Source of the DNA: Hamadaea tsunoensis DSM 44101
Lineage (GTDB): Bacteria > Actinomycetota > Actinomycetes > Mycobacteriales > Micromonosporaceae
Direction of reading: 5' to 3'
NCBI RefSeq assembly: GCF_000428945.1
Contig: NZ_AUAX01000004.1
Coordinates: 124,001-188,000, forward strand
DNA length: 64,000 nucleotides
In this document: positions 1 to 64,000 of the stretch, one piece after another
Numbering within the stretch: position 1 is the first letter of the stretch
Layout: every line of letters begins with the position of its first letter
The notes under the pieces: model-generated
Seen by the model: the letters and a program-made list of their open reading frames with translations, nothing else
What the model was told of the DNA's origin: nothing
Database searches by the model: none
Position numbers and translations under genes: made by a program

Positions 1-314
1 GTGAGGATGTCGGCGACCCGCAGGGGAGTGGCGAGCTGGGTGCCGTAGGTGCCGGTCCACGACAGCTTGGCCAGCACCGGCCAGGTCGAGTTGCCGACGG
101 CGAGGTTCAGCGCGGTCGAGGCGATGAGCCCCGGCACGATCCACCGCAGGTACGGGATGCCGTCGAAGTCGGTCGTCAGGTAGTGGCCGACCCCGAGCCC
201 GATGCCGAGCAGCGTCAGCAGCGGCAGCCCGAACGCTGACAGCAGCGTCGCCGGCCAGGCCCGCCGGAAGCCGACCAGGTAGTACTCGAAGACGGAGAAG
301 ACACCGGTGGACAT
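1..314 (-). CDS. ABC-2 type exporter permease (NodJ/DrrB-like), partial
   Basis: This is the N-terminal part of a membrane permease; the C-terminus lies beyond the left edge. The ATG is the complement of 312-314, and the visible 104 residues begin MSTGVFSVFEYYLVGFRRAWPA, trimmed here to its start MSTGVFSVFEYYL. A short cytosolic segment is followed by a hydrophobic helix (about residues 22-42, LLSAFGLPLLTLLGIG) and a second segment containing YLRWIVPGLIAST. This arrangement is typical of ABC-2 permeases of the NodJ and daunorubicin-exporter families. It starts only 9 nt after the ATPase gene stops and is the last visible gene of the leftward operon. It probably pairs with that ATPase to export the cluster product. 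The family assignment is fairly secure; the substrate is inferred from context. Confidence 0.8.
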   Translation of the reverse strand, partial: MSTGVFSVFEYYLVGFRRAWPATLLSAFGLPLLTLLGIGLGVGHYLTTDFDGIPYLRWIVPGLIASTALNLAVGNSTWPVLAKLSWTGTYGTQLATPLRVADIL

Positions 315-323
315 CGCGCGCCC

Positions 324-1241
324 CTAGTCGATCAGCTGCCGGCCGGTGAGCCGCAGGAAGACGTCCTCCAGCGAACCCCGGCGGATGTAGACGCCGGCCG
401 GGGTGACGCCCCGGTCGTGCAGCGCGCCGACGGCCTTCTCGCCGTCGGCGCAGTAGAGCAGCGTGCGGTCGGGCAGCCGCTCGACCCGGTCGCCGATGCC
501 GTCGAGATCCACTGTGGATCCGGCCGCGAACCGCAGCTCGACGACCTCCTGGCTGGCGTGCCGGCGGATCAGGTCGCCGGGGGCGCCGTCGCCGACGATC
601 TTCCCGCCGTCCATGACGACCAGCCGGTCGCAGAGCTGCTCGGCCTCGTCCATGTAGTGCGTCGTCAGCACCAGCGTCACGCCCTGCTCCTTGAGCCGGA
701 ACAGCCGCTCCCACACCAGGTGCCGGGCCTGCGGGTCCAGGCCGGTCGTCGGCTCGTCCAGCAGGACCACCTCCGGCTGGTTCACCAGCGCCCGCGCGAT
801 GACCAGGCGCCGCTTCATCCCGCCCGAGAGCGTGTTGATGTGGTTGCCCGCCCGGTCGGCCAGCTGCATGAAGTCCAGCAGCTCCAGCGCCCGCTCCCGG
901 GCGGCCCGGCGGGACAGCCGGAAGTAGCGCGCGTACGTGGTGATGTTCTCCAGGACGGTCAGCTCCGCGTCGAGGCTGTCGGCCTGCGGACACACCCCGA
1001 GCCGGGCACGGATGCGGTGGCCGTCGCGTACCGGGTCCATGTCCAGGACGCGCAGCGTTCCCGCGGTGGGCGGCGACACGCAGCCGAGCATCCGCATCGT
1101 CGAGCTCTTCCCGGCGCCGTTCGGGCCGAGGATGCCGAAGAACTCGCCGCGGCGTACCGCCAGGTCGATGCCGTTGACGGCGGTGAACTCGCCGAACCGC
1201 TTGACCAGCGCGGTACCGGCGATGGGGGTGTCGGAGATCAT
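324..1241 (-). CDS. ABC exporter ATP-binding protein (NodI/DrrA-like)
   Basis: A 305-aa ATPase subunit of an ABC-2 exporter. The visible motifs are Walker A (GPNGAGKSS), the signature LSGGMKRR, Walker B (VVLLDEPTTGLDP) and the H-loop (LTTHYMDEAEQ). The C-terminal 70 residues resemble the extension of NodI/DrrA-type ATPases. The ATG at 1239-1241 overlaps the stop of the upstream HAD phosphatase gene by 4 bp, so the exporter is translationally coupled to the biosynthetic genes. This favours export of the cluster product and possibly self-protection, comparable in role to the AcbWXY exporter of acarbose producers. That comparison is by role; sequence kinship was not tested. Confidence 0.9.
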   Translation of the reverse strand: MISDTPIAGTALVKRFGEFTAVNGIDLAVRRGEFFGILGPNGAGKSSTMRMLGCVSPPTAGTLRVLDMDPVRDGHRIRARLGVCPQADSLDAELTVLENITTYARYFRLSRRAARERALELLDFMQLADRAGNHINTLSGGMKRRLVIARALVNQPEVVLLDEPTTGLDPQARHLVWERLFRLKEQGVTLVLTTHYMDEAEQLCDRLVVMDGGKIVGDGAPGDLIRRHASQEVVELRFAAGSTVDLDGIGDRVERLPDRTLLYCADGEKAVGALHDRGVTPAGVYIRRGSLEDVFLRLTGRQLID

Positions 1242-2035
1242 GAGGCGCTCCAGAGGCGTTCGAGGACGGCCGCGACGCCGTCGTCGTCGTTGCCGGGCCC
1301 GACCTCGTCGGCGGCGGCGAGCACGCGCGGGTCGCCGTTGCCCATCGCGACGCCGTAGCCGGACCAGGCGAACATGGGGATGTCGTTGGGCATGTCGCCG
1401 AACGCGATCGTGTCGGCCGCGGCGAACCCGAGCCGGTCCGCCGCGAGGGTCAGGCCGTGCGCCTTGGTCACGCCCGGCGGCAGCAGTTCGACCACCGTCG
1501 GGTGGGCGTGGGTCACCGTGAACGCGTCCCCGCACAGCGCGGCCAGCCCTTCGGCCAGATCGGCCGCCGGGACCGCCCGGCTGCGGACGAACACCTTCTC
1601 GATCGGCCCCGCCCACAGCTCACCCGCCGGGACCGCCACGCAGTCGCCGCTCGCCCGGCTGTAGAAGCCCGGCTCGACCAGGATGTGCCCCGCCGGGCCC
1701 GCGGTGGCCACGCCGATCCACACCGGGGCGTACGCGCGGCGGATGCGGTCGGCCGCCGCACGGGCCGCGGCGATGTCCAATGTGGTCGACCAGACCAACC
1801 GGCCGGTGTCGGCGTCGTAGAGCTGCGTACCCTGGCCGCACACGGCGAGGCCGCGGTAGCCGAGTCCCGCGAGCAGGTCCCGGCAGCCGGCCATCTGCCG
1901 GCCCGTCACCACCAGATGGCGTACGCCGTGGCGGGGCAGTGCGGCCAGCGCGGACCGGGTACGCGCCGACACGGTGAGGTCGGAGCGCAGCAGCGTGCCG
2001 TCGAGGTCGGTGGCGACCACCCGGAATCCGCTCAT
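1238..2035 (-). CDS. Cof-type HAD-superfamily phosphatase
   Basis: A 265-aa HAD hydrolase of the Cof/IIB type. It has motif I near the N-terminus (DLDGTLL, nucleophile Asp), motif II in VVTGR, a conserved Lys (PPGVTKAHG) and motif IV (GDMPNDIPMF). The large cap between motifs I and IV is typical of enzymes that act on sugar phosphates. The gene overlaps both neighbours by 4 bp, lying between a maltokinase-like kinase gene and the exporter ATPase gene. A reasonable role is to remove phosphate from the intermediate or final product just before export. The start (ATG 2033-2035) is the one that gives ATGA coupling and a full motif I. The substrate is not determined. Confidence 0.85.
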   Translation of the reverse strand: MSGFRVVATDLDGTLLRSDLTVSARTRSALAALPRHGVRHLVVTGRQMAGCRDLLAGLGYRGLAVCGQGTQLYDADTGRLVWSTTLDIAAARAAADRIRRAYAPVWIGVATAGPAGHILVEPGFYSRASGDCVAVPAGELWAGPIEKVFVRSRAVPAADLAEGLAALCGDAFTVTHAHPTVVELLPPGVTKAHGLTLAADRLGFAAADTIAFGDMPNDIPMFAWSGYGVAMGNGDPRVLAAADEVGPGNDDDGVAAVLERLWSAS

Positions 2036-3462
2036 CGCAACCCGCCCGCGTGCCGGAGGTCCACATCGACCTGGTAATGGCGGCGGTGGGCGTAGTTGTA
2101 GGCCAGTTCGTGCAGCATCCGCTGGAGGTACAGCGCCCGCCACCAAGCTTCGTTCGGCTCGGCCGCACGCGTGTGCGCCGAACGTGCTTGCGGACGCCCG
2201 CGTTCCGCAAGGGGTTCCGGCGTGCGGTAGCCGGCCAGGATGTGCTCCACGACGATCCGGGTCCACTGGCGGCCGGTGGCGAACACCTGCGCGCGGACCG
2301 GGTCGACGGCCGATCCGGGGAGCAGGTCGCCGACCGCCGCCCGGCACACCTCCCGCCGGTGTACGCCGAGCAGCCGCCCGGTCTCCACCGCCGCCTCGTG
2401 CGCCGCGAATGATTCGAGGCTCCGCTGGACGGCCACGAGATCCTGCCCCGGCGTCTGGTACGCGTACGCCGGGTCGGCCGGGTCCATGGCGGCGGGGGAG
2501 GGGTCGATCGCGCGTACCGTCCAACCGTCCGGTGTGGACCGGTAGAGCAGGTGCGACAGGTGCAGGTCGCCGTGCGCGATCCCTGCGGCGATCGGCGGCC
2601 GGGTCGCGGGGACGGCTGCCGCCAGGCGTCGGGCGAGCTCGGCGCGGACGGCCGCGGGGTGCCGCTCGTCGGCGAGCAGGAGCGCGGTGACGTTCTCCAG
2701 CGGCGTGGTCAGGTCGCCGCGGTAGGCCACCGCCGCGGGGGTCGCCAGCGACCGGTGCAGCCGGCCGACCAGGGCACCCACCTCCGTCAGGACGGGGCCG
2801 ATCCGGTCGACGTGCCGCCGCACGGCCGCCTCGGTGTCCACCTCCGTCCACAGTGTCCGCAGGTTGGTCCGCAGCAGGTCCTCCAGCGGCCGTCCCTCGA
2901 CGAGGCGGTACAGCAGGCCCACCGGGCGCCGCTGCCCGGCCGGGCTCACGTACGCGTAGTGCCCGGCGTACTCGGGCAGGCAGTCGCCACCCCGCGACCG
3001 GCGCAGCGCCGCCGGCTCGTGGCCGTCCGGCGGCAGCACCCGGTAGCGCTTGTGCACGTGCGGGTGGCCGCCGAGGCGTACCAGGGACAGGGCGTTGGTC
3101 GAATAGCCGCCGTCGAACGGGAGCGGTCCCTCGAAGGCGGGCGGGTCGCCGTGGAACTCCAGCACACCGCCCCGGGCCGTCGTGATGCGACGGTTCTCGC
3201 GCAGGACGGCGACGACGAGCGCGTCGAACGCGGGTCCGCCCTCGCGCGGTCCGCCGGAGCCGTCGAGGGGTACGGCGTACCAGCGGTCGGGGTCGGTGTC
3301 CGGCGCGACGAGGGCGATCGCGGTGCCGGTGCCGGGCTCCAGCTCGATGTGGTCGACGAGGTCGAAGCGGTGGGCCGCCCGGCCGGTCTCGTCCAGCCAG
3401 GGGGCACCGCGCAGGTGGCCGCTGATCGCCGCCGCCGTACGCGTGGCGCTGGGCAACGCCAT
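2032..3462 (-). CDS. Maltokinase-like / aminoglycoside-phosphotransferase-fold sugar kinase, paralogue 1
   Basis: A 476-aa protein of the maltokinase-like branch of the APH superfamily. It has an ATP-lobe Lys in HVHKRYRVLPP, the catalytic loop AHGDLHLSHLLY and a metal-binding Asp in VRAIDPSP. The N-terminal cap carries FHGDPPAF and GGYSTNALSL. The same arrangement, including the C-terminal HELAY and LRHA motifs, occurs in the protein at 15988-17373, so the two are paralogues. Related actinobacterial kinases phosphorylate maltose (Mak, feeding GlgE) or glucosamine. The final His of HGDLHLSH replaces the Gln/Asn usual in this family. A GlgE-like gene lies in the same operon, which makes maltose or a malto-pseudo-oligosaccharide attractive as substrate, but this is inference. 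Confidence 0.75.
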   Translation of the reverse strand: MALPSATRTAAAISGHLRGAPWLDETGRAAHRFDLVDHIELEPGTGTAIALVAPDTDPDRWYAVPLDGSGGPREGGPAFDALVVAVLRENRRITTARGGVLEFHGDPPAFEGPLPFDGGYSTNALSLVRLGGHPHVHKRYRVLPPDGHEPAALRRSRGGDCLPEYAGHYAYVSPAGQRRPVGLLYRLVEGRPLEDLLRTNLRTLWTEVDTEAAVRRHVDRIGPVLTEVGALVGRLHRSLATPAAVAYRGDLTTPLENVTALLLADERHPAAVRAELARRLAAAVPATRPPIAAGIAHGDLHLSHLLYRSTPDGWTVRAIDPSPAAMDPADPAYAYQTPGQDLVAVQRSLESFAAHEAAVETGRLLGVHRREVCRAAVGDLLPGSAVDPVRAQVFATGRQWTRIVVEHILAGYRTPEPLAERGRPQARSAHTRAAEPNEAWWRALYLQRMLHELAYNYAHRRHYQVDVDLRHAGGLR

Positions 3463-3475
3463 GACTCAGCCTTTC

Positions 3476-4390
3476 CTACGGCAGGGCCGCGCCGCGCGCG
3501 GAGATCCAGAGCTGGTACCACTCGTCGTGGCTGAGGTCGGGTTCGGCGTTCGCAGCGTCGCGGCAGGCGCGGATCCGCTCGGGCCGGGCGGTGCCGATGA
3601 CCGGGGCGATCCGGGCCGGATGGCGGCGCAGCCACCACAGCACGATCGTCTCCGGGGTGGTGCCCTTGCGCTCGGCGAGTTCGGCCACCAGTCGGGTGGT
3701 CTCGTCGTCGGGTCCGGCGCCGGTGTAGCGGCCGCGGGCGAGCGGCCCCCACGCCTGTACGCCGATCCCGTGCGCCCGGCAGTGCTCCAGGGTGCCCGGC
3801 GACTCGACGAGCTCCCGGCGGGCCAGGCTCAGCTCGACCTGGTTCACGACGAGCGGCACGCTCACCTGCGCCCGGAGGAAGCCGATCGTGGATGCGTCCA
3901 TGTTGGACACGCCGAACTGGCGCACGAGGCCCTGCCGGTGCAGGTCGGCGAAGGCCGCGGCGATCTGCGCGGGCTCCATGAGCGGATCCGGCCGGTGCAG
4001 CAGGAGCACGTCGACATGGTCGGTACGCAGCCGCTCCAGGCTCTCGGCCACCCGCTGCCGGATGGTGTCGGCCCGCAGGTCGTACAGCCCCACCCGGCCG
4101 CGCGCGGGTACCCGGATGCCGCACTTGGTCTGCAGCGTGATCCGGCCGCGCAGCTGCGGGTCGCGGGCGAGCAGTTCGCCGAAGACCGCCTCGGCCTTGC
4201 CGTGCTTGTAGATGTCGGCGTGGTCGAAGGCGGTGATGCCCGCGTCGAGCGCGGCCCGGACGGCGGCCTCCGCGGTGTCGACGTCGGCCGCCGTGTACGG
4301 CTCGGTGTCCCAGCCGCCGCCCAGACCCATGCAGCCGTAGAGAATCCGGTGCTCCCGGACGTCCGTGCCCGCGGCGATCTCCGTGCTCAC
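3476..4390 (-). CDS. Aldo/keto reductase
   Basis: A 304-aa NAD(P)H-dependent aldo/keto reductase with a TIM barrel. The catalytic tetrad is visible: Asp and Tyr in FDHADIY, Lys in LQTKCGI and His in LLHRPDP. The C-terminal cofactor-binding stretch PVIGTARPERI is also present. It resembles YdhF-type oxidoreductases. The GTG start (4388-4390) overlaps the GMC oxidoreductase stop by 4 bp; a longer reading frame exists upstream but runs through that gene. In this operon it probably reduces a keto-cyclitol or sugar intermediate. In acarbose assembly the equivalent redox steps use other reductase families, so this would be a cluster-specific solution. Confidence 0.88.
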   Translation of the reverse strand: MSTEIAAGTDVREHRILYGCMGLGGGWDTEPYTAADVDTAEAAVRAALDAGITAFDHADIYKHGKAEAVFGELLARDPQLRGRITLQTKCGIRVPARGRVGLYDLRADTIRQRVAESLERLRTDHVDVLLLHRPDPLMEPAQIAAAFADLHRQGLVRQFGVSNMDASTIGFLRAQVSVPLVVNQVELSLARRELVESPGTLEHCRAHGIGVQAWGPLARGRYTGAGPDDETTRLVAELAERKGTTPETIVLWWLRRHPARIAPVIGTARPERIRACRDAANAEPDLSHDEWYQLWISARGAALP

Positions 4391-5862
4391 AGCGTCCGCC
4401 GGAGCGTGTCGGCCAGCTGCTCGGCGATGGCCAGGACGGGAAGCTGGGTGTTGGCGGCCGGCGCCGTCGGCAGGATCGACGCGTCGGCCACCCGCAGGTT
4501 CGCGATGCCGCGTACGCGGCCCTCGCCGTCGACCACCGCGTCGGGATCGGCGTCGGGACCGGCCGCGCACGTGCCGACGGGATGCCAGTAGACGCTCGCG
4601 CGCCGCCGCAGCTCCTCGTCGGTCAGCTCCGCCGGGGAGGGGCCGGTCCGGCGGGTCCAGCGGGCGACCGCGGGCTGGTCGGCGAACCGCTCCACCAGGC
4701 GCAGCCCCGCCCGCATCGTCGCCAGGTCGAGACCGTCCGGGTCGGACAGCACCGCCGGGTCGATGTCGAGCGGGTCGGCCGGGTCGGCGGAGTGCAGGCG
4801 TACGTGGCCGCGGGACGCGGGTTTCATCAGGTACGCCGAGATCCCCGCCTCGTACTGGCCAGGTGGCAGCTTGCCGAACAGGGGCGGCCCGGCGACCGGC
4901 AGGATGTGCAGGTCCCAGCCGCCCGCGGGGGCACCGGCGGTCGCGGCCCGGGCGAGGACGCGGCTGACGTAGAGGTCACCGGCGGCCTGCTGGGCGGCGA
5001 GGGTCGCGTTCAGTTCCGGGGTCGGCGCGAGCGGCATGAACACCCCGGGCTGGTCGCTGAGGTTCGCGCCGACGCCGGGCAGGTCGACCTCGGTCTCGAC
5101 GCCGACCTCCTTGAGATGCCGGGCCGGCCCGACGCCGCTGCGCAGCAGGATCGCGGGGGAGCCGAGCGCGCCGGCCGCCAGCACGTAGGCGCCGCCGGTG
5201 ACCGGCTCGGCCCGGCCGTCCACGACGACGCCGCGGACGCGCCCGTCGCGGACGATCAGCCGCCGGACCGGGGAGTCGCCGAGAACGGTCAGGTTGGGCC
5301 GCGTACGCGCAGCCGACAGGTAGGCGAACGCGGCGTTCCACCGCACCCCGTCGATCGCGTTCAGCAGCGGTACGCCGTACCCGGGCGTGCTGCCGGTCGC
5401 GGCCATGTCGACCTCGGCGAATCCCAGGGCCCGGGCGGCGTCGACGGCCGCCGTGGCGAACGCCGACAGCTCGGTGGCGGGCGGCGGGATCAGCTCCATC
5501 TGGGCGATCGCCCGCTGCCGGAACGGTTCCAGGGCGGCGGCCGACCACTGCGGCCCGACGAGGTCCGTCCACTCGCGATGGTCGGCCGCCGACGGCCAGG
5601 TGTGCCAGCAGCCGTTGACGCAGGACGAGCCGCCCAGCACCTTCGCGCGTACGCGGTGCATGGGCACGTGCCGCTCCCACACGTCGTCGCGGGGCAGGGC
5701 GCGGGCATCCCGCAGCGCGTCGGGCCAGGCGCGCACGTCGGGGCCGTAGTCGGGGCCGGCCTCGACGAGGCAGACGGTGCGGCCGGGGTCCTCACTGAGC
5801 CGGGCGGCCAGCACGCAACCCGCGACCCCGCCGCCCAGAATGACGACATCGTAGACGCTCAT
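4387..5862 (-). CDS. GMC-family FAD-dependent oxidoreductase
   Basis: A 491-aa flavoprotein of the glucose-methanol-choline family. The N-terminus holds the FAD dinucleotide-binding motif (VVILGGGVAGCVLAARL) with the Glu of VEAG. The GMC signature region is VLGGSSCVNG. The C-terminus contains the catalytic His (YWHPVGTC) and the Asn of AANTQLP. GMC enzymes oxidise primary or secondary alcohols with oxygen or another acceptor. The gene is coupled by 4-bp overlaps to the PfkB kinase and aldo/keto reductase genes. Oxidation of a cyclitol hydroxyl to a ketone, ready for amination by the aminotransferase of the right arm, is a natural but untested role. Confidence 0.9.
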   Translation of the reverse strand: MSVYDVVILGGGVAGCVLAARLSEDPGRTVCLVEAGPDYGPDVRAWPDALRDARALPRDDVWERHVPMHRVRAKVLGGSSCVNGCWHTWPSAADHREWTDLVGPQWSAAALEPFRQRAIAQMELIPPPATELSAFATAAVDAARALGFAEVDMAATGSTPGYGVPLLNAIDGVRWNAAFAYLSAARTRPNLTVLGDSPVRRLIVRDGRVRGVVVDGRAEPVTGGAYVLAAGALGSPAILLRSGVGPARHLKEVGVETEVDLPGVGANLSDQPGVFMPLAPTPELNATLAAQQAAGDLYVSRVLARAATAGAPAGGWDLHILPVAGPPLFGKLPPGQYEAGISAYLMKPASRGHVRLHSADPADPLDIDPAVLSDPDGLDLATMRAGLRLVERFADQPAVARWTRRTGPSPAELTDEELRRRASVYWHPVGTCAAGPDADPDAVVDGEGRVRGIANLRVADASILPTAPAANTQLPVLAIAEQLADTLRRTL

Positions 5863-6770
5863 TCGGTCTGCTCCAGCCGGGCGACCCAGTCCAGCAGCTC
5901 CGCCCGGCCGATCGAGGCCGTCCGGGTCGCCGGGATCGTGCACGCGTACGCGCCCGCGAGCGCGCCGTAGAACGCGCTGCGCAGCGGCTTCTGCCCGTCG
6001 AGCCAGCCGAACAGGAACCCGGACACGAACGCGTCGCCCGCGCCGTTGGAGTCGACGACCGGGTCCGCCGGAGCGACCGCCGGCACGTGGGTGATCTCGC
6101 CGTCGGCCCAGACGTGGGAACCGCGCGCGCCGTCGGTGGCCACGACCACCTGCGCCCGGCCCCGGTCGGCGATCTTGCGGATGACGGCGTGCGGGTCGGC
6201 CAGCGCGGTCGCCGACAGGATCACGATGTCGGCCGCGTACGCGAACGTCTCGTGGTAGCTCTCCACGCCGTCCCAGTTGTGCAGGTCGGTCGAGATCGTG
6301 ACGCCGGCCTCGCGCAGGATCGGCAGGGCGTGCCCGCACGGGTAGGTGATCGACACGTGCGCGTGCCGGCTGCGCCGGGCGAGATCGCGGACGGTGCCGG
6401 GCGGCAGCCGGTCGTCGCCCTCGCCCCGGGTCGCGTCGTACAGCGACAGCCGTCGGCCGTCGGGGCCGACGAGGTTGACGGCCCGCTTGGTACCCGAGGC
6501 GACGGGGACGTCGGTGAACGGGATCCCGTTGTCCCGGTGCAGCGCCCGCAGCAGGTCGCCCTCGTGGTCGGCGCCCAGCAGGTCGATGTGGTGCGTCGCG
6601 AGCCCCAGCGCGTGCACGCCGAGCGCCACGTTGTCCCCGGTCTGCCCGGCCTTCTGCTCGATCGGCGGCACCATGTAGCTGTCGGCGTACGCCAGCGGGA
6701 GCTCGGGGACGTAGACGATGGTGTCCACTCCGGACCCGCCGAGAACGAGGACGTCGATGTCGGTGCTCAT
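5859..6770 (-). CDS. PfkB/ribokinase-family carbohydrate kinase
   Basis: A 303-aa kinase of the PfkB family. It shows the N-terminal glycine-rich start (LVLGGSGVDTIV), the second conserved block QKAGQTGDNVAL, and the anion-hole/catalytic motif DSNGAGDAFVSGF with its base Asp. Ribokinase-family enzymes phosphorylate primary alcohols of sugars. In acarbose producers the family supplies kinases acting on the cyclitol or on finished acarbose (AcbK), so a cyclitol or pseudo-oligosaccharide substrate is plausible. The ATG overlaps the stop of the GlgE-like gene. It is one of four small-molecule kinases of three different folds in this locus. Confidence 0.9.
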   Translation of the reverse strand: MSTDIDVLVLGGSGVDTIVYVPELPLAYADSYMVPPIEQKAGQTGDNVALGVHALGLATHHIDLLGADHEGDLLRALHRDNGIPFTDVPVASGTKRAVNLVGPDGRRLSLYDATRGEGDDRLPPGTVRDLARRSRHAHVSITYPCGHALPILREAGVTISTDLHNWDGVESYHETFAYAADIVILSATALADPHAVIRKIADRGRAQVVVATDGARGSHVWADGEITHVPAVAPADPVVDSNGAGDAFVSGFLFGWLDGQKPLRSAFYGALAGAYACTIPATRTASIGRAELLDWVARLEQTE

Positions 6771-8506
6771 GCCTGCTCCTGAACTTCGGTGATCATTTCC
6801 ATGCGGTACAACGCGGCAACGGATTGCCGCGGGTCGAGGGTGACGGCCAACGGACCGTCCCAGGTCAGCGTCTGGCCGGAGATCTCGTCGGTGAGGCGGC
6901 CCGCGCCCAGGCCGAGGTCGCCGGGCGTCACCGCCACGGTTCCCGTCCGAGGCCCGTCGGGGTCGAGGTTCACCACGCACAGCACCGCGCCGCCGGTCTC
7001 CGGGTCCCTTTTCGAGTACGCGATCAGCGCGTCGTCGTCGACCGGGTGGAACCGGAGCGTGCGCAGCGACCGCCAGGCGGGGTGCGCCCGGCGTACGCGG
7101 TTGAGGGTGGTGATCCAGTCCTCGGCCGAGCGGCCGGCGGCCCGGGCGGCTTCGAAGTCGCGGGGACGCAGCTCGTACTTCTCGGCGTCCGCCGGGACCG
7201 GGCGGCCCGGCGCGGCCGGTTCGCTCTCGCAGATCTCGTAGCCGCTGTAGATCCCCCAGCTCGGGCCGAGCGTGGCCGCGAGGGTCGCGCGGATCGCGTA
7301 CATGGCCGGGCCCTGGTGGTGCAGGTGCACGGGGAGCACGTCGTGGTTGCTCGGGAACAGGTTCGGCCGCAGGAAGTCCGCCCCGGCGACGAGGTCAGCC
7401 CCGAACGCGGTCAGCTCAGCCTTCGTCTCGCGCCACATGAAGTAGGTGAGCGTCTGGTCGAAGCCGAGCCGCGACAGTCCCTGCTGGACGGCCGGCCGGG
7501 TGAACGCCTCGGCGAGGAAGACCACGCCCGGGTACGCCTGCTTCACGTCGGCGATCAGCCGTTGCCAGAACCCGGCCGGTTTCGTGTGCGGGTTGTCCAC
7601 CCGGAACGCCGTCACCCCCAGCCCGGCCCAGTACGCGACGATCCGGCGCAGTTCGGCGTACAGGCCCTCGGGGTCGTTGTCGAAGTTCAGCGGGTGGATG
7701 TCGGTCCACACCCGCGGCGGGTTCTCGGCGCAGGCGATCGTGCCGTCGGGGCGTACGGTGAACCACTCCGGATGTTCGGTGAGCCAGGGATGGTCGGGCG
7801 CGCACTGCCAGGCGAGTTCCAGCGCCACTTCGAGCCCCAGTTCCCGGGCCCGGTCCGCGTACGCGACGAAGTCGGCCTCGTCGCCGAGGTCGGGATGGAT
7901 CGCGTCGTGACCGCCCTCGGCCGCGCCGATCGCCCACGGGCAACCGGGATCGCCGGGTCCGGCGACCGGGCTGTTGCCCCGGCCCTTGCGTTCCCGGCGG
8001 CCGATCGGGTGGATGGGGGTGAGGTGGACGACGTCGAACCCGAGCGCGGCGATGCGGGGCAGATCCTCGGCCGCCGTACGCAACGTCCCGTGCACCGGGC
8101 GTCCCTCGGCGTCCCGGCCGCCCGTCGAGCGGGGGAACACCTCGTACCAGGCTCCGAAGGCGGCCCGTTCCCGCTCGGCGAACACCGGGTACGCCGTACC
8201 GGCCGTCTCGTACTGCCGCACCTCGCCGTCCGTCCACGCGGTGACCTGGAAAGTCCAGTCGCCGGGAGCGGTCGCGACCACGTCGGCGCGCCAGACGTCG
8301 GGCTCGCCCGGGTCCTCGGTCATCGGGATCAGCGTGTGCTTGCCGTCGGGCGCGGTCCAGCGGACGGCCACGGTCACCGGCGGGTAGCCGTCCCGCCAGA
8401 CGACCGCGCGGACCGGCAGGTGCTCGCCGACGACGGTCTTGGCCGGATACCGCCCGGCCTCCGCGACGGGCGCGACCTGTTCGATGACGATCCGCTCGAA
8501 ACTCAT
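6767..8506 (-). CDS. GlgE-like alpha-1,4-glucan:maltose-1-phosphate maltosyltransferase (GH13_3-type), variant
   Basis: A 579-aa GH13 protein whose N-terminal sandwich (RIVIEQVAPV) and barrel blocks (AWYEVFPRS, TPIHPIGR, RKGRGN, GGHDAIHPDLG, FRVDNPHTKP, FLAEAFTRPA) match GlgE. The predicted nucleophile is D304, the acid/base E333 and the third carboxylate D389. GlgE extends glucan with maltosyl units from maltose-1-phosphate. Two points are unusual. The protein is shorter than the roughly 660-700 aa usual for GlgE, and the stretch around the third carboxylate reads PSNHDVLP where GlgE normally has a VNTPDI-like sequence. No TreS or GlgB is nearby. It may use a maltosyl phosphate in pseudo-oligosaccharide assembly or be a cluster-dedicated, inhibitor-tolerant copy; both are inference. 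Confidence 0.85.
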   Translation of the reverse strand: MSFERIVIEQVAPVAEAGRYPAKTVVGEHLPVRAVVWRDGYPPVTVAVRWTAPDGKHTLIPMTEDPGEPDVWRADVVATAPGDWTFQVTAWTDGEVRQYETAGTAYPVFAERERAAFGAWYEVFPRSTGGRDAEGRPVHGTLRTAAEDLPRIAALGFDVVHLTPIHPIGRRERKGRGNSPVAGPGDPGCPWAIGAAEGGHDAIHPDLGDEADFVAYADRARELGLEVALELAWQCAPDHPWLTEHPEWFTVRPDGTIACAENPPRVWTDIHPLNFDNDPEGLYAELRRIVAYWAGLGVTAFRVDNPHTKPAGFWQRLIADVKQAYPGVVFLAEAFTRPAVQQGLSRLGFDQTLTYFMWRETKAELTAFGADLVAGADFLRPNLFPSNHDVLPVHLHHQGPAMYAIRATLAATLGPSWGIYSGYEICESEPAAPGRPVPADAEKYELRPRDFEAARAAGRSAEDWITTLNRVRRAHPAWRSLRTLRFHPVDDDALIAYSKRDPETGGAVLCVVNLDPDGPRTGTVAVTPGDLGLGAGRLTDEISGQTLTWDGPLAVTLDPRQSVAALYRMEMITEVQEQA

Positions 8507-10071
8507 GGGGCGTCCACCAGCACGCGCGCTCCGAAGCCGGGAACGTGCACGTCAGCCCCGCCCACCACCGTGTACGCCGGGTCGAGGACGTCGGTCAGCA
8601 GGCGTCCGTCGAGCAACTGTCCCGCTGGGACGGTGGCCTTCCGCGGTTCGCCGCTGGTGTTCAGCACCACGAGGACTTCCTGCGTGTCGGTGTGGCGGCT
8701 GAACGCGTACAGGCCGGGGCCGTCGGGGTCGGCGTACCGGGGCGCCTGCCGGCCGCGGCGCAGGGCCGGCCACTCCGCGCGTACGCCGAGCAGGCGGCGG
8801 GTCCAGTCGAAGGTCGCGCTGCCGGTGTCGAACCGGTCGCCGGTGGAACTGGGGGACACGAACGCGCCGTCGGCGAACATGTCCTCGCGGTTGTGCGGCG
8901 ACGCGCGATCGGCCGAGCATTCGCGTTCCAGCCGCTGGGTGGGCTGGCGGAAACCCTGCTCGGTGCCGTAGTAGAGCATCGGCAGACCGGTGGAGAAGAG
9001 GAGGAACGCCGTCGCCACCGCGAGCCGCCCGGTGGGTTCGCCGTCGCGCAGGAACCGGTAGACGTCATGGTTGTCGATGAATCGGACGCTGCGGTCGTGC
9101 GCGGTCCCGCCCCAGGCGGCCCGGGCGGTCAGCAGGCTGCGTTCCAGGTCGGTGGTGGGCGCCTGGCCGTGCAGGGCCCAGCTCTGCCGCCGGTACTCGG
9201 GGTAGTTGTAGACCGTGTCGATGCCCAGTCGCAGGCAGTCGGCGATCGGCTGGTCGTCGGTGGCGGAGTACTCGCCGAGGATCAGGAAGTCGGCCTTCCC
9301 GAGCCCGGCCGCGTACGCCTTCACCTCGGTGGTCAGCCGCGTGACGAAGGCGGGTTCGAGGTGGCGGATGGCGTCGATCCGGAAACCGTCCACGTCGGTC
9401 GCGGCGATCCACCACTTCGCGACGGTGACGAGCAGGTCCGCGGTCCGCGGGTCCTCGCTGGCCAGCCGCCGCAGACCGGGCGGGAAGTCGCCGCGGACGG
9501 CCTGGTCGGGGTGCTTCCAGTCGTGGATCACGCCGCGCCGGGTGAACCGCCGCGGATCGGCGAACTCGGCCGGCCCGACTTCGGCGGCCAGCTCGTCCAC
9601 GGTGGCCGGTTCGGCGCGGAAGTGGTCGCCGTCGGCGTACTCGAAGATCCGGTCCATGTGGTTGACGACCAGATCGAGCAGGACGCGCTGCCCGCGCCGG
9701 TGGGCCTGGTCGACCAGCTCGACGAGATCGTCGAGCGTGCCCAGGTGCGGGTCGACGCGGGTGAGGTGCAGCGGGCCGTAGTGGTGGTAGCAGCCGGGGG
9801 CGGCGAGGGTGACCGGTGACAGCTGGAGCAGGGTGACGCCGAGCGTGCGCAGGTAGTCGAGCCGGGCGGTGACGCCGGGCAGGTTGCCGCCGTGCCGGGT
9901 CTCCCCGTGCGCCGGATCCCCGTGCGTACGCCGGAACCGGTCGTGCGCGAACCGGTCGACGAGGATCGAGTAGCCGACCTCGTCGCGCCAGTCCACCGGC
10001 GACGGATGGTACGCGCGCCCGCCGTCGGGCAGCTCCAGCGCGGCGAGCCGGTCCGGTTCCCGCAGCGGCAT
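8503..10071 (-). CDS. GH13 alpha-amylase-family enzyme, cytoplasmic
   Basis: A 522-aa glycoside hydrolase family 13 protein without a signal peptide. The conserved regions are visible: DLVVNHMD (region I), VDGFRIDAIRH (nucleophile D233), ILGEYS (acid/base E267) and RFIDNHD (D336), followed by a C-terminal beta domain. I chose the ATG at 10069-10071 because an AGGA box lies just upstream; a longer frame reaches 10134 but has no better site. It is the promoter-proximal gene of the leftward operon and overlaps the GlgE-like gene by 4 bp. It could trim or transfer malto-oligosaccharides inside the cell, either to supply acceptors or to recycle the product. The exact specificity cannot be read from the sequence. 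Confidence 0.88.
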   Translation of the reverse strand: MPLREPDRLAALELPDGGRAYHPSPVDWRDEVGYSILVDRFAHDRFRRTHGDPAHGETRHGGNLPGVTARLDYLRTLGVTLLQLSPVTLAAPGCYHHYGPLHLTRVDPHLGTLDDLVELVDQAHRRGQRVLLDLVVNHMDRIFEYADGDHFRAEPATVDELAAEVGPAEFADPRRFTRRGVIHDWKHPDQAVRGDFPPGLRRLASEDPRTADLLVTVAKWWIAATDVDGFRIDAIRHLEPAFVTRLTTEVKAYAAGLGKADFLILGEYSATDDQPIADCLRLGIDTVYNYPEYRRQSWALHGQAPTTDLERSLLTARAAWGGTAHDRSVRFIDNHDVYRFLRDGEPTGRLAVATAFLLFSTGLPMLYYGTEQGFRQPTQRLERECSADRASPHNREDMFADGAFVSPSSTGDRFDTGSATFDWTRRLLGVRAEWPALRRGRQAPRYADPDGPGLYAFSRHTDTQEVLVVLNTSGEPRKATVPAGQLLDGRLLTDVLDPAYTVVGGADVHVPGFGARVLVDAP

Positions 10072-10156
10072 GGCGATCCTTTCGCGTCCCGACGAATGCG
10101 CTAATACATTGGCAACAGACGATTTATTTACCAATCACCAAACTCCGAGTGGGCCG

Positions 10157-10186
10157 AATCTACGACGGGCCGGGAACCTAGTCAAC
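10157..10186 (-). promoter_or_regulatory. Predicted leftward sigma70-type promoter overlapping a CTAGTCAAC motif
   Basis: On the minus strand TTGACT (10180-10185) is followed after exactly 17 nt by TAGATT (10157-10162), a good match to housekeeping -35 and -10 boxes. Transcription would start near 10150, leaving about an 80-nt leader before the GH13 gene. The -35 box lies inside the motif CTAGTCAAC (10178-10186), so a protein bound there would block the promoter. Confidence 0.6.
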
Positions 10187-10244
10187 CGCGACTGCAAGAG
10201 ATTTCCGAAATGCCCTGCAAGGACTGCCGGTTTGGCGACAAGCG

Positions 10245-10274
10245 TTGACAGGACTCTCGGCGCGTTCTTACGAT
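10245..10274 (+). promoter_or_regulatory. Predicted rightward promoter for the marR gene
   Basis: TTGACA (10245-10250) and TACGAT (10269-10274) are spaced by 18 nt on the plus strand. The predicted start near 10281 gives a leader of about 80 nt before the GTG at 10362. A second CTAGTCAAC motif (10296-10304) lies just downstream of this start, in a typical autorepressor position. Confidence 0.55.
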
Positions 10275-10294
10275 CGCGGTCAGCCAATTCGATG

Positions 10295-10311
10295 CCTAGT
10301 CAACAAATAGG
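10295..10311. promoter_or_regulatory. Candidate MarR operator (CCTA-N9-TAGG, containing CTAGTCAAC)
   Basis: The half sites CCTA and TAGG are inverted around a 9-nt centre, and the left part contains CTAGTCAAC. The same nonamer overlaps the leftward -35 box at 10178-10186 and occurs in reverse orientation at 22491-22499 upstream of the last GH13 gene. Binding by the adjacent MarR protein is an inference from position and recurrence. Confidence 0.4.
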
Positions 10312-10361
10312 TAATCGTCAATCATTGTTGTCCGGTGCGACGCGCGCCGTGGAGGTGACAA

Positions 10362-10814
10362 GTGGACCGGGCCGAACTCGCCGAGCGCATCTGCCAGACC
10401 GTGCAGGAGATCGGCGTCCTGCTGGACGACGGTGACCGCGGCGCCATGCGCGGCGCCGGACTCACCCCGGCCCACTTCAACCTGCTGCGGCAGCTCGCGC
10501 CCGACCGGCGGACCGGGCGGACCATCACCCGGCTCGCCGAGCTGACCCTGTGCACCCGGGGCAACGTCACCCGGCTCGTCCAGCGGCTCGTCGAGGCGGG
10601 CCTGGCCGAGATCCGGCCCGACCCCAGCGACCAGCGGCTGGTGCGGGTGTACCTGACCCCGATCGGCGCGGCCCGGCTGGCCGCCGCCGAGACCGAGCGG
10701 TCGGAGCTCAACGCGGCCCGGTTCGCCGAGTTCGGCGACCCGGCCGCGGCCGACCTGCTCGACCACCTCACCGGCCTCGTCCAGCACCTCCGCAAGCACC
10801 TCGCCCAGCGCTGA
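10362..10814 (+). CDS. MarR-family transcriptional regulator
   Basis: A 150-aa winged-helix protein of the MarR family. A strong GGAGGTG ribosome-binding site precedes the GTG start. The fold is readable as an N-terminal dimer helix, the recognition region ITRLAELTLCTRGNVTRLVQRL, the wing (DPSDQRLVRVYLTPIG) and C-terminal dimerisation helices. MarR proteins usually repress divergent promoters and are released by a small ligand. It is the first gene of the right arm and faces the leftward operon across a shared spacer. Control of both arms by a cluster intermediate, product or sugar signal is the simplest model. Confidence 0.9.
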   Translation: MDRAELAERICQTVQEIGVLLDDGDRGAMRGAGLTPAHFNLLRQLAPDRRTGRTITRLAELTLCTRGNVTRLVQRLVEAGLAEIRPDPSDQRLVRVYLTPIGAARLAAAETERSELNAARFAEFGDPAAADLLDHLTGLVQHLRKHLAQR

Positions 10815-10915
10815 CGTCTCCCAGCGCGGGGCGCACCACCACATCCACCGCACCCACCGCACCACGAGGCTTCCGCCCACACCTGACGCCCCGCGATTTA
10901 CTCGAAGGAGTAATG

Positions 10916-13084
10916 ATGCAGCGACCGTCCCGTCGCCGCGTGCTGTCCGCAGCGTCCGCCGCAGTTCTGCTGGCGACCTTCGGCGCAGCCGCGGTCGGTC
11001 ACGCCGACGCACCGGTGAGCAACCGGTCCAGCCTCAAGCAGGACCTCTGCTACCAGATCGTCACCGACCGCTTCAACAACGGCGACACGAGCAACGACAA
11101 CCCGGCCAAGAGCCCGGGCCTGTACGACTCGACGAAGACCAACTGGAAGGAATACTGGGGCGGGGACTTCGCCGGCATCCAGGCCAAGCTGACGTACCTG
11201 AAGAACATGGGCGTCACGTCGATCTGGATCTCGCCGCACACCGACAACATCGACGTCCCGGTCAGCTACAGCGGCGTGACCAACACCGGCTACCACGGCT
11301 ACTGGACGCGGGACTTCAAGAAGACCGAGGAGCACTTCGGCTCGCTCACGGACTTCGACAACCTGATCGCCGCGGCGCACACGGCCGGTATCAAGGTCAT
11401 CATGGATTGGGCGCCGAACCACTCCAGCCCGGCCAGCTCGACCGACGCCACGTTCGCCGACAACGGCGCCCTGTACGACAACGGGACGCTGGTCGCCAAG
11501 TACGGCTCGGACCCCAACGGCGTCTTCCACCACAACGGCGGCATCACGAACTACGACGACCGCTACCAGGACCAGTACCTGAACATGGCCGACCTGGCCG
11601 ACCTGGAGCAGCAGAACACCACGGTCAACTCGCTGCTGAAGACCGACGCGAACTACTGGATGGACCGCGGCGTCGACGGCATCCGCATGGACGCCGTCAA
11701 GCACATGACCCCGGGCTGGCAGCAGTCGTTCGCCGACACCGTGCTCAACCACAAGGACACCACCCTCTTCGGTGAGTGGTACCTCGGCAGCCAGACCGAC
11801 GCGACCTACGACGCCAACGTCCGCTTCGCCAACACCAGCGGCATCTCGGTGCTCGACTTCTACATGAACATCGCGATGCGCAACGCGTTCGCGTACGGCG
11901 GGTCGATGTCGGCGCTCGACGCGGCCGTGACCAAGACCGGCACGGACTACAAGTACAAGGAAAACCTGGTCACGTTCCTCGACAACCACGACATGTCGCG
12001 GTTCCTGACGGCCAACAACAACAACTCGCTGCTGCAGCAGGCGATCGCGTTCATGATGACCCTGCGCGGTACGCCCTGCCTCTACTACGGCACCGAGCAG
12101 TACCTGCACAACGACACCAGCGGCGGCGGCGACCCGTACAACCGGCCGATGATGTCGAGCTGGTCGACGACCACGACGGCGTACCAGGAGATCGCGAAGC
12201 TGTCCGCGCTGCGCCAGTCCAACCCGGCGCTCGCGTACGGCACGCACCAGGAGCGCTGGATGAACAACGACGTCTACATCTACGAGCGCAAGTTCGGCAC
12301 CGACGTCGTGCTCACCGCCATCAACAAGGGCACGTCGAACTACTCGATCACCGGCCTGAACACGGCGATGCCGGCGGGCACCTACTCCGACCAGCTGACC
12401 GGCCTGCTCGGCGGCAGCAGCATCACGGTTTCTGCCGGCAGCGGCGGCAACAACCCCGTCAGCACGTTCACGCTGGCGGCGGGCAACACGGCGGTGTGGT
12501 CCTACAAGGCGGCCAGCGAGCCGTCGGCGCCGCTGATCGGCAGCGTCGGCCCGACGCTGACCCGGACCGGCAACACGATCACGGTCGAGGGCCGCGGCTT
12601 CGGCTCGTCCGGCACGCTCAAGGTCGGCGGCGTCACCGCCACCACCACGAGCTGGACCGCCAACCGGATCATCGGCACCGTGCCGAGCGGCGTCACCGCC
12701 GGAACCGCGTCGGTCACGGTGACCACGGGCGGTGGCACGAGCAACGGCTACGACGTCACCAACGAGACCGCGGCGCAGGTGCCGGTGACCTTCACGGTCA
12801 ACAACGCCTCACCGACCAGCCCCGGCGACAACATCTACCTCACCGGTAGCGTCGCCGAGCTCGGCAACTGGTCCACGAGCAAGAACATCGCCATCGGGCC
12901 GATGAACACGCCGAACTACCCGAACTGGTTCGTCACGGCGAGCGTGCCGGCGTGCACGACGATCCAGTTCAAGTTCGAGAAGATCACTTCCGGTGGCGTC
13001 GTCACCTGGGAGAACGGCTCGAACCACAGCTACACGACACCCTGCTCGGGCGTCGGCTCGACCACGGTCAGCTGGCAGTACTGA
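10916..13084 (+). CDS. Secreted CGTase-like GH13 enzyme with IPT and CBM20 domains
   Basis: A 722-aa exported protein with the A/B/C-E layout of cyclodextrin glucanotransferases. The signal peptide (residues 1-32) has a twin-arginine-like SRRRVL start and an A-x-A site near GHADA. The GH13 barrel follows, with predicted nucleophile D259, acid/base E287 and third carboxylate D358 (FLDNHD). An IPT/TIG domain lies at about 530-615 and a starch-binding CBM20 at about 620-722. AAGGAG stands 5 nt before the ATG used; another ATG lies one codon upstream. In acarbose producers the CGTase-like AcbD transfers acarviosyl units outside the cell. An analogous remodelling role is attractive here, but plain CGTase or maltogenic activity is equally possible. 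Confidence 0.9.
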   Translation: MQRPSRRRVLSAASAAVLLATFGAAAVGHADAPVSNRSSLKQDLCYQIVTDRFNNGDTSNDNPAKSPGLYDSTKTNWKEYWGGDFAGIQAKLTYLKNMGVTSIWISPHTDNIDVPVSYSGVTNTGYHGYWTRDFKKTEEHFGSLTDFDNLIAAAHTAGIKVIMDWAPNHSSPASSTDATFADNGALYDNGTLVAKYGSDPNGVFHHNGGITNYDDRYQDQYLNMADLADLEQQNTTVNSLLKTDANYWMDRGVDGIRMDAVKHMTPGWQQSFADTVLNHKDTTLFGEWYLGSQTDATYDANVRFANTSGISVLDFYMNIAMRNAFAYGGSMSALDAAVTKTGTDYKYKENLVTFLDNHDMSRFLTANNNNSLLQQAIAFMMTLRGTPCLYYGTEQYLHNDTSGGGDPYNRPMMSSWSTTTTAYQEIAKLSALRQSNPALAYGTHQERWMNNDVYIYERKFGTDVVLTAINKGTSNYSITGLNTAMPAGTYSDQLTGLLGGSSITVSAGSGGNNPVSTFTLAAGNTAVWSYKAASEPSAPLIGSVGPTLTRTGNTITVEGRGFGSSGTLKVGGVTATTTSWTANRIIGTVPSGVTAGTASVTVTTGGGTSNGYDVTNETAAQVPVTFTVNNASPTSPGDNIYLTGSVAELGNWSTSKNIAIGPMNTPNYPNWFVTASVPACTTIQFKFEKITSGGVVTWENGSNHSYTTPCSGVGSTTVSWQY

Positions 13085-13090
13085 CCCTCG

Positions 13091-13120
13091 GGTGCGGCCG
13101 CCGTCCGCGGCGGCCGCACC
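13091..13120 (+). terminator. Intrinsic hairpin after the CGTase-like gene
   Basis: A perfect 12-bp stem (GGTGCGGCCGCC with its complement) and a 6-nt loop lie 7 nt after the stop codon. There is no U-tract, as is common in actinobacteria. It should separate most transcription of the exported enzyme from the biosynthetic genes downstream. Confidence 0.8.
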
Positions 13121-13200
13121 ACCTCCTGGTGCGGCGGGCGACCGGCGGCTGCCGGCGTACGCGCGCTCCGACAGATGACTTCGACGCTCTGAGGACGACG

Positions 13201-14358
13201 ATGGCGAGACACGGCGTCGCGGCCGACCCGGACGGGTTCAGCCTGCGCAGCCCCGACGGGGTGGCCTACCGGGTGGACATCGAGCCCGGCGTGCTGCATC
13301 CGGCCAATCCCCGGCTCGCCGGCTACCTCGCCGACCGGCGGGTGCTGGCGTTCGCCGGGCCGACCGTCGACCGGCTCTACGGGGCCGACCTGCGCCGGTA
13401 CCTGTCGGCCTGGCTCGCCCCGGGCAGCTGGGACGTCCACGTCATCCCCACCGGCGAGCAGCACAAGACGATGGCCTCGGTCGAGCGGATCTGCGCCATC
13501 GCCAAGGAGAGCGGCCTCGACCGGCACGGCGTCATGCTCGCCCTCGGCGGCGGGATCGCCAGCGACATCGTCGGGTTCGCCGCCGCCGTCTACGCCCGCG
13601 GCATCCGGCACGTCAAGGTCAACACGACGCTCGTCGCGCAGGTGGACGTCGGCGTGGGGGTGAAGACGGGCGTCAACGCGTACGGGACGAAGAACATGCT
13701 CGGCGCGTACCATCCGCCGCACGGGTCGCTCAACGATCCCGGCTTCCTCGCGACCCTGCCCCGGCGGGAGATCGCCTGCGGGCTCGGCGAGATCGTGAAG
13801 ATGGCCGTCATCCGCGACGCCCGCCTCTTCGCGACCCTCGAACGCGACCCCGGTGTCTTCCAGCGGCCCGGCGGCGAGCACGACGACTACGTGCTGCGCC
13901 GGTCGATGGAGCTGATGCTCGAAGAGCTCTGCCCCAACCTGCGCGAGGTCGATCTCGCCCGGCTCGTCGACTTCGGACACACCTTCGGCCCCGCGATCGA
14001 GACCGACAGCGGCTACCGGATCGCCCACGGCGAGTCCGTCGCCATCGACATCGCCGTCTCCTGCCACCTGGCCCGCCGGCTCGGCCTCATCGACGCCGCC
14101 ACCTGCGCCCGCATCACCGGCCTGCTGCGCGCTCTCGGCCTGCCCGTCTACGACCCCGCCACCTGTACGCCCGACCGCCTGCACGCCGCCATGCGCTCCG
14201 CCTGGTCCCGGCGGGGCCGCCGGCTGCACCTGGTGGTCCCCGACGGCATCGGTTCGGCGGTCTTCATCGACGACCTCGAAGACGTCCCCGACAGCCTGCT
14301 CACCGCCGCCCTCGCCGACCTGGCCGCCGAGGCCCCGCTCGTGGGGGCGGTCCGATGA
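13201..14358 (+). CDS. Sugar phosphate cyclase, sedoheptulose-7-phosphate cyclase (EEVS/EVS-like) type
   Basis: A 385-aa protein of the dehydroquinate-synthase-like superfamily. The NAD-binding region has GEQHKT (85-90) and the GGG of ALGGGIASDIVGFAA (116-118). The active-site part contains VKTGVN (154-159), KNMLGAYHPP, EIVKMA (E197, K200), the metal ligand in DFGHTF (H260) and IAHGESVAI (H276). KTGVN, LGAYHPP and EELCPNLRE resemble enzymes that cyclise sedoheptulose 7-phosphate to 2-epi-5-epi-valiolone, 2-epi-valiolone or desmethyl-4-deoxygadusol, rather than aroB or 2-deoxy-scyllo-inosose synthase. The subtype is unresolved. GAGGA precedes the ATG. It is the probable committing step of a C7-cyclitol pathway and heads a tightly coupled eight-gene run. 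Confidence 0.85.
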   Translation: MARHGVAADPDGFSLRSPDGVAYRVDIEPGVLHPANPRLAGYLADRRVLAFAGPTVDRLYGADLRRYLSAWLAPGSWDVHVIPTGEQHKTMASVERICAIAKESGLDRHGVMLALGGGIASDIVGFAAAVYARGIRHVKVNTTLVAQVDVGVGVKTGVNAYGTKNMLGAYHPPHGSLNDPGFLATLPRREIACGLGEIVKMAVIRDARLFATLERDPGVFQRPGGEHDDYVLRRSMELMLEELCPNLREVDLARLVDFGHTFGPAIETDSGYRIAHGESVAIDIAVSCHLARRLGLIDAATCARITGLLRALGLPVYDPATCTPDRLHAAMRSAWSRRGRRLHLVVPDGIGSAVFIDDLEDVPDSLLTAALADLAAEAPLVGAVR

Positions 14359-14702
14359 TCCAGCGGCTGGCGGACCTCATGCGCACCGTCCACAACGATC
14401 ACGACGGCGTCGGCGCCCTGTACGCGTACCGGGCGTTCGACCGGGCGGCCAGTCCGAGCGGGATCGCGTTCATCGACCTCGTGATCCTGCCGCCGGGCAG
14501 CTCGGTCGGGCTGCACCGGCACGGCGACGACGAGGAGACCTACGTCATCCTGCGCGGCTCGGGCACGATGACCCTGGACGACGAGACGTTCCCGGTGACC
14601 GCCGGCGACCTGATCGCCAACCACGCGTACGGGCGGCACGGGCTGGTCAACGACGGCCATGAGGACCTGCACCTGCTCGTTTTCGAGAAGGCGCCCGCAT
14701 GA
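14355..14702 (+). CDS. Small single-domain cupin protein
   Basis: A 115-aa cupin_2-type beta-barrel with the metal-binding pattern HRHGDDEETY (His, His, Glu) and a second motif centred on HAYGRHGLVN. It overlaps the cyclase gene and the aminotransferase gene by 4 bp each, so the three are made together. Single-domain cupins in sugar-derived pathways can act as epimerases or isomerases, or have sensing roles. In this position isomerisation or epimerisation of the cyclised ketone would be sensible, since acarbose and validamycin pathways also need an epimerisation. No specific activity can be assigned from the sequence. Confidence 0.85.
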   Translation: MIQRLADLMRTVHNDHDGVGALYAYRAFDRAASPSGIAFIDLVILPPGSSVGLHRHGDDEETYVILRGSGTMTLDDETFPVTAGDLIANHAYGRHGLVNDGHEDLHLLVFEKAPA

Positions 14703-15994
14703 CCGGCCCGCGTACGCGTGAACTGCTCGCCCGGGAGGCCGCCCACCTCGCCCCCGGCGCGACGGACGAGGCCGAAGCGGGCGGGCGCGTCTTCGCGACC
14801 GGTGCAGGCAGCGTCCTGACCGATGTGGACGGACACGAGTACCTCGACTTCGCCGCCGGTACGCTGACCCAGTCCCTCGGCCACTGCCACCCGGACGTCG
14901 TCGCCGCCCTGACGCGGCAGGCGGGCCGGCTGTGGAACGTGCACGACAGCGCGACCGAGGACCGCGCGGCGCTCGGCGAACTCCTGTCCGCCCTGCTGCC
15001 CGAACACCTCGACACGTACGCGTACTTCAGCACCGGCGCGGAGGTCGTCGAGGCCGCGCTGCGGGTGGTCGCCGCCGTCGCCGAGCCCGGCCGCAACCGG
15101 ATCGGGGCGCTGCGCAACGGCTTCCACGGCAAGACGATGGGCGCCCGGATGCTCGTGCACTGGGACATCGGCCACCAGTCGTTCGCGGGCAACAGCATCC
15201 TCGGCTACTCGCCCTACTGCTACCGCTGCCCGCTCGGCCTGACCTATCCCAGCTGCGAGACGCGCTGCGCCGATCTCGTGGTCAAGCACGTCGCCACCAA
15301 GCCGCAGATCAGCGCGCTCGTCTTCGAACCCGTCCTCGGCGCGGGCGGCGTGATCGTCCCGCCGCCCGGCTACTGGGAGAAGATCGCCCAGGCGTGCCGG
15401 GACAACGGCGTCCTACTGGTCGCCGACGAGGTGCTCACCGGCGGCGGGCGTACGGGGGCGTTCCTGGCGTGCACCTGGCTCGGTGTCGAACCCGATCTCG
15501 TCCTGCTGGCCAAGGGACTCGGCTCGGGCTTCCCGTTCGCCGTCCTGGCCGGGCGCTCCGACCTGTTGCGCAGCCCCGAGGCGGCCGCCGCCGGGTCGAC
15601 CGCCTCCACGTTCGGCGGCAACCCGCTCGGCATCGCCGTCGCCCTCGCCACCCTCACCGTCCTGGACCGCGACGACCTGATCGCCCGCGCGGCCGCCCTC
15701 GGCGACAGGCTCGCCGCCGGCCTCGCCGAGCTGCGGGAACGGCACCCGATGATCGGCGACGTCCGCGGCGCCGGGCTGCTGTTCGGCCTCGAATTCGTCC
15801 GCGACCGCGAGACGCGTGAACCCGCGCCCGATCTCGCCCGCGCCGTCTACCGCGCGGCCCTCGACGCCGGGCTGCGTACCGCGCTGGGCGGGCACATCCT
15901 GCGCCTCGCGCCGCCGTTCACGCTCACCGACGACGAATTGGCCCAGGGCCTGGAGCGGCTCGACCGCGCGCTGCGCCAGGTCGGGCCGTGCTGA
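14699..15994 (+). CDS. Class III PLP-dependent aminotransferase
   Basis: A 431-aa fold-type I aminotransferase of class III. The PLP-binding residues are visible: STGAE (111-115), DEV (243-245) and the Schiff-base lysine in LLAKGLGSG (K272). The stretch YCYRCPLGLTYPSC is typical of the 4-aminobutyrate/ornithine aminotransferase branch. Its ATG overlaps the cupin stop and its own stop overlaps the next gene's GTG. In C7-cyclitol clusters an aminotransferase introduces the nitrogen, either on the cyclitol or on a 4-keto sugar. No dTDP-glucose synthase or dehydratase is visible here, which favours direct amination of a keto-cyclitol. Confidence 0.9.
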   Translation: MTGPRTRELLAREAAHLAPGATDEAEAGGRVFATGAGSVLTDVDGHEYLDFAAGTLTQSLGHCHPDVVAALTRQAGRLWNVHDSATEDRAALGELLSALLPEHLDTYAYFSTGAEVVEAALRVVAAVAEPGRNRIGALRNGFHGKTMGARMLVHWDIGHQSFAGNSILGYSPYCYRCPLGLTYPSCETRCADLVVKHVATKPQISALVFEPVLGAGGVIVPPPGYWEKIAQACRDNGVLLVADEVLTGGGRTGAFLACTWLGVEPDLVLLAKGLGSGFPFAVLAGRSDLLRSPEAAAAGSTASTFGGNPLGIAVALATLTVLDRDDLIARAAALGDRLAAGLAELRERHPMIGDVRGAGLLFGLEFVRDRETREPAPDLARAVYRAALDAGLRTALGGHILRLAPPFTLTDDELAQGLERLDRALRQVGPC

Positions 15995-17373
15995 CCGCCC
16001 CGCCCCGGCTGCCGGGCTGGCTGGCCACCGCGCCGTGGGCCGATCCCGGGCTGTCCATTCTGGACGATGCCGTCCTCGGCGAGGTGCGCCTGCTCATCCT
16101 CGGCCACCCCGGCGGCGACGCCCGCTACTTCGCGCCCGTCCTCGGCGACACGGACGCCTGCCGTACCGGCGCCTTCGACCGCGCCGTCGTCGACGCCATG
16201 CGCGCCGGGCTCACCCTGCCCACCCGCGCCGGGCACAGCATCGACTTCCGGGGCACGCCCGAGGCGTACACCGGCGGGCTCGCGTTCGACCCGGGCTGGT
16301 CGTCCAACTCGCTGTCCCTGCTCGACCTGCGCGGCACCGCCTGCGCGCACAAGACCTACCGCAGGATCACCCCGGGCAGCCGCGAACCCGGTCTGCTGCG
16401 CGCCCTGTCCGGTAGCGGGCAGACCCAGAAACCCCTCGGGGAGTACGCGTACCGGACGGCCACGGACCGCGTACCGCTGGGCATGATCTACGAGTACGCC
16501 GACGGCGACGGCCTCGACGTGCCGCTGCGGGACAACCTGCACGCGACCTGGGCCGGGCGGGCGACCGCCGACGACCTGGCCGCGGCGCTGACCGGCGCGG
16601 GGGCGTTCCTGCGCGAGTTCCACGGCGAGCTCGCCCGGCGACTCGGCCCGGCGCCCCCGGTACGCGCCGACGACGTCCTCGCCGAGACCCGCGACCGGAT
16701 CGCCGAGCTGGCCCCGGTGATCCTGGCCGACGACGGCTACCCGATGCCCGCCCGGCGGGCCGTGCTCGACGCCCTGTACGCGGGCTGCGCCGAACCGGTC
16801 GACTGGCCGGCCGGGGCGAGCCACGGCGACCTGCACCTGTCGCACTTCCTGCGGACGGTGGCGTCCGACGGCGGCTGGCGGATGGTGCTGATCGACCTGT
16901 CGACGCCGCCGCTCGACCCGGCCGATCCCCGCCACAGCGCCCAGTCGCCGTGGCAGGACGCCGTGGCGCTGCTGCGCGGCCTGGCCTGCTTCACCGCCGA
17001 CGAGTACGCCGCCCGCGCCGCCCGGGATCTCGCCGCCGAGCCCGCCGCCCCGGACCCCGCCGCCGATCCGGTGCCGGGCAAGGAGGACGTCTGCCGGTGG
17101 GAGTTCCTGCGCGCGGCCGGGCTGCCCCCGGACCGTCCCGGGTGGACGGACGACCGGCTCGCCCGGCTGGACCGGTTGCGATCGGCGACGGTGGGCTGGC
17201 AGAACCGCATCAGCGACCTGTTCCTGCGCGGCTACGCCCCGGCCGTCCATCCGGCGTGGCGGCTGCTGCGAACGCGGCGGATCCTCCACGAACTCGCGTA
17301 CGCCTACGAACACGAACGCACCTACTACGCCGCGATCACGCTGCGGCACGCCGTCGAGCAGAGCGGGAGCTGA
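15988..17373 (+). CDS. Maltokinase-like / aminoglycoside-phosphotransferase-fold sugar kinase, paralogue 2
   Basis: A 461-aa kinase paralogous to the one at 2032-3462. Shared features are the cap motif FDPGWSSNSLSLLDL, the ATP-lobe Lys of CAHKTYRRITPGS, the catalytic loop SHGDLHLSHFLR, the metal-binding Asp in VLIDLSTPP, and the C-terminal HELAYAYEHERTYY and LRHA stretches. The GTG start (15988) overlaps the aminotransferase gene by 7 bp. Having two copies, one in each arm, suggests that two related acceptors are phosphorylated, or that one copy has diverged in substrate. Maltose, glucosamine or an amino-cyclitol are the candidates suggested by the family and the context. Confidence 0.78.
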   Translation: MLTAPPRLPGWLATAPWADPGLSILDDAVLGEVRLLILGHPGGDARYFAPVLGDTDACRTGAFDRAVVDAMRAGLTLPTRAGHSIDFRGTPEAYTGGLAFDPGWSSNSLSLLDLRGTACAHKTYRRITPGSREPGLLRALSGSGQTQKPLGEYAYRTATDRVPLGMIYEYADGDGLDVPLRDNLHATWAGRATADDLAAALTGAGAFLREFHGELARRLGPAPPVRADDVLAETRDRIAELAPVILADDGYPMPARRAVLDALYAGCAEPVDWPAGASHGDLHLSHFLRTVASDGGWRMVLIDLSTPPLDPADPRHSAQSPWQDAVALLRGLACFTADEYAARAARDLAAEPAAPDPAADPVPGKEDVCRWEFLRAAGLPPDRPGWTDDRLARLDRLRSATVGWQNRISDLFLRGYAPAVHPAWRLLRTRRILHELAYAYEHERTYYAAITLRHAVEQSGS

Positions 17374-17375
17374 CG

Positions 17376-19520
17376 ATGCACATCATCGAGACGTACTTCG
17401 AGTGCGGCGGCTTCGACCACCGGCTCATCCAGGGCGGCACGTCCGTCTACCTGTGGAACCTGGCCCGCTCGCTGGCCCGCCAGGACCACCGGGTCTCGAT
17501 CGTCGCCCCGGCCCACGGTCGCCTCGACGACCTGCGCCGCCTGCACGACGTCGAGGACCTCGACTACTCCGACCGCTACCGGCTGCCGCTCGTGCTCGAT
17601 CGGCGTACCTGGCGGGAGGGGTTCGCCGACGAGATCGACATGAACCTCACCACGACCGCGCACCGGCTCCGGCTCGACGGCGTCGACCTGTACTTCCTGT
17701 CCAACGAGATGCTCGACCGGCTGCCCGACCGGATGTACCCGCCCTACGAGTCCAAGGGCAACGACCTGGTCTTCTTCAAGCCGCTCGTCTATCAGGTGGA
17801 CAGCATCCGGTTCATCCGCCACCGGTTCGCCGACGAGCGGGCGATCGTGCACGCGCACGAACCGTTCTACCACTACCTGATGCCGGCGGCGTTCCGCGAC
17901 GACCCGACGAAGCTGATGGTCAGCACGGTGCAGAGCAACATGCCGATCACCAAGAGCGTCTACCGGCCCGAGGTCGAGACGCTGCTGGCCTTCCTCGGTA
18001 CGCCGGTCGAGCTGCCGCCGGTGGACCCGCCGCCGCCCGCCGACCTGGCCGTGCCGGGCGCGTACCAGCAGCTGACGCATCTGCACTACGAATACCCGCC
18101 CGACCACGTACGCATCCACGACCTCGTCGCCGAGCATGCGGACCTGGTGGGCTTCCTGTCCGCCGGGCAGCAGCGGTTCCAGTCCGACCTCGCGGACACG
18201 CCGTTCGAGCAGGTGTTCCGGCGGCTGCCGGTGGCGGACGTGGTGCGGCGCAACGCGTACAAGCACTTCGAGGCGGGCTGCGCGGTCGGCGATGCGTGGA
18301 CTGCCAGCCGGGGAGCGCTTGCGCGAGCCGCCAGAAGTTCGGTCAGCGACTTCGGTACCGTCGACCGGGCGGCCGTCCTGACCGGGCTCGGCCTCGATCC
18401 GGCGCTGCCGACGTTCTTCCACAACGCCCGGTTCGCCGTCCACCACAAAGGACAGATCGAGCTGATCCGCGCGGTCGGCCGGGTCCTCGACGAAGGGGCC
18501 GAGGCCAACTTCATCCTGCGCTGCCTGTCCGACTTCGGCCTGCACCCGCTGTTCGACGAGGTCGCCGCCCGGCACCCGGGCCGCCTCTACGTCGAGACCG
18601 CCCGCATCGACGACAAGCAGCTCATGCAGTACGCCGCGGCCGCCGACTTCTGCGTCTTCCCCTCGAAGTTCGAGATGGACACGTTCCTCATCGCGCAGGG
18701 CGAGGCGATGGCGGCCGGGGCGGTGCCGATCGCGACCGCCCAGCTCGGCATGGCCCACTACGGCCACGTGGCCGACCCGCTGACCGGGCCGCATGCGGCC
18801 ACCGCGACCGGCTGGGCCGTCGGCCGGTCGTTCGCCGAGGACGATCCGCTCCTCGTTGCCGCGCTCGTCGACCGGATCCACGGCGCGATCCGGCTGTGGC
18901 ACGACGACCCGGCCGCGTACGCGCGCCTCTCGGTGAACGCCGTCGCCAACGCGCGCCAGTTCACCTGGGAACGGTGTGCCCGCCGGCATCTCGCCGCCTT
19001 CGAACCGCTCTGGAACGGTGTCACGCCGGAGCTGCCCGTCGAACGCGCGCTGGAGCACGGCTGGTTCGACCTGCTCGACACTCCCGTGTGGACGGCACGG
19101 CCCGACGAGATCGCCGAGGCCGCGCTGCGCTGGGGCGACCTCGACGCGTACCGGCGGGTGCGGGAGCTGAACCCGGCCGCGGCGGAGCGGTTCTACGACG
19201 CCGCCTGGGCCCGGGCCGACCTTCCGGCCTGCCGGGCGATCGCGGCGGAGTTCCCCGACCTCGCCACCCGCCTGCGGGAGCGGTACGCCCTCCACCCCGA
19301 CGGCCTGCGCTACCGGCTGCCGCACGCGGCCCGGGTCGACCTCGTCCTGCCCGGCGCGGCGACCGGCGGCCGGGCGCTGCCGACCGTGCGGCCCATGGTC
19401 CGGCAGGGCGACTGGTTCCGGGTGGCGGTCACCGAGCCCGGCCCCTGGCACCTGCTGATCACGCTGCCGGACGGCCGCTGCGCCTGGGATCTGCTGTCCC
19501 CGGAGCCCGGCGATGACTGA
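17376..19520 (+). CDS. GT5-like glycosyltransferase (glycogen/starch-synthase fold), candidate pseudoglycosyltransferase
   Basis: A 714-aa GT-B glycosyltransferase. The N-terminal domain starts [12 protein letters not shown] and has [17 protein letters not shown] in place of the K-x-G-G-L loop of starch synthases. The C-terminal Rossmann half holds the nucleotide-binding pattern [21 protein letters not shown]. About 200 extra residues follow (from about 510) with a beta-rich end. It begins 2 nt after the kinase gene, and its stop overlaps the nucleotidyltransferase gene by 8 bp. In acarbose assembly the GT5-like AcbS joins the activated cyclitol to the amino-sugar chain without a classical glycosidic bond. 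The same job is the best hypothesis here; a normal glucosyltransferase is the alternative. Confidence 0.8.
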
Positions 19521-20601
19521 CGACGTCCGGGCGGTCCTGCTCGCCGGGGGAGAGGGCCGCCGGATGGGCCCGCTCGGCACCGGCCGGTCCAAGCCGCTCA
19601 TCCCGTTCGGCGGATCCTGCCGGCTCGTCGACTTCAGCCTCGCCAACGCTCGCGACTCCGGCCTCGGCGACGTCCTGCTGCTGTCCCAGTTCGCCGAGAA
19701 GCAGCTCATGGACGACCTGCGCCGGACCTGGTGGCGGCCGGACTTCCGGGTCCACTTCGGACCTTTCGACACGGCGTACTGGGCCGGGGTGCCCGAGCAC
19801 CTCGATCCGCCCGAGGGGCCGCCCGAGCGGGGGACCGCCGACGCGTTGCTGCGCAAGGCCGAGTTCATCTTCACCCCCGGCGTACGCGACGTCCTCGTGC
19901 TGCACGCCGACCACGTCTACCGGTTCGACTACCGGCCGCTGTTCGCCCGGCACCGCGCGACGGGGGCCGCGCTGACGCTCGCGTACCAGCGGATCGAGCG
20001 GGAGTACGTGCGGCTGTTCGGGATGGTCGAGTTCGACGGGCAGGGACGGCTGACGAAGTTCGTCGAGAAGCCGGAGAATCCCACGAGCGACCTCGTGTTC
20101 GCCGCGTTCTGCGTGTTCGACGCGGCGAAGCTGGAGAAGTACCTGGGCATCCTCGACGGCCGCACCGGGTGGCAGCACGACATCAGCCGGGACGTGATCC
20201 CGGCGATGCTCGCGGCGGGCGAGCACATCGAGGGCTACCCGGTCGACGGGCCGTGGGCCGACATCGGCACGGTCGAGCGCTACCACCGCGCCCATCTCCA
20301 GTCCGTACGCCAGGACCCGGCGGCCGTACCCGTCGCGGCGATGCCCCGGACGATCCGGCCGGGCGTCGACCGCCGTCTCGTCCAGGACGCCCCCGGGATC
20401 CGGCACAGCGTCGTCCCGGCCGACGCGGCCGTACGCGGCGACGTCGCGTACTCGGTGCTGTTTCCCGGAGCGGTGGTGCACGCGGGCGCGGTGGTGACCG
20501 ACAGCGTGGTCCTGCCCGGCGCGATCGTGCCGCCCGGGGCGCACGTCGACGGCGCGATCGTGCTGGAGAGCGGCGAGGTGCAGGCGGTGGTTCATGGGTG
20601 A
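19513..20601 (+). CDS. GlgC-like nucleotidyltransferase
   Basis: A 362-aa protein of the glucose-1-phosphate adenylyltransferase family. The N-terminal nucleotide-binding motif is [13 protein letters not shown], followed by SKPLIPFGG. The metal-binding Asp is in [11 protein letters not shown], and the product-binding motif is KFVEKP. A C-terminal left-handed beta-helix ([19 protein letters not shown]) completes the GlgC layout. It is shorter than bacterial GlgC (usually 400-430 aa). Homologues in cyclitol clusters (ValB, AcbR) activate a cyclitol phosphate as an NDP derivative. Position directly after the GT5-like gene supports an activation-then-coupling pair. Confidence 0.87.
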
Positions 20602-21571
20602 CACGGGGTTCGTCGTCATGGACGTCGGCGGGACGACCACCCGGACCGGCCACTACCTGCCCGACGGGCGGGTGACCGGCGTGCGGCGGGTGCCCACGGC
20701 CGGCATCGGCCTCGACCCCGGTACGCCGGTCGCGGACCTCCAGCGCCGTGTCGTCGAGCAGATCGCGGCGGAGGCGGAGACCACGCTGATCGCGTCGGGC
20801 GCGTCCGCCGTCGGCATCGCGTTCGCCGGACCGGTGACCACGGCCGGGCGGGTGCTCGCCGGGCCGACGGTCTGGGGCGGCGGCGGCGTCCCGATCGACC
20901 TCGCCGACCTGCTCCGCGACCGGCTGGGCGTGCCGGTGACGGTGGTCAACGACCTCACCGCGGCCGTCTGGCGGTACGTGTCCGGCCCCGGCGAGCCGCC
21001 GTTCTGCCTGGTCACGGTCAGCTCCGGGATCGGGAACAAGGTCTACTGGGACGGCCGGGTCCTGCTCGACGAGGGGCACGGCGGGGAACTCGGCCACTGG
21101 ACGTGGCGTACCGACGCGGACGCGCCACCATGCGACTGCGGGGGCCGCGGGCACCTCGGCGGCATCGCCTCCGGTCGCGGGGTGCTCGCCGCCGCCCGGT
21201 CCGACGCCCGCTACGACCACGTCTCCTACGGGCCGCGGGACCGGCTCACCAACGAGATCCTCGTGGCCGCCGTCCGTGCCGGCGATCCGCTGGCCACCGA
21301 GACGCTGCGTACCGCCCTGCGCCCGCTCGCGGCCGCGTTGACGTCGGTTTTCTGTGCCATCGGCGTACGCCGGTTCCGCGTCATCGGCGGTTTCGCGACC
21401 GCGATCGGCGCCCGGTACGCCGAACTGCTCACCGAGGCGCTGCACGAGGCCGGCTGCTTCGGCCTGAGCCCGGCCGAGATCGACGGCCTCGTGACGATGG
21501 GGGAGCCGGACGACGACCACAGCCTGCTCGGCGCCGGACGCCTCCTGACCCTGGACGGGGTCGCGGGATGA
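20594..21571 (+). CDS. ROK-family sugar/cyclitol kinase
   Basis: A 325-aa ROK-family kinase. The N-terminal phosphate loop is [13 protein letters not shown], the catalytic Asp is in [10 protein letters not shown], and the metal-binding region is GGELGHW followed by [11 protein letters not shown]. In the last motif the third Cys of the usual CxCGxxGC zinc site is His. AcbM, the 2-epi-5-epi-valiolone 7-kinase of acarbose biosynthesis, is a glucokinase-like kinase of this broad type. Phosphorylation of the cyclitol ahead of the GlgC-like enzyme is therefore a consistent role. The gene overlaps both neighbours (8 bp and 4 bp). Glucokinase activity cannot be excluded. Confidence 0.87.
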
Positions 21572-22449
21572 GGGTCTTGATCGTCGGGTCGGGGTTCGTG
21601 GGGCAGGCCGTGGCGGCGGCGGTCGAACGGGACGGCGGGCATGCCGTGCTGGCGTCCCGCCGTCCGGTTCCCGGCACCGCCCGCTGGGTACGCCTCGACG
21701 CCACGGATCCCGCCGGGTGTGCCCAGGCCGTCCAGCGCGTACGCCCGGACGCGGTCGTCGCCGTCCACGGCCCGTCCGACGTGACCTGGTGCGAGCAGCA
21801 GCCCGCGGCCGCCCTGGCCGCGCACCGCGACGCGACCCGCAACCTCGTACGCGCGCTCGGCCGCACCCGGCTCGTGCTCATCTCGACCGACAACGTCTTC
21901 GACGGCCGGAGCCCGGACAACGACGAGGAGACCGCGACGGCGCCGGCGAACGCGTACGGGGCGGCGAAACTGGCGGCCGAGGCGGAACTGGCCGGGCACC
22001 CGGACGCGACCGTGCTGCGGGTCAGCCTCGTCTACGGGCCCGAGACGGCGCGGCCGGGCAAGCGGACGAACTTCGCGGCGGCCTGCGTACGCGGCTGGCA
22101 GGCGGACGAGGTCGTGCCCGCCCCGGTCGACCAGTGGACGACCCCGGTCCACGTGGCCGACGTCGCCGCCGTGACGCTGGCGGCCGTCCGCGGCGCCCCG
22201 CCGCTGCTGCATCTCGGCGGCCCCGAACGGATCAGCCGGTTCGACTGGGCACACCGGCTCGCCGCGCGGCTGGGCTACCCGGCGGCCCTGATCGGTCCCG
22301 TGACCCGCGACTCAGGCCCGTACGCCTGCCGCCCCGCCAACTCCTGCCTCACCAGCCGCCTGCTGCCGGCGTCGCTGGACGCGTGGCGGCTGCGCGTACG
22401 CGGGGTCGACGAGGGAGCGGACGGCCTTGTCGCGGCCGTCGCCGGTTGA
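21568..22449 (+). CDS. RmlD-like NAD(P)-dependent reductase (extended SDR)
   Basis: A 293-aa extended short-chain dehydrogenase/reductase. It has the N-terminal dinucleotide motif GSGFVGQAV, the catalytic Ser/Thr region ISTDNVFDG and the Y-x-x-x-K pair in AYGAAKLAAE. QWTTPVHVADVA is the substrate-domain motif shared with dTDP-4-dehydrorhamnose reductase. The ATG at 21568 gives a 4-bp overlap with the ROK kinase gene and is the last start of this translationally coupled run. As no dTDP-sugar genes are present, a keto-cyclitol or a keto-sugar bound to another nucleotide is the likelier substrate. Confidence 0.85.
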   Translation: MRVLIVGSGFVGQAVAAAVERDGGHAVLASRRPVPGTARWVRLDATDPAGCAQAVQRVRPDAVVAVHGPSDVTWCEQQPAAALAAHRDATRNLVRALGRTRLVLISTDNVFDGRSPDNDEETATAPANAYGAAKLAAEAELAGHPDATVLRVSLVYGPETARPGKRTNFAAACVRGWQADEVVPAPVDQWTTPVHVADVAAVTLAAVRGAPPLLHLGGPERISRFDWAHRLAARLGYPAALIGPVTRDSGPYACRPANSCLTSRLLPASLDAWRLRVRGVDEGADGLVAAVAG

Positions 22450-22472
22450 CAGGCTTCCGCGCGCTCGCGTAC

Positions 22473-22499
22473 GTTCGCACCGAACATAATGTTGACTAG
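22473..22499. promoter_or_regulatory. Candidate operator region upstream of the last GH13 gene
   Basis: Three signals are packed into 27 bp of AT-rich spacer: the inverted repeat GTTCG-CAC-CGAAC (22473-22485), the palindrome AACATAATGTT (22483-22493) and the nonamer GTTGACTAG (22491-22499). The nonamer is the reverse complement of the one found twice in the main control region. This points to control of the GH13 gene by the same regulator. I could not place a confident -35/-10 pair. Confidence 0.4.
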
Positions 22500-22579
22500 T
22501 AAGCAAACTGATAACAGTCTATGAACTCGGGCGACGAGGCCTGCGGCTCAACGACTTCGGACACAATGGAGGTGGCGCG

Positions 22580-24418
22580 GTGTTCGACTCCGACGCCCTC
22601 GGCGAGCATCCGCACCATGACGGGTCTCCGCTGTACACCGATCCGGCCCGGCCCGTCCTCGGCGGCACCGTCCGCGTCTGGGTACGCGTACCCGCCACCG
22701 CGGGGGTCACGGACGTCCGCGTCCGGACGACTCCCGACGGGGACGTCCGCTACACGCCGGCGGCGATCGACCACGACCGGTCCGGCCGGGTCTTCGGCGG
22801 CTACGGCGCCAAGGACGTCTGGTGGTACGCCGACGTGCCCGTGCGCAACCCCGTCACCAACTACCGGTTCCTGCTCCTCGGCGGGCCCGGCGAGTCCGGC
22901 TGGCTGACCGCGGCCGGTGCCGTCGGCCACGAGGTCCGCGACACCACCGACTTCCGCCTCGTCACCCACGACCCTGGCCCCGACTGGGCCGCCGAAGCGG
23001 TCGTCTACGAGATCTTCCCGGACCGGTACGCCCGCTCGGCCGACGCGCCGGACCCGGCGGACCTGCCGGACTGGGCCGTCCCCGCCGAGTGGGACCGCGA
23101 CGAGGTCGTCTACGAGGGCCCGGACACCCCGCTGCAGTTCTTCGGCGGCACCCTCGACGGCATCGCGGAGCACCTCGACCACCTGCAGTCGCTCAACGTC
23201 ACCGCGATCTACCTGCGCCCGGTCTTCCCGGCCGCGTCCAACCACCGCTACAACGCGACGACCTTCGACAGCGTCGACCCGCTGCTCGGCGGCGACGCGG
23301 CGCTGACCCGCCTGGCGGATGCCGTCCACGCCCGCGGCCTGCGGCTCATCGGCGACATCACTACCAACCACTGTGGAGACACCCACGAGTGGTTCCGCGC
23401 CGCCCAGGCCGACCCGGCCGCCCCCGAGCGCGAGATGTTCTACTTCGACGCCGACGGCGGCTACGAGGCCTGGTACGGCATCCCGTCGCTGCCCAAGTTC
23501 AACTGGGGCAGCGACCTCGTCCGCGAGCGCATGACCGCCGTCGTGCGCCGCTGGCTGGACGTCTACGACGGCTGGCGCGTCGACTGCGCCAACATGACCG
23601 GCCGCAACCGCGACGAGGACCGCGCCCACGAGATCGCCGCCGGCCTGCGCGCCGAGATCGACGCCGTCCGCCCCGACGCCCTCGTCGTCGCCGAGCACAA
23701 CTACGACGCCGCGAACGATCTCGACCGCGGCGGCTGGCAGGGCACGATGAACTACGCCGGCTTCACCCGGCCGCTGTGGGGCTGGCTGCGCGGCGACGGC
23801 ACCACCATCCGCTACTTCATCGACGCCCCGGGCGGCGTACCCCGGCGCGACGGCCGCGGCGCGCTGGCCAGCATCCGCCAGGTCGCCGCGGGCGTCTCCT
23901 GGTCCACCTACAACCGCTCCTGGCAGCTCCTCGACTCCTACGACGTCGGCCGCTTCCGCTCCGTCACCATGTCCCGGGAGAACCACCTCGTCGGTGCCGG
24001 TCTTCAAGCCACCCTCCCGGGTACGCCGATGATCTGCGGCGGCGACGAGTTCGGCCTCACCGGACAGAACGGCGAACACGCGCGTACGCCGATGCCGTGG
24101 AACCGTCCCGGCGACGTCGACGAGCCGACGCTCGCCGCGTACCGGGAGCTGTTCGGGCTGCGGGCGGCGGAGCCGGCGCTGCGCCGCGGCGGCCTGCGGT
24201 GGCTGCACGCCGACGCGGACGTGCTCGTCTTCCTCCGCGAGACGCCGACGGAGTCGTTGCTCGTCCTCGCGGCGCGGGCCGGCCACGCCCCCGTACGCCT
24301 TCCCCTCGACGCCGACCTCACCGGGGTCTACCAGGCCGCGGACGAGACGGCGCGCAACGGGGCGGTGACCCTGCCCGCCGGCCCCACCGGCGTACGCGTC
24401 TGGCGCATCACCGGCTGA
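22580..24418 (+). CDS. GH13 neopullulanase/alpha-glucosidase-type enzyme with N-terminal beta domain
   Basis: A 612-aa GH13 protein with an N-terminal beta-sandwich (about 25-130, CBM34-like) and then the barrel (YEIFPDRY from about 143). Region I is GDITTNHCGD, the predicted nucleophile D335 (GWRVDCANM), the acid/base E372 (VVAEHNYD) and the third carboxylate D455. The residue before D455 is Tyr (LLDSYDVGRF), whereas most GH13 enzymes have His there (NHD/SHD). That His contacts subsite -1. No signal peptide is visible, so it should act inside the cell. GGAGG precedes the GTG start. It sits 130 bp after the biosynthetic run with its own operator-like sequences. It probably degrades or recycles the malto- or pseudo-oligosaccharide. 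Confidence 0.87.
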   Translation: MFDSDALGEHPHHDGSPLYTDPARPVLGGTVRVWVRVPATAGVTDVRVRTTPDGDVRYTPAAIDHDRSGRVFGGYGAKDVWWYADVPVRNPVTNYRFLLLGGPGESGWLTAAGAVGHEVRDTTDFRLVTHDPGPDWAAEAVVYEIFPDRYARSADAPDPADLPDWAVPAEWDRDEVVYEGPDTPLQFFGGTLDGIAEHLDHLQSLNVTAIYLRPVFPAASNHRYNATTFDSVDPLLGGDAALTRLADAVHARGLRLIGDITTNHCGDTHEWFRAAQADPAAPEREMFYFDADGGYEAWYGIPSLPKFNWGSDLVRERMTAVVRRWLDVYDGWRVDCANMTGRNRDEDRAHEIAAGLRAEIDAVRPDALVVAEHNYDAANDLDRGGWQGTMNYAGFTRPLWGWLRGDGTTIRYFIDAPGGVPRRDGRGALASIRQVAAGVSWSTYNRSWQLLDSYDVGRFRSVTMSRENHLVGAGLQATLPGTPMICGGDEFGLTGQNGEHARTPMPWNRPGDVDEPTLAAYRELFGLRAAEPALRRGGLRWLHADADVLVFLRETPTESLLVLAARAGHAPVRLPLDADLTGVYQAADETARNGAVTLPAGPTGVRVWRITG

Positions 24419-24427
24419 CACACGGTC

Positions 24428-24468
24428 GCCGGATCTCCGTCGTTCTCAGCTGTCGATGGAGATCCGGC
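24428..24468 (+). terminator. Terminator hairpin closing the cyclitol cluster
   Basis: A stem of 15 pairs (14 Watson-Crick plus one G-U) begins GCCGGATCTCC, has an 11-nt loop, and lies 10 nt after the GH13 stop. It marks the likely right boundary of the cluster. Confidence 0.8.
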
Positions 24469-24622
24469 CGTCCGCCCGCCGTGTGTCGTCTCCGTCGACA
24501 GCCCGGTCGGATGATCAGCGGGACCTTGGCCGCATTCGTCCGGAGTCGTCCGGCTCACCCGGCATCGGATAGGTGTCGACCAGTCGATCCGATCAGCGTA
24601 CGGCGGGCGTGACGATGTACCT

Positions 24623-25507
24623 ATGTGGATGGAGAAGACCGCGTCGTTCGCGCATCCCGGCACGGGCGCCGGCTTCGCGACCGCGTGGTCGCCGTCGGGG
24701 GCGGCTCTCGCGGTCGCGGGTTTCGACCAGGCCGTGGTCGTGTGGGACGTCGATTCCGGTGAACCGCTGGTACGCGCGACCCACGAGGCCGCGGTCGGCT
24801 GCGTCTCGTGGAGTCCCCGCGGCGGCACGATCGCGTCCGGTTCCTCGGACGGCCGGGTGAACCTCATCGACGTGCGGTCGGGCCGACGGCTCGGGCAGGC
24901 GTTCGGGCACGCGGACGAGGTCCGGACGGTCGCGTACGCGCCGAACGGTTCGATGGTCGCCAGCGGTGCCAACGACGGCACGGTCCGGCTCTGGCAGGCG
25001 CAGGATCTGGGCCCGCTCGTCGGGATGGCGGCCCACGCCGGGATCGTCCACTCGGTCGACTGGTCGCCGGACGGGCTGTGGCTCGCCTCGGCGGGGCACG
25101 ACGGGATCGTCCGCCTCTGGGAGCCGGGCGCGGCCACGGCCGCCGGCGGGATCGCGGGTCACCGGGGTGCGGTGACGAGCGTGGCCTACTCGCCGGACGG
25201 CCGCCACCTCGCCTCGGGCGGCGTCGACGCCACGTTGCGGATCTGGGACCTGGCCGAGGCGCGCTACCACACCGTCCTGGAGTCGTTCGACGGCTGCCGG
25301 GTCACCGGTCTCGCGTACGCGCCGGACGGGCGGCACCTCGCCGCCCTCGACCAGGATCCGACCCTGCGGATCTTCCGTGCCGAGGACGGCGAACTGCTCG
25401 GGTCGGCGGCCGTCCCGCATGGCACAGTGTCGGTCTCCTGGTCGCCGCGCGGCGGCACGATCGCGGTGTCCGGCAGTGCCGTCGACCTGTGGTCGGTGCG
25501 GTTCTGA
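24623..25507 (+). CDS. WD40-repeat beta-propeller protein, no other domain
   Basis: A 294-aa protein made almost entirely of WD40 repeats. About six or seven blades are readable from recurring patterns such as VAWSPDG-like turns (YAPNGSMVASGANDGTVRLW, YSPDGRHLASGGVDATLRIW), here quoted at 20 residues each. It has no signal peptide, kinase or HTH part, although many actinobacterial WD40 arrays are fused to such domains. It lies alone between the cluster terminator and convergent genes. It probably serves as a protein-binding scaffold. No partner is evident from the neighbours. Confidence 0.85.
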   Translation: MWMEKTASFAHPGTGAGFATAWSPSGAALAVAGFDQAVVVWDVDSGEPLVRATHEAAVGCVSWSPRGGTIASGSSDGRVNLIDVRSGRRLGQAFGHADEVRTVAYAPNGSMVASGANDGTVRLWQAQDLGPLVGMAAHAGIVHSVDWSPDGLWLASAGHDGIVRLWEPGAATAAGGIAGHRGAVTSVAYSPDGRHLASGGVDATLRIWDLAEARYHTVLESFDGCRVTGLAYAPDGRHLAALDQDPTLRIFRAEDGELLGSAAVPHGTVSVSWSPRGGTIAVSGSAVDLWSVRF

Positions 25508-25517
25508 GGCTTTCCGG

Positions 25518-26102
25518 TCAGGCTTTCCGGGTCACGGCGAAGAGGCCGACGCCGCCGGTGACCGCCAGCGTGATCAGCGCCATCGGGACCGCCAGGAAAT
25601 ACGTCCACCGCCAGCTGACCGCCGTCGTCATGAACCAGCCGAACACCAGGCCGCACAGCAGGCCGGCGAACGCGACCCCGCCGACTGCGGCCAACAGTGC
25701 CAGGCGGCGTTCGCCGGTCTGGGCGGCCAGGCCCAGGGCGACGCCGGAGACCGCGCCGCCGCCGAAGCCGGTGATCAGCGCCGCGACGATCATCACCAGA
25801 CCGTTGGGGGCCAGAGCGATCATCAGGTCGCCGAGGAGCATCAGGCCGACCGCCGGTACCGCGATCGACGTGGGAATGCGCCGGCCCAGCGCGAATCCGG
25901 CGGCCGCGCCGACCACCAGGGCGACGAGGTGGCCGAGCAGGAGCAGCAGCGTCGTCACGGTGCTGAGGCCCAAGTTCCGCTGGACGGTCTCGCGGACCGG
26001 CCCGAGCAGCGCCCCGACCTGGTACGCCGCGAGCATGGTGCCCAACCCGGGGCCGATGAGCATCCACATGGGACGCCGGATGTCCTGGCTTGCCTCGATC
26101 AT
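25518..26102 (-). CDS. Half-size MFS-like integral membrane protein
   Basis: A 194-aa hydrophobic protein starting at MIEASQDIRR. About five or six membrane segments are visible (including VTTLLLLLGHLVALVVGAAA and LALLAAVGGVAFAGLLCGLV). The sequence has the flavour of one half of a major-facilitator transporter, including a loop GRRIPTSI between helices. Typical MFS proteins have twelve helices and about 400 aa, so this is either a remnant, a dimerising half transporter or an unrelated small membrane protein. The reading frame extends upstream to 26267 but would overlap the HAD gene; the chosen ATG avoids that. Confidence 0.6.
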   Translation of the reverse strand: MIEASQDIRRPMWMLIGPGLGTMLAAYQVGALLGPVRETVQRNLGLSTVTTLLLLLGHLVALVVGAAAGFALGRRIPTSIAVPAVGLMLLGDLMIALAPNGLVMIVAALITGFGGGAVSGVALGLAAQTGERRLALLAAVGGVAFAGLLCGLVFGWFMTTAVSWRWTYFLAVPMALITLAVTGGVGLFAVTRKA

Positions 26103-26119
26103 CCGGCCATAGTAAGGGC

Positions 26120-26785
26120 TCAGACCAGCGAAAGCACCTGATCGATACCGGTGATCCAGTCCACCGTGCACGGTTGCGCCGGCGGCTCGCGCAGGACGGC
26201 CCGGCCCTGGTAACCCAGGGCGATCGCGGCCTCGACCAGGTCGGGAGCGTCGTCCACGAACAGGCACTGGGCGGGCTGCAGTCCGAGCGCGTCGCTGGCG
26301 TACCGATACATGCGCGGATCGGGCTTGTGGCAGCCGAGCAGCTGCGAGATCGCGTACGCCTCGAAGAAGCCGCCGAGGCCGAGGGCATCGTGCAGCTGCG
26401 GCAGTTCCGCCCAGGCGTCGGAGACCACGGCCATGCGTACGCCCCGCCCGCGGAGCGCGCGCAGGGTCGGCAGGACGTCCGGGAAGGTCTCCAGGATGAC
26501 CTTCGGGTCGACGGGACGGCGCAGGTCGGCCAGCAGTTCCGGCGTGGCGGTGAGGCCCAGCCGCGCCAGCATCACCCGGTGGTAGTCGTCATAGTCCGGT
26601 GTGGACAGCGCGCCGGCGAAGTACGCGTCCCCGGCCTCGACCGCGCCGGCCAGGTCCGCGTCGGTCAGCGTGGGAAAGTGTTCGCGCAGGATGTCCTCGA
26701 AGTCGGCCCGGGGGTTCCACCGGCCGCCCTTCGGCCGCATCAGTACGCCACCGGAGTCGAACAGCACCGCGACAGGTCTCGGCAT
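26120..26785 (-). CDS. HAD-superfamily hydrolase (subfamily IA)
   Basis: A 221-aa haloacid-dehalogenase-like hydrolase. Motif I is LFDSGGVL, with the nucleophile Asp but with Ser at the usual acid/base position +2 (DxG variants occur in this branch). Motif II is VVSDAW, the Lys is in HKPDPRMY, and motif IV is FVDDAPDLV. A helical cap is inserted after motif I. It is 17 nt upstream of the half-MFS gene on the same strand. The start ATG (26783-26785) fits the family length; the frame is open further upstream without support. The substrate is unknown. Confidence 0.82.
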   Translation of the reverse strand: MPRPVAVLFDSGGVLMRPKGGRWNPRADFEDILREHFPTLTDADLAGAVEAGDAYFAGALSTPDYDDYHRVMLARLGLTATPELLADLRRPVDPKVILETFPDVLPTLRALRGRGVRMAVVSDAWAELPQLHDALGLGGFFEAYAISQLLGCHKPDPRMYRYASDALGLQPAQCLFVDDAPDLVEAAIALGYQGRAVLREPPAQPCTVDWITGIDQVLSLV

Positions 26786-27017
26786 CCGGCAATCTCCTCT
26801 TCGTCGACGTCCGCACCCCGCCATCATCCTCGCTCTCGCCCGAGGACGTGTCGCCGATGGCCGGCGTCTCTCCGCATTTGTCCGGGTGGGCACCGGCCGG
26901 ACGGCGTGGCGGTTCGTTCGAACCGGCCGGTTGTGGGTGATCAAATACCGCTATTACGCACCGCGGCCGGCGGCGGGCCATGGCCCCGCTGGGCGGCTCG
27001 ATCATGGAGTGCCGGCG

Positions 27018-27121
27018 TGATCAAGTTCCCGAATCCTGCGGAAAACCGGCTGATTCCGCAGCTCCCGGGTACTTGATCAAGCCATGGAGATCAACCTCAA
27101 CAGAATCCGGGTACTTGATCA
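27018..27121. repeat. Inverted TTGATCA repeat cluster (REP-like), three copies
   Basis: Two 26-bp units face each other (27018-27043 and 27054-27079). They share TGATCAAGT, then nine partly conserved bases, then CTGCGGAA, around a 10-nt loop. A third unit (27101-27121) repeats CAGAATCCGGGTACTTGATCA in the second orientation, quoted here only in part as CCGGGTACTTGATCA. The arrangement can fold into a long imperfect hairpin. It resembles a dispersed intergenic palindrome; the function is unknown. Confidence 0.7.
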
Positions 27122-27346
27122 CCCGGTCGGCCACCATCGTCGAACCAGCGACGCCCCGGTCGCGATCGCGGATGCCTGGGATGAAACCGCGACCGGACCG
27201 TGGCGATGGATGCGTCGCCCCACTCGCCTGGCAGTGCAGGCCCCGCCCGGGTTTGGCGGGGCCGGAGCGGTCTCCCGCGGGAGGAGCGGAGGTGAGATCG
27301 ACGAACCCGGGCCGTGAATATGATCTGGAATTTGATCGTGTATGGA

Positions 27347-27389
27347 GGGCGTCCGGTGTGGACAGGGGCAGTGGCCACACCGGACGCCC
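27347..27389 (-). terminator. Terminator hairpin of the giant LamG gene
   Basis: A perfect 15-bp stem (GGGCGTCCGGTGTGG and its complement) with a 13-nt loop lies 10 nt beyond the stop of the leftward giant gene. Confidence 0.85.
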
Positions 27390-27399
27390 GGTCAGCGGG

Positions 27400-30300
27400 T
27401 CAGCTCACTGTGAACAGCGGCTGGACCCAGTAGTTGGACTGGTTGGAGCTGGCGTTGCCGGGGAAGCCCGCCCCCGACCGGTAGACCCCGTTGCCGGCCC
27501 CCGGCGCGGTGATCGGGTAGTACGTCTGCGGGCTGGTGAAGTAGCCCACGTCGGCGGCGTAGTGCCCGTTGGGGGCGGAGTACGACGCGATGTAGGTCGT
27601 GCCCGGCACGATCGGCTGCGGCGTCGCGAACGTCAGCGTCTGCCAGCCGCTGTCCGTCTCGCCGGTGAACGTGCCCGTTGCCAGGAGCGTGCCGTCGGAC
27701 CGCCAGAGCGAGCCGGTGTGGGTACCGGTGTTGGCGCTGCTCTTGTAGAACGCGATCCCTGTCACCTGCGCGGCGGCCGCCGTCGTGAAGGCCGTGCCCA
27801 GTTCGTTCGCGCTGCCGTCACCGAAGTCCGCCACCGCCGGCTGCACGCCGTTGTCCCACAGCCCGCAGGGGGCGTAGGTGCACTGCCAGGTGTCCGGCGC
27901 CGCGCTGCTCACCGTGAAGGTCCACGTGTACGCGCTGGGCATCGCGTTGCCGGCCGGATCGGCGGCCCGGACGCTCGCCGTGTAGGTGGTGCCCGGCGTG
28001 AGCTGGCCGCGCGGCGTGAAGCCGACTCCCGATCCGTCGTAGGTCGCGGTGCCCGGCATGGTCCCGGCCGGTGAGGACAGGGCGAACGTGACGGTGGCCG
28101 GGTCGATCGGGGCCGCGAAGGTGGCCTCGATACCCGGGTAGACCGGGTCGGCGTTGCCGCCCACGGGCGTCGCGGAGACGACGTGCGGCCCGTTGTCCAG
28201 GCCGAGCCGGACCAGGGGCTGCACCCAGTAGTTGTTGGCCGCACCGGCGTCGGTGGCCGGGAAGCCGGCCGAACCGTAGTGGAAGGTCGCGTTCGGACCG
28301 TCCACACCGTACTGCAGCCCGGTGACCTGCAGGCCCGACGCGTCGCTCGCGGAGACCCCGCCGGTCAGGAAGGTGCCGGAGTCGTACGAGTAGTGCCCGT
28401 TGGGCGTGTAGTACGACGCCACGTACGTCGTGCCGGCCGGGATGAACACCGGGCTGGCGAACGTCAGCGTCTGCCAGCCGGCGGCCGTCTCGCCGGCGAA
28501 GGTGCCGCTCGCCACGAGCTGGCCGGTGTTCGTCCAGAGGCTGCCGGTGTGCGTACCGGTGTTGGCGTCGGACTTGTAGAACGCGACACCGGAGACCACC
28601 GCCGCCTGGCTGACCCGGAAGCGTACGCCGACCTCGATCGCGCCGCCGTCGCCGGAGTCCACATGGGAGGGGGTGGCGGTGCCCGGCCACATGCCGAACG
28701 GGACCGAGTACGTGAAGTGGCAGACGTCGCTCGGCGGCGAGGTCGTCGACCCGTCGTTCGTGCGCGCGTACCACGCGTACCGGTGGCCGCTGGTGAGCGC
28801 CGGGGTGAACCGGTACTCGTGCGACGCCGCTCCGCCGAAGCGCGTACCGGCGTTCCAGGGGCCGGTGGTCTGCCCGGCCGTCTCGTCCCACAGGGCGAAG
28901 TCGGCCGACGCGGTGACCGTCGGGTCGGTGTCGCTGACCGTCACGTCCAGGGCCGGCACCGGGTACGCCGCCGTCGGCGCGACCACGCCGTACGGCCCGG
29001 TCGGGGAGCAGCCGGCCGTCGCCGGGTTGACCGGAGCCGGGACGGTGCTCGTCGCCGTCGGCTTGAGCAGCAGCGCCTTCTGGTTGTTGTAGAGCCCCGC
29101 GACCTCGGCGGCCGGCAGGGTACGCGCGTACACCTCGACGTCGTCCAGGTCGCCGTTCCAGAAGTCGGCCGTCGCTGCGTTGCGCCGGTCCGCACCGGCC
29201 AGCAGGGATCCGGTCGCACTCCACGCGGCCGTGTACGCGACCGGGCTGCCCTGAGCCGCCCCGTTCACGTACAGCTGGACGGTCTTCGCCGACGCGTCGT
29301 ACACGCCGGTCAGGTGCGTCCACACGCCGAAGGCGGGGGCGGCCGTCGCGACCGAGCGGGTGAAGGCGGGACCCGTGGCGTCCGACCCGGCGACCGTGAA
29401 CGCCCACTTGCCCGTCCCGGCGTCGTACTGCAGCGCGAACTGCGAGGTCGACGTGCCGCTCTGGCTGACCGCGGTACGCGTACCGGTGGTGCCCGCGGTC
29501 GCGTTGACCCACGCGGCGACGGTGAACCCGGCCGTGGTGTCGACCGCCTTCGCCGCGCTGGTCACCACGCCGCTCGTGCCGTTGAGGTGCACGTCGGCCC
29601 CGTCGTGGCCCTGGCCGGCGGTCACACCGGCCGAGAGCGTACCGGCGTTGCCGCCGCCGGAGGTGTCCTTGTCGGTCAGCACGCCGCCGGAGCTCACCAG
29701 GTCGGTGCTGCCGTCGGTGTACCGGAAGTTGCCGAACAGCCACGTGAGCACCGGCGGGGCCGACGCCGGCGAGGTGCTGTAGGACGAACCGGCCACCACG
29801 ACCGGGGCCGCGAAGTAGGGCGAGGCCGCCTTGCCCGGCCACACGAGCAGCTGGCCGCCGTTGGCCGTGCCCGTGCCCCACAGGTCGGGCTGGGCGTCAC
29901 CGGTCAGGTCGCCGGCGCTCGACACCACCGGGTACGCCGCGGCGGTCAGCCCGGTCGTGAGGGTGGTCGTGCCGTGGCCGCCGCCGATGCCCGTCCAGTC
30001 GACCGTGCCGTCGGCCTTCTTCGCGGACGCGTACCGCAGGAGGTTGCCGGATCCGTCGCGGGTCCAGACGTCGGGCAGCCCGTCGCCGGTGGAGTCGCCG
30101 GGGCTGAAGGAGGGAGTGGTCCAGCTCGTCGCCGAGTCGGTGGCCGCGTTGGACGCCAGGATCACCGTCGGGGACAGCGAGTTGGCGGAGTACTGGTGGA
30201 ACAGCCACAGGTGCCGCTTCGTGCCCTCGGTCATGGTGGCCAGGAAGTCCGCCGGGTCGGAGCCGATGCCCGAGCCGAGGACGTCGCCGACCGCGCCCTT

Positions 30301-33108
30301 GTCGCTGTCGCCCAGGGCGGTCAGCCCCACCAGGTTCGCCCAGCTGCCGTCGGTGGGATAGCCGTTGCCGCAGCCCGGGCAGGACGGCTGGGTCAGCACG
30401 ACCCGGCCGCCGGCGGAGAAGTGCCCGGTGCTGTCGTTGCGGTAGATGTACAGGACGGGGTTGCCGCGCAGGTGCACGAGCAGGTCGTCGACGAACAGCC
30501 CGTGCATCGAGCCGCGGTGGGTCACCAGGAGGTTCGGGTCGGCCCAGCCGTTGGTGCTGCCGGGCGGCGCGTCCGCGGCCGCGGCGGCGATCGCGCCGCC
30601 CGACGCCGGGTCCACGCTCATCTGGTAGACGCGCAGGTTGCCACTGCTGTCGGGGAGCAGCATGTCCGGTACGCCGTCCCCGGTCACGTCACCCGGCGAC
30701 GGGGACGCCTTCGGGTTCTCCGGCGCGTAGAACGTGTACGTCTGCGTCTGCCCGGCGGTGTTGCCGGCCCGGTCGATCGCGTACACCTCGAGGGTGTGCG
30801 TGCCCCACGCGGGCGTCCAGCTGATCTGAGCGCTGCCGTTGGCGCCGGCCAGGACGACGCCGCTGTCGGTGCCGGGGTTCGGCGTGCAGGTGGAGCCGTT
30901 GCCGGGGACGCTGACGTGGGAGTCGAACGCGTAGCCGTAGCACCACAGGCCCGACGCCGAGCCGCTCGACGGCGCGGGGTCGCTCGCGGACAGGGTGAAC
31001 GTGCCGGCCTGGCCGGCGGCCAGGTGGCTGTAGCCGGCGCCGGCGGCGGGGAAGTCCGTCGACGCCGCGCCGACGTTCGTCGGCCGGTCGAAGTCGGTGG
31101 TGAACGCGCAGGTCGAGCCGGTCGTGCTCAACCCGGCGTAGCCGTTGAGCGCGTTGCTGGTGACCGTCGGGTACCAGGTGTAGTGGTGGCCGTCGAGCAG
31201 GCCGGTGACCGTGGCGTTGGCCTGGGCGCCGGTGGGGACCAGGCCGGTGCTGGCGGTCGGCTTGGTGACCGTGCCCGTGGTGGTGTCGGTCAGCGTGACC
31301 GCGTTGGTGAGGGTCGTCGACGTGTGGACGCGGGAGGTGACCCAGTCGGACAGCGTCACGGCGTTGCCGTCGGCGGCGCCGAGCCAGCCATTGTTCATAC
31401 AGGACACGGGTGCGGAGCCGTCCCCGTTGTGCGGGTTGGGCGACGAGTGCAGCGCGGTCGGCGCGTCGGGCGGGAAGTCGTACTGAATGACGAAGTCGAT
31501 CGCGGTCTGGTCGATGCGGATGAAGTTGTACGCGTTGGACTCGTCCCCGCGGATCTCCACCGACCACGCGCTCAGGTGCAGATCGGCGACCTTCTGCATC
31601 GCCGCGGTGACATGCCAGTCGCTGCTGTTGGTGTTGCCGATCTGGATCGACTGGCCGGGATAGTTCGTCGGCGGCGTGCGCTCCGGCGTGTGCAGGTCGA
31701 ACGTCGACACCGGGGCGGGATAGAACGGGTTCGCCGACGCGTCGATGCACGGCGGCACGTTCCACCGCTGGCCGGCGACGAGCGCGCAGGTGGAGTACAT
31801 CGACAGCGTGGCGCTGTGGTTGTACTGGTCCGACTCGAACCGCGCGGTCGCCTGCAGGTACGCGTGCTGGATCGTCGCGCCCCAGATGGTCGTGGGTATG
31901 CCGATCTGGAAGTCGGACCGGTCGATGCCGCAGGGGCACTGGTCGCCGGACGCGTACGCGCCGCCGCCGGTCGAGCCGCCGTAGTAGCCGCCCTGGTAGC
32001 CGACGCCCTCACCGGACGGCTGGGCCCGGTCGAAGGTCGCGGTGGCGCCCGGCTCGGCCTGGGTCAGCTGGTTGAAGTGCTGCGCCGTCGTCGGGCTGTT
32101 GACGACCGCGGGGTCGACGAACACCGGGTACTTCACGCCGCTTCCGGTCAGCAGAGCCGGATCGGGGGTGATGTCGGCGGCGGTCGCGGAGATGGTCTGG
32201 CCGACGTGCGCCACCCGGGCTCCCCGGCCGGGACCGTCCGCAGTGGACGGCTGGTCGGCCGCGCCCTTCGGCGGTGCGGTGTGGTTGGAGTCCCACATCC
32301 GGGCGTCGCCGGACGAGAACGCGACCTTGCCGTCCGCCAGCACCGCCTGGACCGTGCCGGCCGCGTCCCGGCGCAGCGTCACGCCCCGCGCCCGTACGCC
32401 GAGACGCAGATGCCGCAGGGCCGGGTTCGCCGCGGCGGACGCGTCCCGGATCACGAGCGTGTCCTCGGCGCCGCCGTTGGCGTCCACGGTCACCCGCAGG
32501 TCGACGCCCGGGTACACGCCGGGGTAGACGGCCTCGTTGCCGGCGATCCGCGGCCGGGGCAGGGAACCCGGCCACGCGTACGCGAGCCGGGCCGATCCGT
32601 TCTCCAGAGCCAGCAACGGTACGCCGGCGGCACCGCCGGACAGGCGTACCGGGTGCAGCGAAGCGCGGGGCGAGAACGTGCCGTCGGGATTGGCCACGAG
32701 CGTCGTGTCCAGGCCGGTCCAGGCGCCGTTCTGCTTGACCCGTTGCGGCGTCACGGCGGTGTGCAGGGTGAAAGTGCCGTCGGGATTCGCCACGGTGGTC
32801 GAGTACTCGTCGGTCAGTTCGGTCACCGGCACGGCTTTGCCGGTCGTGCGGGCCTTCGCCGACGCCGTCCGCCGCGGGGCGTCGAGGGATCGGGCCGCTC
32901 CGCGTACCGGAGTGGCGACAGCGGGGGCGAGCGCGTTCGGAGCCGTACGGGCCGGGCCGGCATCGGCGGCGGCCGGGACCGCGTACGGGAGGGTCGCTAC
33001 GGCCAGGGCCGCGACCAGGGTGGGAAGAAGTCCGCGCGCGAGGCGCGCGCCTGCTGGGCCGGACCGCAGCGCCTCACTGCGCTTTCCGGCGGACGTCGAA
33101 GGACTCAT
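27400..33108 (-). CDS. Giant secreted multidomain protein: LamG, FG-GAP, two DUF4082 and a Big_5-like domain
   Basis: A 1902-aa exported protein. A signal peptide (about 1-50, ending AVPAAADAG) is followed by an N-terminal region seen in actinobacterial surface proteins (PDGTFTLHTAVTPQRVKQNG, PGVDLRVTVDANG). Then come Cys-containing Ig/FN3-like segments and FG-GAP/VCBS calcium-type repeats at about 800-1080 (DVTGDGVPDMLLPD, DSTGDGLPDVW, DLTGDAQPDLW). A concanavalin-like LamG_3 domain lies at about 1140-1330 and a DUF4082 at about 1475-1635. A Big_5/SbsA-like domain at about 1640-1740 and a second DUF4082 at about 1750-1902 complete it. I used the ATG at 33106-33108; a longer frame reaches 33219 without a signal peptide at its start. 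It faces the RHS gene across a 129-bp spacer, a pairing that suggests a joint surface or interbacterial role. Confidence 0.85.
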   Translation of the reverse strand: MSPSTSAGKRSEALRSGPAGARLARGLLPTLVAALAVATLPYAVPAAADAGPARTAPNALAPAVATPVRGAARSLDAPRRTASAKARTTGKAVPVTELTDEYSTTVANPDGTFTLHTAVTPQRVKQNGAWTGLDTTLVANPDGTFSPRASLHPVRLSGGAAGVPLLALENGSARLAYAWPGSLPRPRIAGNEAVYPGVYPGVDLRVTVDANGGAEDTLVIRDASAAANPALRHLRLGVRARGVTLRRDAAGTVQAVLADGKVAFSSGDARMWDSNHTAPPKGAADQPSTADGPGRGARVAHVGQTISATAADITPDPALLTGSGVKYPVFVDPAVVNSPTTAQHFNQLTQAEPGATATFDRAQPSGEGVGYQGGYYGGSTGGGAYASGDQCPCGIDRSDFQIGIPTTIWGATIQHAYLQATARFESDQYNHSATLSMYSTCALVAGQRWNVPPCIDASANPFYPAPVSTFDLHTPERTPPTNYPGQSIQIGNTNSSDWHVTAAMQKVADLHLSAWSVEIRGDESNAYNFIRIDQTAIDFVIQYDFPPDAPTALHSSPNPHNGDGSAPVSCMNNGWLGAADGNAVTLSDWVTSRVHTSTTLTNAVTLTDTTTGTVTKPTASTGLVPTGAQANATVTGLLDGHHYTWYPTVTSNALNGYAGLSTTGSTCAFTTDFDRPTNVGAASTDFPAAGAGYSHLAAGQAGTFTLSASDPAPSSGSASGLWCYGYAFDSHVSVPGNGSTCTPNPGTDSGVVLAGANGSAQISWTPAWGTHTLEVYAIDRAGNTAGQTQTYTFYAPENPKASPSPGDVTGDGVPDMLLPDSSGNLRVYQMSVDPASGGAIAAAAADAPPGSTNGWADPNLLVTHRGSMHGLFVDDLLVHLRGNPVLYIYRNDSTGHFSAGGRVVLTQPSCPGCGNGYPTDGSWANLVGLTALGDSDKGAVGDVLGSGIGSDPADFLATMTEGTKRHLWLFHQYSANSLSPTVILASNAATDSATSWTTPSFSPGDSTGDGLPDVWTRDGSGNLLRYASAKKADGTVDWTGIGGGHGTTTLTTGLTAAAYPVVSSAGDLTGDAQPDLWGTGTANGGQLLVWPGKAASPYFAAPVVVAGSSYSTSPASAPPVLTWLFGNFRYTDGSTDLVSSGGVLTDKDTSGGGNAGTLSAGVTAGQGHDGADVHLNGTSGVVTSAAKAVDTTAGFTVAAWVNATAGTTGTRTAVSQSGTSTSQFALQYDAGTGKWAFTVAGSDATGPAFTRSVATAAPAFGVWTHLTGVYDASAKTVQLYVNGAAQGSPVAYTAAWSATGSLLAGADRRNAATADFWNGDLDDVEVYARTLPAAEVAGLYNNQKALLLKPTATSTVPAPVNPATAGCSPTGPYGVVAPTAAYPVPALDVTVSDTDPTVTASADFALWDETAGQTTGPWNAGTRFGGAASHEYRFTPALTSGHRYAWYARTNDGSTTSPPSDVCHFTYSVPFGMWPGTATPSHVDSGDGGAIEVGVRFRVSQAAVVSGVAFYKSDANTGTHTGSLWTNTGQLVASGTFAGETAAGWQTLTFASPVFIPAGTTYVASYYTPNGHYSYDSGTFLTGGVSASDASGLQVTGLQYGVDGPNATFHYGSAGFPATDAGAANNYWVQPLVRLGLDNGPHVVSATPVGGNADPVYPGIEATFAAPIDPATVTFALSSPAGTMPGTATYDGSGVGFTPRGQLTPGTTYTASVRAADPAGNAMPSAYTWTFTVSSAAPDTWQCTYAPCGLWDNGVQPAVADFGDGSANELGTAFTTAAAAQVTGIAFYKSSANTGTHTGSLWRSDGTLLATGTFTGETDSGWQTLTFATPQPIVPGTTYIASYSAPNGHYAADVGYFTSPQTYYPITAPGAGNGVYRSGAGFPGNASSNQSNYWVQPLFTVS

Positions 33109-33237
33109 GGCTGGGACCGTCGCACCGGCCCGATCGCGGTGGCGCGTCGTTTCGCCGCTGCCCGAAATATGTCCGGAGTACCCGGCGGACGGCGAAAAGC
33201 TGGCCGCACCTGTATGCACTCACGAAGTGAGGTCCTG
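33109..33237. promoter_or_regulatory. Shared spacer between two divergent giant secreted genes
   Basis: The 129-bp spacer must hold both promoters. It is GC-rich apart from a short AT tract near 33165-33175 (GAAATATGTCC). I could not define convincing promoter boxes or an operator. Confidence 0.4.
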
Positions 33238-36200
33238 GTGGGAGAACTCCGCCACGGGCCGGCGCCACGGCGCCGGCCCGTCCGCACGAGCATGCTCGCG
33301 GCCCTGTCCGCGGGCGTCCTCGTGCTCAGCCTCGCGACACCGGACGCGGCATTCGCCCGGCCGTCGCAGGGGGACAGCCACAAGGTCTGGTCCCCTTTCC
33401 CGCTGCCGACGACGAAGTCGGTGGCGGGCCACCCCGCAACGGGCAAGCCGGGCGCCGCCCGCTCGGCGATGCCCGCCACCCGCGCGGCCCACGCCGCGAA
33501 ATGGCCCGGCGCGCACACGGTGGACATCGCCGTCCCCGACGCGCCGACCGCCGTACCGGGCACCGGCCTGACCCTGCGCACCGGTACGCCCACCCACGTC
33601 TCCGTCGCCGTCGCCGACCACGCGAAGGCACTCGCCGCCGGTGTCGACGGCGTCCTCATGAGCCTGTCGGCGGCGAGCCCGACCCCGCTCGCGGTCGGCC
33701 TGGACTCCGCCGCGCTCGCCGGCGCGTACGGCGGTGACTACGCGGCCTCCCTGCACCTGGTGAAGCTGCCCGCCTGCGCCCTGACGACGCCGTCGGCGGC
33801 CGGCTGCCGCACCCAGACGCCGCTGGCCGCCACCAGCGCGGTCAGCGTCTCCGCCACCCCGATGCTCGTCGCCACGACGGCCGCCGCGTCGAGCCCGAAC
33901 GGCTCGTACTCGGCCACGTCGCTGAAGAGTTCGGACACCTGGAGCGCGGGCGGCAACTCCGGCGCGCTCACGTACTCGGTGCCGGTCAAGGTCCCGCCCG
34001 CGCTCGGCGGCGCCACCCCCAACGTCGCCCTGAACTACGACTCGGGCAGCGTGGACGGCGAGTCCGTCAACGCCAACTCGCAGGCGTCCTGGATCGGCGA
34101 CGGCTGGGGGTACAACCCGGGCTTCATCGAACGCTCCTTCCAGTCCTGCGCCGACGCCGGCCAGCACACCGGCGACCTGTGCTGGAAGAACGACAACGCG
34201 ACGCTGGCGGGCGGCTCCCACGCGGGCGGCCTGGTCCGCAACGACGCCAACGGCGTGTGGAAGCTCGCGACGGACGACGGCACCACCGTCGAGGAGAAGA
34301 CGCTGCCCTCGACCTTCCCGTCCAACGGGACCGCCGACCGGACCTACTGGCAGATCACCATGCCGGACGGGACGAAGTACTTCTACGGCGCCGGGCACCT
34401 GCCGCCGTCGGCCGGCGGCACCGGAGCGGACCCGGCGTCCAACGCCGCGTTCACCGAACCCGTGTACGCGACCGCGGCCGGCCAGCCCTGCTACAACTCG
34501 GCCGGCTTCTCGTCGTCCTGGTGCCAGCAGGGCTACCGCTGGAACCTGGACTACGTCGTGGACCCCCACGGCAACACCACCGTCTACACCTACGAGCAGG
34601 AGACCGGCAACTACACGCGGGGATACGACGGCCTCGCGGCGGGCACGGTCACGTCCTATGTCCGGGCGGGCAACCTGCGGAAGATCGGCTACGGCTGGCG
34701 TACCGGGGACGTGGCGACCGGGACCGCGAAGCCCGCGGCCGAGGTCGACTTCGACGTGGTCGAGCGGTGCATGGGCGACCCGGGCGGCTGCCAGCCGGGC
34801 GGCCTCAACGGCTCGACGGCCGGCTACTGGCGGGACACGCCGTTCTACCTGAACTGCCCGGCCACCGGAACCTGTACGCAGTACTCGCCGACCTTCTGGT
34901 CGACCCGGATGCTGCACGCGATCACCACGCAGGTCACCGTCGGCGGTACGCCGCGGCCGGTGGACACCTACACCCTGGCGCACTCGTGGCCGGAGCCCGG
35001 CGACGGCTACCCCGCGAGCCTGTGGCTGGATTCGGTGCAGCACACCGGGTACGCCGCCGACGGGGTGACCGGCCAGGCGGAGCCCGCGATCTCCTTCACG
35101 GGCAAGCAGATGGCCAACCGCGTCCCCGGGCGCACGGCCAACGGCCAGACGCTGCCGTCGATGATCCACTACCGGCTGCAGACGATCACCGACGAGCTCG
35201 GTGCAAAGGTGACCGTCGCCTACTCCGACCCCACCTGCTCGCAGTCGGCACCGGTGAACCTGCCCGCCTCGGCGGACGCGAACACGATGCTCTGCTACCC
35301 GGTCAACTGGACGCCGGTCGGCGGCGCGAAGATCACCGACTGGTTCACCAAATACGTCGTGAAGTCCGTGACCGTCAACGACTCGATCACGGCCACCGCC
35401 TCACCGGCCCGCGTCACGACCTACGAGTACGTCGGCACCCCGGCGTGGCACGACAACGACAGCGAGTTCGTCAAGAACGAGGACCGCACCTGGGACCAGT
35501 GGCGCGGCTACCAGAAGGTGATCACCCGGACCGGCGCCGCGCCGGACCCGGTGACCAAGTCGCAGGTCACCTACCTGCGCGGCCTCGACGGCGACCTCAG
35601 CGCGACCGGCACCACCCGGTCCGTCACCGTCACCGACAGCCAGGGCGCCGCGTACCGCGACACGGACGCCCTCGCGGGCACCGTCCTGGAGACCGAGACC
35701 TTCGACAGCGACGGCGGCCATGTCGTCAGCGACGTCGTGAGCACGCCGCACGTCTCGTCTCCGCTCGCCACGCACGTCCGGCCGACGCCGCTGCCGGCGC
35801 AGACCTCCGTGCAGACCGACACCACCAAGACCGTCACCCGCGACCTGCTCGCCGGCGGCACCTGGCGGACCCACGAGGTGGACTACACCTACGACGCCGC
35901 GCACGGCGACCGGCTCACCGCCACCGACGACAAGGGCGACGGCTCGGCCTCATCGCCCGAGACCTGCTCCCTCGTCAAGTACGCGACGTCGGCCAACCCG
36001 AACCTGCTGACCTACCCCTACGAGAGGCTGACCGTCGCGGGCGGCTGCGCCACGACGCCGGGCCCGACGACCACACTCGGCGACGCGGTCACGCTGTACG
36101 ACGGCAACACCGCCGCGGGATCGCTCGACAACGCCGCGTACGCGGGCGGCCAGCCGGTCGCCGACGTCACCGGTACGCAGATCCTCGCCTCCTACAACGG

Positions 36201-39200
36201 AAGCACACCGTCCTATGTCAACACCGCGACGGCGACGTTCGACGCGTACGGGCGGACGCTGACGGCGACCGACCCGAACGCCGACCCGGCCCACCCGGCG
36301 GCCGGCATCACGAGAACGGTCTACACGCCGGCCACCGGAGCCCTGCCGACGCAGCTCGTCTCCGTCAACCCGAAGGGCTTCGTCACGACCACGACGGTCG
36401 ATCCTGGCCGCTCGGCGCCGACGGAGATCACCGACCCCAACGGCCGCCTCACCGACCTGCGGTACGACCCACTGGGCCGGTTGACCCAGGTGTGGCTGCC
36501 GGGCCGGGCCATGTCCGCCTTCCCCGACAGCCCGAACCAGAAGTACTCCTACGGCCTCGGCGGCGGCGTGCCCGCGTACACGCTGACGCAGACCCTGCGC
36601 GAGAACGGCGGGTACGCCAGCGCGTACGCGATCCTCGACGGGTTCGGCGAGGTCCGCCAGTCGCAGACCGACACCCTCAACGGGACCGCCGGCCGCCTGA
36701 TCACCGACAACTACTACGACTCGCACGGCTGGGCGGCCAAGACGCACACCACCTACTTCAACAAGGACGCCGGCCCGACCAGCACTCTCCAGATCACCGA
36801 CGACGACGCCGTCCCGGGCTCGGCGGCGACCACCTACGACGGGCTCGGCCGGGCGGTGCGGGCCACGATCTACCAGTTCGCGGTCGTCCAGACGAGCACC
36901 ACGACCGCGTACCCGGGCGCCGGCCGGGTCGACGTGACCCCGCCGGCCGGAACCGCACCGACCTCGACCTTCACCGACGTACGCGGCCACACCACCGAAC
37001 TGTGGCGCTACACCGGACCGGCCGCCACCGGCGTGCGCACCGACGCGGACGTCCTCGCCTACACCTACGACGCGGCCGGACGGCAGACCGCGATCCTCGA
37101 CCCCAACGGCGACAACTGGCGATTCCAGTACGACCTGCGGGGTCGCAGGACGGTCAGCCACGACCCGTCCGCCGGCGACACGACGACGGCGTACGACGAC
37201 GACAACCGCGTACTGTCCACGAAGGATGCCGACGGGATCTACAACACGTTCACCTACGACGTGCTGGGCCGCAAACTGACCCAGTTCACCGGTTCGGCCA
37301 CCCCCGGCACCGGTACGCAGGTCGCCGCCTGGACGTACGACACCGGGATGTCGGGTGCCAAGGGGCAGCCGGTGTCCTCGACGGCGTACCACAACGGATT
37401 CGCGTACACGACGACCGTCAGCGGATACGCCGCGACCATGGCCGGCGCGTACACGCCGACGGGCTCGAAGATCGTGATCCCGGCCGGTGACGGCAACACC
37501 GGCATCGACGGCACCTACACCACCGCGCAGACGTTCACGCCCAACATCGGCCTGCCCGCCGTCACCACGCTGCCCGCCGCGGGCGGCCTGGCGCAGGAGG
37601 ACGTCACCAGCGCGTACGACGTGCCCGGCGAACTGGTCTCGGTCGGATCGAGCGTGTCGGCGGTGACCGACGTCGCCTACGATCCGCTCGGCAAGCCGAT
37701 CCGCACCACCCTGGGCACCAAGCCCAACCAGGCCGCGGTCACGTACGCCTACGACGCCGCCAGCGGACGCCTGCTCACCCAGACGTTCAACGAGGAGTCG
37801 CAGTCGGCGGCGCTCGACACCGTCGACACCTACTACAACCCGGCCGGGCAGATCACCGCGGTCAGGGACGCCCGCAGCACCGGCGGCACGGACCTGCAGT
37901 GCTTCGGCTACGACTACGCCGGCCGGGTCACCACCGCGTGGACCGACACCGGCACGGTGACGTCCGCCGGAACGCAGTTCCTGCCGAACACCGGCGCGTG
38001 CGCCCACGCGGCACCGACCTCGGCCACCGCGGCGAGCCAGATCGGCGGCCCCACACCGTACTGGAGCACCTACGGCTACAAGTCCAACGGGGACCGCACA
38101 GCGGACACGATCCACGACATCACCGGGGTCACGTCCAAGGACGTCAAGCACGCGTACGCGTACCCGGCCGCGTCCAACCTCCTGCAATCAGTGACAACGA
38201 CTGGTCCACCCGGGACCAGCACGGACACATACACCTACAACGCCAGCGGTGGCACGAAGAACCGAACCAAGGGAAGTCAGAGCTTCGGCTACGACAGCAC
38301 GGGCCGGGTCGCCACCGCGACCACCGGGTCGGCTGCCAGTTCCTACGTGTACGACGCCGGCGGCTCGCTGCTGATTCAGCACGATCCCGGTGAGAACGTC
38401 CTCTACCTGGGCAGCCAGGAGGTCCACTACAACACCGCGACCGCGACCGCATCCGGGATCCGGCACATCGCCGGCCCCGGCGGCGCGCAGTCGATCGAAA
38501 GCAGCGACGGGGCGGTCACGTTCACGTTCGCGGATCCGCACGGCACCTCCACCGTCGACGTCGACGGCCACACCCAGGCGGTCGCCCGGCGGACCTTCGA
38601 TCCCTACGGCAACGCCCGTGGCCCCGATCAGGGCTCGTACGCTCTCGGCACCTGGCCCGACGAGCGCACGTTCCTCAACAAGCCGACCGACGCCGCTTCC
38701 GGCCTGACGCTCATCGGGCCACGGCAGTACGACTCGCTGCTCGGCCGGTTCCTGCAACCCGATCCCGTCCTGGAAACGGCGGATCTCGACCAGATCGGCG
38801 GTTTCGCGTACGGCGCCGACGACCCGGTCAACCGCAGCGACCCGTCGGGCCTGCGCACCGAGGACAAGTGGTACGGGCCATCCGAGATCTACCTCGGTGG
38901 CGGTCCTGACCAGCCCCGGCAGGGTCACACCCGGGACCCCGACTACCACCCCGTCAACAACGGCGACCCCGACTCCGACCCCGCCCCTCCGCCGGCCCCC
39001 ACCAGCAGCGGCACCGTCGCCGTCCCCGGGTCGGGAATGGCGTACCCCGCCGACGCTCACGGGTACGACCAGCTGCTCCCTTATCCGCATCTCGATCAGG
39101 CGGCGGTCGACGCCCTGCCGGTACTCGGCGACGACTGCGACCCGCCGGCGTTCGGCGAATGCGGAACCGTCATCAACGCAGGATGGACGACGTTCGTGGA

Positions 39201-39615
39201 CTACTCCACCACCATCGGGCAGGCCGGTTCGATTCCGCCCAACACGACGCCGGGCCCGGTGGAACTGTCGGTCACGGACGTGCAGTCCGTGGTGAAGACC
39301 AAGAGCTGGGGGGTGAGCGCCACCTTCACCAAGTTCGTCACCTTCAACGGCAACTATTCCAGCAATTCGAGCTCGAGCAGTTCCTCGACCACGGCACAGA
39401 AGCTCCTCCTCGCACAACCTCAGGCCAACGTGCCGTACACCCAGTACTTCACCGTCGTCCCGATCATTCAGGTGCGAAAGGTCCTGCGGAAGACGCGCTC
39501 GTTCTGGTGGATGAAGGCGAAGACCTACGTGGACGTGCAGACGCAGGTGACCGGGTACACGCAACTGCCCTATCAGCTGCCTTACCCGATTCTGGATCCA
39601 TCGCGCCTGCCCTGA
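33238..39615 (+). CDS. Giant secreted RHS/YD-repeat protein with a unique C-terminal tail
   Basis: A 2125-aa exported RHS-family protein. A basic N-terminus and hydrophobic core (MLAALSAGVLVLSLA) form the signal peptide. I chose the GTG at 33238, which has GAGGT upstream; an ATG at 33214 is possible. An SpvB-like N-terminal segment (VPPALGGATPNVALNYDSGS) is followed by many YD repeats (YDPLGRLTQVW, YDAAGRQTAILD, YDVLGRKLTQ). The RHS core with GPRQYDSLLGRFLQPDP and PVNRSDPSGL ends at about residue 1875. The roughly 250-residue tail has a Pro/Asp-rich linker, two close Cys (DDCDPPAFGECG) and a beta-like segment with a Ser run (NYSSNSSSSSSSTT). Polymorphic toxins put the effector here. No obvious immunity gene follows. 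Confidence 0.88.
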   Translation: MGELRHGPAPRRRPVRTSMLAALSAGVLVLSLATPDAAFARPSQGDSHKVWSPFPLPTTKSVAGHPATGKPGAARSAMPATRAAHAAKWPGAHTVDIAVPDAPTAVPGTGLTLRTGTPTHVSVAVADHAKALAAGVDGVLMSLSAASPTPLAVGLDSAALAGAYGGDYAASLHLVKLPACALTTPSAAGCRTQTPLAATSAVSVSATPMLVATTAAASSPNGSYSATSLKSSDTWSAGGNSGALTYSVPVKVPPALGGATPNVALNYDSGSVDGESVNANSQASWIGDGWGYNPGFIERSFQSCADAGQHTGDLCWKNDNATLAGGSHAGGLVRNDANGVWKLATDDGTTVEEKTLPSTFPSNGTADRTYWQITMPDGTKYFYGAGHLPPSAGGTGADPASNAAFTEPVYATAAGQPCYNSAGFSSSWCQQGYRWNLDYVVDPHGNTTVYTYEQETGNYTRGYDGLAAGTVTSYVRAGNLRKIGYGWRTGDVATGTAKPAAEVDFDVVERCMGDPGGCQPGGLNGSTAGYWRDTPFYLNCPATGTCTQYSPTFWSTRMLHAITTQVTVGGTPRPVDTYTLAHSWPEPGDGYPASLWLDSVQHTGYAADGVTGQAEPAISFTGKQMANRVPGRTANGQTLPSMIHYRLQTITDELGAKVTVAYSDPTCSQSAPVNLPASADANTMLCYPVNWTPVGGAKITDWFTKYVVKSVTVNDSITATASPARVTTYEYVGTPAWHDNDSEFVKNEDRTWDQWRGYQKVITRTGAAPDPVTKSQVTYLRGLDGDLSATGTTRSVTVTDSQGAAYRDTDALAGTVLETETFDSDGGHVVSDVVSTPHVSSPLATHVRPTPLPAQTSVQTDTTKTVTRDLLAGGTWRTHEVDYTYDAAHGDRLTATDDKGDGSASSPETCSLVKYATSANPNLLTYPYERLTVAGGCATTPGPTTTLGDAVTLYDGNTAAGSLDNAAYAGGQPVADVTGTQILASYNGSTPSYVNTATATFDAYGRTLTATDPNADPAHPAAGITRTVYTPATGALPTQLVSVNPKGFVTTTTVDPGRSAPTEITDPNGRLTDLRYDPLGRLTQVWLPGRAMSAFPDSPNQKYSYGLGGGVPAYTLTQTLRENGGYASAYAILDGFGEVRQSQTDTLNGTAGRLITDNYYDSHGWAAKTHTTYFNKDAGPTSTLQITDDDAVPGSAATTYDGLGRAVRATIYQFAVVQTSTTTAYPGAGRVDVTPPAGTAPTSTFTDVRGHTTELWRYTGPAATGVRTDADVLAYTYDAAGRQTAILDPNGDNWRFQYDLRGRRTVSHDPSAGDTTTAYDDDNRVLSTKDADGIYNTFTYDVLGRKLTQFTGSATPGTGTQVAAWTYDTGMSGAKGQPVSSTAYHNGFAYTTTVSGYAATMAGAYTPTGSKIVIPAGDGNTGIDGTYTTAQTFTPNIGLPAVTTLPAAGGLAQEDVTSAYDVPGELVSVGSSVSAVTDVAYDPLGKPIRTTLGTKPNQAAVTYAYDAASGRLLTQTFNEESQSAALDTVDTYYNPAGQITAVRDARSTGGTDLQCFGYDYAGRVTTAWTDTGTVTSAGTQFLPNTGACAHAAPTSATAASQIGGPTPYWSTYGYKSNGDRTADTIHDITGVTSKDVKHAYAYPAASNLLQSVTTTGPPGTSTDTYTYNASGGTKNRTKGSQSFGYDSTGRVATATTGSAASSYVYDAGGSLLIQHDPGENVLYLGSQEVHYNTATATASGIRHIAGPGGAQSIESSDGAVTFTFADPHGTSTVDVDGHTQAVARRTFDPYGNARGPDQGSYALGTWPDERTFLNKPTDAASGLTLIGPRQYDSLLGRFLQPDPVLETADLDQIGGFAYGADDPVNRSDPSGLRTEDKWYGPSEIYLGGGPDQPRQGHTRDPDYHPVNNGDPDSDPAPPPAPTSSGTVAVPGSGMAYPADAHGYDQLLPYPHLDQAAVDALPVLGDDCDPPAFGECGTVINAGWTTFVDYSTTIGQAGSIPPNTTPGPVELSVTDVQSVVKTKSWGVSATFTKFVTFNGNYSSNSSSSSSSTTAQKLLLAQPQANVPYTQYFTVVPIIQVRKVLRKTRSFWWMKAKTYVDVQTQVTGYTQLPYQLPYPILDPSRLP

Positions 39616-39635
39616 CGGCTGCGCGCTGACCCCTC

Positions 39636-39675
39636 GCACACGGGGCGGGACGGGTTGCCATCCCGCCCCGTGTGC
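39636..39675. terminator. Strong terminator after the RHS gene
   Basis: A perfect 15-bp stem (GCACACGGGGCGGGA and its complement) encloses a 10-nt loop and is followed by a weak T-rich tail (CACTTTTCC). It lies 20 nt after the RHS stop. Confidence 0.88.
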
Positions 39676-39719
39676 CTCGTCTCACTTTTCCGCTGCAACC
39701 CATTCAATCCGGTATGCGT

Positions 39720-39760
39720 GTCGATACGGATGCAGAGACGACCGCTGTGTCCGTATCGAC
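39720..39760. promoter_or_regulatory. 11-bp perfect inverted repeat, candidate ArsR operator
   Basis: GTCGATACGGA (39720-39730) and TCCGTATCGAC (39750-39760) are exact inverted copies with centres 30 bp apart, about three helical turns. They lie 22 nt before the ATG of a winged-helix regulator gene. Autoregulation through paired half sites is the natural reading. Confidence 0.55.
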
Positions 39761-39782
39761 CTGTACGACCGGAGGCGCCGCC

Positions 39783-40799
39783 ATGGGGGCACTACGTATC
39801 CATTTCACCGCCGACGACCTCGCCCGTACGCGGCTGACCACCGCACCGAGCCCGATGATCGAGATGACCATGAGCCTGCGGGCGATCCGCGGCCTGACGC
39901 CGGGCTCGCACCGGCTGGCGAACTGGCGGCGGGCCCTGCGCGGCCGGTTCGACCAGCGCGTACGCCCGCTGATGGAGTTCGTACCGTACGGCTGGGTGCT
40001 GCCCGACTTTCTGGACCCGAGGACGATCGAGGGCTCGGGGGAGCAGCGCCTCGCGCAGGTGGTGTCGACGACGACGCCGACCATCCGGGGCTACCTGAAC
40101 GACATCGGAACCTACTACGACGTGCCGTCGGCCACCGCCCGGTACGCCGACGAGGGCAGCGCCGGGCTGCGCGACCTCAGCTCGGCGGTGACCGCGTACT
40201 TCGACACCGCCATCGGTCCCTACTGGAACGACGTGCGGTCGCTGGTGGACGGCGACCTCGCGGTGCGCCATCGGGTGCTGGCCGACGGCGGGCTCGACCG
40301 GCTGCTCAACACGTTGCACCATCAGATCAGCTGGCGCGAGCCGGTGCTGCGGGTGGGGTTGTCCACGACCTACGAGGCGGACGTCCACCTCGGCGGGCGC
40401 GGGCTGCACCTGCAGCCGTCCGTGTTCACCGGCGCGCAGCCGGCGCTGTGGCACCACGATCGCCGGGACGGGCCGCCGACGCTGGTGTATCCGGCGACCA
40501 CCGACGGCCGGCCGGCCGTGCTGCGCGGGCAGAATTCGCTGGCCGCCCTGCTCGGGCGTACGCGCGCGTACCTGCTGGCCGCCATCGCGGCGTCGCCGGG
40601 CAGTCTCACCGGGGAACTGGCCCGGGGGCTGCGTATCTCGGCGGCGTCGGCGAGCGAGCACGCGACCGTGCTGCGCAACGCGGGTCTCATCACGACGATC
40701 CGGTACGGCCGGACCGCGCTGCACACCGTCACGCCGCTCGGGGAGGCGATGCTGCGGCCGTCGACGCCGCTGACGGAACCTCCGCACCCGGCGATGTGA
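39783..40799 (+). CDS. ArsR-family winged-helix regulator with N-terminal DUF5937-like domain
   Basis: A 338-aa protein. The first 250 residues form an alpha-rich domain found in actinobacterial ArsR-like regulators (FTADDLARTRL at the start). The C-terminus holds an ArsR-type winged helix (LLAAIAASPGSLTGELARGL, ISAASASEHATVLRNAGLI, YGRTALHTVTPLG). GGAGG precedes the ATG. It converges on an MFS gene and overlaps it tail to tail by 71 bp. The inverted repeat upstream suggests autoregulation. Neither metal-binding cysteines nor another ligand site is obvious, so the signal is unknown. Confidence 0.85.
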   Translation: MGALRIHFTADDLARTRLTTAPSPMIEMTMSLRAIRGLTPGSHRLANWRRALRGRFDQRVRPLMEFVPYGWVLPDFLDPRTIEGSGEQRLAQVVSTTTPTIRGYLNDIGTYYDVPSATARYADEGSAGLRDLSSAVTAYFDTAIGPYWNDVRSLVDGDLAVRHRVLADGGLDRLLNTLHHQISWREPVLRVGLSTTYEADVHLGGRGLHLQPSVFTGAQPALWHHDRRDGPPTLVYPATTDGRPAVLRGQNSLAALLGRTRAYLLAAIAASPGSLTGELARGLRISAASASEHATVLRNAGLITTIRYGRTALHTVTPLGEAMLRPSTPLTEPPHPAM

Positions 40800-41934
40800 G
40801 CGGTAACGCCGGCTCCGGCAGGGTCCGGAACAGCAGCCAGGCCAGGGCCGGCAGTACCACCAGCGGCGCCAGCGCGGTACGCAGGGAGGTCACGTCGGCG
40901 ACGCGGCCGATCACCGGGCTGGCGAGGCCGCCGATGGAGACGGTCAGCCCCAGGGTGATGCCGCTGGCGGTGCCGACCCGCGACGGCAGGTAATCCTGGC
41001 CGAGGGTCACCTGCAGGGAGAACGGGATGTAGAGCCCGGCCGACGTGAGCGCCACGAACGCGAAGAAGGCCGGGCCGGGCACGAACACCACCCCGGCGAC
41101 CGCTGCGACCGTCACCAGGTACGACCACTGCGAGACGCGTACGCGATCGAAGCGCTGGGCGAGCGTACCGCCGAGGACGGAACCGAAGGCGCCGCCCAGG
41201 TACAGCACGAACAGGGCCGCGGTCCCGGCCGCCGGGACATCCGGTACGCGCTGGTGCGCGTACAGGGAAAGGAAGGTGGCGAGGCCGGTGAAGACGATCG
41301 AGCGGCAGACGACGGCGCAGGACAGCCGCAGGAAGGACGGGACGTCGTCGGTGCCGGAGCGGGCCGCGGCGGTCGCGGCGGTGCCGGTGCGGCGCAGGCC
41401 GCGCAGGACCGGCAGGCAGACCGCGGCGCCGAGGAGGGCGGGCAGGAGGAGCAGCGGGGTGCGGCGCAGCCCGCCGGTGCCGACGACGGCGGCGACGACC
41501 AGCGGGGCGGCCGCGAATCCGATGTTGCCGCCGACGGAGAACCAGCTCATCGCGCGGTGACTGCCGTCGCTGGCGAGCCGGGCGACGCGCGCCGACTCCG
41601 GGTGGTACGCGGCCACGCCCACCCCGCAGACCGCCATGAACACGAGCGTCAGCCGGTACGAGCCGGCGAGCCCGCTCAGCGCGGCCCCCGCACCGGACAG
41701 CAGGGTGCTGGCCGGCAGCAGCCAGGGCATCGCGAAGCGGTCGGTCAGCGCGCCGAAGACCGGCTGCGCCACCGAAGAGAGAAGCGACGCGGCGAGCACG
41801 AGGCCGGACACGGTGGCATAGCCGTACGCGCGCTCGGCGACGAAGTACGGCACGAGGGCGGCCACGATGCCCTGGTAGACGTCGACGCTGGCATGTCCGA
41901 CGGACAGCAGGGGGATGGCGGAGGTTCGGCGCAC
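40729..41934 (-). CDS. MFS transporter (fosmidomycin-resistance-like)
   Basis: A 401-aa twelve-helix major facilitator protein. The first helix motif LLSVGHASVDVYQGIVAALV and the loop GALTDRF are characteristic of the FSR (fosmidomycin resistance) branch. The start is a GTG at 41932-41934, giving the N-terminus VRRTSAIPLLS; the reading frame is open further upstream into the divergent regulator. The neighbouring AraC-type gene is divergent and starts 54 bp away, so it probably controls this exporter. A drug- or metabolite-efflux role is likely. Confidence 0.85.
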   Translation of the reverse strand: MRRTSAIPLLSVGHASVDVYQGIVAALVPYFVAERAYGYATVSGLVLAASLLSSVAQPVFGALTDRFAMPWLLPASTLLSGAGAALSGLAGSYRLTLVFMAVCGVGVAAYHPESARVARLASDGSHRAMSWFSVGGNIGFAAAPLVVAAVVGTGGLRRTPLLLLPALLGAAVCLPVLRGLRRTGTAATAAARSGTDDVPSFLRLSCAVVCRSIVFTGLATFLSLYAHQRVPDVPAAGTAALFVLYLGGAFGSVLGGTLAQRFDRVRVSQWSYLVTVAAVAGVVFVPGPAFFAFVALTSAGLYIPFSLQVTLGQDYLPSRVGTASGITLGLTVSIGGLASPVIGRVADVTSLRTALAPLVVLPALAWLLFRTLPEPALPLTSPGAEVPSAASTAAASPPRAA

Positions 41935-41988
41935 CCGGTCATGATCCGGCCCGGACGCCCTGTCGCGCTTCCGATAAACTGCCGGGTG

Positions 41989-42720
41989 ATGCCGCAAATC
42001 CGCCACGATCCGGTCGCCCCCACCCGCGCCCAGCGGCTGGCGGCCGGCGGCGTGATCGACGCGCACCGGCACGACGACCACCAGATCGCGTACGCGGGCC
42101 GCGGCGTCCTGACCGTCACGACCGACGCGGGTTCGTGGGTGGCCGCCGGCAACCGGGCGATCTGGGTGCCGGCCGGGACTGTGCACGCCCACCAGGCCCA
42201 CGGCGAGGTCGAACTCCACCTGATCGGGATCCCCGGCGACCCGCTGCGGCTGCGTACGCCGACCGTGCTCGCGGTGGGGCCGCTGCTGCGGGAACTGATC
42301 GTCGCGTACACGCGGGATCCGGGGGACGGGGGACCGCAACGGGCGCGGCTGCGGGCGGTGCTGCTCGACCAGATCCGGGCGTCACCGCAGCAGCCGCTGC
42401 ACGTCCCGGCACCGACCGTCCCGCTGCTGCGAGAGGTCTGCGACCTGCTGCGCGCCGACCCGGCCGACGGGCGCACGCTCGCCGAACTCGGCCGCGCGGT
42501 CGGAGCCAGCGACCGGACGCTGTCGCGGCTGTTCCGGGCCGACCTGGGGATGACCTTCCCCCAGTGGCGTACGCAGCTGCGGCTGCACCACGCGCTGATC
42601 CTGCTCGCCGAAGGGGTTCCGGTGACGGCGGTGGCGCACCGGTGCGGATGGGCGTCGGCCAGCGCGTTCATCGACGTGTTCCGCCGGACGTTCGGCCACA
42701 CCCCCGGCAACCACCCGTAA
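41989..42720 (+). CDS. AraC-family transcriptional regulator with cupin sensor
   Basis: A 243-aa regulator. The N-terminal half is a cupin-like sensor (DAHRHDDHQIAYAGRGVLTV, PAGTVHAHQAHGEVELH). The C-terminal half has the two helix-turn-helix motifs of AraC proteins (LAELGRAVGASDRTLSRLF, VAHRCGWASASAFIDVFRRT, with FGHTPG at the end). It is divergent from the FSR-like MFS gene with a 54-bp spacer, an arrangement in which such regulators usually control the exporter. Confidence 0.88.
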   Translation: MPQIRHDPVAPTRAQRLAAGGVIDAHRHDDHQIAYAGRGVLTVTTDAGSWVAAGNRAIWVPAGTVHAHQAHGEVELHLIGIPGDPLRLRTPTVLAVGPLLRELIVAYTRDPGDGGPQRARLRAVLLDQIRASPQQPLHVPAPTVPLLREVCDLLRADPADGRTLAELGRAVGASDRTLSRLFRADLGMTFPQWRTQLRLHHALILLAEGVPVTAVAHRCGWASASAFIDVFRRTFGHTPGNHP

Positions 42721-42746
42721 CCCCCGCCCCCGCCCCCGCCCGTCTG

Positions 42747-42820
42747 CGGCGATCTTGCGCGAATGTCCGGGCTATTCGGGCATTGCCGACGATTTTCGAG
42801 ATATTCGCGCAAGATCGCCG
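42747..42820. repeat. Large intergenic palindrome, family A copy 1 (bidirectional terminator candidate)
   Basis: Perfect 18-bp arms (CGGCGATCTTGCGCGAAT at 42747-42764 and its complement at 42803-42820) flank a 38-nt loop. It sits exactly between two convergent genes. The same arm sequence recurs at 55234-55306 at another convergent junction. Confidence 0.8.
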
Positions 42821-42846
42821 AGGTGGTGTGCGTCCGCCGTGGTGTG

Positions 42847-43719
42847 TCACGCGTGGGCGAGCAGTTCCCGGATTCGGGCGGCCACCAGCTCGGGCTGTTC
42901 GGCCTGGACGAGGTGTGCCGAGTCGACGCTCTCGTAGCGGCAGTCGGGCAGGGATTCGGCGTACCGGCGCTGGTGTTCGCGGGTGAGGGCGTTCTGGCGC
43001 TCGCGTCCCTTGGCCGGCTTCGCGGCCGAGAGCAGGATCGCCGGGCAGGCGGGCGGCTTCGGCGGATCCGCGCGGAACTGCGGAATCGCGGCGGCGACCG
43101 CCTGCATCTCGCGGCGGGTCTGCGCCGTCCCGGCCGGAGTGAAGTCCTCGGCCAGCATGGTCTCGTAGGTGTCGGCCGAGTAGTACGGCCGGACGTTCGC
43201 GCTGAACAGGCGGCCCAGCGGCCGGAACCGGCTGAGCGCCTGGCCCACCGCCAGCACCCGGTCGACCTGCTGGGTGGTCTTCGCCCACGCGACCTCGTCG
43301 TAGACCGGCGAGTTCTCCGGCAGCGTGTCGATCAGCAGCAGGCCGCGCAGGCGCGTACCGAGGCGTTCGGCGGCCCGGCGGGTGACCAGACCGCCCAGGC
43401 TGTGCGCCACCAGCACGAAGTCGCCCGGCACCACGGCGTCGACCAGGGCCACGAGGTCGTCGGCCATCCCGTCGACGGTCAGCGGTGTCGACAGGGGACC
43501 GGTGCGCACGCGGCCCGCCCGGTCGTAGGTGACCAGGTGGGCCTCGTCCGCCAGCAGCGGCAGCAACGGATCCCAGAAGGTGCGGCCGCAACCGGAGCCG
43601 GCCTCGAACACGACGTGCTTCCCGGCGCCGGGCTGTCCCGGGTCGCCGGTGCGGCCGGACTGTTCCACGTAGACGGTGCGGCCGTTGACGGGCAGCAGCT
43701 GCCCGGGCACCTCCCGCAT
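42847..43719 (-). CDS. Alpha/beta hydrolase
   Basis: A 290-aa alpha/beta-fold hydrolase. The nucleophile elbow is VAHSLGG (S107), the oxyanion region VVFEAGSG, and the catalytic His is probably in SAHLVQAEQP near the C-terminus. Members of this type are esterases, haloperoxidase-like enzymes or C-C hydrolases; the substrate is not evident. It converges on the AraC gene with a large hairpin between them. The spacer upstream contains an inverted repeat that may be an operator. Confidence 0.85.
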   Translation of the reverse strand: MREVPGQLLPVNGRTVYVEQSGRTGDPGQPGAGKHVVFEAGSGCGRTFWDPLLPLLADEAHLVTYDRAGRVRTGPLSTPLTVDGMADDLVALVDAVVPGDFVLVAHSLGGLVTRRAAERLGTRLRGLLLIDTLPENSPVYDEVAWAKTTQQVDRVLAVGQALSRFRPLGRLFSANVRPYYSADTYETMLAEDFTPAGTAQTRREMQAVAAAIPQFRADPPKPPACPAILLSAAKPAKGRERQNALTREHQRRYAESLPDCRYESVDSAHLVQAEQPELVAARIRELLAHA

Positions 43720-43732
43720 GCGATCTCCTCCG

Positions 43733-43775
43733 AACTAGTTTCAGATTCGATAATGGTATCGCATGTGAAATAGTT
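43733..43775. promoter_or_regulatory. Inverted repeat between hydrolase and histidine kinase genes
   Basis: AACTA-G-TTTCA (43733-43743) is repeated in inverse as TGAAATAGTT (43766-43775) around an AT-rich centre. It lies just upstream of the hydrolase ATG, whose GGAG box is at 43726-43730 on the minus strand. It could be an operator; no dedicated regulator is adjacent. Confidence 0.35.
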
Positions 43776-43858
43776 CCGCCACGCGGCTGGCGTCCACATC
43801 GGAGAATGGGGCGGCTGCGCGTACGCCGGTCATACTTTGGGCCGATCTGGCCGGGCAG

Positions 43859-45013
43859 GTGGCTTCGTACCATGGGCGTGTGCTGCTGCTCCGGTCCTTC
43901 TGGCGTGAACCCGCCCCCGAACCGCCCCCGGGCCGGCGGGTACGCGACCTCGCCCTGGCCGGCGTACTCCTGGCTCTGATCGCGCTGGAGGCGTGGCTGC
44001 GCACCGATCTCGCCCACCGCGCGGTGTCCGTGGTGGTGACGGCGGGCCTGGTCCCGACGCTGCTGTGGCGGCGCAGCCGGCCGGCGCTGACGGTGGCCGC
44101 GGCGTTCTCGATCAGCGCGCTGGTCCCGCTGCTCATCGACGGCGGCAAGGCGGAGATGTACGCGACGGCCTATCTGCTCCTGCTGCCCTTCAGCCTGTAC
44201 CGCTGGGGCTCGGGCCGGGCCATGGTGATCGGTTCCGGGCTCCTGCTCGCGAGTCTCGGGTTCTCGCTGGGAACCGGGCACGTCAGCCTGGGCGACAGCA
44301 TCGGCGGGGCGGCCGTGCTGACGGCCGTGTGCGCGCTGGGGGCGGCGCTGCGTTACCGCGGCCGGGCCCGCCAGCGTGAGCTGGACCGGATGAAGCTGCT
44401 GGAACGCGAGAACCTGGCCCGTGACCTGCACGACACGGTGGCGCACCACGTGTCGGCGATGGCGATCCGGGCGCAGGCGGGCCAGGCGGTGGCGGCGACC
44501 CGGCCCGAGGCGGCCGTCGAGGCGCTGCGGCTCATCGAGGCGGAGGCGACCCGCGCGCTGGCCGAACTGCGTTCGATGGTCCGCGTGCTGCGCCGTGACG
44601 AACCGGCCGACCTGTCGCCGCAGCCCCGGATCCGCGACCTGGAGCGGCTCGCCGGCCGGTTCGGGTCGGGGCCGGAGGTGCGGGTGCGGCTCGACGGCGA
44701 CCTGGCCGACCTGCCGTCCGCTGTGGACACGGCCGTCTACCGGCTGGTCCAGGAGTCGCTGACCAACGCGCGCCGCCACGCGCGGCACGCCACCCGGGTC
44801 ACGGTGAGCGTGACCGCAGCCGAGGACGAGGTACGCCTGCGCGTCAGCGACGACGGTGAGATCGTCCCCGGCCGGCGCGCGGAGCCCGGCTACGGACTGG
44901 TCGGCATGCACGAGCGGGCGAACCTGCTCGGCGGCGTCTGCACGGCCGGGCCGGGCCCGGAGCGCGGCTGGCTCGTGACCGCCGCGCTGCCCAGGAAGGC
45001 GCCCGCCGCATGA
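43859..45013 (+). CDS. Sensor histidine kinase (HisKA_3 type)
   Basis: A 384-aa membrane histidine kinase of the NarL/DesK-like class. Four to six membrane segments occupy about residues 30-165 (DLALAGVLLALIALEAWL, AVVMTAGLV-like regions). The dimerisation/phosphoacceptor helix is RENLARDLHDTVAHHVSAMA, with the His of LHD. The C-terminal ATPase domain shows VYRLVQESLTNARRHA and GYGLVGMHERA. The start is uncertain: GTG at 43859 is used, and a GTG at 43880 is possible. It overlaps the response-regulator gene by 4 bp, so the two form a two-component system. Confidence 0.88.
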   Translation: MASYHGRVLLLRSFWREPAPEPPPGRRVRDLALAGVLLALIALEAWLRTDLAHRAVSVVVTAGLVPTLLWRRSRPALTVAAAFSISALVPLLIDGGKAEMYATAYLLLLPFSLYRWGSGRAMVIGSGLLLASLGFSLGTGHVSLGDSIGGAAVLTAVCALGAALRYRGRARQRELDRMKLLERENLARDLHDTVAHHVSAMAIRAQAGQAVAATRPEAAVEALRLIEAEATRALAELRSMVRVLRRDEPADLSPQPRIRDLERLAGRFGSGPEVRVRLDGDLADLPSAVDTAVYRLVQESLTNARRHARHATRVTVSVTAAEDEVRLRVSDDGEIVPGRRAEPGYGLVGMHERANLLGGVCTAGPGPERGWLVTAALPRKAPAA

Positions 45014-45675
45014 CCGGCGTGGTACGCGTGGTGGTGGCCGACGACCAGGAGATCGTGCGGACCGGCCTGGTGATGATCCTCAACGCGCAGCCGGGCATCG
45101 AGGTGGTCGGCGAGGCGGCCGACGGTCTGCGGCTCGTCGAACTCGCCCTGGAGGTCCGGCCCGACGTGTGCCTCGTCGACATCCGGATGCCGGGCGTCGA
45201 CGGCATCGAGGCCACCCGCCGGCTGAACGCGTCGGCGCAGCCGCCCGCGGTCGTGGTGATCACGACGTTCGATCTGGACGAGTACGTCTACGCCGCGCTG
45301 CGCGCCGGCGCCCGCGGCTTCCTGCTCAAGGACGCCGGTCCCGCGCTGCTCGCCCAGGCCGTGCACGCCGCGGCCGGCGGCGACGCGCTCATCGCGCCGA
45401 ACGTGACGACGCGGCTGCTGCGGGCGTTCGCCGAGGCGGCCCCCGGTACACCGGCACGCCAGCCCATCGAGCCCCTGACCGACCGGGAGGAGCAGATCCT
45501 GCTCGAGGTGGCCCGGGGCCGGACGAACCAGGAGATCGGCGCCGACCTGTACATCAGCCTCAGCACCGTGAAGACCCACATCGCGAGCCTGATGGGGAAG
45601 CTCGGCGCCCGCAACCGGGTGGAGGTCGCGATCTGGGCGTACGAGACGGGCCGGGTCCGCGCCGCGGAACGGTGA
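45010..45675 (+). CDS. NarL/LuxR-family response regulator
   Basis: A 221-aa response regulator, coupled to the histidine kinase gene by an ATGA overlap. The receiver has the phosphorylatable Asp in CLVDIRMPG, the acidic pair in VVADDQE and the switch Lys in LLKDAG. The C-terminal LuxR-type helix-turn-helix reads TDREEQILLEVARGRTNQEI and STVKTHIASLMGKL. The DUF2306 membrane protein downstream, 105 bp away on the same strand, is a possible target. Confidence 0.92.
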   Translation: MTGVVRVVVADDQEIVRTGLVMILNAQPGIEVVGEAADGLRLVELALEVRPDVCLVDIRMPGVDGIEATRRLNASAQPPAVVVITTFDLDEYVYAALRAGARGFLLKDAGPALLAQAVHAAAGGDALIAPNVTTRLLRAFAEAAPGTPARQPIEPLTDREEQILLEVARGRTNQEIGADLYISLSTVKTHIASLMGKLGARNRVEVAIWAYETGRVRAAER

Positions 45676-45780
45676 GGTGCGCGGCCGGCCGAAAGTACGC
45701 CCGATTCCGCCCTACCGCGAAGCCGCGACGCGGGCCTGCGGAACGATGAAGCGGACGGCTGCGGTCGCGACGATCGAAGC

Positions 45781-46434
45781 ATGACGCGACCCACCTCCAC
45801 TACCCGGCGCCAGTGGCTGATCCCGGCCGGACTGGTCCTGTTCTCCCTGGTTCCCATGGCCGGCGGCGCCGTACGCGTCGCCTCGCTCGTGAGCGGCGCC
45901 GAGGTGACGCGGGAGAACGCGCGGTTCTTCGACGCGCCCGTCCCGGTGCTGGTCCACATCTTCGGTGCCGCGGTCTTCGCGCTGCTCGGCGCCTTCCAGT
46001 TCGTCCCGGGCCTGCGCCGGGGCGGCCGGGGCTGGCACCGCGTGGCCGGCCGGGTGACCGTGGTCGCCGGACTGGCGGTCGGCCTGTCCGGCCTCTGGAT
46101 GACGGTCTTCTACCCGGACGCGCCCGGCGACGGGCTGCCGGTGCGGGTGATCCGGCTGTTCGTGAGCGTCGGCATGCTCGTCTCGATCGTGCTGGCCTTC
46201 CTCGCGATCCGCCGCCGCGAGGTGCGTACGCACCGGGCGTGGATGATGCGCGGCTACGCCCTGGCGATGGGCGCCGGTACGCAGGTCTTCACGCACGTCC
46301 CCTACGCGCTGCTGGTCGGGGTTCCGACGCACAACGTCCGGGCCGTCCTGATGGCGGCCGGCTGGGTGATCAACATCGCCTTCGTCGAGTGGATCCTCCG
46401 CCGTCCGAGAGCCCGCCACCTCGTTCCCGCCTGA
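45781..46434 (+). CDS. DUF2306 family membrane protein
   Basis: A 217-aa integral membrane protein with about six helices. Conserved His residues (VHIFGAAVFALLGAFQF, RGWHRVAGR, VRTHRAWMMRGYALA) match the DUF2306 family, whose helices and histidines recall haem-binding membrane proteins. It follows a two-component system on the same strand and may be its target. The biochemical function of the family is not established. Confidence 0.8.
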   Translation: MTRPTSTTRRQWLIPAGLVLFSLVPMAGGAVRVASLVSGAEVTRENARFFDAPVPVLVHIFGAAVFALLGAFQFVPGLRRGGRGWHRVAGRVTVVAGLAVGLSGLWMTVFYPDAPGDGLPVRVIRLFVSVGMLVSIVLAFLAIRRREVRTHRAWMMRGYALAMGAGTQVFTHVPYALLVGVPTHNVRAVLMAAGWVINIAFVEWILRRPRARHLVPA

Positions 46435-46464
46435 TCCCCGGCCCACCATGGGTCCGCCTCCCCG

Positions 46465-46983
46465 TCAGTCAGGGGCGCGCCGCCAGAACTGGCGTGGGGC
46501 GTACCCCTCGCGGCGCAGCCAGTGCTCGGTGTAGACGATCCGCTCCGCCGCCACCACCACGAGGGTGTCGGCGGGCGGCTCGGTCAGCGGCCGCCCGCGT
46601 TCGGCGTGCTCGTTCTCCCACCGGAACGCCGGCCAGTAGCGGGCGCGCCGGGGGTCCTCGGGGCCGAGGACCAGGGCGGTCCCGAACAGCTGGGCGCCGC
46701 GGCTGCTCGCCAGCCCGACCAGCGGCGCGAAGACGCCGACGGACACACGTGGATCGGCGGCGAGGTTGCGCATCTTCGGCGACCGGGGACTGGCGGTGAA
46801 CATGACCGCGAACCCGAGCGACGAATAGCGCACCGGTGTCGCAAGTGGACCGTCGGGGCCCGCCGTCGCGAGGACGCACATGTTCTGCGAGGCCAGGAGC
46901 TGGAGGATCCGCTCCTCCAGCCGCTCGCGGTCGAGGCGCTTCGCCGGTGCCGGATCGGCGAGCCAGGGGTTCGACGGCTCCAC
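46465..46983 (-). CDS. Pyridoxamine 5'-phosphate oxidase-like flavin split-barrel protein
   Basis: A 172-aa protein with the FMN-binding split-barrel fold. The start of the fold (ILQLLASQNMCVLATAGPDG) and the strand pattern VRYSSLGFAVMFTASPRSPK are typical of general-stress or F420/FMN-binding PPOX-like proteins. It converges on the DUF2306 gene with 30 bp between stops. The substrate is unknown; possible roles are flavin or F420-dependent reduction, or haem-related binding. Confidence 0.8.
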   Translation of the reverse strand: MEPSNPWLADPAPAKRLDRERLEERILQLLASQNMCVLATAGPDGPLATPVRYSSLGFAVMFTASPRSPKMRNLAADPRVSVGVFAPLVGLASSRGAQLFGTALVLGPEDPRRARYWPAFRWENEHAERGRPLTEPPADTLVVVAAERIVYTEHWLRREGYAPRQFWRRAPD

Positions 46984-46994
46984 GGCCGCCCAGC

Positions 46995-47576
46995 CTAGAC
47001 GGCGGCGCGGGCGCGCATCGCGAGGAGTGCGTCGATCTCGCCCACGTGCCCGAAGCTGCCCTGCAGGACCGGTGCGAGCCAGCTGTACCGGCTGCGCTCG
47101 CCACCCAGCCCCGGCGCGGCCTCGTTCAGCTGGTCGGGGGCCAGCGCGCCGAGTTCCTTCGCCAGGCTCCGGACGACCTCCTCGAAGTAGGCGAGGAGCT
47201 GGTCGGCGGGCAGGAACGGCACCTCGGCGACCTCCTCGGCGGTATAGCCGGTGACGACGCCGAATCCCTGGAACCCGTGCCCGCTCGGGTCATAGCCCGT
47301 ACGCGCCGCCCACCCGTCGCTGTGCCACAGCTCGCCGGCGACGGGCAGGCCGCGCCAGGCCCGCTGGGTCAGCAGATCGAGCCAGCGGGTGAAATGCCAC
47401 AGCGTCAGCCCGACACTGTTGCCCCCGGGATCGGGCCGGTACGCGACCGCGTCGTCGGGAAGATCGGTGAAGCGTCGGCGTACGGCGGTGGCGAGGTCGG
47501 CCAGCCAGGTCGACAGGAGGTCCACAGTGGTGTCGGGGGTGGCGTCGGCGGTGCCGCGCCCGGTCTCATCGGTCAC
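46995..47576 (-). CDS. DinB/DUF664-family protein
   Basis: A 193-aa four-helix-bundle protein of the DinB/DUF664 type. The likely metal-binding histidines are in TLWHFTRWLD and GSFGHVGEIDAL. The GTG start (47574-47576) overlaps the stop of the TetR gene by 4 bp, and its stop is 11 nt from the PPOX-like gene. Thiol-dependent transferases (mycothiol or bacillithiol S-transferases) share this fold, so detoxification under TetR control is a reasonable idea but not demonstrated. Confidence 0.82.
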   Translation of the reverse strand: MTDETGRGTADATPDTTVDLLSTWLADLATAVRRRFTDLPDDAVAYRPDPGGNSVGLTLWHFTRWLDLLTQRAWRGLPVAGELWHSDGWAARTGYDPSGHGFQGFGVVTGYTAEEVAEVPFLPADQLLAYFEEVVRSLAKELGALAPDQLNEAAPGLGGERSRYSWLAPVLQGSFGHVGEIDALLAMRARAAV

Positions 47577-48148
47577 GATGCGCCCTTCTCGGTCATGATG
47601 AGGATTTCGGCGGCGGCCCGGGCGTCCTGGGCCGGCTGCGGTCCGGGATCGACGAGCGCGGTGGCGACCACGCCCTCCAGCAGCACCTTGATCTGCCGGG
47701 CGAGCCGCTGCGGATCGCGTACGCCCAGCCGGCTCGTCCGCTCGGTGAGGAAGTCGAGCAGCCGCTGCTTGTGGCGGCTGGCGACCGGCCGCGCGGGATG
47801 GGCCGGGTCGGGCAGGTCGGCGGCGGCGTTGACGAAGACGCACCCCCGGTACGCCGGCCGGGCCGCGTCCTCGCCGATGAGGTCGAACAGCGCCAGCAGC
47901 TGGCCTTCGGGGTCCTCGGCGCGGGCCGCGACGGCTGCCGACACTCGCTCGTGCCAGGTCGTGCTGTTGGCCGAGAGCGCCTCGGCGACGAGTGCGTCCT
48001 TGCTCGCGAAATGCTGGTAGAGCGTGCGTTTGGTGGTGCCGGCGCGGTCGGCGATGGCGTCCACGCCGACCGCGTTCACGCCGTGCGCGGCGATCAGGTC
48101 GACGGCACTGGCCAACAGGGAGCTGCGGGCGGTTCCTCGGGGTACCAC
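47573..48148 (-). CDS. TetR-family transcriptional regulator
   Basis: A 191-aa TetR repressor. The N-terminal HTH reads LLASAVDLIAAHGVNAVGVD and AIADRAGTTKRTLYQHFASK. The C-terminal half is the helical ligand domain with GCVFVNAAADL, as in TetR_C_33-like regulators. The GTG at 48148 is chosen because it starts ten residues before the HTH; the frame extends to 48268 through the operator. It is divergent from an MFS transporter gene, with a palindrome TATACCGGTCGGTGTA in the spacer. Confidence 0.88.
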   Translation of the reverse strand: MVPRGTARSSLLASAVDLIAAHGVNAVGVDAIADRAGTTKRTLYQHFASKDALVAEALSANSTTWHERVSAAVAARAEDPEGQLLALFDLIGEDAARPAYRGCVFVNAAADLPDPAHPARPVASRHKQRLLDFLTERTSRLGVRDPQRLARQIKVLLEGVVATALVDPGPQPAQDARAAAEILIMTEKGAS

Positions 48149-48158
48149 GCCTAATACA

Positions 48159-48174
48159 TATACCGGTCGGTGTA
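48159..48174. promoter_or_regulatory. TetR operator candidate (TATACCGGTCGGTGTA)
   Basis: The arms TA-(T/C)-ACCG and CGGT-(G/A)-TA form an imperfect palindrome of the ACCG/CGGT kind used by many TetR proteins. It lies 11 bp from the TetR start and 20 bp before the -35 box of the divergent MFS gene. Confidence 0.6.
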
Positions 48175-48193
48175 CTTCGTGGCAAGACCGTTC

Positions 48194-48222
48194 TTGACAC
48201 CACGCGGGCGACCGCTCATAGT
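48194..48222 (+). promoter_or_regulatory. Promoter of the MFS gene (TTGACA-N17-CATAGT)
   Basis: A perfect -35 box (48194-48199) and a -10-like CATAGT (48217-48222) are spaced 17 nt. The predicted start is about 48229, giving a 24-nt leader with GGGAGAG before the ATG at 48253. Confidence 0.65.
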
Positions 48223-48252
48223 CCCCCTCGATTCGATCTTCGGGAGAGTGCG

Positions 48253-49431
48253 ATGCGTCTACGGGCACCGGTGCTGTCGGCGTACGCCACCTTCATCCTC
48301 GTCGGCGTCAGCGCGGGCACGACCGGCGTCGTCCTCGCCGCGCAGATCCGCGACTACGGCGTCGATCCGGCCCTGCTGGGCCTCACGTTCATCACCAACT
48401 CCGCCGGCTTCGTCCTCGCCGGGCTGTCCACCGGCGCCCTGCTGCACCGGTTCGGCCTGCGGCTGACCATGGCCCTCAGCGGTGTCGCGTACGTGCTGGC
48501 CGGCCTCTACATCGCCAGCCGGCCCGCGCTCGCCGGGCTCATCCTCGTCCAGCTCGGCATCGGGTACGCGACCGGCATCATGGAGTCGGCGCTCAACGCG
48601 TACCTGACCGAGCTGCCGGACGCGCCGACGCTCATCAACCGGCTGCACGCCTTCTTCGGCGTCGGCGCGCTCCTCGGCCCGATCCTGGCCGCCCAACTCG
48701 TCGCGGCCGCCTCCTGGATGCTCGCCTGGCTCGTCCTCGCCCTGATCGGCGCGGGCTTCCTCGTCGCGTACCTGGTGGTGTTCCCGCGTACGCGCCCGCA
48801 GGACAGCCCGCCGCCGGGCGGCCAGCTCCGGGCCGCCCTGAGCGGCCGCGGCGTCCTGCTCGGCACGGGCCTGCTGGCCGTCTACGTCGGACTCGAACTG
48901 GGGATCGGCAACTGGGCGTACACCTACCTGACCGAGTACCGCGGACTGCCCGCCCTCCTCGCCGGGTACGCGGTCAGCGGCTACTGGCTCGGCCTGACCC
49001 TCGGCCGCTTCCTCATCAACCCCTTCGCCGTCCGGATCGGCGCCACGACCACCACCACGATGTACGCGTGCTTCGGCGGCGTACTCGTGACGATCGTCCT
49101 CGCGTGGATGTCGCCGAGCGCGGCGCTGACGAGCGCGGCGCTGATCCCGCTGGGCTTCTTCCTCGGCCCGATCTTCCCGACCACGATGGCGATCGCGCCG
49201 CAGCTGACCACGCCCCGCCTCGTGCCGACGGCGATCGGCGTCATGAACGCGGGCTCCCTCGTCGGCGGCGCGGCGTTGCCCTGGCTCGCGGGCACGGTGA
49301 CCCAGGAGGTCGGGCTGTGGACGCTGCTGCCGTTCGCCGCGATCCTCGGCATCGGCCAGCTCGTGGTCTGGCTGCCGATCGCGACGCTGATCCGGCGCCC
49401 AGCCCCCGAACCCGTCCCCACCGAATCCTGA
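48253..49431 (+). CDS. MFS transporter (fucose-permease-like fold branch)
   Basis: A 392-aa twelve-helix transporter. The N-terminal helices (FILVGVSAGTTGVVLAAQI, LTFITNSAGFVLAGLSTG) and RFGLRLTM loop, with YATGIMESALNAYLTEL, recall the FHS/FucP-like branch, which includes sugar and metabolite transporters. It is divergent from the TetR gene and has a good promoter in the shared spacer, so TetR control is likely. The direction and substrate of transport cannot be told. Confidence 0.85.
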   Translation: MRLRAPVLSAYATFILVGVSAGTTGVVLAAQIRDYGVDPALLGLTFITNSAGFVLAGLSTGALLHRFGLRLTMALSGVAYVLAGLYIASRPALAGLILVQLGIGYATGIMESALNAYLTELPDAPTLINRLHAFFGVGALLGPILAAQLVAAASWMLAWLVLALIGAGFLVAYLVVFPRTRPQDSPPPGGQLRAALSGRGVLLGTGLLAVYVGLELGIGNWAYTYLTEYRGLPALLAGYAVSGYWLGLTLGRFLINPFAVRIGATTTTTMYACFGGVLVTIVLAWMSPSAALTSAALIPLGFFLGPIFPTTMAIAPQLTTPRLVPTAIGVMNAGSLVGGAALPWLAGTVTQEVGLWTLLPFAAILGIGQLVVWLPIATLIRRPAPEPVPTES

Positions 49432-49433
49432 AC

Positions 49434-49853
49434 CTACCCGCTCCGCCGCTTCCGTTGCGCGGCTTCGCCTTCGGCCGTGCGGAGCAGGTGGGCGAGCGGC
49501 AGGTCGCCGGCGAGATCGGCGGCGGCGAGCACCGGTGTGCCCAGCGCCTCGTACAGCCGCCGCCGGCGATAGGCGTCGAGTTCGTTGGCGAAGACCACCC
49601 CGTCGACATCTCTGTCGACGCATGCGGCAGCGATCTCCCGCACCTTTCCCGGCCCGACGACGAACCGGCGCGACAACGGCCGGCCCATCAGGCGTACGCC
49701 GCCGTGGGAAACCCCGCGCCGCTGCACGAACCGGCCCACCACCCGGCCGCCCAGGACCTCGACGCGCGCGGCGAGCTCGTCGAGCCGGTCTGCGTAGTCG
49801 CGATCCTTGGCGGAGAACAGCCCCGCCAAGAGGACGGCCGGGGAAATGGTCAT
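49434..49853 (-). CDS. Stand-alone HflX N-terminal domain protein
   Basis: A 139-aa protein that matches only the N-terminal domain of the ribosome-associated GTPase HflX. Readable parts are LAARVEVLGGRVVGRFVQRR, FVVGPGKVREIAAAC, DGVVFANELDAYRRRRLYEAL and GTPVLAAADL. The GTPase domain with its P-loop is absent, both in this gene and in the adjacent frames. The gene converges on the MFS gene with 2 bp between stops and is 25 bp from the epimerase gene. It may be a regulator that competes for the same site on the ribosome or with full-length HflX. A truncated relic is the alternative. Confidence 0.75.
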   Translation of the reverse strand: MTISPAVLLAGLFSAKDRDYADRLDELAARVEVLGGRVVGRFVQRRGVSHGGVRLMGRPLSRRFVVGPGKVREIAAACVDRDVDGVVFANELDAYRRRRLYEALGTPVLAAADLAGDLPLAHLLRTAEGEAAQRKRRSG

Positions 49854-49878
49854 GCGTCGTCCGCCATCAGTTTGATCA

Positions 49879-50796
49879 TTAGAGGCCCGCCCGGAAGCCC
49901 TCCCGCCACGTCGGATAGCGGAGCTGCCAGCCGAGGTCCCGCTTCGCCTTCGCGTTGGAGAACCCGCGCCCCTCGGTCATCATGATCACCGCCACTTCCC
50001 CGGCCAGCATCCGCGCCAGCCACGCCGGTACGCGCATCGGCGGCTTCGCCCCCGCACACTTGGCCAGGTACGGCAGCCACTCCGCGGCCGGGGCCGGTTC
50101 GTCGTCGACGATGTTGAACACGCCCTTCGCGTGCTGCTCGACCGCGAGCACGGTCGCGGCGGCCGCGTCGTCGAGGTGGATCCAGGACGAGTACCCCGTT
50201 CCCTTGCCCACCAACGGGAACTGCCGCCGGCGGATCAGCTCGACCTGGTCGTCGGTGGCGCCCGGCCCGTAGAGACCGCCGTAGCGCAGGACCGCACCGC
50301 CGGCGCGTACGACGGCCTCTTCGAGATGGTGGATCGCGACCCATTGCGGATGCGCGGCGGTGCCGTCGGCCGGATCGAGCGGATCCTCCTCGGTCTTCAC
50401 CCACCCGCCGCTGCGCCGGCCGTTCCAGTTCGCGTAGCTCTGCGCGACGAAGATCCCCACGCCTGTCGCCTCGGCGGCGGCCAGCAGGTGATCCGTGCCC
50501 TCGGTCCGCAGCCGGTTGGTGGCCGCGAACCAGCGGTCGATGTGCTTGATGTCCGGGTTGCCGGAGATCGCCGTCATCTGATGCACGATCGCGTCCGGCC
50601 GGGCGTTGGCGACCGCCGCTGCGACCGAGGCCGCGTCCAGGCCGTCCATCACCACCGCCCGCGCACCGGTGCCGCGCAGCACGTCCAGCTTCGCGGCGTT
50701 CGTCGTCGTCGCGGTCACGTCATGGCCGCGCGCGATCAGCTGCGGGATCAGGCGACGGCCCACGACGCCGGTTCCGCCGGCCAGGAAGACTCTCAT
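49879..50796 (-). CDS. NAD-dependent epimerase/dehydratase (atypical/extended SDR)
   Basis: A 305-aa extended SDR protein. The N-terminal nucleotide motif is FLAGGTGVVGRRL, and the central region reads FVAQSYANW with VLRYGGLYGPG. The usual catalytic Y-x-x-x-K is not clearly conserved (the region reads IHHLEEAVV), so it may be an atypical SDR such as an NmrA-like or NAD-binding sensor. GGAG precedes the ATG at 50794-50796. It precedes the HflX-like gene on the same strand. Confidence 0.82.
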   Translation of the reverse strand: MRVFLAGGTGVVGRRLIPQLIARGHDVTATTTNAAKLDVLRGTGARAVVMDGLDAASVAAAVANARPDAIVHQMTAISGNPDIKHIDRWFAATNRLRTEGTDHLLAAAEATGVGIFVAQSYANWNGRRSGGWVKTEEDPLDPADGTAAHPQWVAIHHLEEAVVRAGGAVLRYGGLYGPGATDDQVELIRRRQFPLVGKGTGYSSWIHLDDAAAATVLAVEQHAKGVFNIVDDEPAPAAEWLPYLAKCAGAKPPMRVPAWLARMLAGEVAVIMMTEGRGFSNAKAKRDLGWQLRYPTWREGFRAGL

Positions 50797-51049
50797 CTCG
50801 TACTCCTCGTTGTCGGTTCGGTCCACGAGACGAGGCGGTCACGCATCCTGTGACATGTTTTCGGGATCTTTTCCCAGCGAGGTCTTCAACGCACGAATCT
50901 CTGTTATCGGCGGACCCCCGGTGACGTCTACCAACCGTCCGCCTGCCGACCGCAGGCGCGATCCGTCGATCAACAACCACGCAGTCGCCCTGTCCGCCCT
51001 GGCGAGCGTCATGCCATGCGGCCGGCTCGGGCGGCGGGGAAGGTCACGC

Positions 51050-52636
51050 ATGCAGCACTCGATCCACGCCGGGCCAAAGCGGCGCCGGCGGCGCCTCGCG
51101 GCGGTCATCGCGATGGCACTGGCCGTGCCCCTGGCGCTGACGGCCGTCACGGCGTACCCGTCCGCGGCGGCGAGCAGCCCGGGCGCCGGCGGCGTCTACA
51201 CCCTCGTCCCCGGGGCCAGCGGCAAATGCCTGGAAGTGCCCGCCGATTCCACCGCCAACAACACACTGCTGACTCAGGCTGCCTGCGCGGCCGGGTCGGC
51301 CCGCCAGCAGTGGCGGGTCGAGCCGAGCGGCAGTGCCTACCAGCTCGTGAACATCAACAGCGGCAAGTGCATCGACGTGCCCTCCAGTTCCACCGTCTCC
51401 GGCCAGCAACTGCAGCAGTACAGCTGCGGCTCGCCGCAGGCCAACCGGCAGTGGACGTTCCAGGCGTCCTCGGCGACGCCCGGCAAGTTCCGCGTCGTCA
51501 GCGTGGCGACGAACCTGTGCATCAGCGACAAGGACGGCTCGACCGCCGGCAACAATCCGATCGTGCAGGAGACCTGCTCGGACGTCGCCCGTATGCAGAT
51601 CGCGTTCAACCTCGTCGGGGGGACCCCGGCCACCGCGACACCGTCCGCGGGCTCGACGACCCGCCAGCCATGCGACATCTACGCCGCGGGCGGCACGCCC
51701 TGCGTCGCCGCGCACAGCACCACCCGGGCGCTGTACGCCGCCTACAACGGCAGCCTCTACCAGGTCAAACGAGCCTCGGACGGTACGACCAAGAACATCA
51801 CCCCGCTGACCGCCGGCGGGGTGGCCAACGCGGCCGCGCAGGACTCCTTCTGCGCCGGAACGACCTGTCTGATCAGCGTCATCTACGACCAGTCCGGCCG
51901 GGGCAACCATCTCTACCAGGCACCGCCCGGACACTTCTCCGGCCCGGCCGCGGGCGGCTACGACAACCTGGCGGACGCCACCGCCGCTCCCACGACGGTC
52001 GGCGGCCACAAGGCGTACGGGGTCTATGTCGTCCCGGGCGTCGGCTACCGCAACAACAACACGAACGGCATCGCCACGGGCGACAACCCGGAGGGCATGT
52101 ACGACGTCATCGACGGTACTCACTACAACGGCGGCTGCTGCTTCGACTACGGCAACGCCGAGACCAACGGCGAGGACAACGGCAACGGCACCATGGAGGC
52201 CGTCTACTTCGGAAACACCAGCAAGTGGGGCTCCGGCGCCGGCGCCGGCCCCTGGGTCCTCGTCGACATGGAGAACGGCGTCTACGGCGGCTCGAAGGCG
52301 CAGGACAACGAGAACGACCCCACGCTCGGGTACCGCTATCTGACCGCCATCGTCAAAGGCAAGGCGAACCACTTCGCCATCCGGGCGGCCAACGCCCAGT
52401 CGGGCGGCGTCTCCACGTACTACGACGGGGTACGCCCGACCGAGTCGGTGCTCGACCCCAACGTCAGCGGCTACAACCCGATGAAGAAGGAGGGCGCCAT
52501 CATCCTCGGTACCGGCGGTGACAACAGCATCAAAGGCGCCGGCACCTTCTACGAGGGCGTGATGACAAGCGGCTACCCATCCGAGGCCACCGAGAACGCG
52601 GTCCAGGCCAACATCGTCGCCGCCGGTTACCGGTAG
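51050..52636 (+). CDS. Secreted GH54 alpha-L-arabinofuranosidase with N-terminal ricin-B lectin
   Basis: A 528-aa exported enzyme. A basic signal sequence (KRRRRRLAAVIAMALAVPLA) is followed by a ricin-B/CBM13 lectin domain at about 45-185 (GKCLEVPADS, CAAGSARQQWRV, GKCIDVPSSS). The catalytic part from about 195 is GH54 arabinofuranosidase B. Its hallmarks are RQPCDIYAAGGTPCVAAHST, the vicinal cysteines GGCCFDYGNAE, the expected nucleophile Glu in GTMEAVYFG, and the expected acid/base Asp in LGTGGDNS. In fungal AbfB a CBM42 replaces the lectin, so this order (lectin first) is a bacterial form. GGGAAGGT precedes the ATG. It should release arabinose from plant arabinoxylan or arabinan. Confidence 0.9.
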   Translation: MQHSIHAGPKRRRRRLAAVIAMALAVPLALTAVTAYPSAAASSPGAGGVYTLVPGASGKCLEVPADSTANNTLLTQAACAAGSARQQWRVEPSGSAYQLVNINSGKCIDVPSSSTVSGQQLQQYSCGSPQANRQWTFQASSATPGKFRVVSVATNLCISDKDGSTAGNNPIVQETCSDVARMQIAFNLVGGTPATATPSAGSTTRQPCDIYAAGGTPCVAAHSTTRALYAAYNGSLYQVKRASDGTTKNITPLTAGGVANAAAQDSFCAGTTCLISVIYDQSGRGNHLYQAPPGHFSGPAAGGYDNLADATAAPTTVGGHKAYGVYVVPGVGYRNNNTNGIATGDNPEGMYDVIDGTHYNGGCCFDYGNAETNGEDNGNGTMEAVYFGNTSKWGSGAGAGPWVLVDMENGVYGGSKAQDNENDPTLGYRYLTAIVKGKANHFAIRAANAQSGGVSTYYDGVRPTESVLDPNVSGYNPMKKEGAIILGTGGDNSIKGAGTFYEGVMTSGYPSEATENAVQANIVAAGYR

Positions 52637-52695
52637 ATCGGCGGCGGACCGGGAAGCGCCACGACCGAACCAGCATCGGCATCAGCGGCACGAAC

Positions 52696-52736
52696 GACGA
52701 ATCGTCCCGGACGGGTGCTGTCCGGGACGATTCGTC
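52696..52736 (+). terminator. Terminator of the arabinofuranosidase gene
   Basis: A 17-bp perfect stem built around CGAATCGTCCCGGAC with a 7-nt loop lies 60 nt after the GH54 stop. No U-tract follows. Confidence 0.85.
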
Positions 52737-52889
52737 CGGCCGCGAGGCTCGAAGGCGGGCGTACGCACGACGAAGTAGCCGTTGACGACACCCTCGTGCC
52801 CGTCGTCGCGGCCCGGGCGCGTACGCCTTCGTGAAAGCTCATGGCGTGACCTACGACGGGAGTGCCTTCAAGATCGGTACGGTGTCGGC

Positions 52890-53609
52890 GTGACAACGAA
52901 GGTGGCATTGGTGACGGGGTCGGCGTCCGGGATCGGCGAGGCGACCGCGCGGCGGCTGGCGGCCGACGGCATGACGGTGGCGGTGCACTCGCGGTCGAGC
53001 GCGGCGGCCGGGACGGCGTTGGCGCGGGACCTCGGCGGCACGTACTACCAGGCCGATCTCGCCGACGACGAGGCCGCCGCGGGGCTGGTGCCGCGCGTCC
53101 TGGCCGACCACGGCCGGCTCGACGTGCTGGTGAACAACGCGGGGATCAGCTGGCCGGTGCCGCACGCGGATCTGGCGGCGCTGCCCGCGGCGGACTGGCG
53201 GCGGCTGCTGGACGTCAATCTGATCGCGCCGTGGCTGCTGTGCACCGCCGCCGTTCCGGCGCTGCGCGAGGCGGGCGGCTGCATCGTGAACGTCACCAGC
53301 CACGCGGGCGTGCGGCCGAAGGGCAGCTCGATCGCGTACGCGGCGAGCAAGGCGGCCCTCAACCACATGACGAAGCTGCTGGCGGCCGCCCTCGGCCCCG
53401 ACGTACGCGTCAACGCCGTGGCGCCCGGTCTCGTCGACACTCCGCTGACGGCGGACTGGACGGCCGCCCAGCAGCTGTGGGCGACCGCCAGTCCGATGCG
53501 CCGGGCCGCCCAGCCGTCCGACGTCGCGGATCTGATCTCGGCGCTGATCCACAACGGATACGTGACGGGCGAGGTGGTCCTTCTCGACGGCGGGCTCAAT
53601 CTCCGCTGA
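52890..53609 (+). CDS. Short-chain dehydrogenase/reductase
   Basis: A 239-aa classical SDR. It has the cofactor motif VTGSASGIGEATA, the NNAG motif, and the catalytic tetrad elements Ser (VNVTSHAG) and YAASK. The C-terminal NGYVTGEVVLLDGG is typical of FabG-like oxidoreductases. The GTG at 52890 fits the family length. It converges on a hydrolase gene with 21 bp between the stops. The substrate is unknown. Confidence 0.9.
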   Translation: MTTKVALVTGSASGIGEATARRLAADGMTVAVHSRSSAAAGTALARDLGGTYYQADLADDEAAAGLVPRVLADHGRLDVLVNNAGISWPVPHADLAALPAADWRRLLDVNLIAPWLLCTAAVPALREAGGCIVNVTSHAGVRPKGSSIAYAASKAALNHMTKLLAAALGPDVRVNAVAPGLVDTPLTADWTAAQQLWATASPMRRAAQPSDVADLISALIHNGYVTGEVVLLDGGLNLR

Positions 53610-53630
53610 CGACCGCGTCGCACGAGAGGG

Positions 53631-54509
53631 TCACTCGGCGTAGAACGAGCGGAGCTGGGCGGCGATGACCTCCGGCTTGCCACCGGGATTCGCCTTCGAG
53701 ACGTCGGCCGACGCGCCGTGGTCCAGCCCCGCGAGCTCCACGAGCCGCGCTCCCGGGATCGTGTCGCGCAGGTCGTGCAGCGCGGGATGCAGGAAGGCCA
53801 GCCCCTTGCCGCCGCCGAGCAGGAGCGTCTTCGCCCTGATGTCCGCGTACGCGGGGAGGGAGCCGGCCGTCTCCGCGAGCAGCACGCCCTCGTAGTGCAG
53901 CGTGGGAGCCAGTTTCCGCATCGTGACCGCGTCCGGGGCGGCCTTCTTGTCCTCGCTGTTCATCGCCATGTTGGTGAAGCCGGCGAGGAACCATCGGGGC
54001 AGCCGGGTCACCGCCGGCGGCGCCAGTTCCAGCCCGATCATGCTCGTCACCAGCGCGTACGCGGTCCGGTCGGCGGCCATCTCGCGGTCGTAGCGGTCCA
54101 GCCAGGCAAGGTGCGGCGAGTTGCGGGGCAGCAGGGCGGGCTCGAAGGCGGCGATCGCGCGTACCTGGGGGAGGGCGAGGGCGGCCCGGAGCACCACCAG
54201 ACCGCTGACGCTCACGCCGAACAGGTTCTCGGCGCCGGTCCGGTCGAGCACGGCGGCCAGATCCTCGACCTCGCGGGCCATCGCGTACGCGTCGCCGTAG
54301 GGGCCGGTCAGCCCGCGGCCGCGCCGGTCGGGCAGGTAGACGGTGTAGGAGTCGGCGAGGGCGGCGGCCAGCTGCAGGTGGCTGGCGGACGACTGCATCG
54401 AGCCGTGGACGAGGACGATGCCGGGGCCGCTGCCGAGCCGGCGGTAGCCGACGCGCGTTCCGTCGGCGGAGGTGACGTGCTCAACGTGGATCTTCTCGGT
54501 CGTCATCAT
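53631..54509 (-). CDS. Alpha/beta hydrolase, GxSxS elbow variant
   Basis: A 292-aa alpha/beta hydrolase. The oxyanion loop is VLVHGSM and the nucleophile elbow GVSVSG (predicted S100) has Ser where the family usually has Gly (GxSxG). The catalytic His is probably in LAGLDHGASAD. It is divergent from the PadR gene with a 55-bp spacer, so it is a likely target of that regulator. Start could be the first or second Met. Confidence 0.85.
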   Translation of the reverse strand: MMTTEKIHVEHVTSADGTRVGYRRLGSGPGIVLVHGSMQSSASHLQLAAALADSYTVYLPDRRGRGLTGPYGDAYAMAREVEDLAAVLDRTGAENLFGVSVSGLVVLRAALALPQVRAIAAFEPALLPRNSPHLAWLDRYDREMAADRTAYALVTSMIGLELAPPAVTRLPRWFLAGFTNMAMNSEDKKAAPDAVTMRKLAPTLHYEGVLLAETAGSLPAYADIRAKTLLLGGGKGLAFLHPALHDLRDTIPGARLVELAGLDHGASADVSKANPGGKPEVIAAQLRSFYAE

Positions 54510-54524
54510 GGCTAGATAGTGTCA

Positions 54525-54550
54525 TGGCAACTAGTAGTCTGGCAACTAGT
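54525..54550. promoter_or_regulatory. Direct repeats TGGCAACTAGT, candidate PadR operator
   Basis: Two exact 11-bp copies (54525-54535 and 54540-54550) are spaced by 4 bp, one and a half helical turns apart by start. Each contains the palindrome ACTAGT. They fill the 55-bp spacer between the hydrolase and PadR genes. Confidence 0.5.
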
Positions 54551-54564
54551 GTACGTTCTTTGTC

Positions 54565-55170
54565 ATGACGACGACCTTCCGCCGGTCCCCGCTGGCGCTC
54601 GCGATCCTGGGTCTGCTGGAGGACGGTCCCCTCCACCCGTACGCGATGCAGCAGCTCATCAAGAAGTGGGGCAAGGACCAGGTCGTCAACGTGGAGCAGC
54701 GGGCGACCCTGTACAAGATGATCACGAGGCTCGCCGAGGCCGGCCTGATCCGCGCCCACGCGACCAGCAAGGACCAGCAGTACCCCGAGCGCACCAGCTA
54801 CGAGGTGACCGACGCGGGCCGGGCGGCGGCGCGGCAGTGGATGGGGGAGATCCTCGCCGTGCCGCGCAACGAGTACCCGGAGTTCCCGGCGGCGCTGTCG
54901 TTCCTGCCGATGCTCTCGCCGGAGTCCACACTGGAGCATCTCGAACGGCGGCGGGCGGCGCTGCGGGAGCGCCTGGCGGTACGCGAGGAGATGATCGGCC
55001 GGCTCGACGGCTTCGACGTGCCGCGGGTGAGCCTGCTGGAGACCGAGTACCTCCGCGCGGTGGTGGCGGCCGAACTGCGCTGGCTCGACGAGGTGATCGC
55101 GGGGCTCACGGACGGCTCGATCGCCTGGAGTCGGGAACAGTTCGCCGCCGTCGCCGCCCAGTGGACCTGA
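54565..55170 (+). CDS. PadR-family transcriptional regulator
   Basis: A 201-aa PadR regulator. The N-terminal winged helix reads LALAILGLLEDGPLHPYAMQ and LYKMITRLAEAGLI with the wing TSYEVTDAGRAAA. The C-terminal helices (LERRRAALRERLAVREEMI) form the dimerisation part of PadR subfamily 2. It is divergent from an alpha/beta hydrolase gene with direct repeats in the spacer, which points to control of the hydrolase and of itself. Confidence 0.9.
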   Translation: MTTTFRRSPLALAILGLLEDGPLHPYAMQQLIKKWGKDQVVNVEQRATLYKMITRLAEAGLIRAHATSKDQQYPERTSYEVTDAGRAAARQWMGEILAVPRNEYPEFPAALSFLPMLSPESTLEHLERRRAALRERLAVREEMIGRLDGFDVPRVSLLETEYLRAVVAAELRWLDEVIAGLTDGSIAWSREQFAAVAAQWT

Positions 55171-55233
55171 CCGCTTTCCGGCGCCGCTCCCCGACCCCGC
55201 CTCCTGACGCCGCTCCGCGATGACCGCCTCCCC

Positions 55234-55306
55234 GGCGATCTTGCGCGAATGTCTCGAATTCCGTCCGGTATGCACCGAAGGCCCGGACATTCGCGCAAGA
55301 TCGCCG
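55234..55306. repeat. Large intergenic palindrome, family A copy 2 (bidirectional terminator candidate)
   Basis: Perfect 21-bp arms (CGGCGATCTTGCGCGAATGTC's first 20 bases shown as CGGCGATCTTGCGCGAATGT) at 55234-55254 and 55286-55306 flank a 31-nt loop. It lies between convergent PadR and MFS genes and shares its arm sequence with the palindrome at 42747-42820. Confidence 0.8.
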
Positions 55307-55386
55307 AGAAGTGGTCGTCGCGGCGAGCGCGCGTCGTCGGCGGAGTGCGCGTCGTCGGCGGAGTGCGCGTCGCGGTCGGGGGAGGG

Positions 55387-56559
55387 CTACGCGCGGGTGA
55401 GGGTGAGGGTGGCGAGCAGGGCGAGGGCGGCGGCGGCCGCCAGGGTCAGACCCGGCAGCCCGGCGGCGAAGGACCAGGCGAAGACGCCGGTCGCCGCGAT
55501 CGGCACCGTCATCTCCGCGAGCGCCGCCACCGCCGTCAGCGCGCCCTGGACGGTGCCCTGCTCCTCGGCTCCGGTACGCCCCGTGATCCACGCCTGCAGC
55601 GTGCCGCCGCCGATCGACGCCACCGCCGACAGCGCCACCGCGGGCCAGACGAGCCAGGCGGGGACCGTCGCGTACGCGAGGAGGGACGCCGCGCCGAACA
55701 GCCCGCACAGGATCGTCGTGCGGGCCGTGCCGAGGCGGCGGGTCAGCGGTCCGGTGAGCCACAGCGAGGCCGCCCCGCACGCGAGCGCGATCACGGTCAT
55801 CATCAGCCCGGTGTACGCGGTGGTCCAGCCGAAGCGCGCCGTCATCGCGTACACCCAGGTGGTTTGCTGGATCATGCGGGCGGTGTCGTCGAGCAGGCGG
55901 CCGCCGACGAGGCGGGAGACGCGCGGGCGCCGGGCGAGCAGGAGGAGGGCGGCGACCGGGTTGGCCACGCGCCAGCCGAGCGGGGTGGTGCGGTCGCCGG
56001 GGCGTGACTCGGGCAGGACCAGCAGGCCGTACGCGGAGTTGGCGAGCGCGAGCGCCGCGGCGGCGTAGAACGGGAGCCGGACATGGATGCCGCCGAGCAG
56101 GCCGCCGAGGACCGGGCCGGCGATGAAGCCGGCGGAGAACGCGGCGCCGACGAGTGCGTAGGCGCGGGCCCGGCGCTCCTGCGGCACCACGTCCGCCACG
56201 TACGCGTTGACCACCGTGCCGGCGGCGGCGCACGCCCCGGCGAGCGTGTGCAGGATGCCGATGAAGAGCAGCGAACTGGACAGGGCGTGGCCGAGCCAGT
56301 CGACGCCGAGGCAGGCGAGCGCGATGATCAGGACGGGCTTGCGGCCGTAGCGGTCGGCCAGGCGGCCGAACAGGGGAGCGGCGAGGAACTGGGCGGCGCC
56401 GAAGGCCGAACCGAGCAGGCCCGACCAGCGGGCGGCACCGGCGGGACCGCCGGTCAGCGCGGTCATCAGGGCCGGGGCGACGGGGACCACGATGCCGAGG
56501 CCGAGCATGTCGACCACGACGGTGACCAGTAGGAACGTCAGGGGTGAGGGCTTGCGCAC
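55387..56559 (-). CDS. MFS drug exporter (TetA-like, DHA1)
   Basis: A 390-aa twelve-helix exporter close to the TetA(class A-C) group. The N-terminus reads VVVDMLGLGIVVPVAPALM, with the loop GRLADRYGRKPVLI (motif A) and the antiporter-like motif AGFIAGPVLGGLLGG (motif C). I placed the start at the GTG 56559 because GGAGGAAG stands 5-6 nt upstream; an ATG 30 nt upstream lacks this. Efflux of tetracycline-like or other amphiphilic drugs is the family function; the substrate is not shown. Confidence 0.87.
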   Translation of the reverse strand: MRKPSPLTFLLVTVVVDMLGLGIVVPVAPALMTALTGGPAGAARWSGLLGSAFGAAQFLAAPLFGRLADRYGRKPVLIIALACLGVDWLGHALSSSLLFIGILHTLAGACAAAGTVVNAYVADVVPQERRARAYALVGAAFSAGFIAGPVLGGLLGGIHVRLPFYAAAALALANSAYGLLVLPESRPGDRTTPLGWRVANPVAALLLLARRPRVSRLVGGRLLDDTARMIQQTTWVYAMTARFGWTTAYTGLMMTVIALACGAASLWLTGPLTRRLGTARTTILCGLFGAASLLAYATVPAWLVWPAVALSAVASIGGGTLQAWITGRTGAEEQGTVQGALTAVAALAEMTVPIAATGVFAWSFAAGLPGLTLAAAAALALLATLTLTRA

Positions 56560-56682
56560 GGGTACTTCCTCCGAGTGGGTCGGCCCCACCCGACGGAAGT
56601 ACGGAGGATCAACGTATCGCGGCCGTCAAATAGTTTTCCTTGGATGCGTTGTGCGGGGCTGCCGATCGCCCGAGAACTTTCC

Positions 56683-56713
56683 ACTTTCCCAACTGGAAAG
56701 TTTTGGCTATAGT
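56683..56713 (+). promoter_or_regulatory. Inverted repeat ACTTTCC-N5-GGAAAGT with -10 TATAGT; possible leaderless promoter
   Basis: The 7-bp arms (56683-56689 and 56695-56701) lie directly upstream of TATAGT (56708-56713). Only 7 nt separate this -10 from the ATG at 56721, so the transcript would be leaderless. The repeat overlaps the -35 area, and a GGAAAGT copy recurs at the start of the coding region. The small winged-helix protein encoded downstream is the obvious candidate to bind it. Confidence 0.5.
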
Positions 56714-56720
56714 TTCCGAC

Positions 56721-57185
56721 ATGGAAAGTGTTGAGGCGCGTGACCAGCTGATCCTCGTCGAGCGCTCCGCCGCGGCGCCCTACGTGCAGTACCCCCCGAC
56801 GCCGTGGTGGTACCCGCCGGTCGTCGGCGCCTGGACGGCCGCGCTCATCGGCGCGTTCGCCTGGTACCGGGTCAACGGCGCGATGTTCTTCGCCTCGCTG
56901 GCGATCGTGCTCGCCGCCGAGGGCTGGTTCCTCGCCTGGATGCGCCGCCGGCACGGGGCGCTGCCGATGCTCGGCCACGGCCGGCCGCCGGCCGAGATCG
57001 GGTCCGTCTACCGTGGCTACTTCGCCGGCCTCGCCGTGGTGGTCGTGGTGGTCGCGGCCGCGTGGTGGCTGGGCGGCGTACCGGTGGGGGCGGCGGTCGC
57101 CTTCGTCGCCGTCACGGCCGGAATCGCCCTCTACGAACGGAAGTACGCCGCCGCGGCCGCGAAGGTGCGGGACCGGCTCGGATGA
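56721..57185 (+). CDS. Small membrane protein of unknown function
   Basis: A 154-aa protein with about four hydrophobic segments (WTAALIGAFAWYRV, AMFFASLAIVLAAEGWFLAW, GLAVVVVVVAAAWWLGGVPV, AVAFVAVTAGIAL). I do not recognise a named family. The N-terminal 30 residues are soluble and end in YVQYPPTPWWYPP. Its stop overlaps the start of a winged-helix regulator gene by 4 bp. Such membrane protein plus regulator pairs are common in actinobacteria and may sense envelope state. Confidence 0.75.
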   Translation: MESVEARDQLILVERSAAAPYVQYPPTPWWYPPVVGAWTAALIGAFAWYRVNGAMFFASLAIVLAAEGWFLAWMRRRHGALPMLGHGRPPAEIGSVYRGYFAGLAVVVVVVAAAWWLGGVPVGAAVAFVAVTAGIALYERKYAAAAAKVRDRLG

Positions 57186-57469
57186 TCGGCGACCTGGATC
57201 CGGTCATCCACGTGCCCAAGCGGCTCGCCGCGATGGCGATGCTGGCCAACGCGCCGACGGTCTCGTTCCGGTTCCTCAAGGAGCAGCTGCGACTCGGCGA
57301 CTCCGACCTGTCCAAGCAGATGTCGGCGCTGGAGGCGGCGGGCTACGTCAAGTCCACCAAGGACGGTCACGGCCGCGGGGCCACCACCACGTACGCGATG
57401 ACCCGCCCGGGCCGCAAGGCGTACGAGGCGCACTGCGCAGCCTTGCGGGCGTTGATCGGCCCCTCATGA
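57182..57469 (+). CDS. Small winged-helix (HTH_27-type) regulator
   Basis: A 95-aa single-domain DNA-binding protein. The fold is readable as RLAAMAMLANAPTVSFRFLK, LGDSDLSKQMSALEAAGYV, wing DGHGRGATTTYAMTRPGRKA. It belongs to the MarR-like winged-helix group annotated as HTH_27. It is coupled to the membrane protein gene by an ATGA overlap, and the inverted repeat ahead of that gene is its probable operator. Confidence 0.88.
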   Translation: MIGDLDPVIHVPKRLAAMAMLANAPTVSFRFLKEQLRLGDSDLSKQMSALEAAGYVKSTKDGHGRGATTTYAMTRPGRKAYEAHCAALRALIGPS

Positions 57470-57540
57470 TCCGGTTTGGATCAGGGTTTCGCACGTAATC
57501 TTGGTCCAAGATTCGGGTGATTTCCCTGATCCAAACCGGA
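57470..57540. terminator. Bidirectional terminator palindrome between convergent genes
   Basis: Perfect 17-bp arms (TCCGGTTTGGATCAGGG at 57470-57486 and its complement at 57524-57540) enclose a second palindrome AATCTTGG-T-CCAAGATT (57497-57513). It starts immediately after the upstream stop codon and lies between convergent genes. Confidence 0.85.
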
Positions 57541-57574
57541 CGAAGAAGCGGGTGTGGGGCGGGTGTGGGGTGGG

Positions 57575-58819
57575 TCAGGGGTTGGGGAAGAGGCCGATGC
57601 GGCCGTGGTACTCGTGGGCCAGCTGGTCGGTGTCTGAGCCGACGTAGAGGCCGTCGGGGGTGACGAGGAAGGCCTGGACGCCGACGCCGCGCGTACGCGT
57701 GGGGTTCCAGGCCAGCGCCAGGCCGGTGTCGGGGTCGATCGCGCCGATGCCGGGCCGGGCCACCGCACCCGGTCCGGCGTTCTTGTTGCCGTAGGGGTTG
57801 TCCAGCCACTGCTGGTGGCCGCCGACGTAGACGGCCGCGCCGGTGCAGGCCACCGCGAACAGGGAGTTGCCGCCGGTGTGGTTGACCCAGGTCGGCTTGT
57901 GCGGCCCGGGACTCAGCTCGAACCGGGCCGCCGTGTCGCACATGGCCGTCGGCGTGGAGGTGTGGCCGGTCGTCGTGATCACCGCGTACGCGCCGGTGGG
58001 GTCGACGTCGACGGCGCGCACGTAGTCGTCGTAGACGCTCGCGCACTCCTGGTTGTAGGTGCTGGTACGCCAGTCCGTGAGGTCGCCGCCGGTGGTGAAC
58101 ACCGCGACCTGGGGGCGGTTGAGCCCGTCGACCGTGCCGAAGCCGCCGATCGCGATGAGCCGCTCGTGGTCGGGGGTGAGGGCGAGCGCCTCGATCTTGA
58201 TCGGGCCGGACCGCCACGGCCGCAGCTGCGGGTCGAACGCCGGGTCCACCGCGCCGCTCTCCGGGTCCAGCCCGGCCAGTCCCGGGCGGCGTACGCCGTT
58301 GATTGCGCTGAACAGGCCGCCCGCGAACAGGTGCATCCCGTCGAAGGCGAGCGTACGCACATCGGTGCCGGTGATGTCGGCCGTCATCGCCGGGTCGATC
58401 CGCCCGGTGGCCACGTCGAGCCTGGCGATCCCGTCGTGCGGCTGGCCGCCCGCGTGATGGAATGTGCCGCCGAGGAAGACGGTGCCGGGCGGGCCGGCGG
58501 CCAGGGCGTACACAGGGCCGTCGAGCGGCACGTCCAGCGGCTGGATCTCACCGGTCCGCGGCTTGAACGCGAACAGGTAGTCGCGCGCGAAGTCCGCGAC
58601 CGCGGCCGGGTCGGTGACGGCCGTGAACGTCCCGCCGACCACGATCACGTCGCCGACCTGGGCGATCGCGCGTACCGTGCCGTCCATGACGTGCGGGGTC
58701 CACTGCACGGGCTGGTCGCTGACCACGTCCTCCTGGCCCGGCTGCGCGTACGCGGGCGACCACAGGGCCGCCCCGGCGCAGAGGGCGGCCACCGTCACGA
58801 GCCTTCCGAAACCACGCAT
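57575..58819 (-). CDS. Secreted beta-propeller-like protein of unknown function
   Basis: A 414-aa exported protein. The signal peptide is MRGFGRLVTVAALCAGAALW with an A-x-A site at AYAQ. The mature part has repeated blades of the type VGGTFTAV, FLGGTFHHAG, FAGGLFSAING, IAIGGFGTVDG, VYVGGHQQW, typical of delta-60/beta-propeller repeat proteins found in actinobacterial exoproteins. Two Cys (QECASVY and AMCDTAA) may form a disulfide. No enzymatic motif is visible. It stands alone between convergent and divergent neighbours. Confidence 0.82.
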   Translation of the reverse strand: MRGFGRLVTVAALCAGAALWSPAYAQPGQEDVVSDQPVQWTPHVMDGTVRAIAQVGDVIVVGGTFTAVTDPAAVADFARDYLFAFKPRTGEIQPLDVPLDGPVYALAAGPPGTVFLGGTFHHAGGQPHDGIARLDVATGRIDPAMTADITGTDVRTLAFDGMHLFAGGLFSAINGVRRPGLAGLDPESGAVDPAFDPQLRPWRSGPIKIEALALTPDHERLIAIGGFGTVDGLNRPQVAVFTTGGDLTDWRTSTYNQECASVYDDYVRAVDVDPTGAYAVITTTGHTSTPTAMCDTAARFELSPGPHKPTWVNHTGGNSLFAVACTGAAVYVGGHQQWLDNPYGNKNAGPGAVARPGIGAIDPDTGLALAWNPTRTRGVGVQAFLVTPDGLYVGSDTDQLAHEYHGRIGLFPNP

Positions 58820-58881
58820 CACCCTTGTTCCAACGATTCCCCGCGTTCCACGTCGCGGGACGGCGGGTCCGGGCCTGGAAT

Positions 58882-58906
58882 AAAGCCTACCGGATAGGTA
58901 GGCTTT
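58882..58906 (+). promoter_or_regulatory. 10-bp perfect inverted repeat just before the LLM oxidoreductase gene
   Basis: AAAGCCTACC (58882-58891) and GGTAGGCTTT (58897-58906) are exact inverted copies with a 5-nt centre. The repeat ends 5 nt before the ATG, so it covers the ribosome-binding site and the likely start of transcription. It may be an operator or a translational control hairpin. Confidence 0.55.
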
Positions 58907-58911
58907 CGATC

Positions 58912-59979
58912 ATGACCGTGTTCCACTGGTTCCTGCCCACCTCCGGCGACGGCGATCAGGTCGGCTCCGCGACCGTCGCGGCCGGCGCCGCCGACCACCG
59001 GCGCGAGGCGACCCTCGACTACCTCGCCGAGGTCGCGCGGGCCGCGGAGGAGGGCGGCTTCACCGGCGCGCTCACCCCCGTCGGTTCGGGCTGCCCGGAC
59101 CCGTGGATCGTCTGCAGCGCCGTCGCGGCGCGTACCGAGCGGCTGAAGTTCCTGGTCGCCTTCCGGACCGGCTTCACCCTGCCGACCGTGCTCGCCCAGC
59201 AGGCCGAAGCCTTCCAGCAGATGTCCGGCGGCCGCCTCGCCCTCAACGCCGTCACCGGCGGCGACGCCCGCGAGCAGCGCGCCTACGGCGACTTCCTCGA
59301 CCACGACCAGCGGTACGCGCGTACCGACGAATGCCTCGACGTCCTGCGCCGATCCTTCACGGGTACGCCGTTCGACTTCACCGGCGAGCACTACCGCGTG
59401 GAAGGCGGTGGCCTGCGCCGGCCGCTCGACCCCGCGCCGGACCTCTACTTCGGCGGTGCCTCGCCGGTCGCCGAGCAGGTGGCCGCCCGGCGCGCGGACG
59501 CGTACCTGATGTGGGGCGAACCCCCGGCGGCGATCGGCGAACGGGCGGAGCGGATGCGCAAACTGGCCGCCGACAACGGCCGTACGCTGCGCCTCGGCAT
59601 CCGCCTGCACGTGATCGCGCGCCCGACGGCGGACGAGGCGTGGGCCGAGGCCGACCGGCTGCTGGCCGGGATGAGCCCGGAGCGGATCGCCGCCGCGCAG
59701 GCGCGCTTCGCGACGATGGACTCGGTGGGCCAGCAGCGGATGGCGGCCCTGCACGGCGGCAGCGCCGACGGCCTGCAGATCGCGCCCAACCTCTGGGCCG
59801 GCATCGGCCTCGTCCGCGAAGGCGCCGGCACGGCGCTCGTCGGCAGCTACGACCAGGTGGCCGAGCGCATCCGCGAGTACGCCCGCCTCGGCCTGGACGA
59901 GTTCATCCTGTCGGGCTGGCCGCACCGCGAGGAGGCGCAGCGGGTGGGCGCGGAGGTGCTGCCGCGAGTGCTCGCCTGA
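58912..59979 (+). CDS. LLM-class flavin-dependent monooxygenase (SsuD-like)
   Basis: A 355-aa luciferase-like monooxygenase. The N-terminus (FHWFLPTSGDG) and the blocks VAFRTGFTLPTVLAQQAEAF, SGGRLALNAVTGGD, LYFGGASP and WGEPP match FMN-dependent alkanesulfonate monooxygenases (SsuD). Such enzymes release sulfite from alkanesulfonates using FMNH2 and oxygen under sulfur limitation. No ABC sulfonate uptake genes or flavin reductase lie beside it. It overlaps the convergent epoxide-hydrolase-like gene by 77 bp. Confidence 0.88.
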   Translation: MTVFHWFLPTSGDGDQVGSATVAAGAADHRREATLDYLAEVARAAEEGGFTGALTPVGSGCPDPWIVCSAVAARTERLKFLVAFRTGFTLPTVLAQQAEAFQQMSGGRLALNAVTGGDAREQRAYGDFLDHDQRYARTDECLDVLRRSFTGTPFDFTGEHYRVEGGGLRRPLDPAPDLYFGGASPVAEQVAARRADAYLMWGEPPAAIGERAERMRKLAADNGRTLRLGIRLHVIARPTADEAWAEADRLLAGMSPERIAAAQARFATMDSVGQQRMAALHGGSADGLQIAPNLWAGIGLVREGAGTALVGSYDQVAERIREYARLGLDEFILSGWPHREEAQRVGAEVLPRVLA

Positions 59980-60814
59980 TCTCGGCCAGCACCGCCGCGG
60001 GCTGCTCGTCGGCCAGGAAGTGCGCCGCGTTCTCGATACGCACCACGGTCAGGTCGTCGGCGTGCTCCGCGGACCCGCCGAGGAACTCCGCTCGCAGGGC
60101 GGGGTCGGCGGCGCCGTAGAGCAGCCGCGTCGGTGTCCGCAGCCGCACGCCCCGGTACGCCCCGCGCGCGATCCGCATCGCCCCGGGGATGATGAAGCGC
60201 CGGTACAGGACCGATCCGGCCCGCGCCCGCTGCGGCTCCCGGAACTGCGCCGCGAACAGGTCCACATCGGACCGTTCGATCGGCTGCGCCGCATAGGCCC
60301 GGAACAGGTACCGGACCAGACCGCCCCGGCGCAGCAGCCACGGCCCGAGGCCGGGTGTCGCGATCGCGTACTGGAACCACAGCCGCCACATGACCGTCAG
60401 CAGCTTCGGCGAGAAACGCATCCACGGATGCGGAACGGCGAGACTGACGAAGCTCAGCACCCGCTCCGGATGCCGCAGGCACAGCTCGTACCCGGCCATC
60501 GCCGCCCAGTCGTGCGCGACGACGTGCGCCTTCTCGATCCCCAGGGCGTCGAGGAGGTCGAGCAGGTCCTGCTCCGGATGCACGTAGCCGTCCGCGGGCG
60601 CGTCCGTCGCACCCGCCCCCCGCAGATCCGGGCAGATCACCCGGTGGGTCGTCGCGAGGCCGGGAATGATCTCCCGCCACTCCCACCAGGTCTGCGGAAA
60701 CCCGTGCAGCAGCAGTACGGGCTCGCCCTGTCCCGCCTCGGCGACGTGCATCCGCAGCGCCGCGAGCCGGACCATCCTGTGCTCGATTCCCACGAGCTGG
60801 GGAAACGCCGCCAT
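59903..60814 (-). CDS. Alpha/beta hydrolase, epoxide-hydrolase-like
   Basis: A 303-aa hydrolase of the epoxide hydrolase/dehalogenase type. The oxyanion motif is LHGFPQTWWEW and the nucleophile is Asp in VAHDWAAM (D102), with the catalytic His probably in IENAAHFLADEQP. The cap between them carries the Tyr residues expected for epoxide opening (VRYLFRAYAAQ). Its 3' end overlaps the LLM gene by 77 bp in antiparallel fashion, leaving a Pro/Ala-rich tail that is probably a low-constraint extension. It is divergent from a TetR gene across a strong operator. Confidence 0.87.
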   Translation of the reverse strand: MAAFPQLVGIEHRMVRLAALRMHVAEAGQGEPVLLLHGFPQTWWEWREIIPGLATTHRVICPDLRGAGATDAPADGYVHPEQDLLDLLDALGIEKAHVVAHDWAAMAGYELCLRHPERVLSFVSLAVPHPWMRFSPKLLTVMWRLWFQYAIATPGLGPWLLRRGGLVRYLFRAYAAQPIERSDVDLFAAQFREPQRARAGSVLYRRFIIPGAMRIARGAYRGVRLRTPTRLLYGAADPALRAEFLGGSAEHADDLTVVRIENAAHFLADEQPAAVLAEIRRALAAAPPRPPAAPPRGAASPTG

Positions 60815-60826
60815 GACCGCAGACTA

Positions 60827-60861
60827 CTATAAACGTAGTACCCGTGTCACTACGTTTATAG
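60827..60861. promoter_or_regulatory. TetR operator: 13-bp perfect inverted repeat
   Basis: CTATAAACGTAGT (60827-60839) and ACTACGTTTATAG (60849-60861) are exact inverted copies with a 9-nt centre. The element fills most of the 54-bp spacer between the epoxide-hydrolase-like and TetR genes, so one site can control both. Confidence 0.75.
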
Positions 60862-60868
60862 TTCGAGC

Positions 60869-61408
60869 GTGAGTACGCGTACCCGGGCCCTCGACGCCGC
60901 CCTCGACCTCGTCGGCACCGAGGGCCTGCGGTCCCTCACCCACGCCCGCGTCGACGAGCGCGCCGGGCTGCCGCGCGGCTCCACCTCCAACCACTTCCGC
61001 ACCCGCGCCGCCCTTCTCGCCGGCGTCGTCGACCACGTCGCCGAACGCGAACTCGCCGACCTGGGCGTACCGTCCCTTCCGGACAGTGCGGACGCGCTCG
61101 TCGACCTGCTCACGGGGTATCTCACGTACGCGGTCACCGCCAACCGCACCCTCACCCGGGCCCGCCTCGTCCTCTTCATGGAGGCCGCCCACAACGCCGA
61201 ACTGCGCGACGCCGTCTCCCGCGGCCGCGCCGCCATGAGCGGCCTGCTGGTACCGCTCCTCACCCACCTCGGCGCGCCCGCGCCCGAGGTGGCGGCCAAC
61301 GCGGTCATGGCCTGCTGCGAAGGCCTCATCCTCCATCGCGTCGCCCGCGAAGACGCCACGGATCCACGTCCCGTGCTCGCCCTGGTCGTCCGCGCGTCCC
61401 TTTCCTGA
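60869..61408 (+). CDS. TetR-family transcriptional regulator
   Basis: A 179-aa TetR protein. The HTH reads ALDAALDLVGTEGLRSLTHA and RVDERAGLPRGSTSNHFRTR. The C-terminal part (YLTYAVTANRTLTRARLVLF, MEAAHNAELRDAVSRGR) is a ligand-binding helical bundle. It is divergent from the epoxide-hydrolase-like gene with a near-perfect operator between them. The GTG start at 60869 is 7 nt after the operator. A hydrophobic ligand that is substrate for the hydrolase is a likely inducer. Confidence 0.9.
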   Translation: MSTRTRALDAALDLVGTEGLRSLTHARVDERAGLPRGSTSNHFRTRAALLAGVVDHVAERELADLGVPSLPDSADALVDLLTGYLTYAVTANRTLTRARLVLFMEAAHNAELRDAVSRGRAAMSGLLVPLLTHLGAPAPEVAANAVMACCEGLILHRVAREDATDPRPVLALVVRASLS

Positions 61409-61466
61409 GTACGCGAAAACGTCGTACCAGAGTCGTACGGTGGCTCGGAGAATGGGGGATTTTTCG

Positions 61467-62015
61467 ATGACTGACACCCAACCGCAGGTGGCCGCCGGTA
61501 AAGTGCTGTGGCACTTCACGATGTCGCTGGACGGCTTCGTGGCCGGACCGGATCACGCGATGGACTGGATGACCGGCTTCACCGTCCGCGACGGACTGAT
61601 CGACGAGTACGTGACCACGACCGGTGCGATCCTGGGCGGCCGGTCCGGCTGGGACACCATCAACGGTGCCCGGCCCTACGGCGGCCTCTGGGACGGCCCG
61701 ATCTTCGTGCTGACCCACCATCCCGAGGACGCCACCCCGGCCGAAGGCGTCACCTTCCTCAGCTGCGACGTGGCCGAGGCGCTCGAGATCGCGAAGAAGG
61801 CGGCGGGGGAGAAGAACGTCGAGGTGTTCTCGCCGACCGTCGGCCGCCAGCTGCTCGAACGCGGGCTGATCGACGAGATCGACCTGCACGTCGCGCCGGT
61901 CCTGCTCGGCGACGGCATCCGGCTGTTCGACAACCCGGGCGGCGTACCGGTGCGGTTGAACAGAGTCGGCGACGACCCGGTACGCGCACTCAACGTCCGC
62001 TACCGACCGGCCTGA
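61467..62015 (+). CDS. Dihydrofolate-reductase-like (RibD C-terminal) protein
   Basis: A 182-aa protein with the DHFR/RibD_C fold. The start of the fold is WHFTMSLDGFVAGPDHAMDW, followed by GAILGGRSGWDTIN, IFVLTHHP, SPTVGRQLLERGLIDEIDLH and PVLLGDGIRLF. Stand-alone proteins of this type are common in actinobacteria and act as NADPH-dependent reductases of pterin- or riboflavin-like or other substrates. I used the ATG at 61467, with GGGGGA 7 nt upstream; the frame opens at 61440. It follows the TetR gene on the same strand. Confidence 0.85.
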   Translation: MTDTQPQVAAGKVLWHFTMSLDGFVAGPDHAMDWMTGFTVRDGLIDEYVTTTGAILGGRSGWDTINGARPYGGLWDGPIFVLTHHPEDATPAEGVTFLSCDVAEALEIAKKAAGEKNVEVFSPTVGRQLLERGLIDEIDLHVAPVLLGDGIRLFDNPGGVPVRLNRVGDDPVRALNVRYRPA

Positions 62016-62020
62016 CAGCG

Positions 62021-62059
62021 ACCGGCGGCCGGTACCGGATGCGGATACCGGCCGCCGGT
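62021..62059. terminator. Bidirectional terminator between convergent genes
   Basis: A perfect 14-bp stem (ACCGGCGGCCGGTA and its complement) with an 11-nt loop lies 5 nt after one stop codon and 11 nt before the other. Confidence 0.85.
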
Positions 62060-62070
62060 GTCCGACAGCG

Positions 62071-62724
62071 TCAGGGGGTTCGCGGCAGGCGTTCGGGGGC
62101 GACCACCGGCCGGACGTCGATCGCGTCGATGCCGGCCGCGGCGGCGGCCCGCAGTCCTTCGTCGCTGTCCTCGTACACCACCGCGTCCCGCGCCGGTACG
62201 CCGAGCCGGGACAGGGCCAGCAGGTACAGATCGGGTGCGGGCTTGCCGTTGTCGACGTCCTCGCGCGTCACGATCACCGTGAAGAGGTCTCGGATGCCGA
62301 GATGGTCCAGGGTCGGGGCGAAACTGACGGTCGTGCCGCCGGTGGCGATCGCCAGCCGGCGTCCCTGTGCTCGTGCCGTCCGTGCGATGTCGAGGACCGG
62401 GCGGACCGGTTCGACGGTGTGCACGAACCGGTCGAGGAACGCGGCGTCGCGGCGCCGGGCGACGAGCGAGGAATCGAGGGGCGCGCCGGTTTCGGCGGCG
62501 AGCAGACGGACCATCTCGTGCGTGGACAGCCCGGTCCGCTGATCGAACCAGTCGCGCCGCAGCAGATGCCCGTGCTCTTGCAGCCCTTCGCGCAGGCTGT
62601 GGTAGTTCGCGGTCGTGGAGTCGGCCAGGGTGCCGTCCCAGTCGAACAGGAGCGCCTGGGCGTCGGGCGGCGGCTCCAGGGCAGCGGCCGAGATCGGGTC
62701 CGTGGGATTCGGCTGTCGCCTCAT
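62071..62724 (-). CDS. HAD-superfamily phosphatase (beta-phosphoglucomutase-like)
   Basis: A 217-aa HAD hydrolase of subfamily IA with a helical cap. Motif I is LLFDWDGTLADS (two Asp), motif II IATGGT, the Lys is in NGKPAPDLY and motif IV is VVYEDSDEGL. Relatives include beta-phosphoglucomutases and sugar phosphatases. The ATG at 62724 is used; a GTG four codons upstream is possible. It converges on the DHFR-like gene across a strong terminator. Confidence 0.85.
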   Translation of the reverse strand: MRRQPNPTDPISAAALEPPPDAQALLFDWDGTLADSTTANYHSLREGLQEHGHLLRRDWFDQRTGLSTHEMVRLLAAETGAPLDSSLVARRRDAAFLDRFVHTVEPVRPVLDIARTARAQGRRLAIATGGTTVSFAPTLDHLGIRDLFTVIVTREDVDNGKPAPDLYLLALSRLGVPARDAVVYEDSDEGLRAAAAAGIDAIDVRPVVAPERLPRTP

Positions 62725-62786
62725 GAGGATCAACACTAGTCAAGCGGCGCCGGCCCCTGCCGTCCGGCGGATGAGACGATGCGGAG

Positions 62787-63569
62787 ATGGACGAATCGAC
62801 GACGGGCGGCTTCGATCGCCGGACGGCCTCGGCGTGGCAGCACAGCTGGGACCGGCAGCAGGAGGCGTACATGCCCGACCGGGAGGAACGCTTCGCGGCG
62901 ATGCTCGACGCCGTCGACGCGACCGCGCCCACCAGCCGTCCGCTGCGGGTCCTCGACCTGTGCGGCGGGACCGGTTCCATCAGCCTGCGGCTCGTACGCC
63001 GCCGTCCGGACGCCGCCGTGACGCTCGTCGACCTCGACCCCGCCCTGCTGCGTATCGCGCGCGGCTCGCTGCCCGACACTGTCGCCGTCGTCCAGGCCGA
63101 TCTGCGGGAGGCGGGCTGGCCGAGCCGGATCGGCCGGGATTTCGACGCGATCCTCACCGCGACCGCGCTGCACTGGTTCGCCGCCGACGAACTGTCCACT
63201 CTCTACGGACAGATCCTCGACCTGCTCGCCCCGGGCGGCATCTTCGTCAACGCCGACCACATGCCCGACGATGACCTGCCCGCATTGACCGAAGACCTGT
63301 ACGCCGCGGACAAGCGGCGCCGGGAAGCCCTGTACGCCACGGGAGCGGCGGTCTCGTGGGAGGGTTGGTGGAACCTGGTCGCGGCCGACCCGGTGCTCGG
63401 CCCGTTGAAGACCGAGCGGGACGAGCTGTTCAGCATCCACCACGGTCAGGAGTGGACCCCGCCGGTCGGCTGGCACCGCGACGCTTTGCTGGCAGCGGGG
63501 TTCGCCGAGGCCGGCCTGGTCTGGCGGGGCGGCCTGGACGCGGCCGTCGCCGCCCGGCGAGCCCGCTGA
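62787..63569 (+). CDS. SAM-dependent methyltransferase
   Basis: A 260-aa class I methyltransferase. Motif I is VLDLCGGTGSISLRL, followed by the acidic end of strand 2 (TLVDLDPALL) and motif post-III VNADHMP. The middle part TATALHWF is typical of this small-molecule methyltransferase branch. The N-terminal helix WQHSWDRQQEAYMPDREERF is a lid. It is divergent from the HAD gene and converges on another HAD gene. The substrate is unknown. Confidence 0.88.
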   Translation: MDESTTGGFDRRTASAWQHSWDRQQEAYMPDREERFAAMLDAVDATAPTSRPLRVLDLCGGTGSISLRLVRRRPDAAVTLVDLDPALLRIARGSLPDTVAVVQADLREAGWPSRIGRDFDAILTATALHWFAADELSTLYGQILDLLAPGGIFVNADHMPDDDLPALTEDLYAADKRRREALYATGAAVSWEGWWNLVAADPVLGPLKTERDELFSIHHGQEWTPPVGWHRDALLAAGFAEAGLVWRGGLDAAVAARRAR

Positions 63570-63625
63570 GCCCGGACGGCGTACCCGAGGTTCGGAGCAG
63601 TAGTCGGCTGTCGGGCGTACGCCGG

Positions 63626-64000
63626 TCAGCGGCCGGATGCGAGCCAGGTGGCGAGTTCGCGGAGATCCTTGACGGGATGGTCGCCGTCGAGCCCGCGTAG
63701 CGTCGCGACCCGGGCTCCCGCCGCGCGGGCGGACCGGATGCCGGGGGCGGAGTCCTCGACCGCGAGGCACCGGGCCGGATCGACGCCGAGCCGATCGGCC
63801 GCGGCCAGGTACGGCTGCGGCGACGGCTTGCCCTCGGCCGTGTCCTCGACGGTGACGAGCACCGGCGGCGTGATGCCGGCGGCGCCGAGCCGGATGCCGG
63901 CCAGCCGCCGGTCCGCGCTCGTGACCACGGCCCACGGCAGGCCGAGCCGCCGCACGGTGTCCAGCAGTTCGGCGGCGCCGACCGTGGCCCGGATGTCGGA
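63626..64000 (-). CDS. HAD-superfamily phosphatase, partial
   Basis: The C-terminal 124 residues of a HAD phosphatase; the N-terminus with motif I is beyond the right edge. The frame is open to base 64000 (SDIRATVGAAELLDTVRRLG). Motif II is VVTSAD, the Lys is in EGKPSPQPYL and motif IV is AVEDSAPGIRSA. These match sugar-phosphate phosphatases of the GPP/beta-phosphoglucomutase-like group. It converges on the methyltransferase gene. Confidence 0.85.
   Translation of the reverse strand, partial: SDIRATVGAAELLDTVRRLGLPWAVVTSADRRLAGIRLGAAGITPPVLVTVEDTAEGKPSPQPYLAAADRLGVDPARCLAVEDSAPGIRSARAAGARVATLRGLDGDHPVKDLRELATWLASGR

Follow-up and report, generated by a model that had tools for sequence, protein, structure and literature searches.

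The left part of the window, the 64,000-nt stretch of Hamadaea tsunoensis DSM 44101 DNA analysed here, very probably carries an acarbose-family (acarviosyl) pseudo-oligosaccharide cluster, in which sequence comparison points to a gac/sct-type cyclitol route joined to acb-type assembly and an alpha-glucan module. The most likely predicted product is an acarviosyl-type alpha-glucosidase inhibitor. The core of the cluster is of a known kind, whereas an altered second GlgE and an optional oxidation-reduction gene pair are unusual. A first-pass annotation had proposed a C7-cyclitol pseudo-oligosaccharide cluster with acarbose logic, which is borne out by identities to the acb proteins, a glycosyltransferase tree and a cyclase tree; all enzyme classes that it named were recovered in the window by gene calls and family searches. 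The cluster that it placed at 1..24418 is real but does not start at position 1, since its genes run further left, with an AcbI-like glycosyltransferase and a second permease up to 3.5 kb outside the window (locus L004).

For pairwise identities, the acb cluster (acarbose) was represented by the proteins of genome G067, which, from its gene order, we take to be Actinoplanes sp. SE50/110. Homologs of AcbV (72%), AcbR (69%), AcbS (62%), AcbK (61%), AcbD (56%), AcbJ (52%), AcbI (48%) and AcbU (46%) are shared. In contrast, AcbL, AcbN, AcbO, AcbA, AcbB, AcbP, AcbQ, AcbX and AcbY have no match in the window, the ROK kinase is only 30% identical to AcbM, and the acb-type combination of an AcbM/L/N/O route with AcbA/B in the cluster is not found there. 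According to the available text of PMC8234114, the gac cluster of Streptomyces glaucescens and the sct cluster of S. coelicoflavus (acarbose/acarviostatin) have in common with the present cluster the cyclase, SctJ, SctM and SctO, as well as V, U, S, R, I and K homologs. Type-1 Streptomyces clusters, which are alike in gene order, served as a stand-in for gac/sct, and sct itself was compared through its table only. Judged against the type-1 clusters, and against the sct table by size and similarity to acb, the window holds the gac/sct-type set of cyclase, J, M and O. It differs in lacking A/B, Q and the WXY exporter from the cluster and in adding an AcbD-like enzyme, an AcbJ-like phosphatase, a GlgE copy and a second AcbU-like kinase. 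The marks of the acarbose family as a whole are present, namely an EEVS-type cyclase, an AcbS-type transferase, counterparts of AcbR, AcbU, AcbJ and AcbV and, outside the window, an AcbI partner. What speaks against the acarbose-family reading is the absence of AcbA/AcbB, AcbQ and AcbP from the cluster, together with an exporter other than AcbWXY, the low AcbI identity, a cyclitol branch with a gap and a gene set that varies among relatives (all below).

Conservation analysis recovered the core gene order from ten named Streptomyces/Kitasatospora records, of which one is incomplete and another has its aminotransferase gene split; two more genomes of the organism's family have the core genes in rearranged order. 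Thus, the cluster is not a chance assembly. Separation of its two arms in relatives had been named initially as an outcome that would count against it; in G338, the two arms have their genes close to each other. In G286 this is true for part of the set only. The 80 kb read there shows no U, K, Q, D or AKR gene, so that the gene set is not constant. Type-2 Streptomyces/Kitasatospora clusters (e.g., S. griseofuscus, L042; NBC_00467 plasmid, L057) resemble the window in having no AcbA/B in the gene run, in placing cyclase and cupin ahead of V, U, S, R, M and O, and in their K-GMC-AKR run. Unlike the window, all 11 that were read to their end carry WXY and a NUDIX protein, and ten of them a radical SAM protein; AcbI is missing from nine of the 11, and neither GlgE nor AcbD occurs in any of the 11 fetched stretches. 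A 2022 paper (PMC9200736, accessible part) points out AcbS homologs that have no gene for an AcbI partner. From the comparison, the gac/sct-type cyclitol route seems to extend beyond Streptomyces, and acarbose-family clusters seem to be built from modules that can be exchanged.

The coordinates confirm the two coupled gene runs described at the outset. On the reverse strand, five of the eight junctions from the GH13 enzyme GH13a (8503..10071, NHD motif kept) to the first permease overlap by 4 nt, and three are gaps of 9–13 nt. This run comprises a GlgE paralog (6767..8506; family search and alignment), an AcbK-like PfkB kinase (5859..6770), a GMC flavo-oxidoreductase (4387..5862; 66% identical to its ortholog in the NBC_00467 cluster), an aldo-keto reductase (AKR, 3476..4390; 68% to the ortholog of a Streptomyces type-2 cluster), a second AcbU-like kinase (2032..3462; 36% to AcbU, HGDLHLSH kinase motif kept), an AcbJ-like HAD-IIB (Cof-type) phosphatase (1238..2020), an ABC exporter ATPase of NodI/DrrA type (324..1241; family search, below curated cut-offs) and the called exporter permease (1..314, on to −447 in L004). 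Outside the window lie the second ABC permease (−1297..−458, gene call) and the 740-aa AcbI-like glycosyltransferase (−3516..−1294), assigned by tree and identity. Neither permease had a match in family searches, and AcbWXY was rejected as the identity of this exporter, whose ATPase is only 33% identical to AcbW.

On the forward strand, six of the seven junctions from the cyclase to the RmlD-like gene overlap by 4–8 nt, the seventh being a 2-nt gap. The genes encode an EEVS-type sedoheptulose-7-phosphate cyclase (13201..14358), a cupin (14355..14702), an AcbV-like class III aminotransferase (14699..15994), an AcbU-like kinase (15988..17373), a GT5-like, AcbS-type pseudoglycosyltransferase (17376..19520), a GlgC-like, AcbR-like cyclitol nucleotidyltransferase (19513..20601), a ROK kinase (20594..21571) and an RmlD-like SDR (21568..22449). 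They are flanked on the same strand by a CBM20-containing GH13 enzyme resembling the acarviosyl transferase AcbD (10913..13084) and by GH13b (22580..24418), in which the NHD motif reads SYD, with Tyr where His is usual. The initial call of the CBM20 amylase was too short; judged by eye, the protein starts near 10913 with a putative signal peptide. Both AcbU-like kinases lack a Pfam match at E ≤ 0.001 and are homologous to AcbU nonetheless.

Firm grouping of the cyclase with AroB or with 2-deoxy-scyllo-inosose synthases (DOIS) was the other outcome that the first-pass annotation had considered damaging. In a sequence tree that held no DOIS sequence, the cyclase lies apart from AroB, beside EEVS and within the AcbC/ValA clade (support 93/83). 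It scores 229 against TIGR01357 (AroB), under the cut-off of 305, and its PDB matches reach 244.4 bits to ValA and a weak 93.8 bits to DOIS. The EEVS call used the motif VDFGHTFGP, against LNLGHTFGH of AroB, from our own alignment; the EEVS fingerprint described in the available part of an eLife paper spans 14 active-site residues. Identity to the acb cyclase is only 39%. In the cupin, the HxH, E and H residues are invariant across 24 aligned rows.

In sct, AcbL/N/O give way to an AcbM-like kinase plus two additional proteins, one a small epimerase and the other oxidoreductase-like, SctJ being the proposed 2-epimerase; this alternative route to valienol 7-phosphate is a proposal with no biochemistry behind it (PMC8234114, available text). 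By size and similarity to acb, set against the sct table, the cyclase, cupin, ROK and RmlD-like proteins resemble SctC/J/M/O, the latter three being likely counterparts of SctJ, SctM and SctO. The labels "undescribed" and "divergent" first given to the locus are thus too strong, as the cyclitol branch resembles this published alternative. In G338, the ROK kinase and the RmlD-like SDR form one fused gene. The known route to valienol 7-phosphate takes five enzymes, of which three (AcbO, AcbL and AcbN) have no homolog in the window cluster. Since the cupin and the RmlD-like enzyme could make up for two of them at most, the branch has a gap on paper, as it has in sct. GMC and AKR were considered for the missing steps, a proposal weakened by G338 and G692, which carry the C-J-M-O genes without either; the pair thus appears dispensable for this branch.

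We infer the pathway step by step from homology, and likewise all substrates, the product and what GMC/AKR, GlgE and the second kinase do. The cyclase would convert sedoheptulose 7-phosphate to 2-epi-5-epi-valiolone, which the cupin would epimerise and the ROK kinase then phosphorylate. Dehydration and reduction, using the RmlD-like enzyme, would give valienol 7-phosphate, whose 7-phosphate may become a 1-phosphate through the AcbU/AcbJ pair (15988, 1238) and be activated by the AcbR-like enzyme. The AcbV-like enzyme is predicted to aminate dTDP-4-keto-6-deoxyglucose, probably supplied by RmlA/RmlB encoded elsewhere in the genome. An initial claim that dTDP-glucose synthase and dehydratase genes are lacking holds for the cluster and fails genome-wide, rmlA and rmlB lying together on contig C29. 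The AcbI-like transferase would place the amino sugar on maltose, and the AcbS-like enzyme would form the C–N bond. In the glycosyltransferase tree, the AcbS clade (100/100) and the AcbI group (100/99) each hold one protein of this genome; both reactions, C–N coupling by AcbS and transfer to maltose by AcbI, have been assayed (PMC9200736, accessible part). The ABC system would export the product, which the AcbD-like enzyme may extend or shuffle outside, and AcbK, the GH13 enzymes and the GlgE copy may process product or glucan tails inside the cell. GMC and AKR could form an optional redox pair acting on product or precursor.

Alternatively, the product could be plain acarbose or an acarviostatin, unchanged by GlgE copy, GMC and AKR, which would serve glucan metabolism only. 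This is a possible, though less probable, reading: the assembly enzymes have acb counterparts, and known clusters adjoin one to four amylase genes (PMC13240717, available part). However, GMC sits within the same overlapping gene run and, at E ≤ 1e-90, is limited to genomes with acarbose-family clusters (5/11 vs 0/37). Among these 11, i.e., the window genome, the acb genome and nine further genomes carrying an AcbS-type cluster, both GMC and AKR are found in five, AKR alone in two, neither in four and GMC alone in none. Within Streptomyces, a GMC ortholog was found in 13 of the 17 genomes that have an AcbS-type gene, against none of 37 controls. GMC and AKR, initially listed as differences, do not set the window apart from the whole family, as they recur in Streptomyces clusters. 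The GMC oxidoreductase tracks this cluster family closely, and the literature seen in part assigns it no role. No title or abstract opening among the open-access papers matched by our searches mentions GMC, a radical SAM protein or a GlgE copy for acarbose-type clusters, and the words "gmc" and "radical sam" have zero occurrences in the best-matching 15 of 84 open-access papers.

The restricted distribution of GMC would also suit a 4-amino-4-deoxyglucose of the adiposin/amylostatin type, made by GMC oxidation of the glucose 4-OH and amination by the AcbV-like enzyme. This would account for the missing dTDP-sugar genes, AcbA/AcbB being absent here and from the fetched stretch in 10 of 11 type-2 clusters, and adiposin-2 differs from acarbose in the amino sugar only (PMC8234114, available text). 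Yet ten type-1 clusters show AcbA/AcbB, and eight of these also have GMC (seven in view, the eighth ~3 kb outside), so that the lack of AcbA/B argues less for an adiposin-type product. In G338, AcbA/B and GMC are both missing; the window genome has rmlA and rmlB elsewhere, and its aminotransferase shares 72% identity with AcbV, all of which makes such an amino sugar improbable.

GlgE is a GH13_3 maltosyltransferase. Among the clusters read, a second GlgE is common only to the window and two relatives, and the acb cluster shows no GlgE homolog, nor does any stretch fetched for the 23 tabulated Streptomyces/Kitasatospora clusters. The window copy is 49–51% identical to three ordinary GlgE copies, keeps the catalytic Asp/Glu/Asp in the alignment and is without 73–84 residues of the N/S domain present in other copies. 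Lys355 and Tyr357, the phosphate-site residues according to the accessible part of the published account, are replaced in it (K355R, Y357W); across the cluster copies, Trp takes the place of the Tyr, Arg or Ala that of Lys355, and an amylase-like His is gained before the third catalytic Asp. Judging from these residues, the cluster GlgE seems to have departed from the maltose 1-phosphate reaction, and the part of the literature seen assigns it no role. Since the cluster holds a GlgE copy, an inhibitor of the GlgE pathway is conceivable. As a rather unlikely proposal, a duplicated GlgE would have been recruited and re-tooled in the organism's family, would no longer use maltose 1-phosphate, and would move maltosyl/acarviosyl units onto or off the pseudo-oligosaccharide or be an inhibitor-insensitive GlgE copy; with GMC/AKR this might lead to a product unlike the known acarbose, acarviostatin and trestatin structures, which might be a natural inhibitor of the GlgE pathway.

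Alternatively, the cluster GlgE could be a self-resistant copy of the target of a GlgE-inhibiting product: the window genome and G286 each have another, more ordinary GlgE elsewhere, whereas in G338, at E ≤ 1e-30, the cluster copy is the only one and hence no spare. The cluster copies are altered near the phosphate and −1 sites, and inhibition of a GlgE variant by a valienamine glucoside is on record (65% at 1 mM; PMC8238978, available part). However, the phosphate-site change suits an altered reaction better than resistance, and the partial loss of the N/S domain and the absence of GlgE homologs from acb and the 23 tabulated stretches also make this reading improbable. A validamycin-like product, with an aminated cyclitol and two coupled C7 units, would fit the two AcbU-like kinases and the lack of dTDP-sugar genes in the cluster but is highly improbable given the AcbV identity, the AcbI partner and AcbD homolog, and two transferases that are of AcbS/AcbI type and GlgA-like in family searches and tree, with no GT20-like enzyme among them, whereas the validamycin pseudoglycosyltransferase is trehalose-phosphate-synthase-like (PMC9200736, accessible part).

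Between the two runs lies a divergent intergenic region (10072..10361) with two opposed promoter-like sites; in 9900–13300, two such sites were observed against 0.2 expected, counting consensus matches only. It is followed by a MarR-type regulator (10362..10814, forward strand; family search), and a MarR regulator 50% identical to it adjoins the AcbD-like gene in G338. The window genome gives a weak core-domain match to the radical SAM protein of the type-2 clusters (37% over 21–189).

The host genome spans 9.48 Mb on 68 contigs, with the window at 124001-188000 of contig NZ_AUAX01000004.1. Gene calls and Pfam/NCBIfam scans recovered every enzyme class named in the first-pass annotation, which had proposed an undescribed-looking C7-cyclitol pseudo-oligosaccharide cluster of divergent design. 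The genes form two divergent runs that meet near a MarR regulator. The plus-strand run encodes this regulator, an amylase-CBM20 protein, the cyclase, a cupin, an aminotransferase, a kinase, a glycosyltransferase, a nucleotidyltransferase, a ROK kinase, an RmlD-like enzyme and GH13b, and the minus-strand run encodes GH13a, a GlgE-like protein, PfkB, GMC and AKR oxidoreductases, a kinase, a HAD phosphatase, an ABC ATPase, two permeases and a glycosyltransferase. Gene calls on the stretch reaching left of the window (L004) show that the minus-strand run continues for another 3.5 kb, and the gap between the runs contains two opposed promoter-like sites (consensus matches only). Altogether, this is a real and probably functional acarbose-family cluster.

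A relative within the same family (G067) harbors a cluster with the acarbose (acb) gene order of Actinoplanes sp. SE50/110; judging mainly by gene order, we take it to be this acb cluster and use its gene letters. Compared with it, the best identities of window proteins are 72% for AcbV, 69% for AcbR, 62% for AcbS, 61% for AcbK, 56% for AcbD, 52% for AcbJ, 48% for AcbI, 39% for AcbC and 30% for AcbM, while AcbU is 46% identical to one window kinase and 36% to the second. In contrast, AcbL, AcbN, AcbO, AcbP and AcbQ have no match in the window (E <= 1e-5), AcbB has none among the window proteins, AcbA weakly matches only the AcbR-like protein (30% over 103 residues), and the window ABC ATPase shares only 33% identity with AcbW. 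The tree built from 21 large transferases splits them into a 14-row AcbS clade (support 100/100), to which the product of the gene at 17376 belongs, and a six-row AcbI group (100/99), to which the protein encoded left of the window belongs. In published assays, AcbI moves the amino sugar onto maltose and AcbS forms the C-N bond (PMC9200736). G286 encodes a third large AcbS/AcbI-like transferase (L038, 15424-17589); its branch is long and arises on the AcbI side, though outside the AcbI group.

A review's gene table for the Streptomyces sct (acarviostatin) cluster lists SctC with 39% identity to AcbC, SctM with 31% to AcbM, and both the 138-aa 2-epimerase SctJ and SctO without acb homolog; AcbL, N and O are missing from sct, and no sct enzyme had been tested at the time of that review (PMC8234114). 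Set against SctC, J, M and O, the window has a cyclase with 39% identity to AcbC, a 115-aa cupin, a ROK kinase with 30% identity to AcbM and an RmlD-like enzyme, a set that by size and similarity resembles the sct branch. The term "divergent" was thus overstated, the cluster being an acarbose-family variant with an sct-like cyclitol branch. Position and length suggest that SctJ is itself a cupin, although the sct table names no folds. The cupin's HxH, E and H residues, likely metal ligands, are invariant in all 24 aligned rows. In G338, the other relative with a related cluster, a single 679-aa protein (L040, 14831-16870) fuses the ROK kinase to the RmlD-like enzyme, suggesting that the two steps are consecutive.

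Among 354 window-family genomes searched, G286 and G338 carry the cyclase at 67-68% identity, and the others do not exceed 45% among the matches listed. A genome collection contributed nine named Streptomyces/Kitasatospora loci (63-67%; nine of 11 returned), and plasmids one further locus (1 of 17 records matched). AcbS-type transferases occur in 17 of 392 genomes of one Streptomyces-side genus (E <= 1e-180), in two kinds of surroundings. Type 1 (12/17) reads B-A-V-W-X-Y-U-S-R-(K)-I-Q-C-J-M-O, which is the sct order as the review lists it (PMC8234114). AcbA/B are visible in ten of the 12, including G697, where the fetched stretch ends after I; short contigs limit the view of the other two. The type-2 arrangement (5/17 and most named loci) reads C-J-V-W-X-Y-U-S-R-M-O-P-(I)-J-(Q)-K-GMC-AKR, with no A/B inside the run. 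AcbI was not found in the stretch read of nine of 11 type-2 clusters, and a radical SAM protein stands at the end of ten of the 11 read to their end. This closing protein (670-700 aa; L057, 32488-34569, on the NBC_00467 plasmid) begins like a MoaA-type radical SAM enzyme, but its long C-terminal half is unassigned; the window genome has no close match to it. In Streptomyces cupreus (L050 and L065 joined, ~12.4-22.2 kb), an insert of ~9.8 kb that is almost devoid of convincing reading frames interrupts the gene for the AcbV-type aminotransferase, and this cluster copy therefore looks inactivated; the gene is intact in G519, which has the same cluster type. In G651 (L093, 102-5230) and G647 (L085, 87-3714), a type-1 cluster is preceded, at a distance of a few kb, by GMC-AKR-radical SAM genes, giving the impression that portions of the two cluster types adjoin.

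The best solved relative of the window cyclase in a PDB search is ValA (244 bits), compared to 180 bits and below for entries named 3-dehydroquinate synthase and a weak 94 bits for 2-deoxy-scyllo-inosose synthase (DOIS). A tree of 45 cyclases, which left out DOIS and type-1 cyclases, placed it in a 13-row clade (100/100) with G286, G338 and ten Streptomyces/Kitasatospora clusters. Grouping with AroB, which the first-pass annotation regarded as evidence against its reading, was not observed, the cyclase standing apart from AroB with 100/100 support; for DOIS, the other grouping that it named, the comparison is that of the weak PDB score. The clade adjoins the AcbC/ValA clade at 93/83, below the program's strong-support mark and with a program warning of long branches meeting.

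The GMC ortholog is present in 13 of the 17 AcbS-type genomes (type 2, 5/5; type 1, 8/12), as counted from gene tables, with only an edge fragment in G647 (64%) and G730 added from a genome search; searches of G692, G697, G441 and G462 gave no match (E <= 1e-90). None of 37 controls (20 without AcbS match and 17 window-family genomes) contained it, while the same query and limit matched in 5 of 11 cluster genomes. Of 11 genomes searched, 7 have an AKR ortholog, which in four of these lies off-cluster or on a different contig. The 37 controls include 2 with an AKR ortholog, and AKR is therefore less specific than GMC; none of the 11 genomes had GMC without AKR. Since G338 and G692 carry cyclitol genes and neither GMC nor AKR was found there, the two enzymes probably provide a redox step that is optional. 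Among solved structures, GMC is closest to choline and other alcohol oxidases, which does not fix the substrate.

As noted initially, no dTDP-glucose synthase or dehydratase is visible, and no dTDP-sugar genes were found in the cluster. The genome encodes one RmlA and one RmlB above curated cut-offs, adjacent on another contig (C29), where inspection by eye also suggests neighbouring rmlC- and rmlD-like genes, and supply from this locus would be the simplest reading. Upstream of type-2 clusters, rmlA/rmlB lie at 3-8 kb in the NBC_00467 plasmid and ~16-18 kb in NRRL S-118.

The window genome has a second, more ordinary GlgE on contig C20; no second copy was found in G338 (E <= 1e-30). The catalytic residues (Asp394, Glu423 and a third Asp) are retained in the in-cluster GlgE of the window, G286 and G338; positions are numbered relative to the nucleophile and are off by one at the third Asp. 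In all three cluster copies, Tyr357 is replaced by Trp and the third Asp is preceded by His, compared to Pro in all three ordinary copies; Lys355 is Arg, Ala and Arg in the window, G286 and G338, respectively. Lys355 and Tyr357 touch the phosphate mimic in a solved complex, and solved Mycobacterium and S. coelicolor GlgE have the ordinary residues at the compared sites. The other phosphate- and sugar-site positions checked are retained in the window copy, and G286 has three more changes (264, 268, 395). Of the six copies compared, only window GlgE is shortened, by 73-84 residues relative to the remaining five, and the Pfam N/S profile matches it only to position 89 of 179. These observations would fit a changed reaction better than a resistant spare copy. 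GH13b carries SYD in place of the amylase NHD, as does one G338 copy, and another G338 copy and the G286 copy have SHD; His to Ala/Asn changes in pullulanase-domain amylases of acarbose-type clusters reportedly confer acarbose resistance (PMC13240717).

Upstream of the cluster, L004 encodes a 948-aa caspase-domain (Peptidase_C14) protein (11968-14814). Elsewhere in the window, two very large divergent genes (27400-32832 and 33292-39615) encode a 1810-aa DUF4082/laminin-G/Ig-like protein and a 2107-aa RHS-repeat protein, and an alpha-L-arabinofuranosidase B (51050-52636) bears a ricin-type lectin domain.
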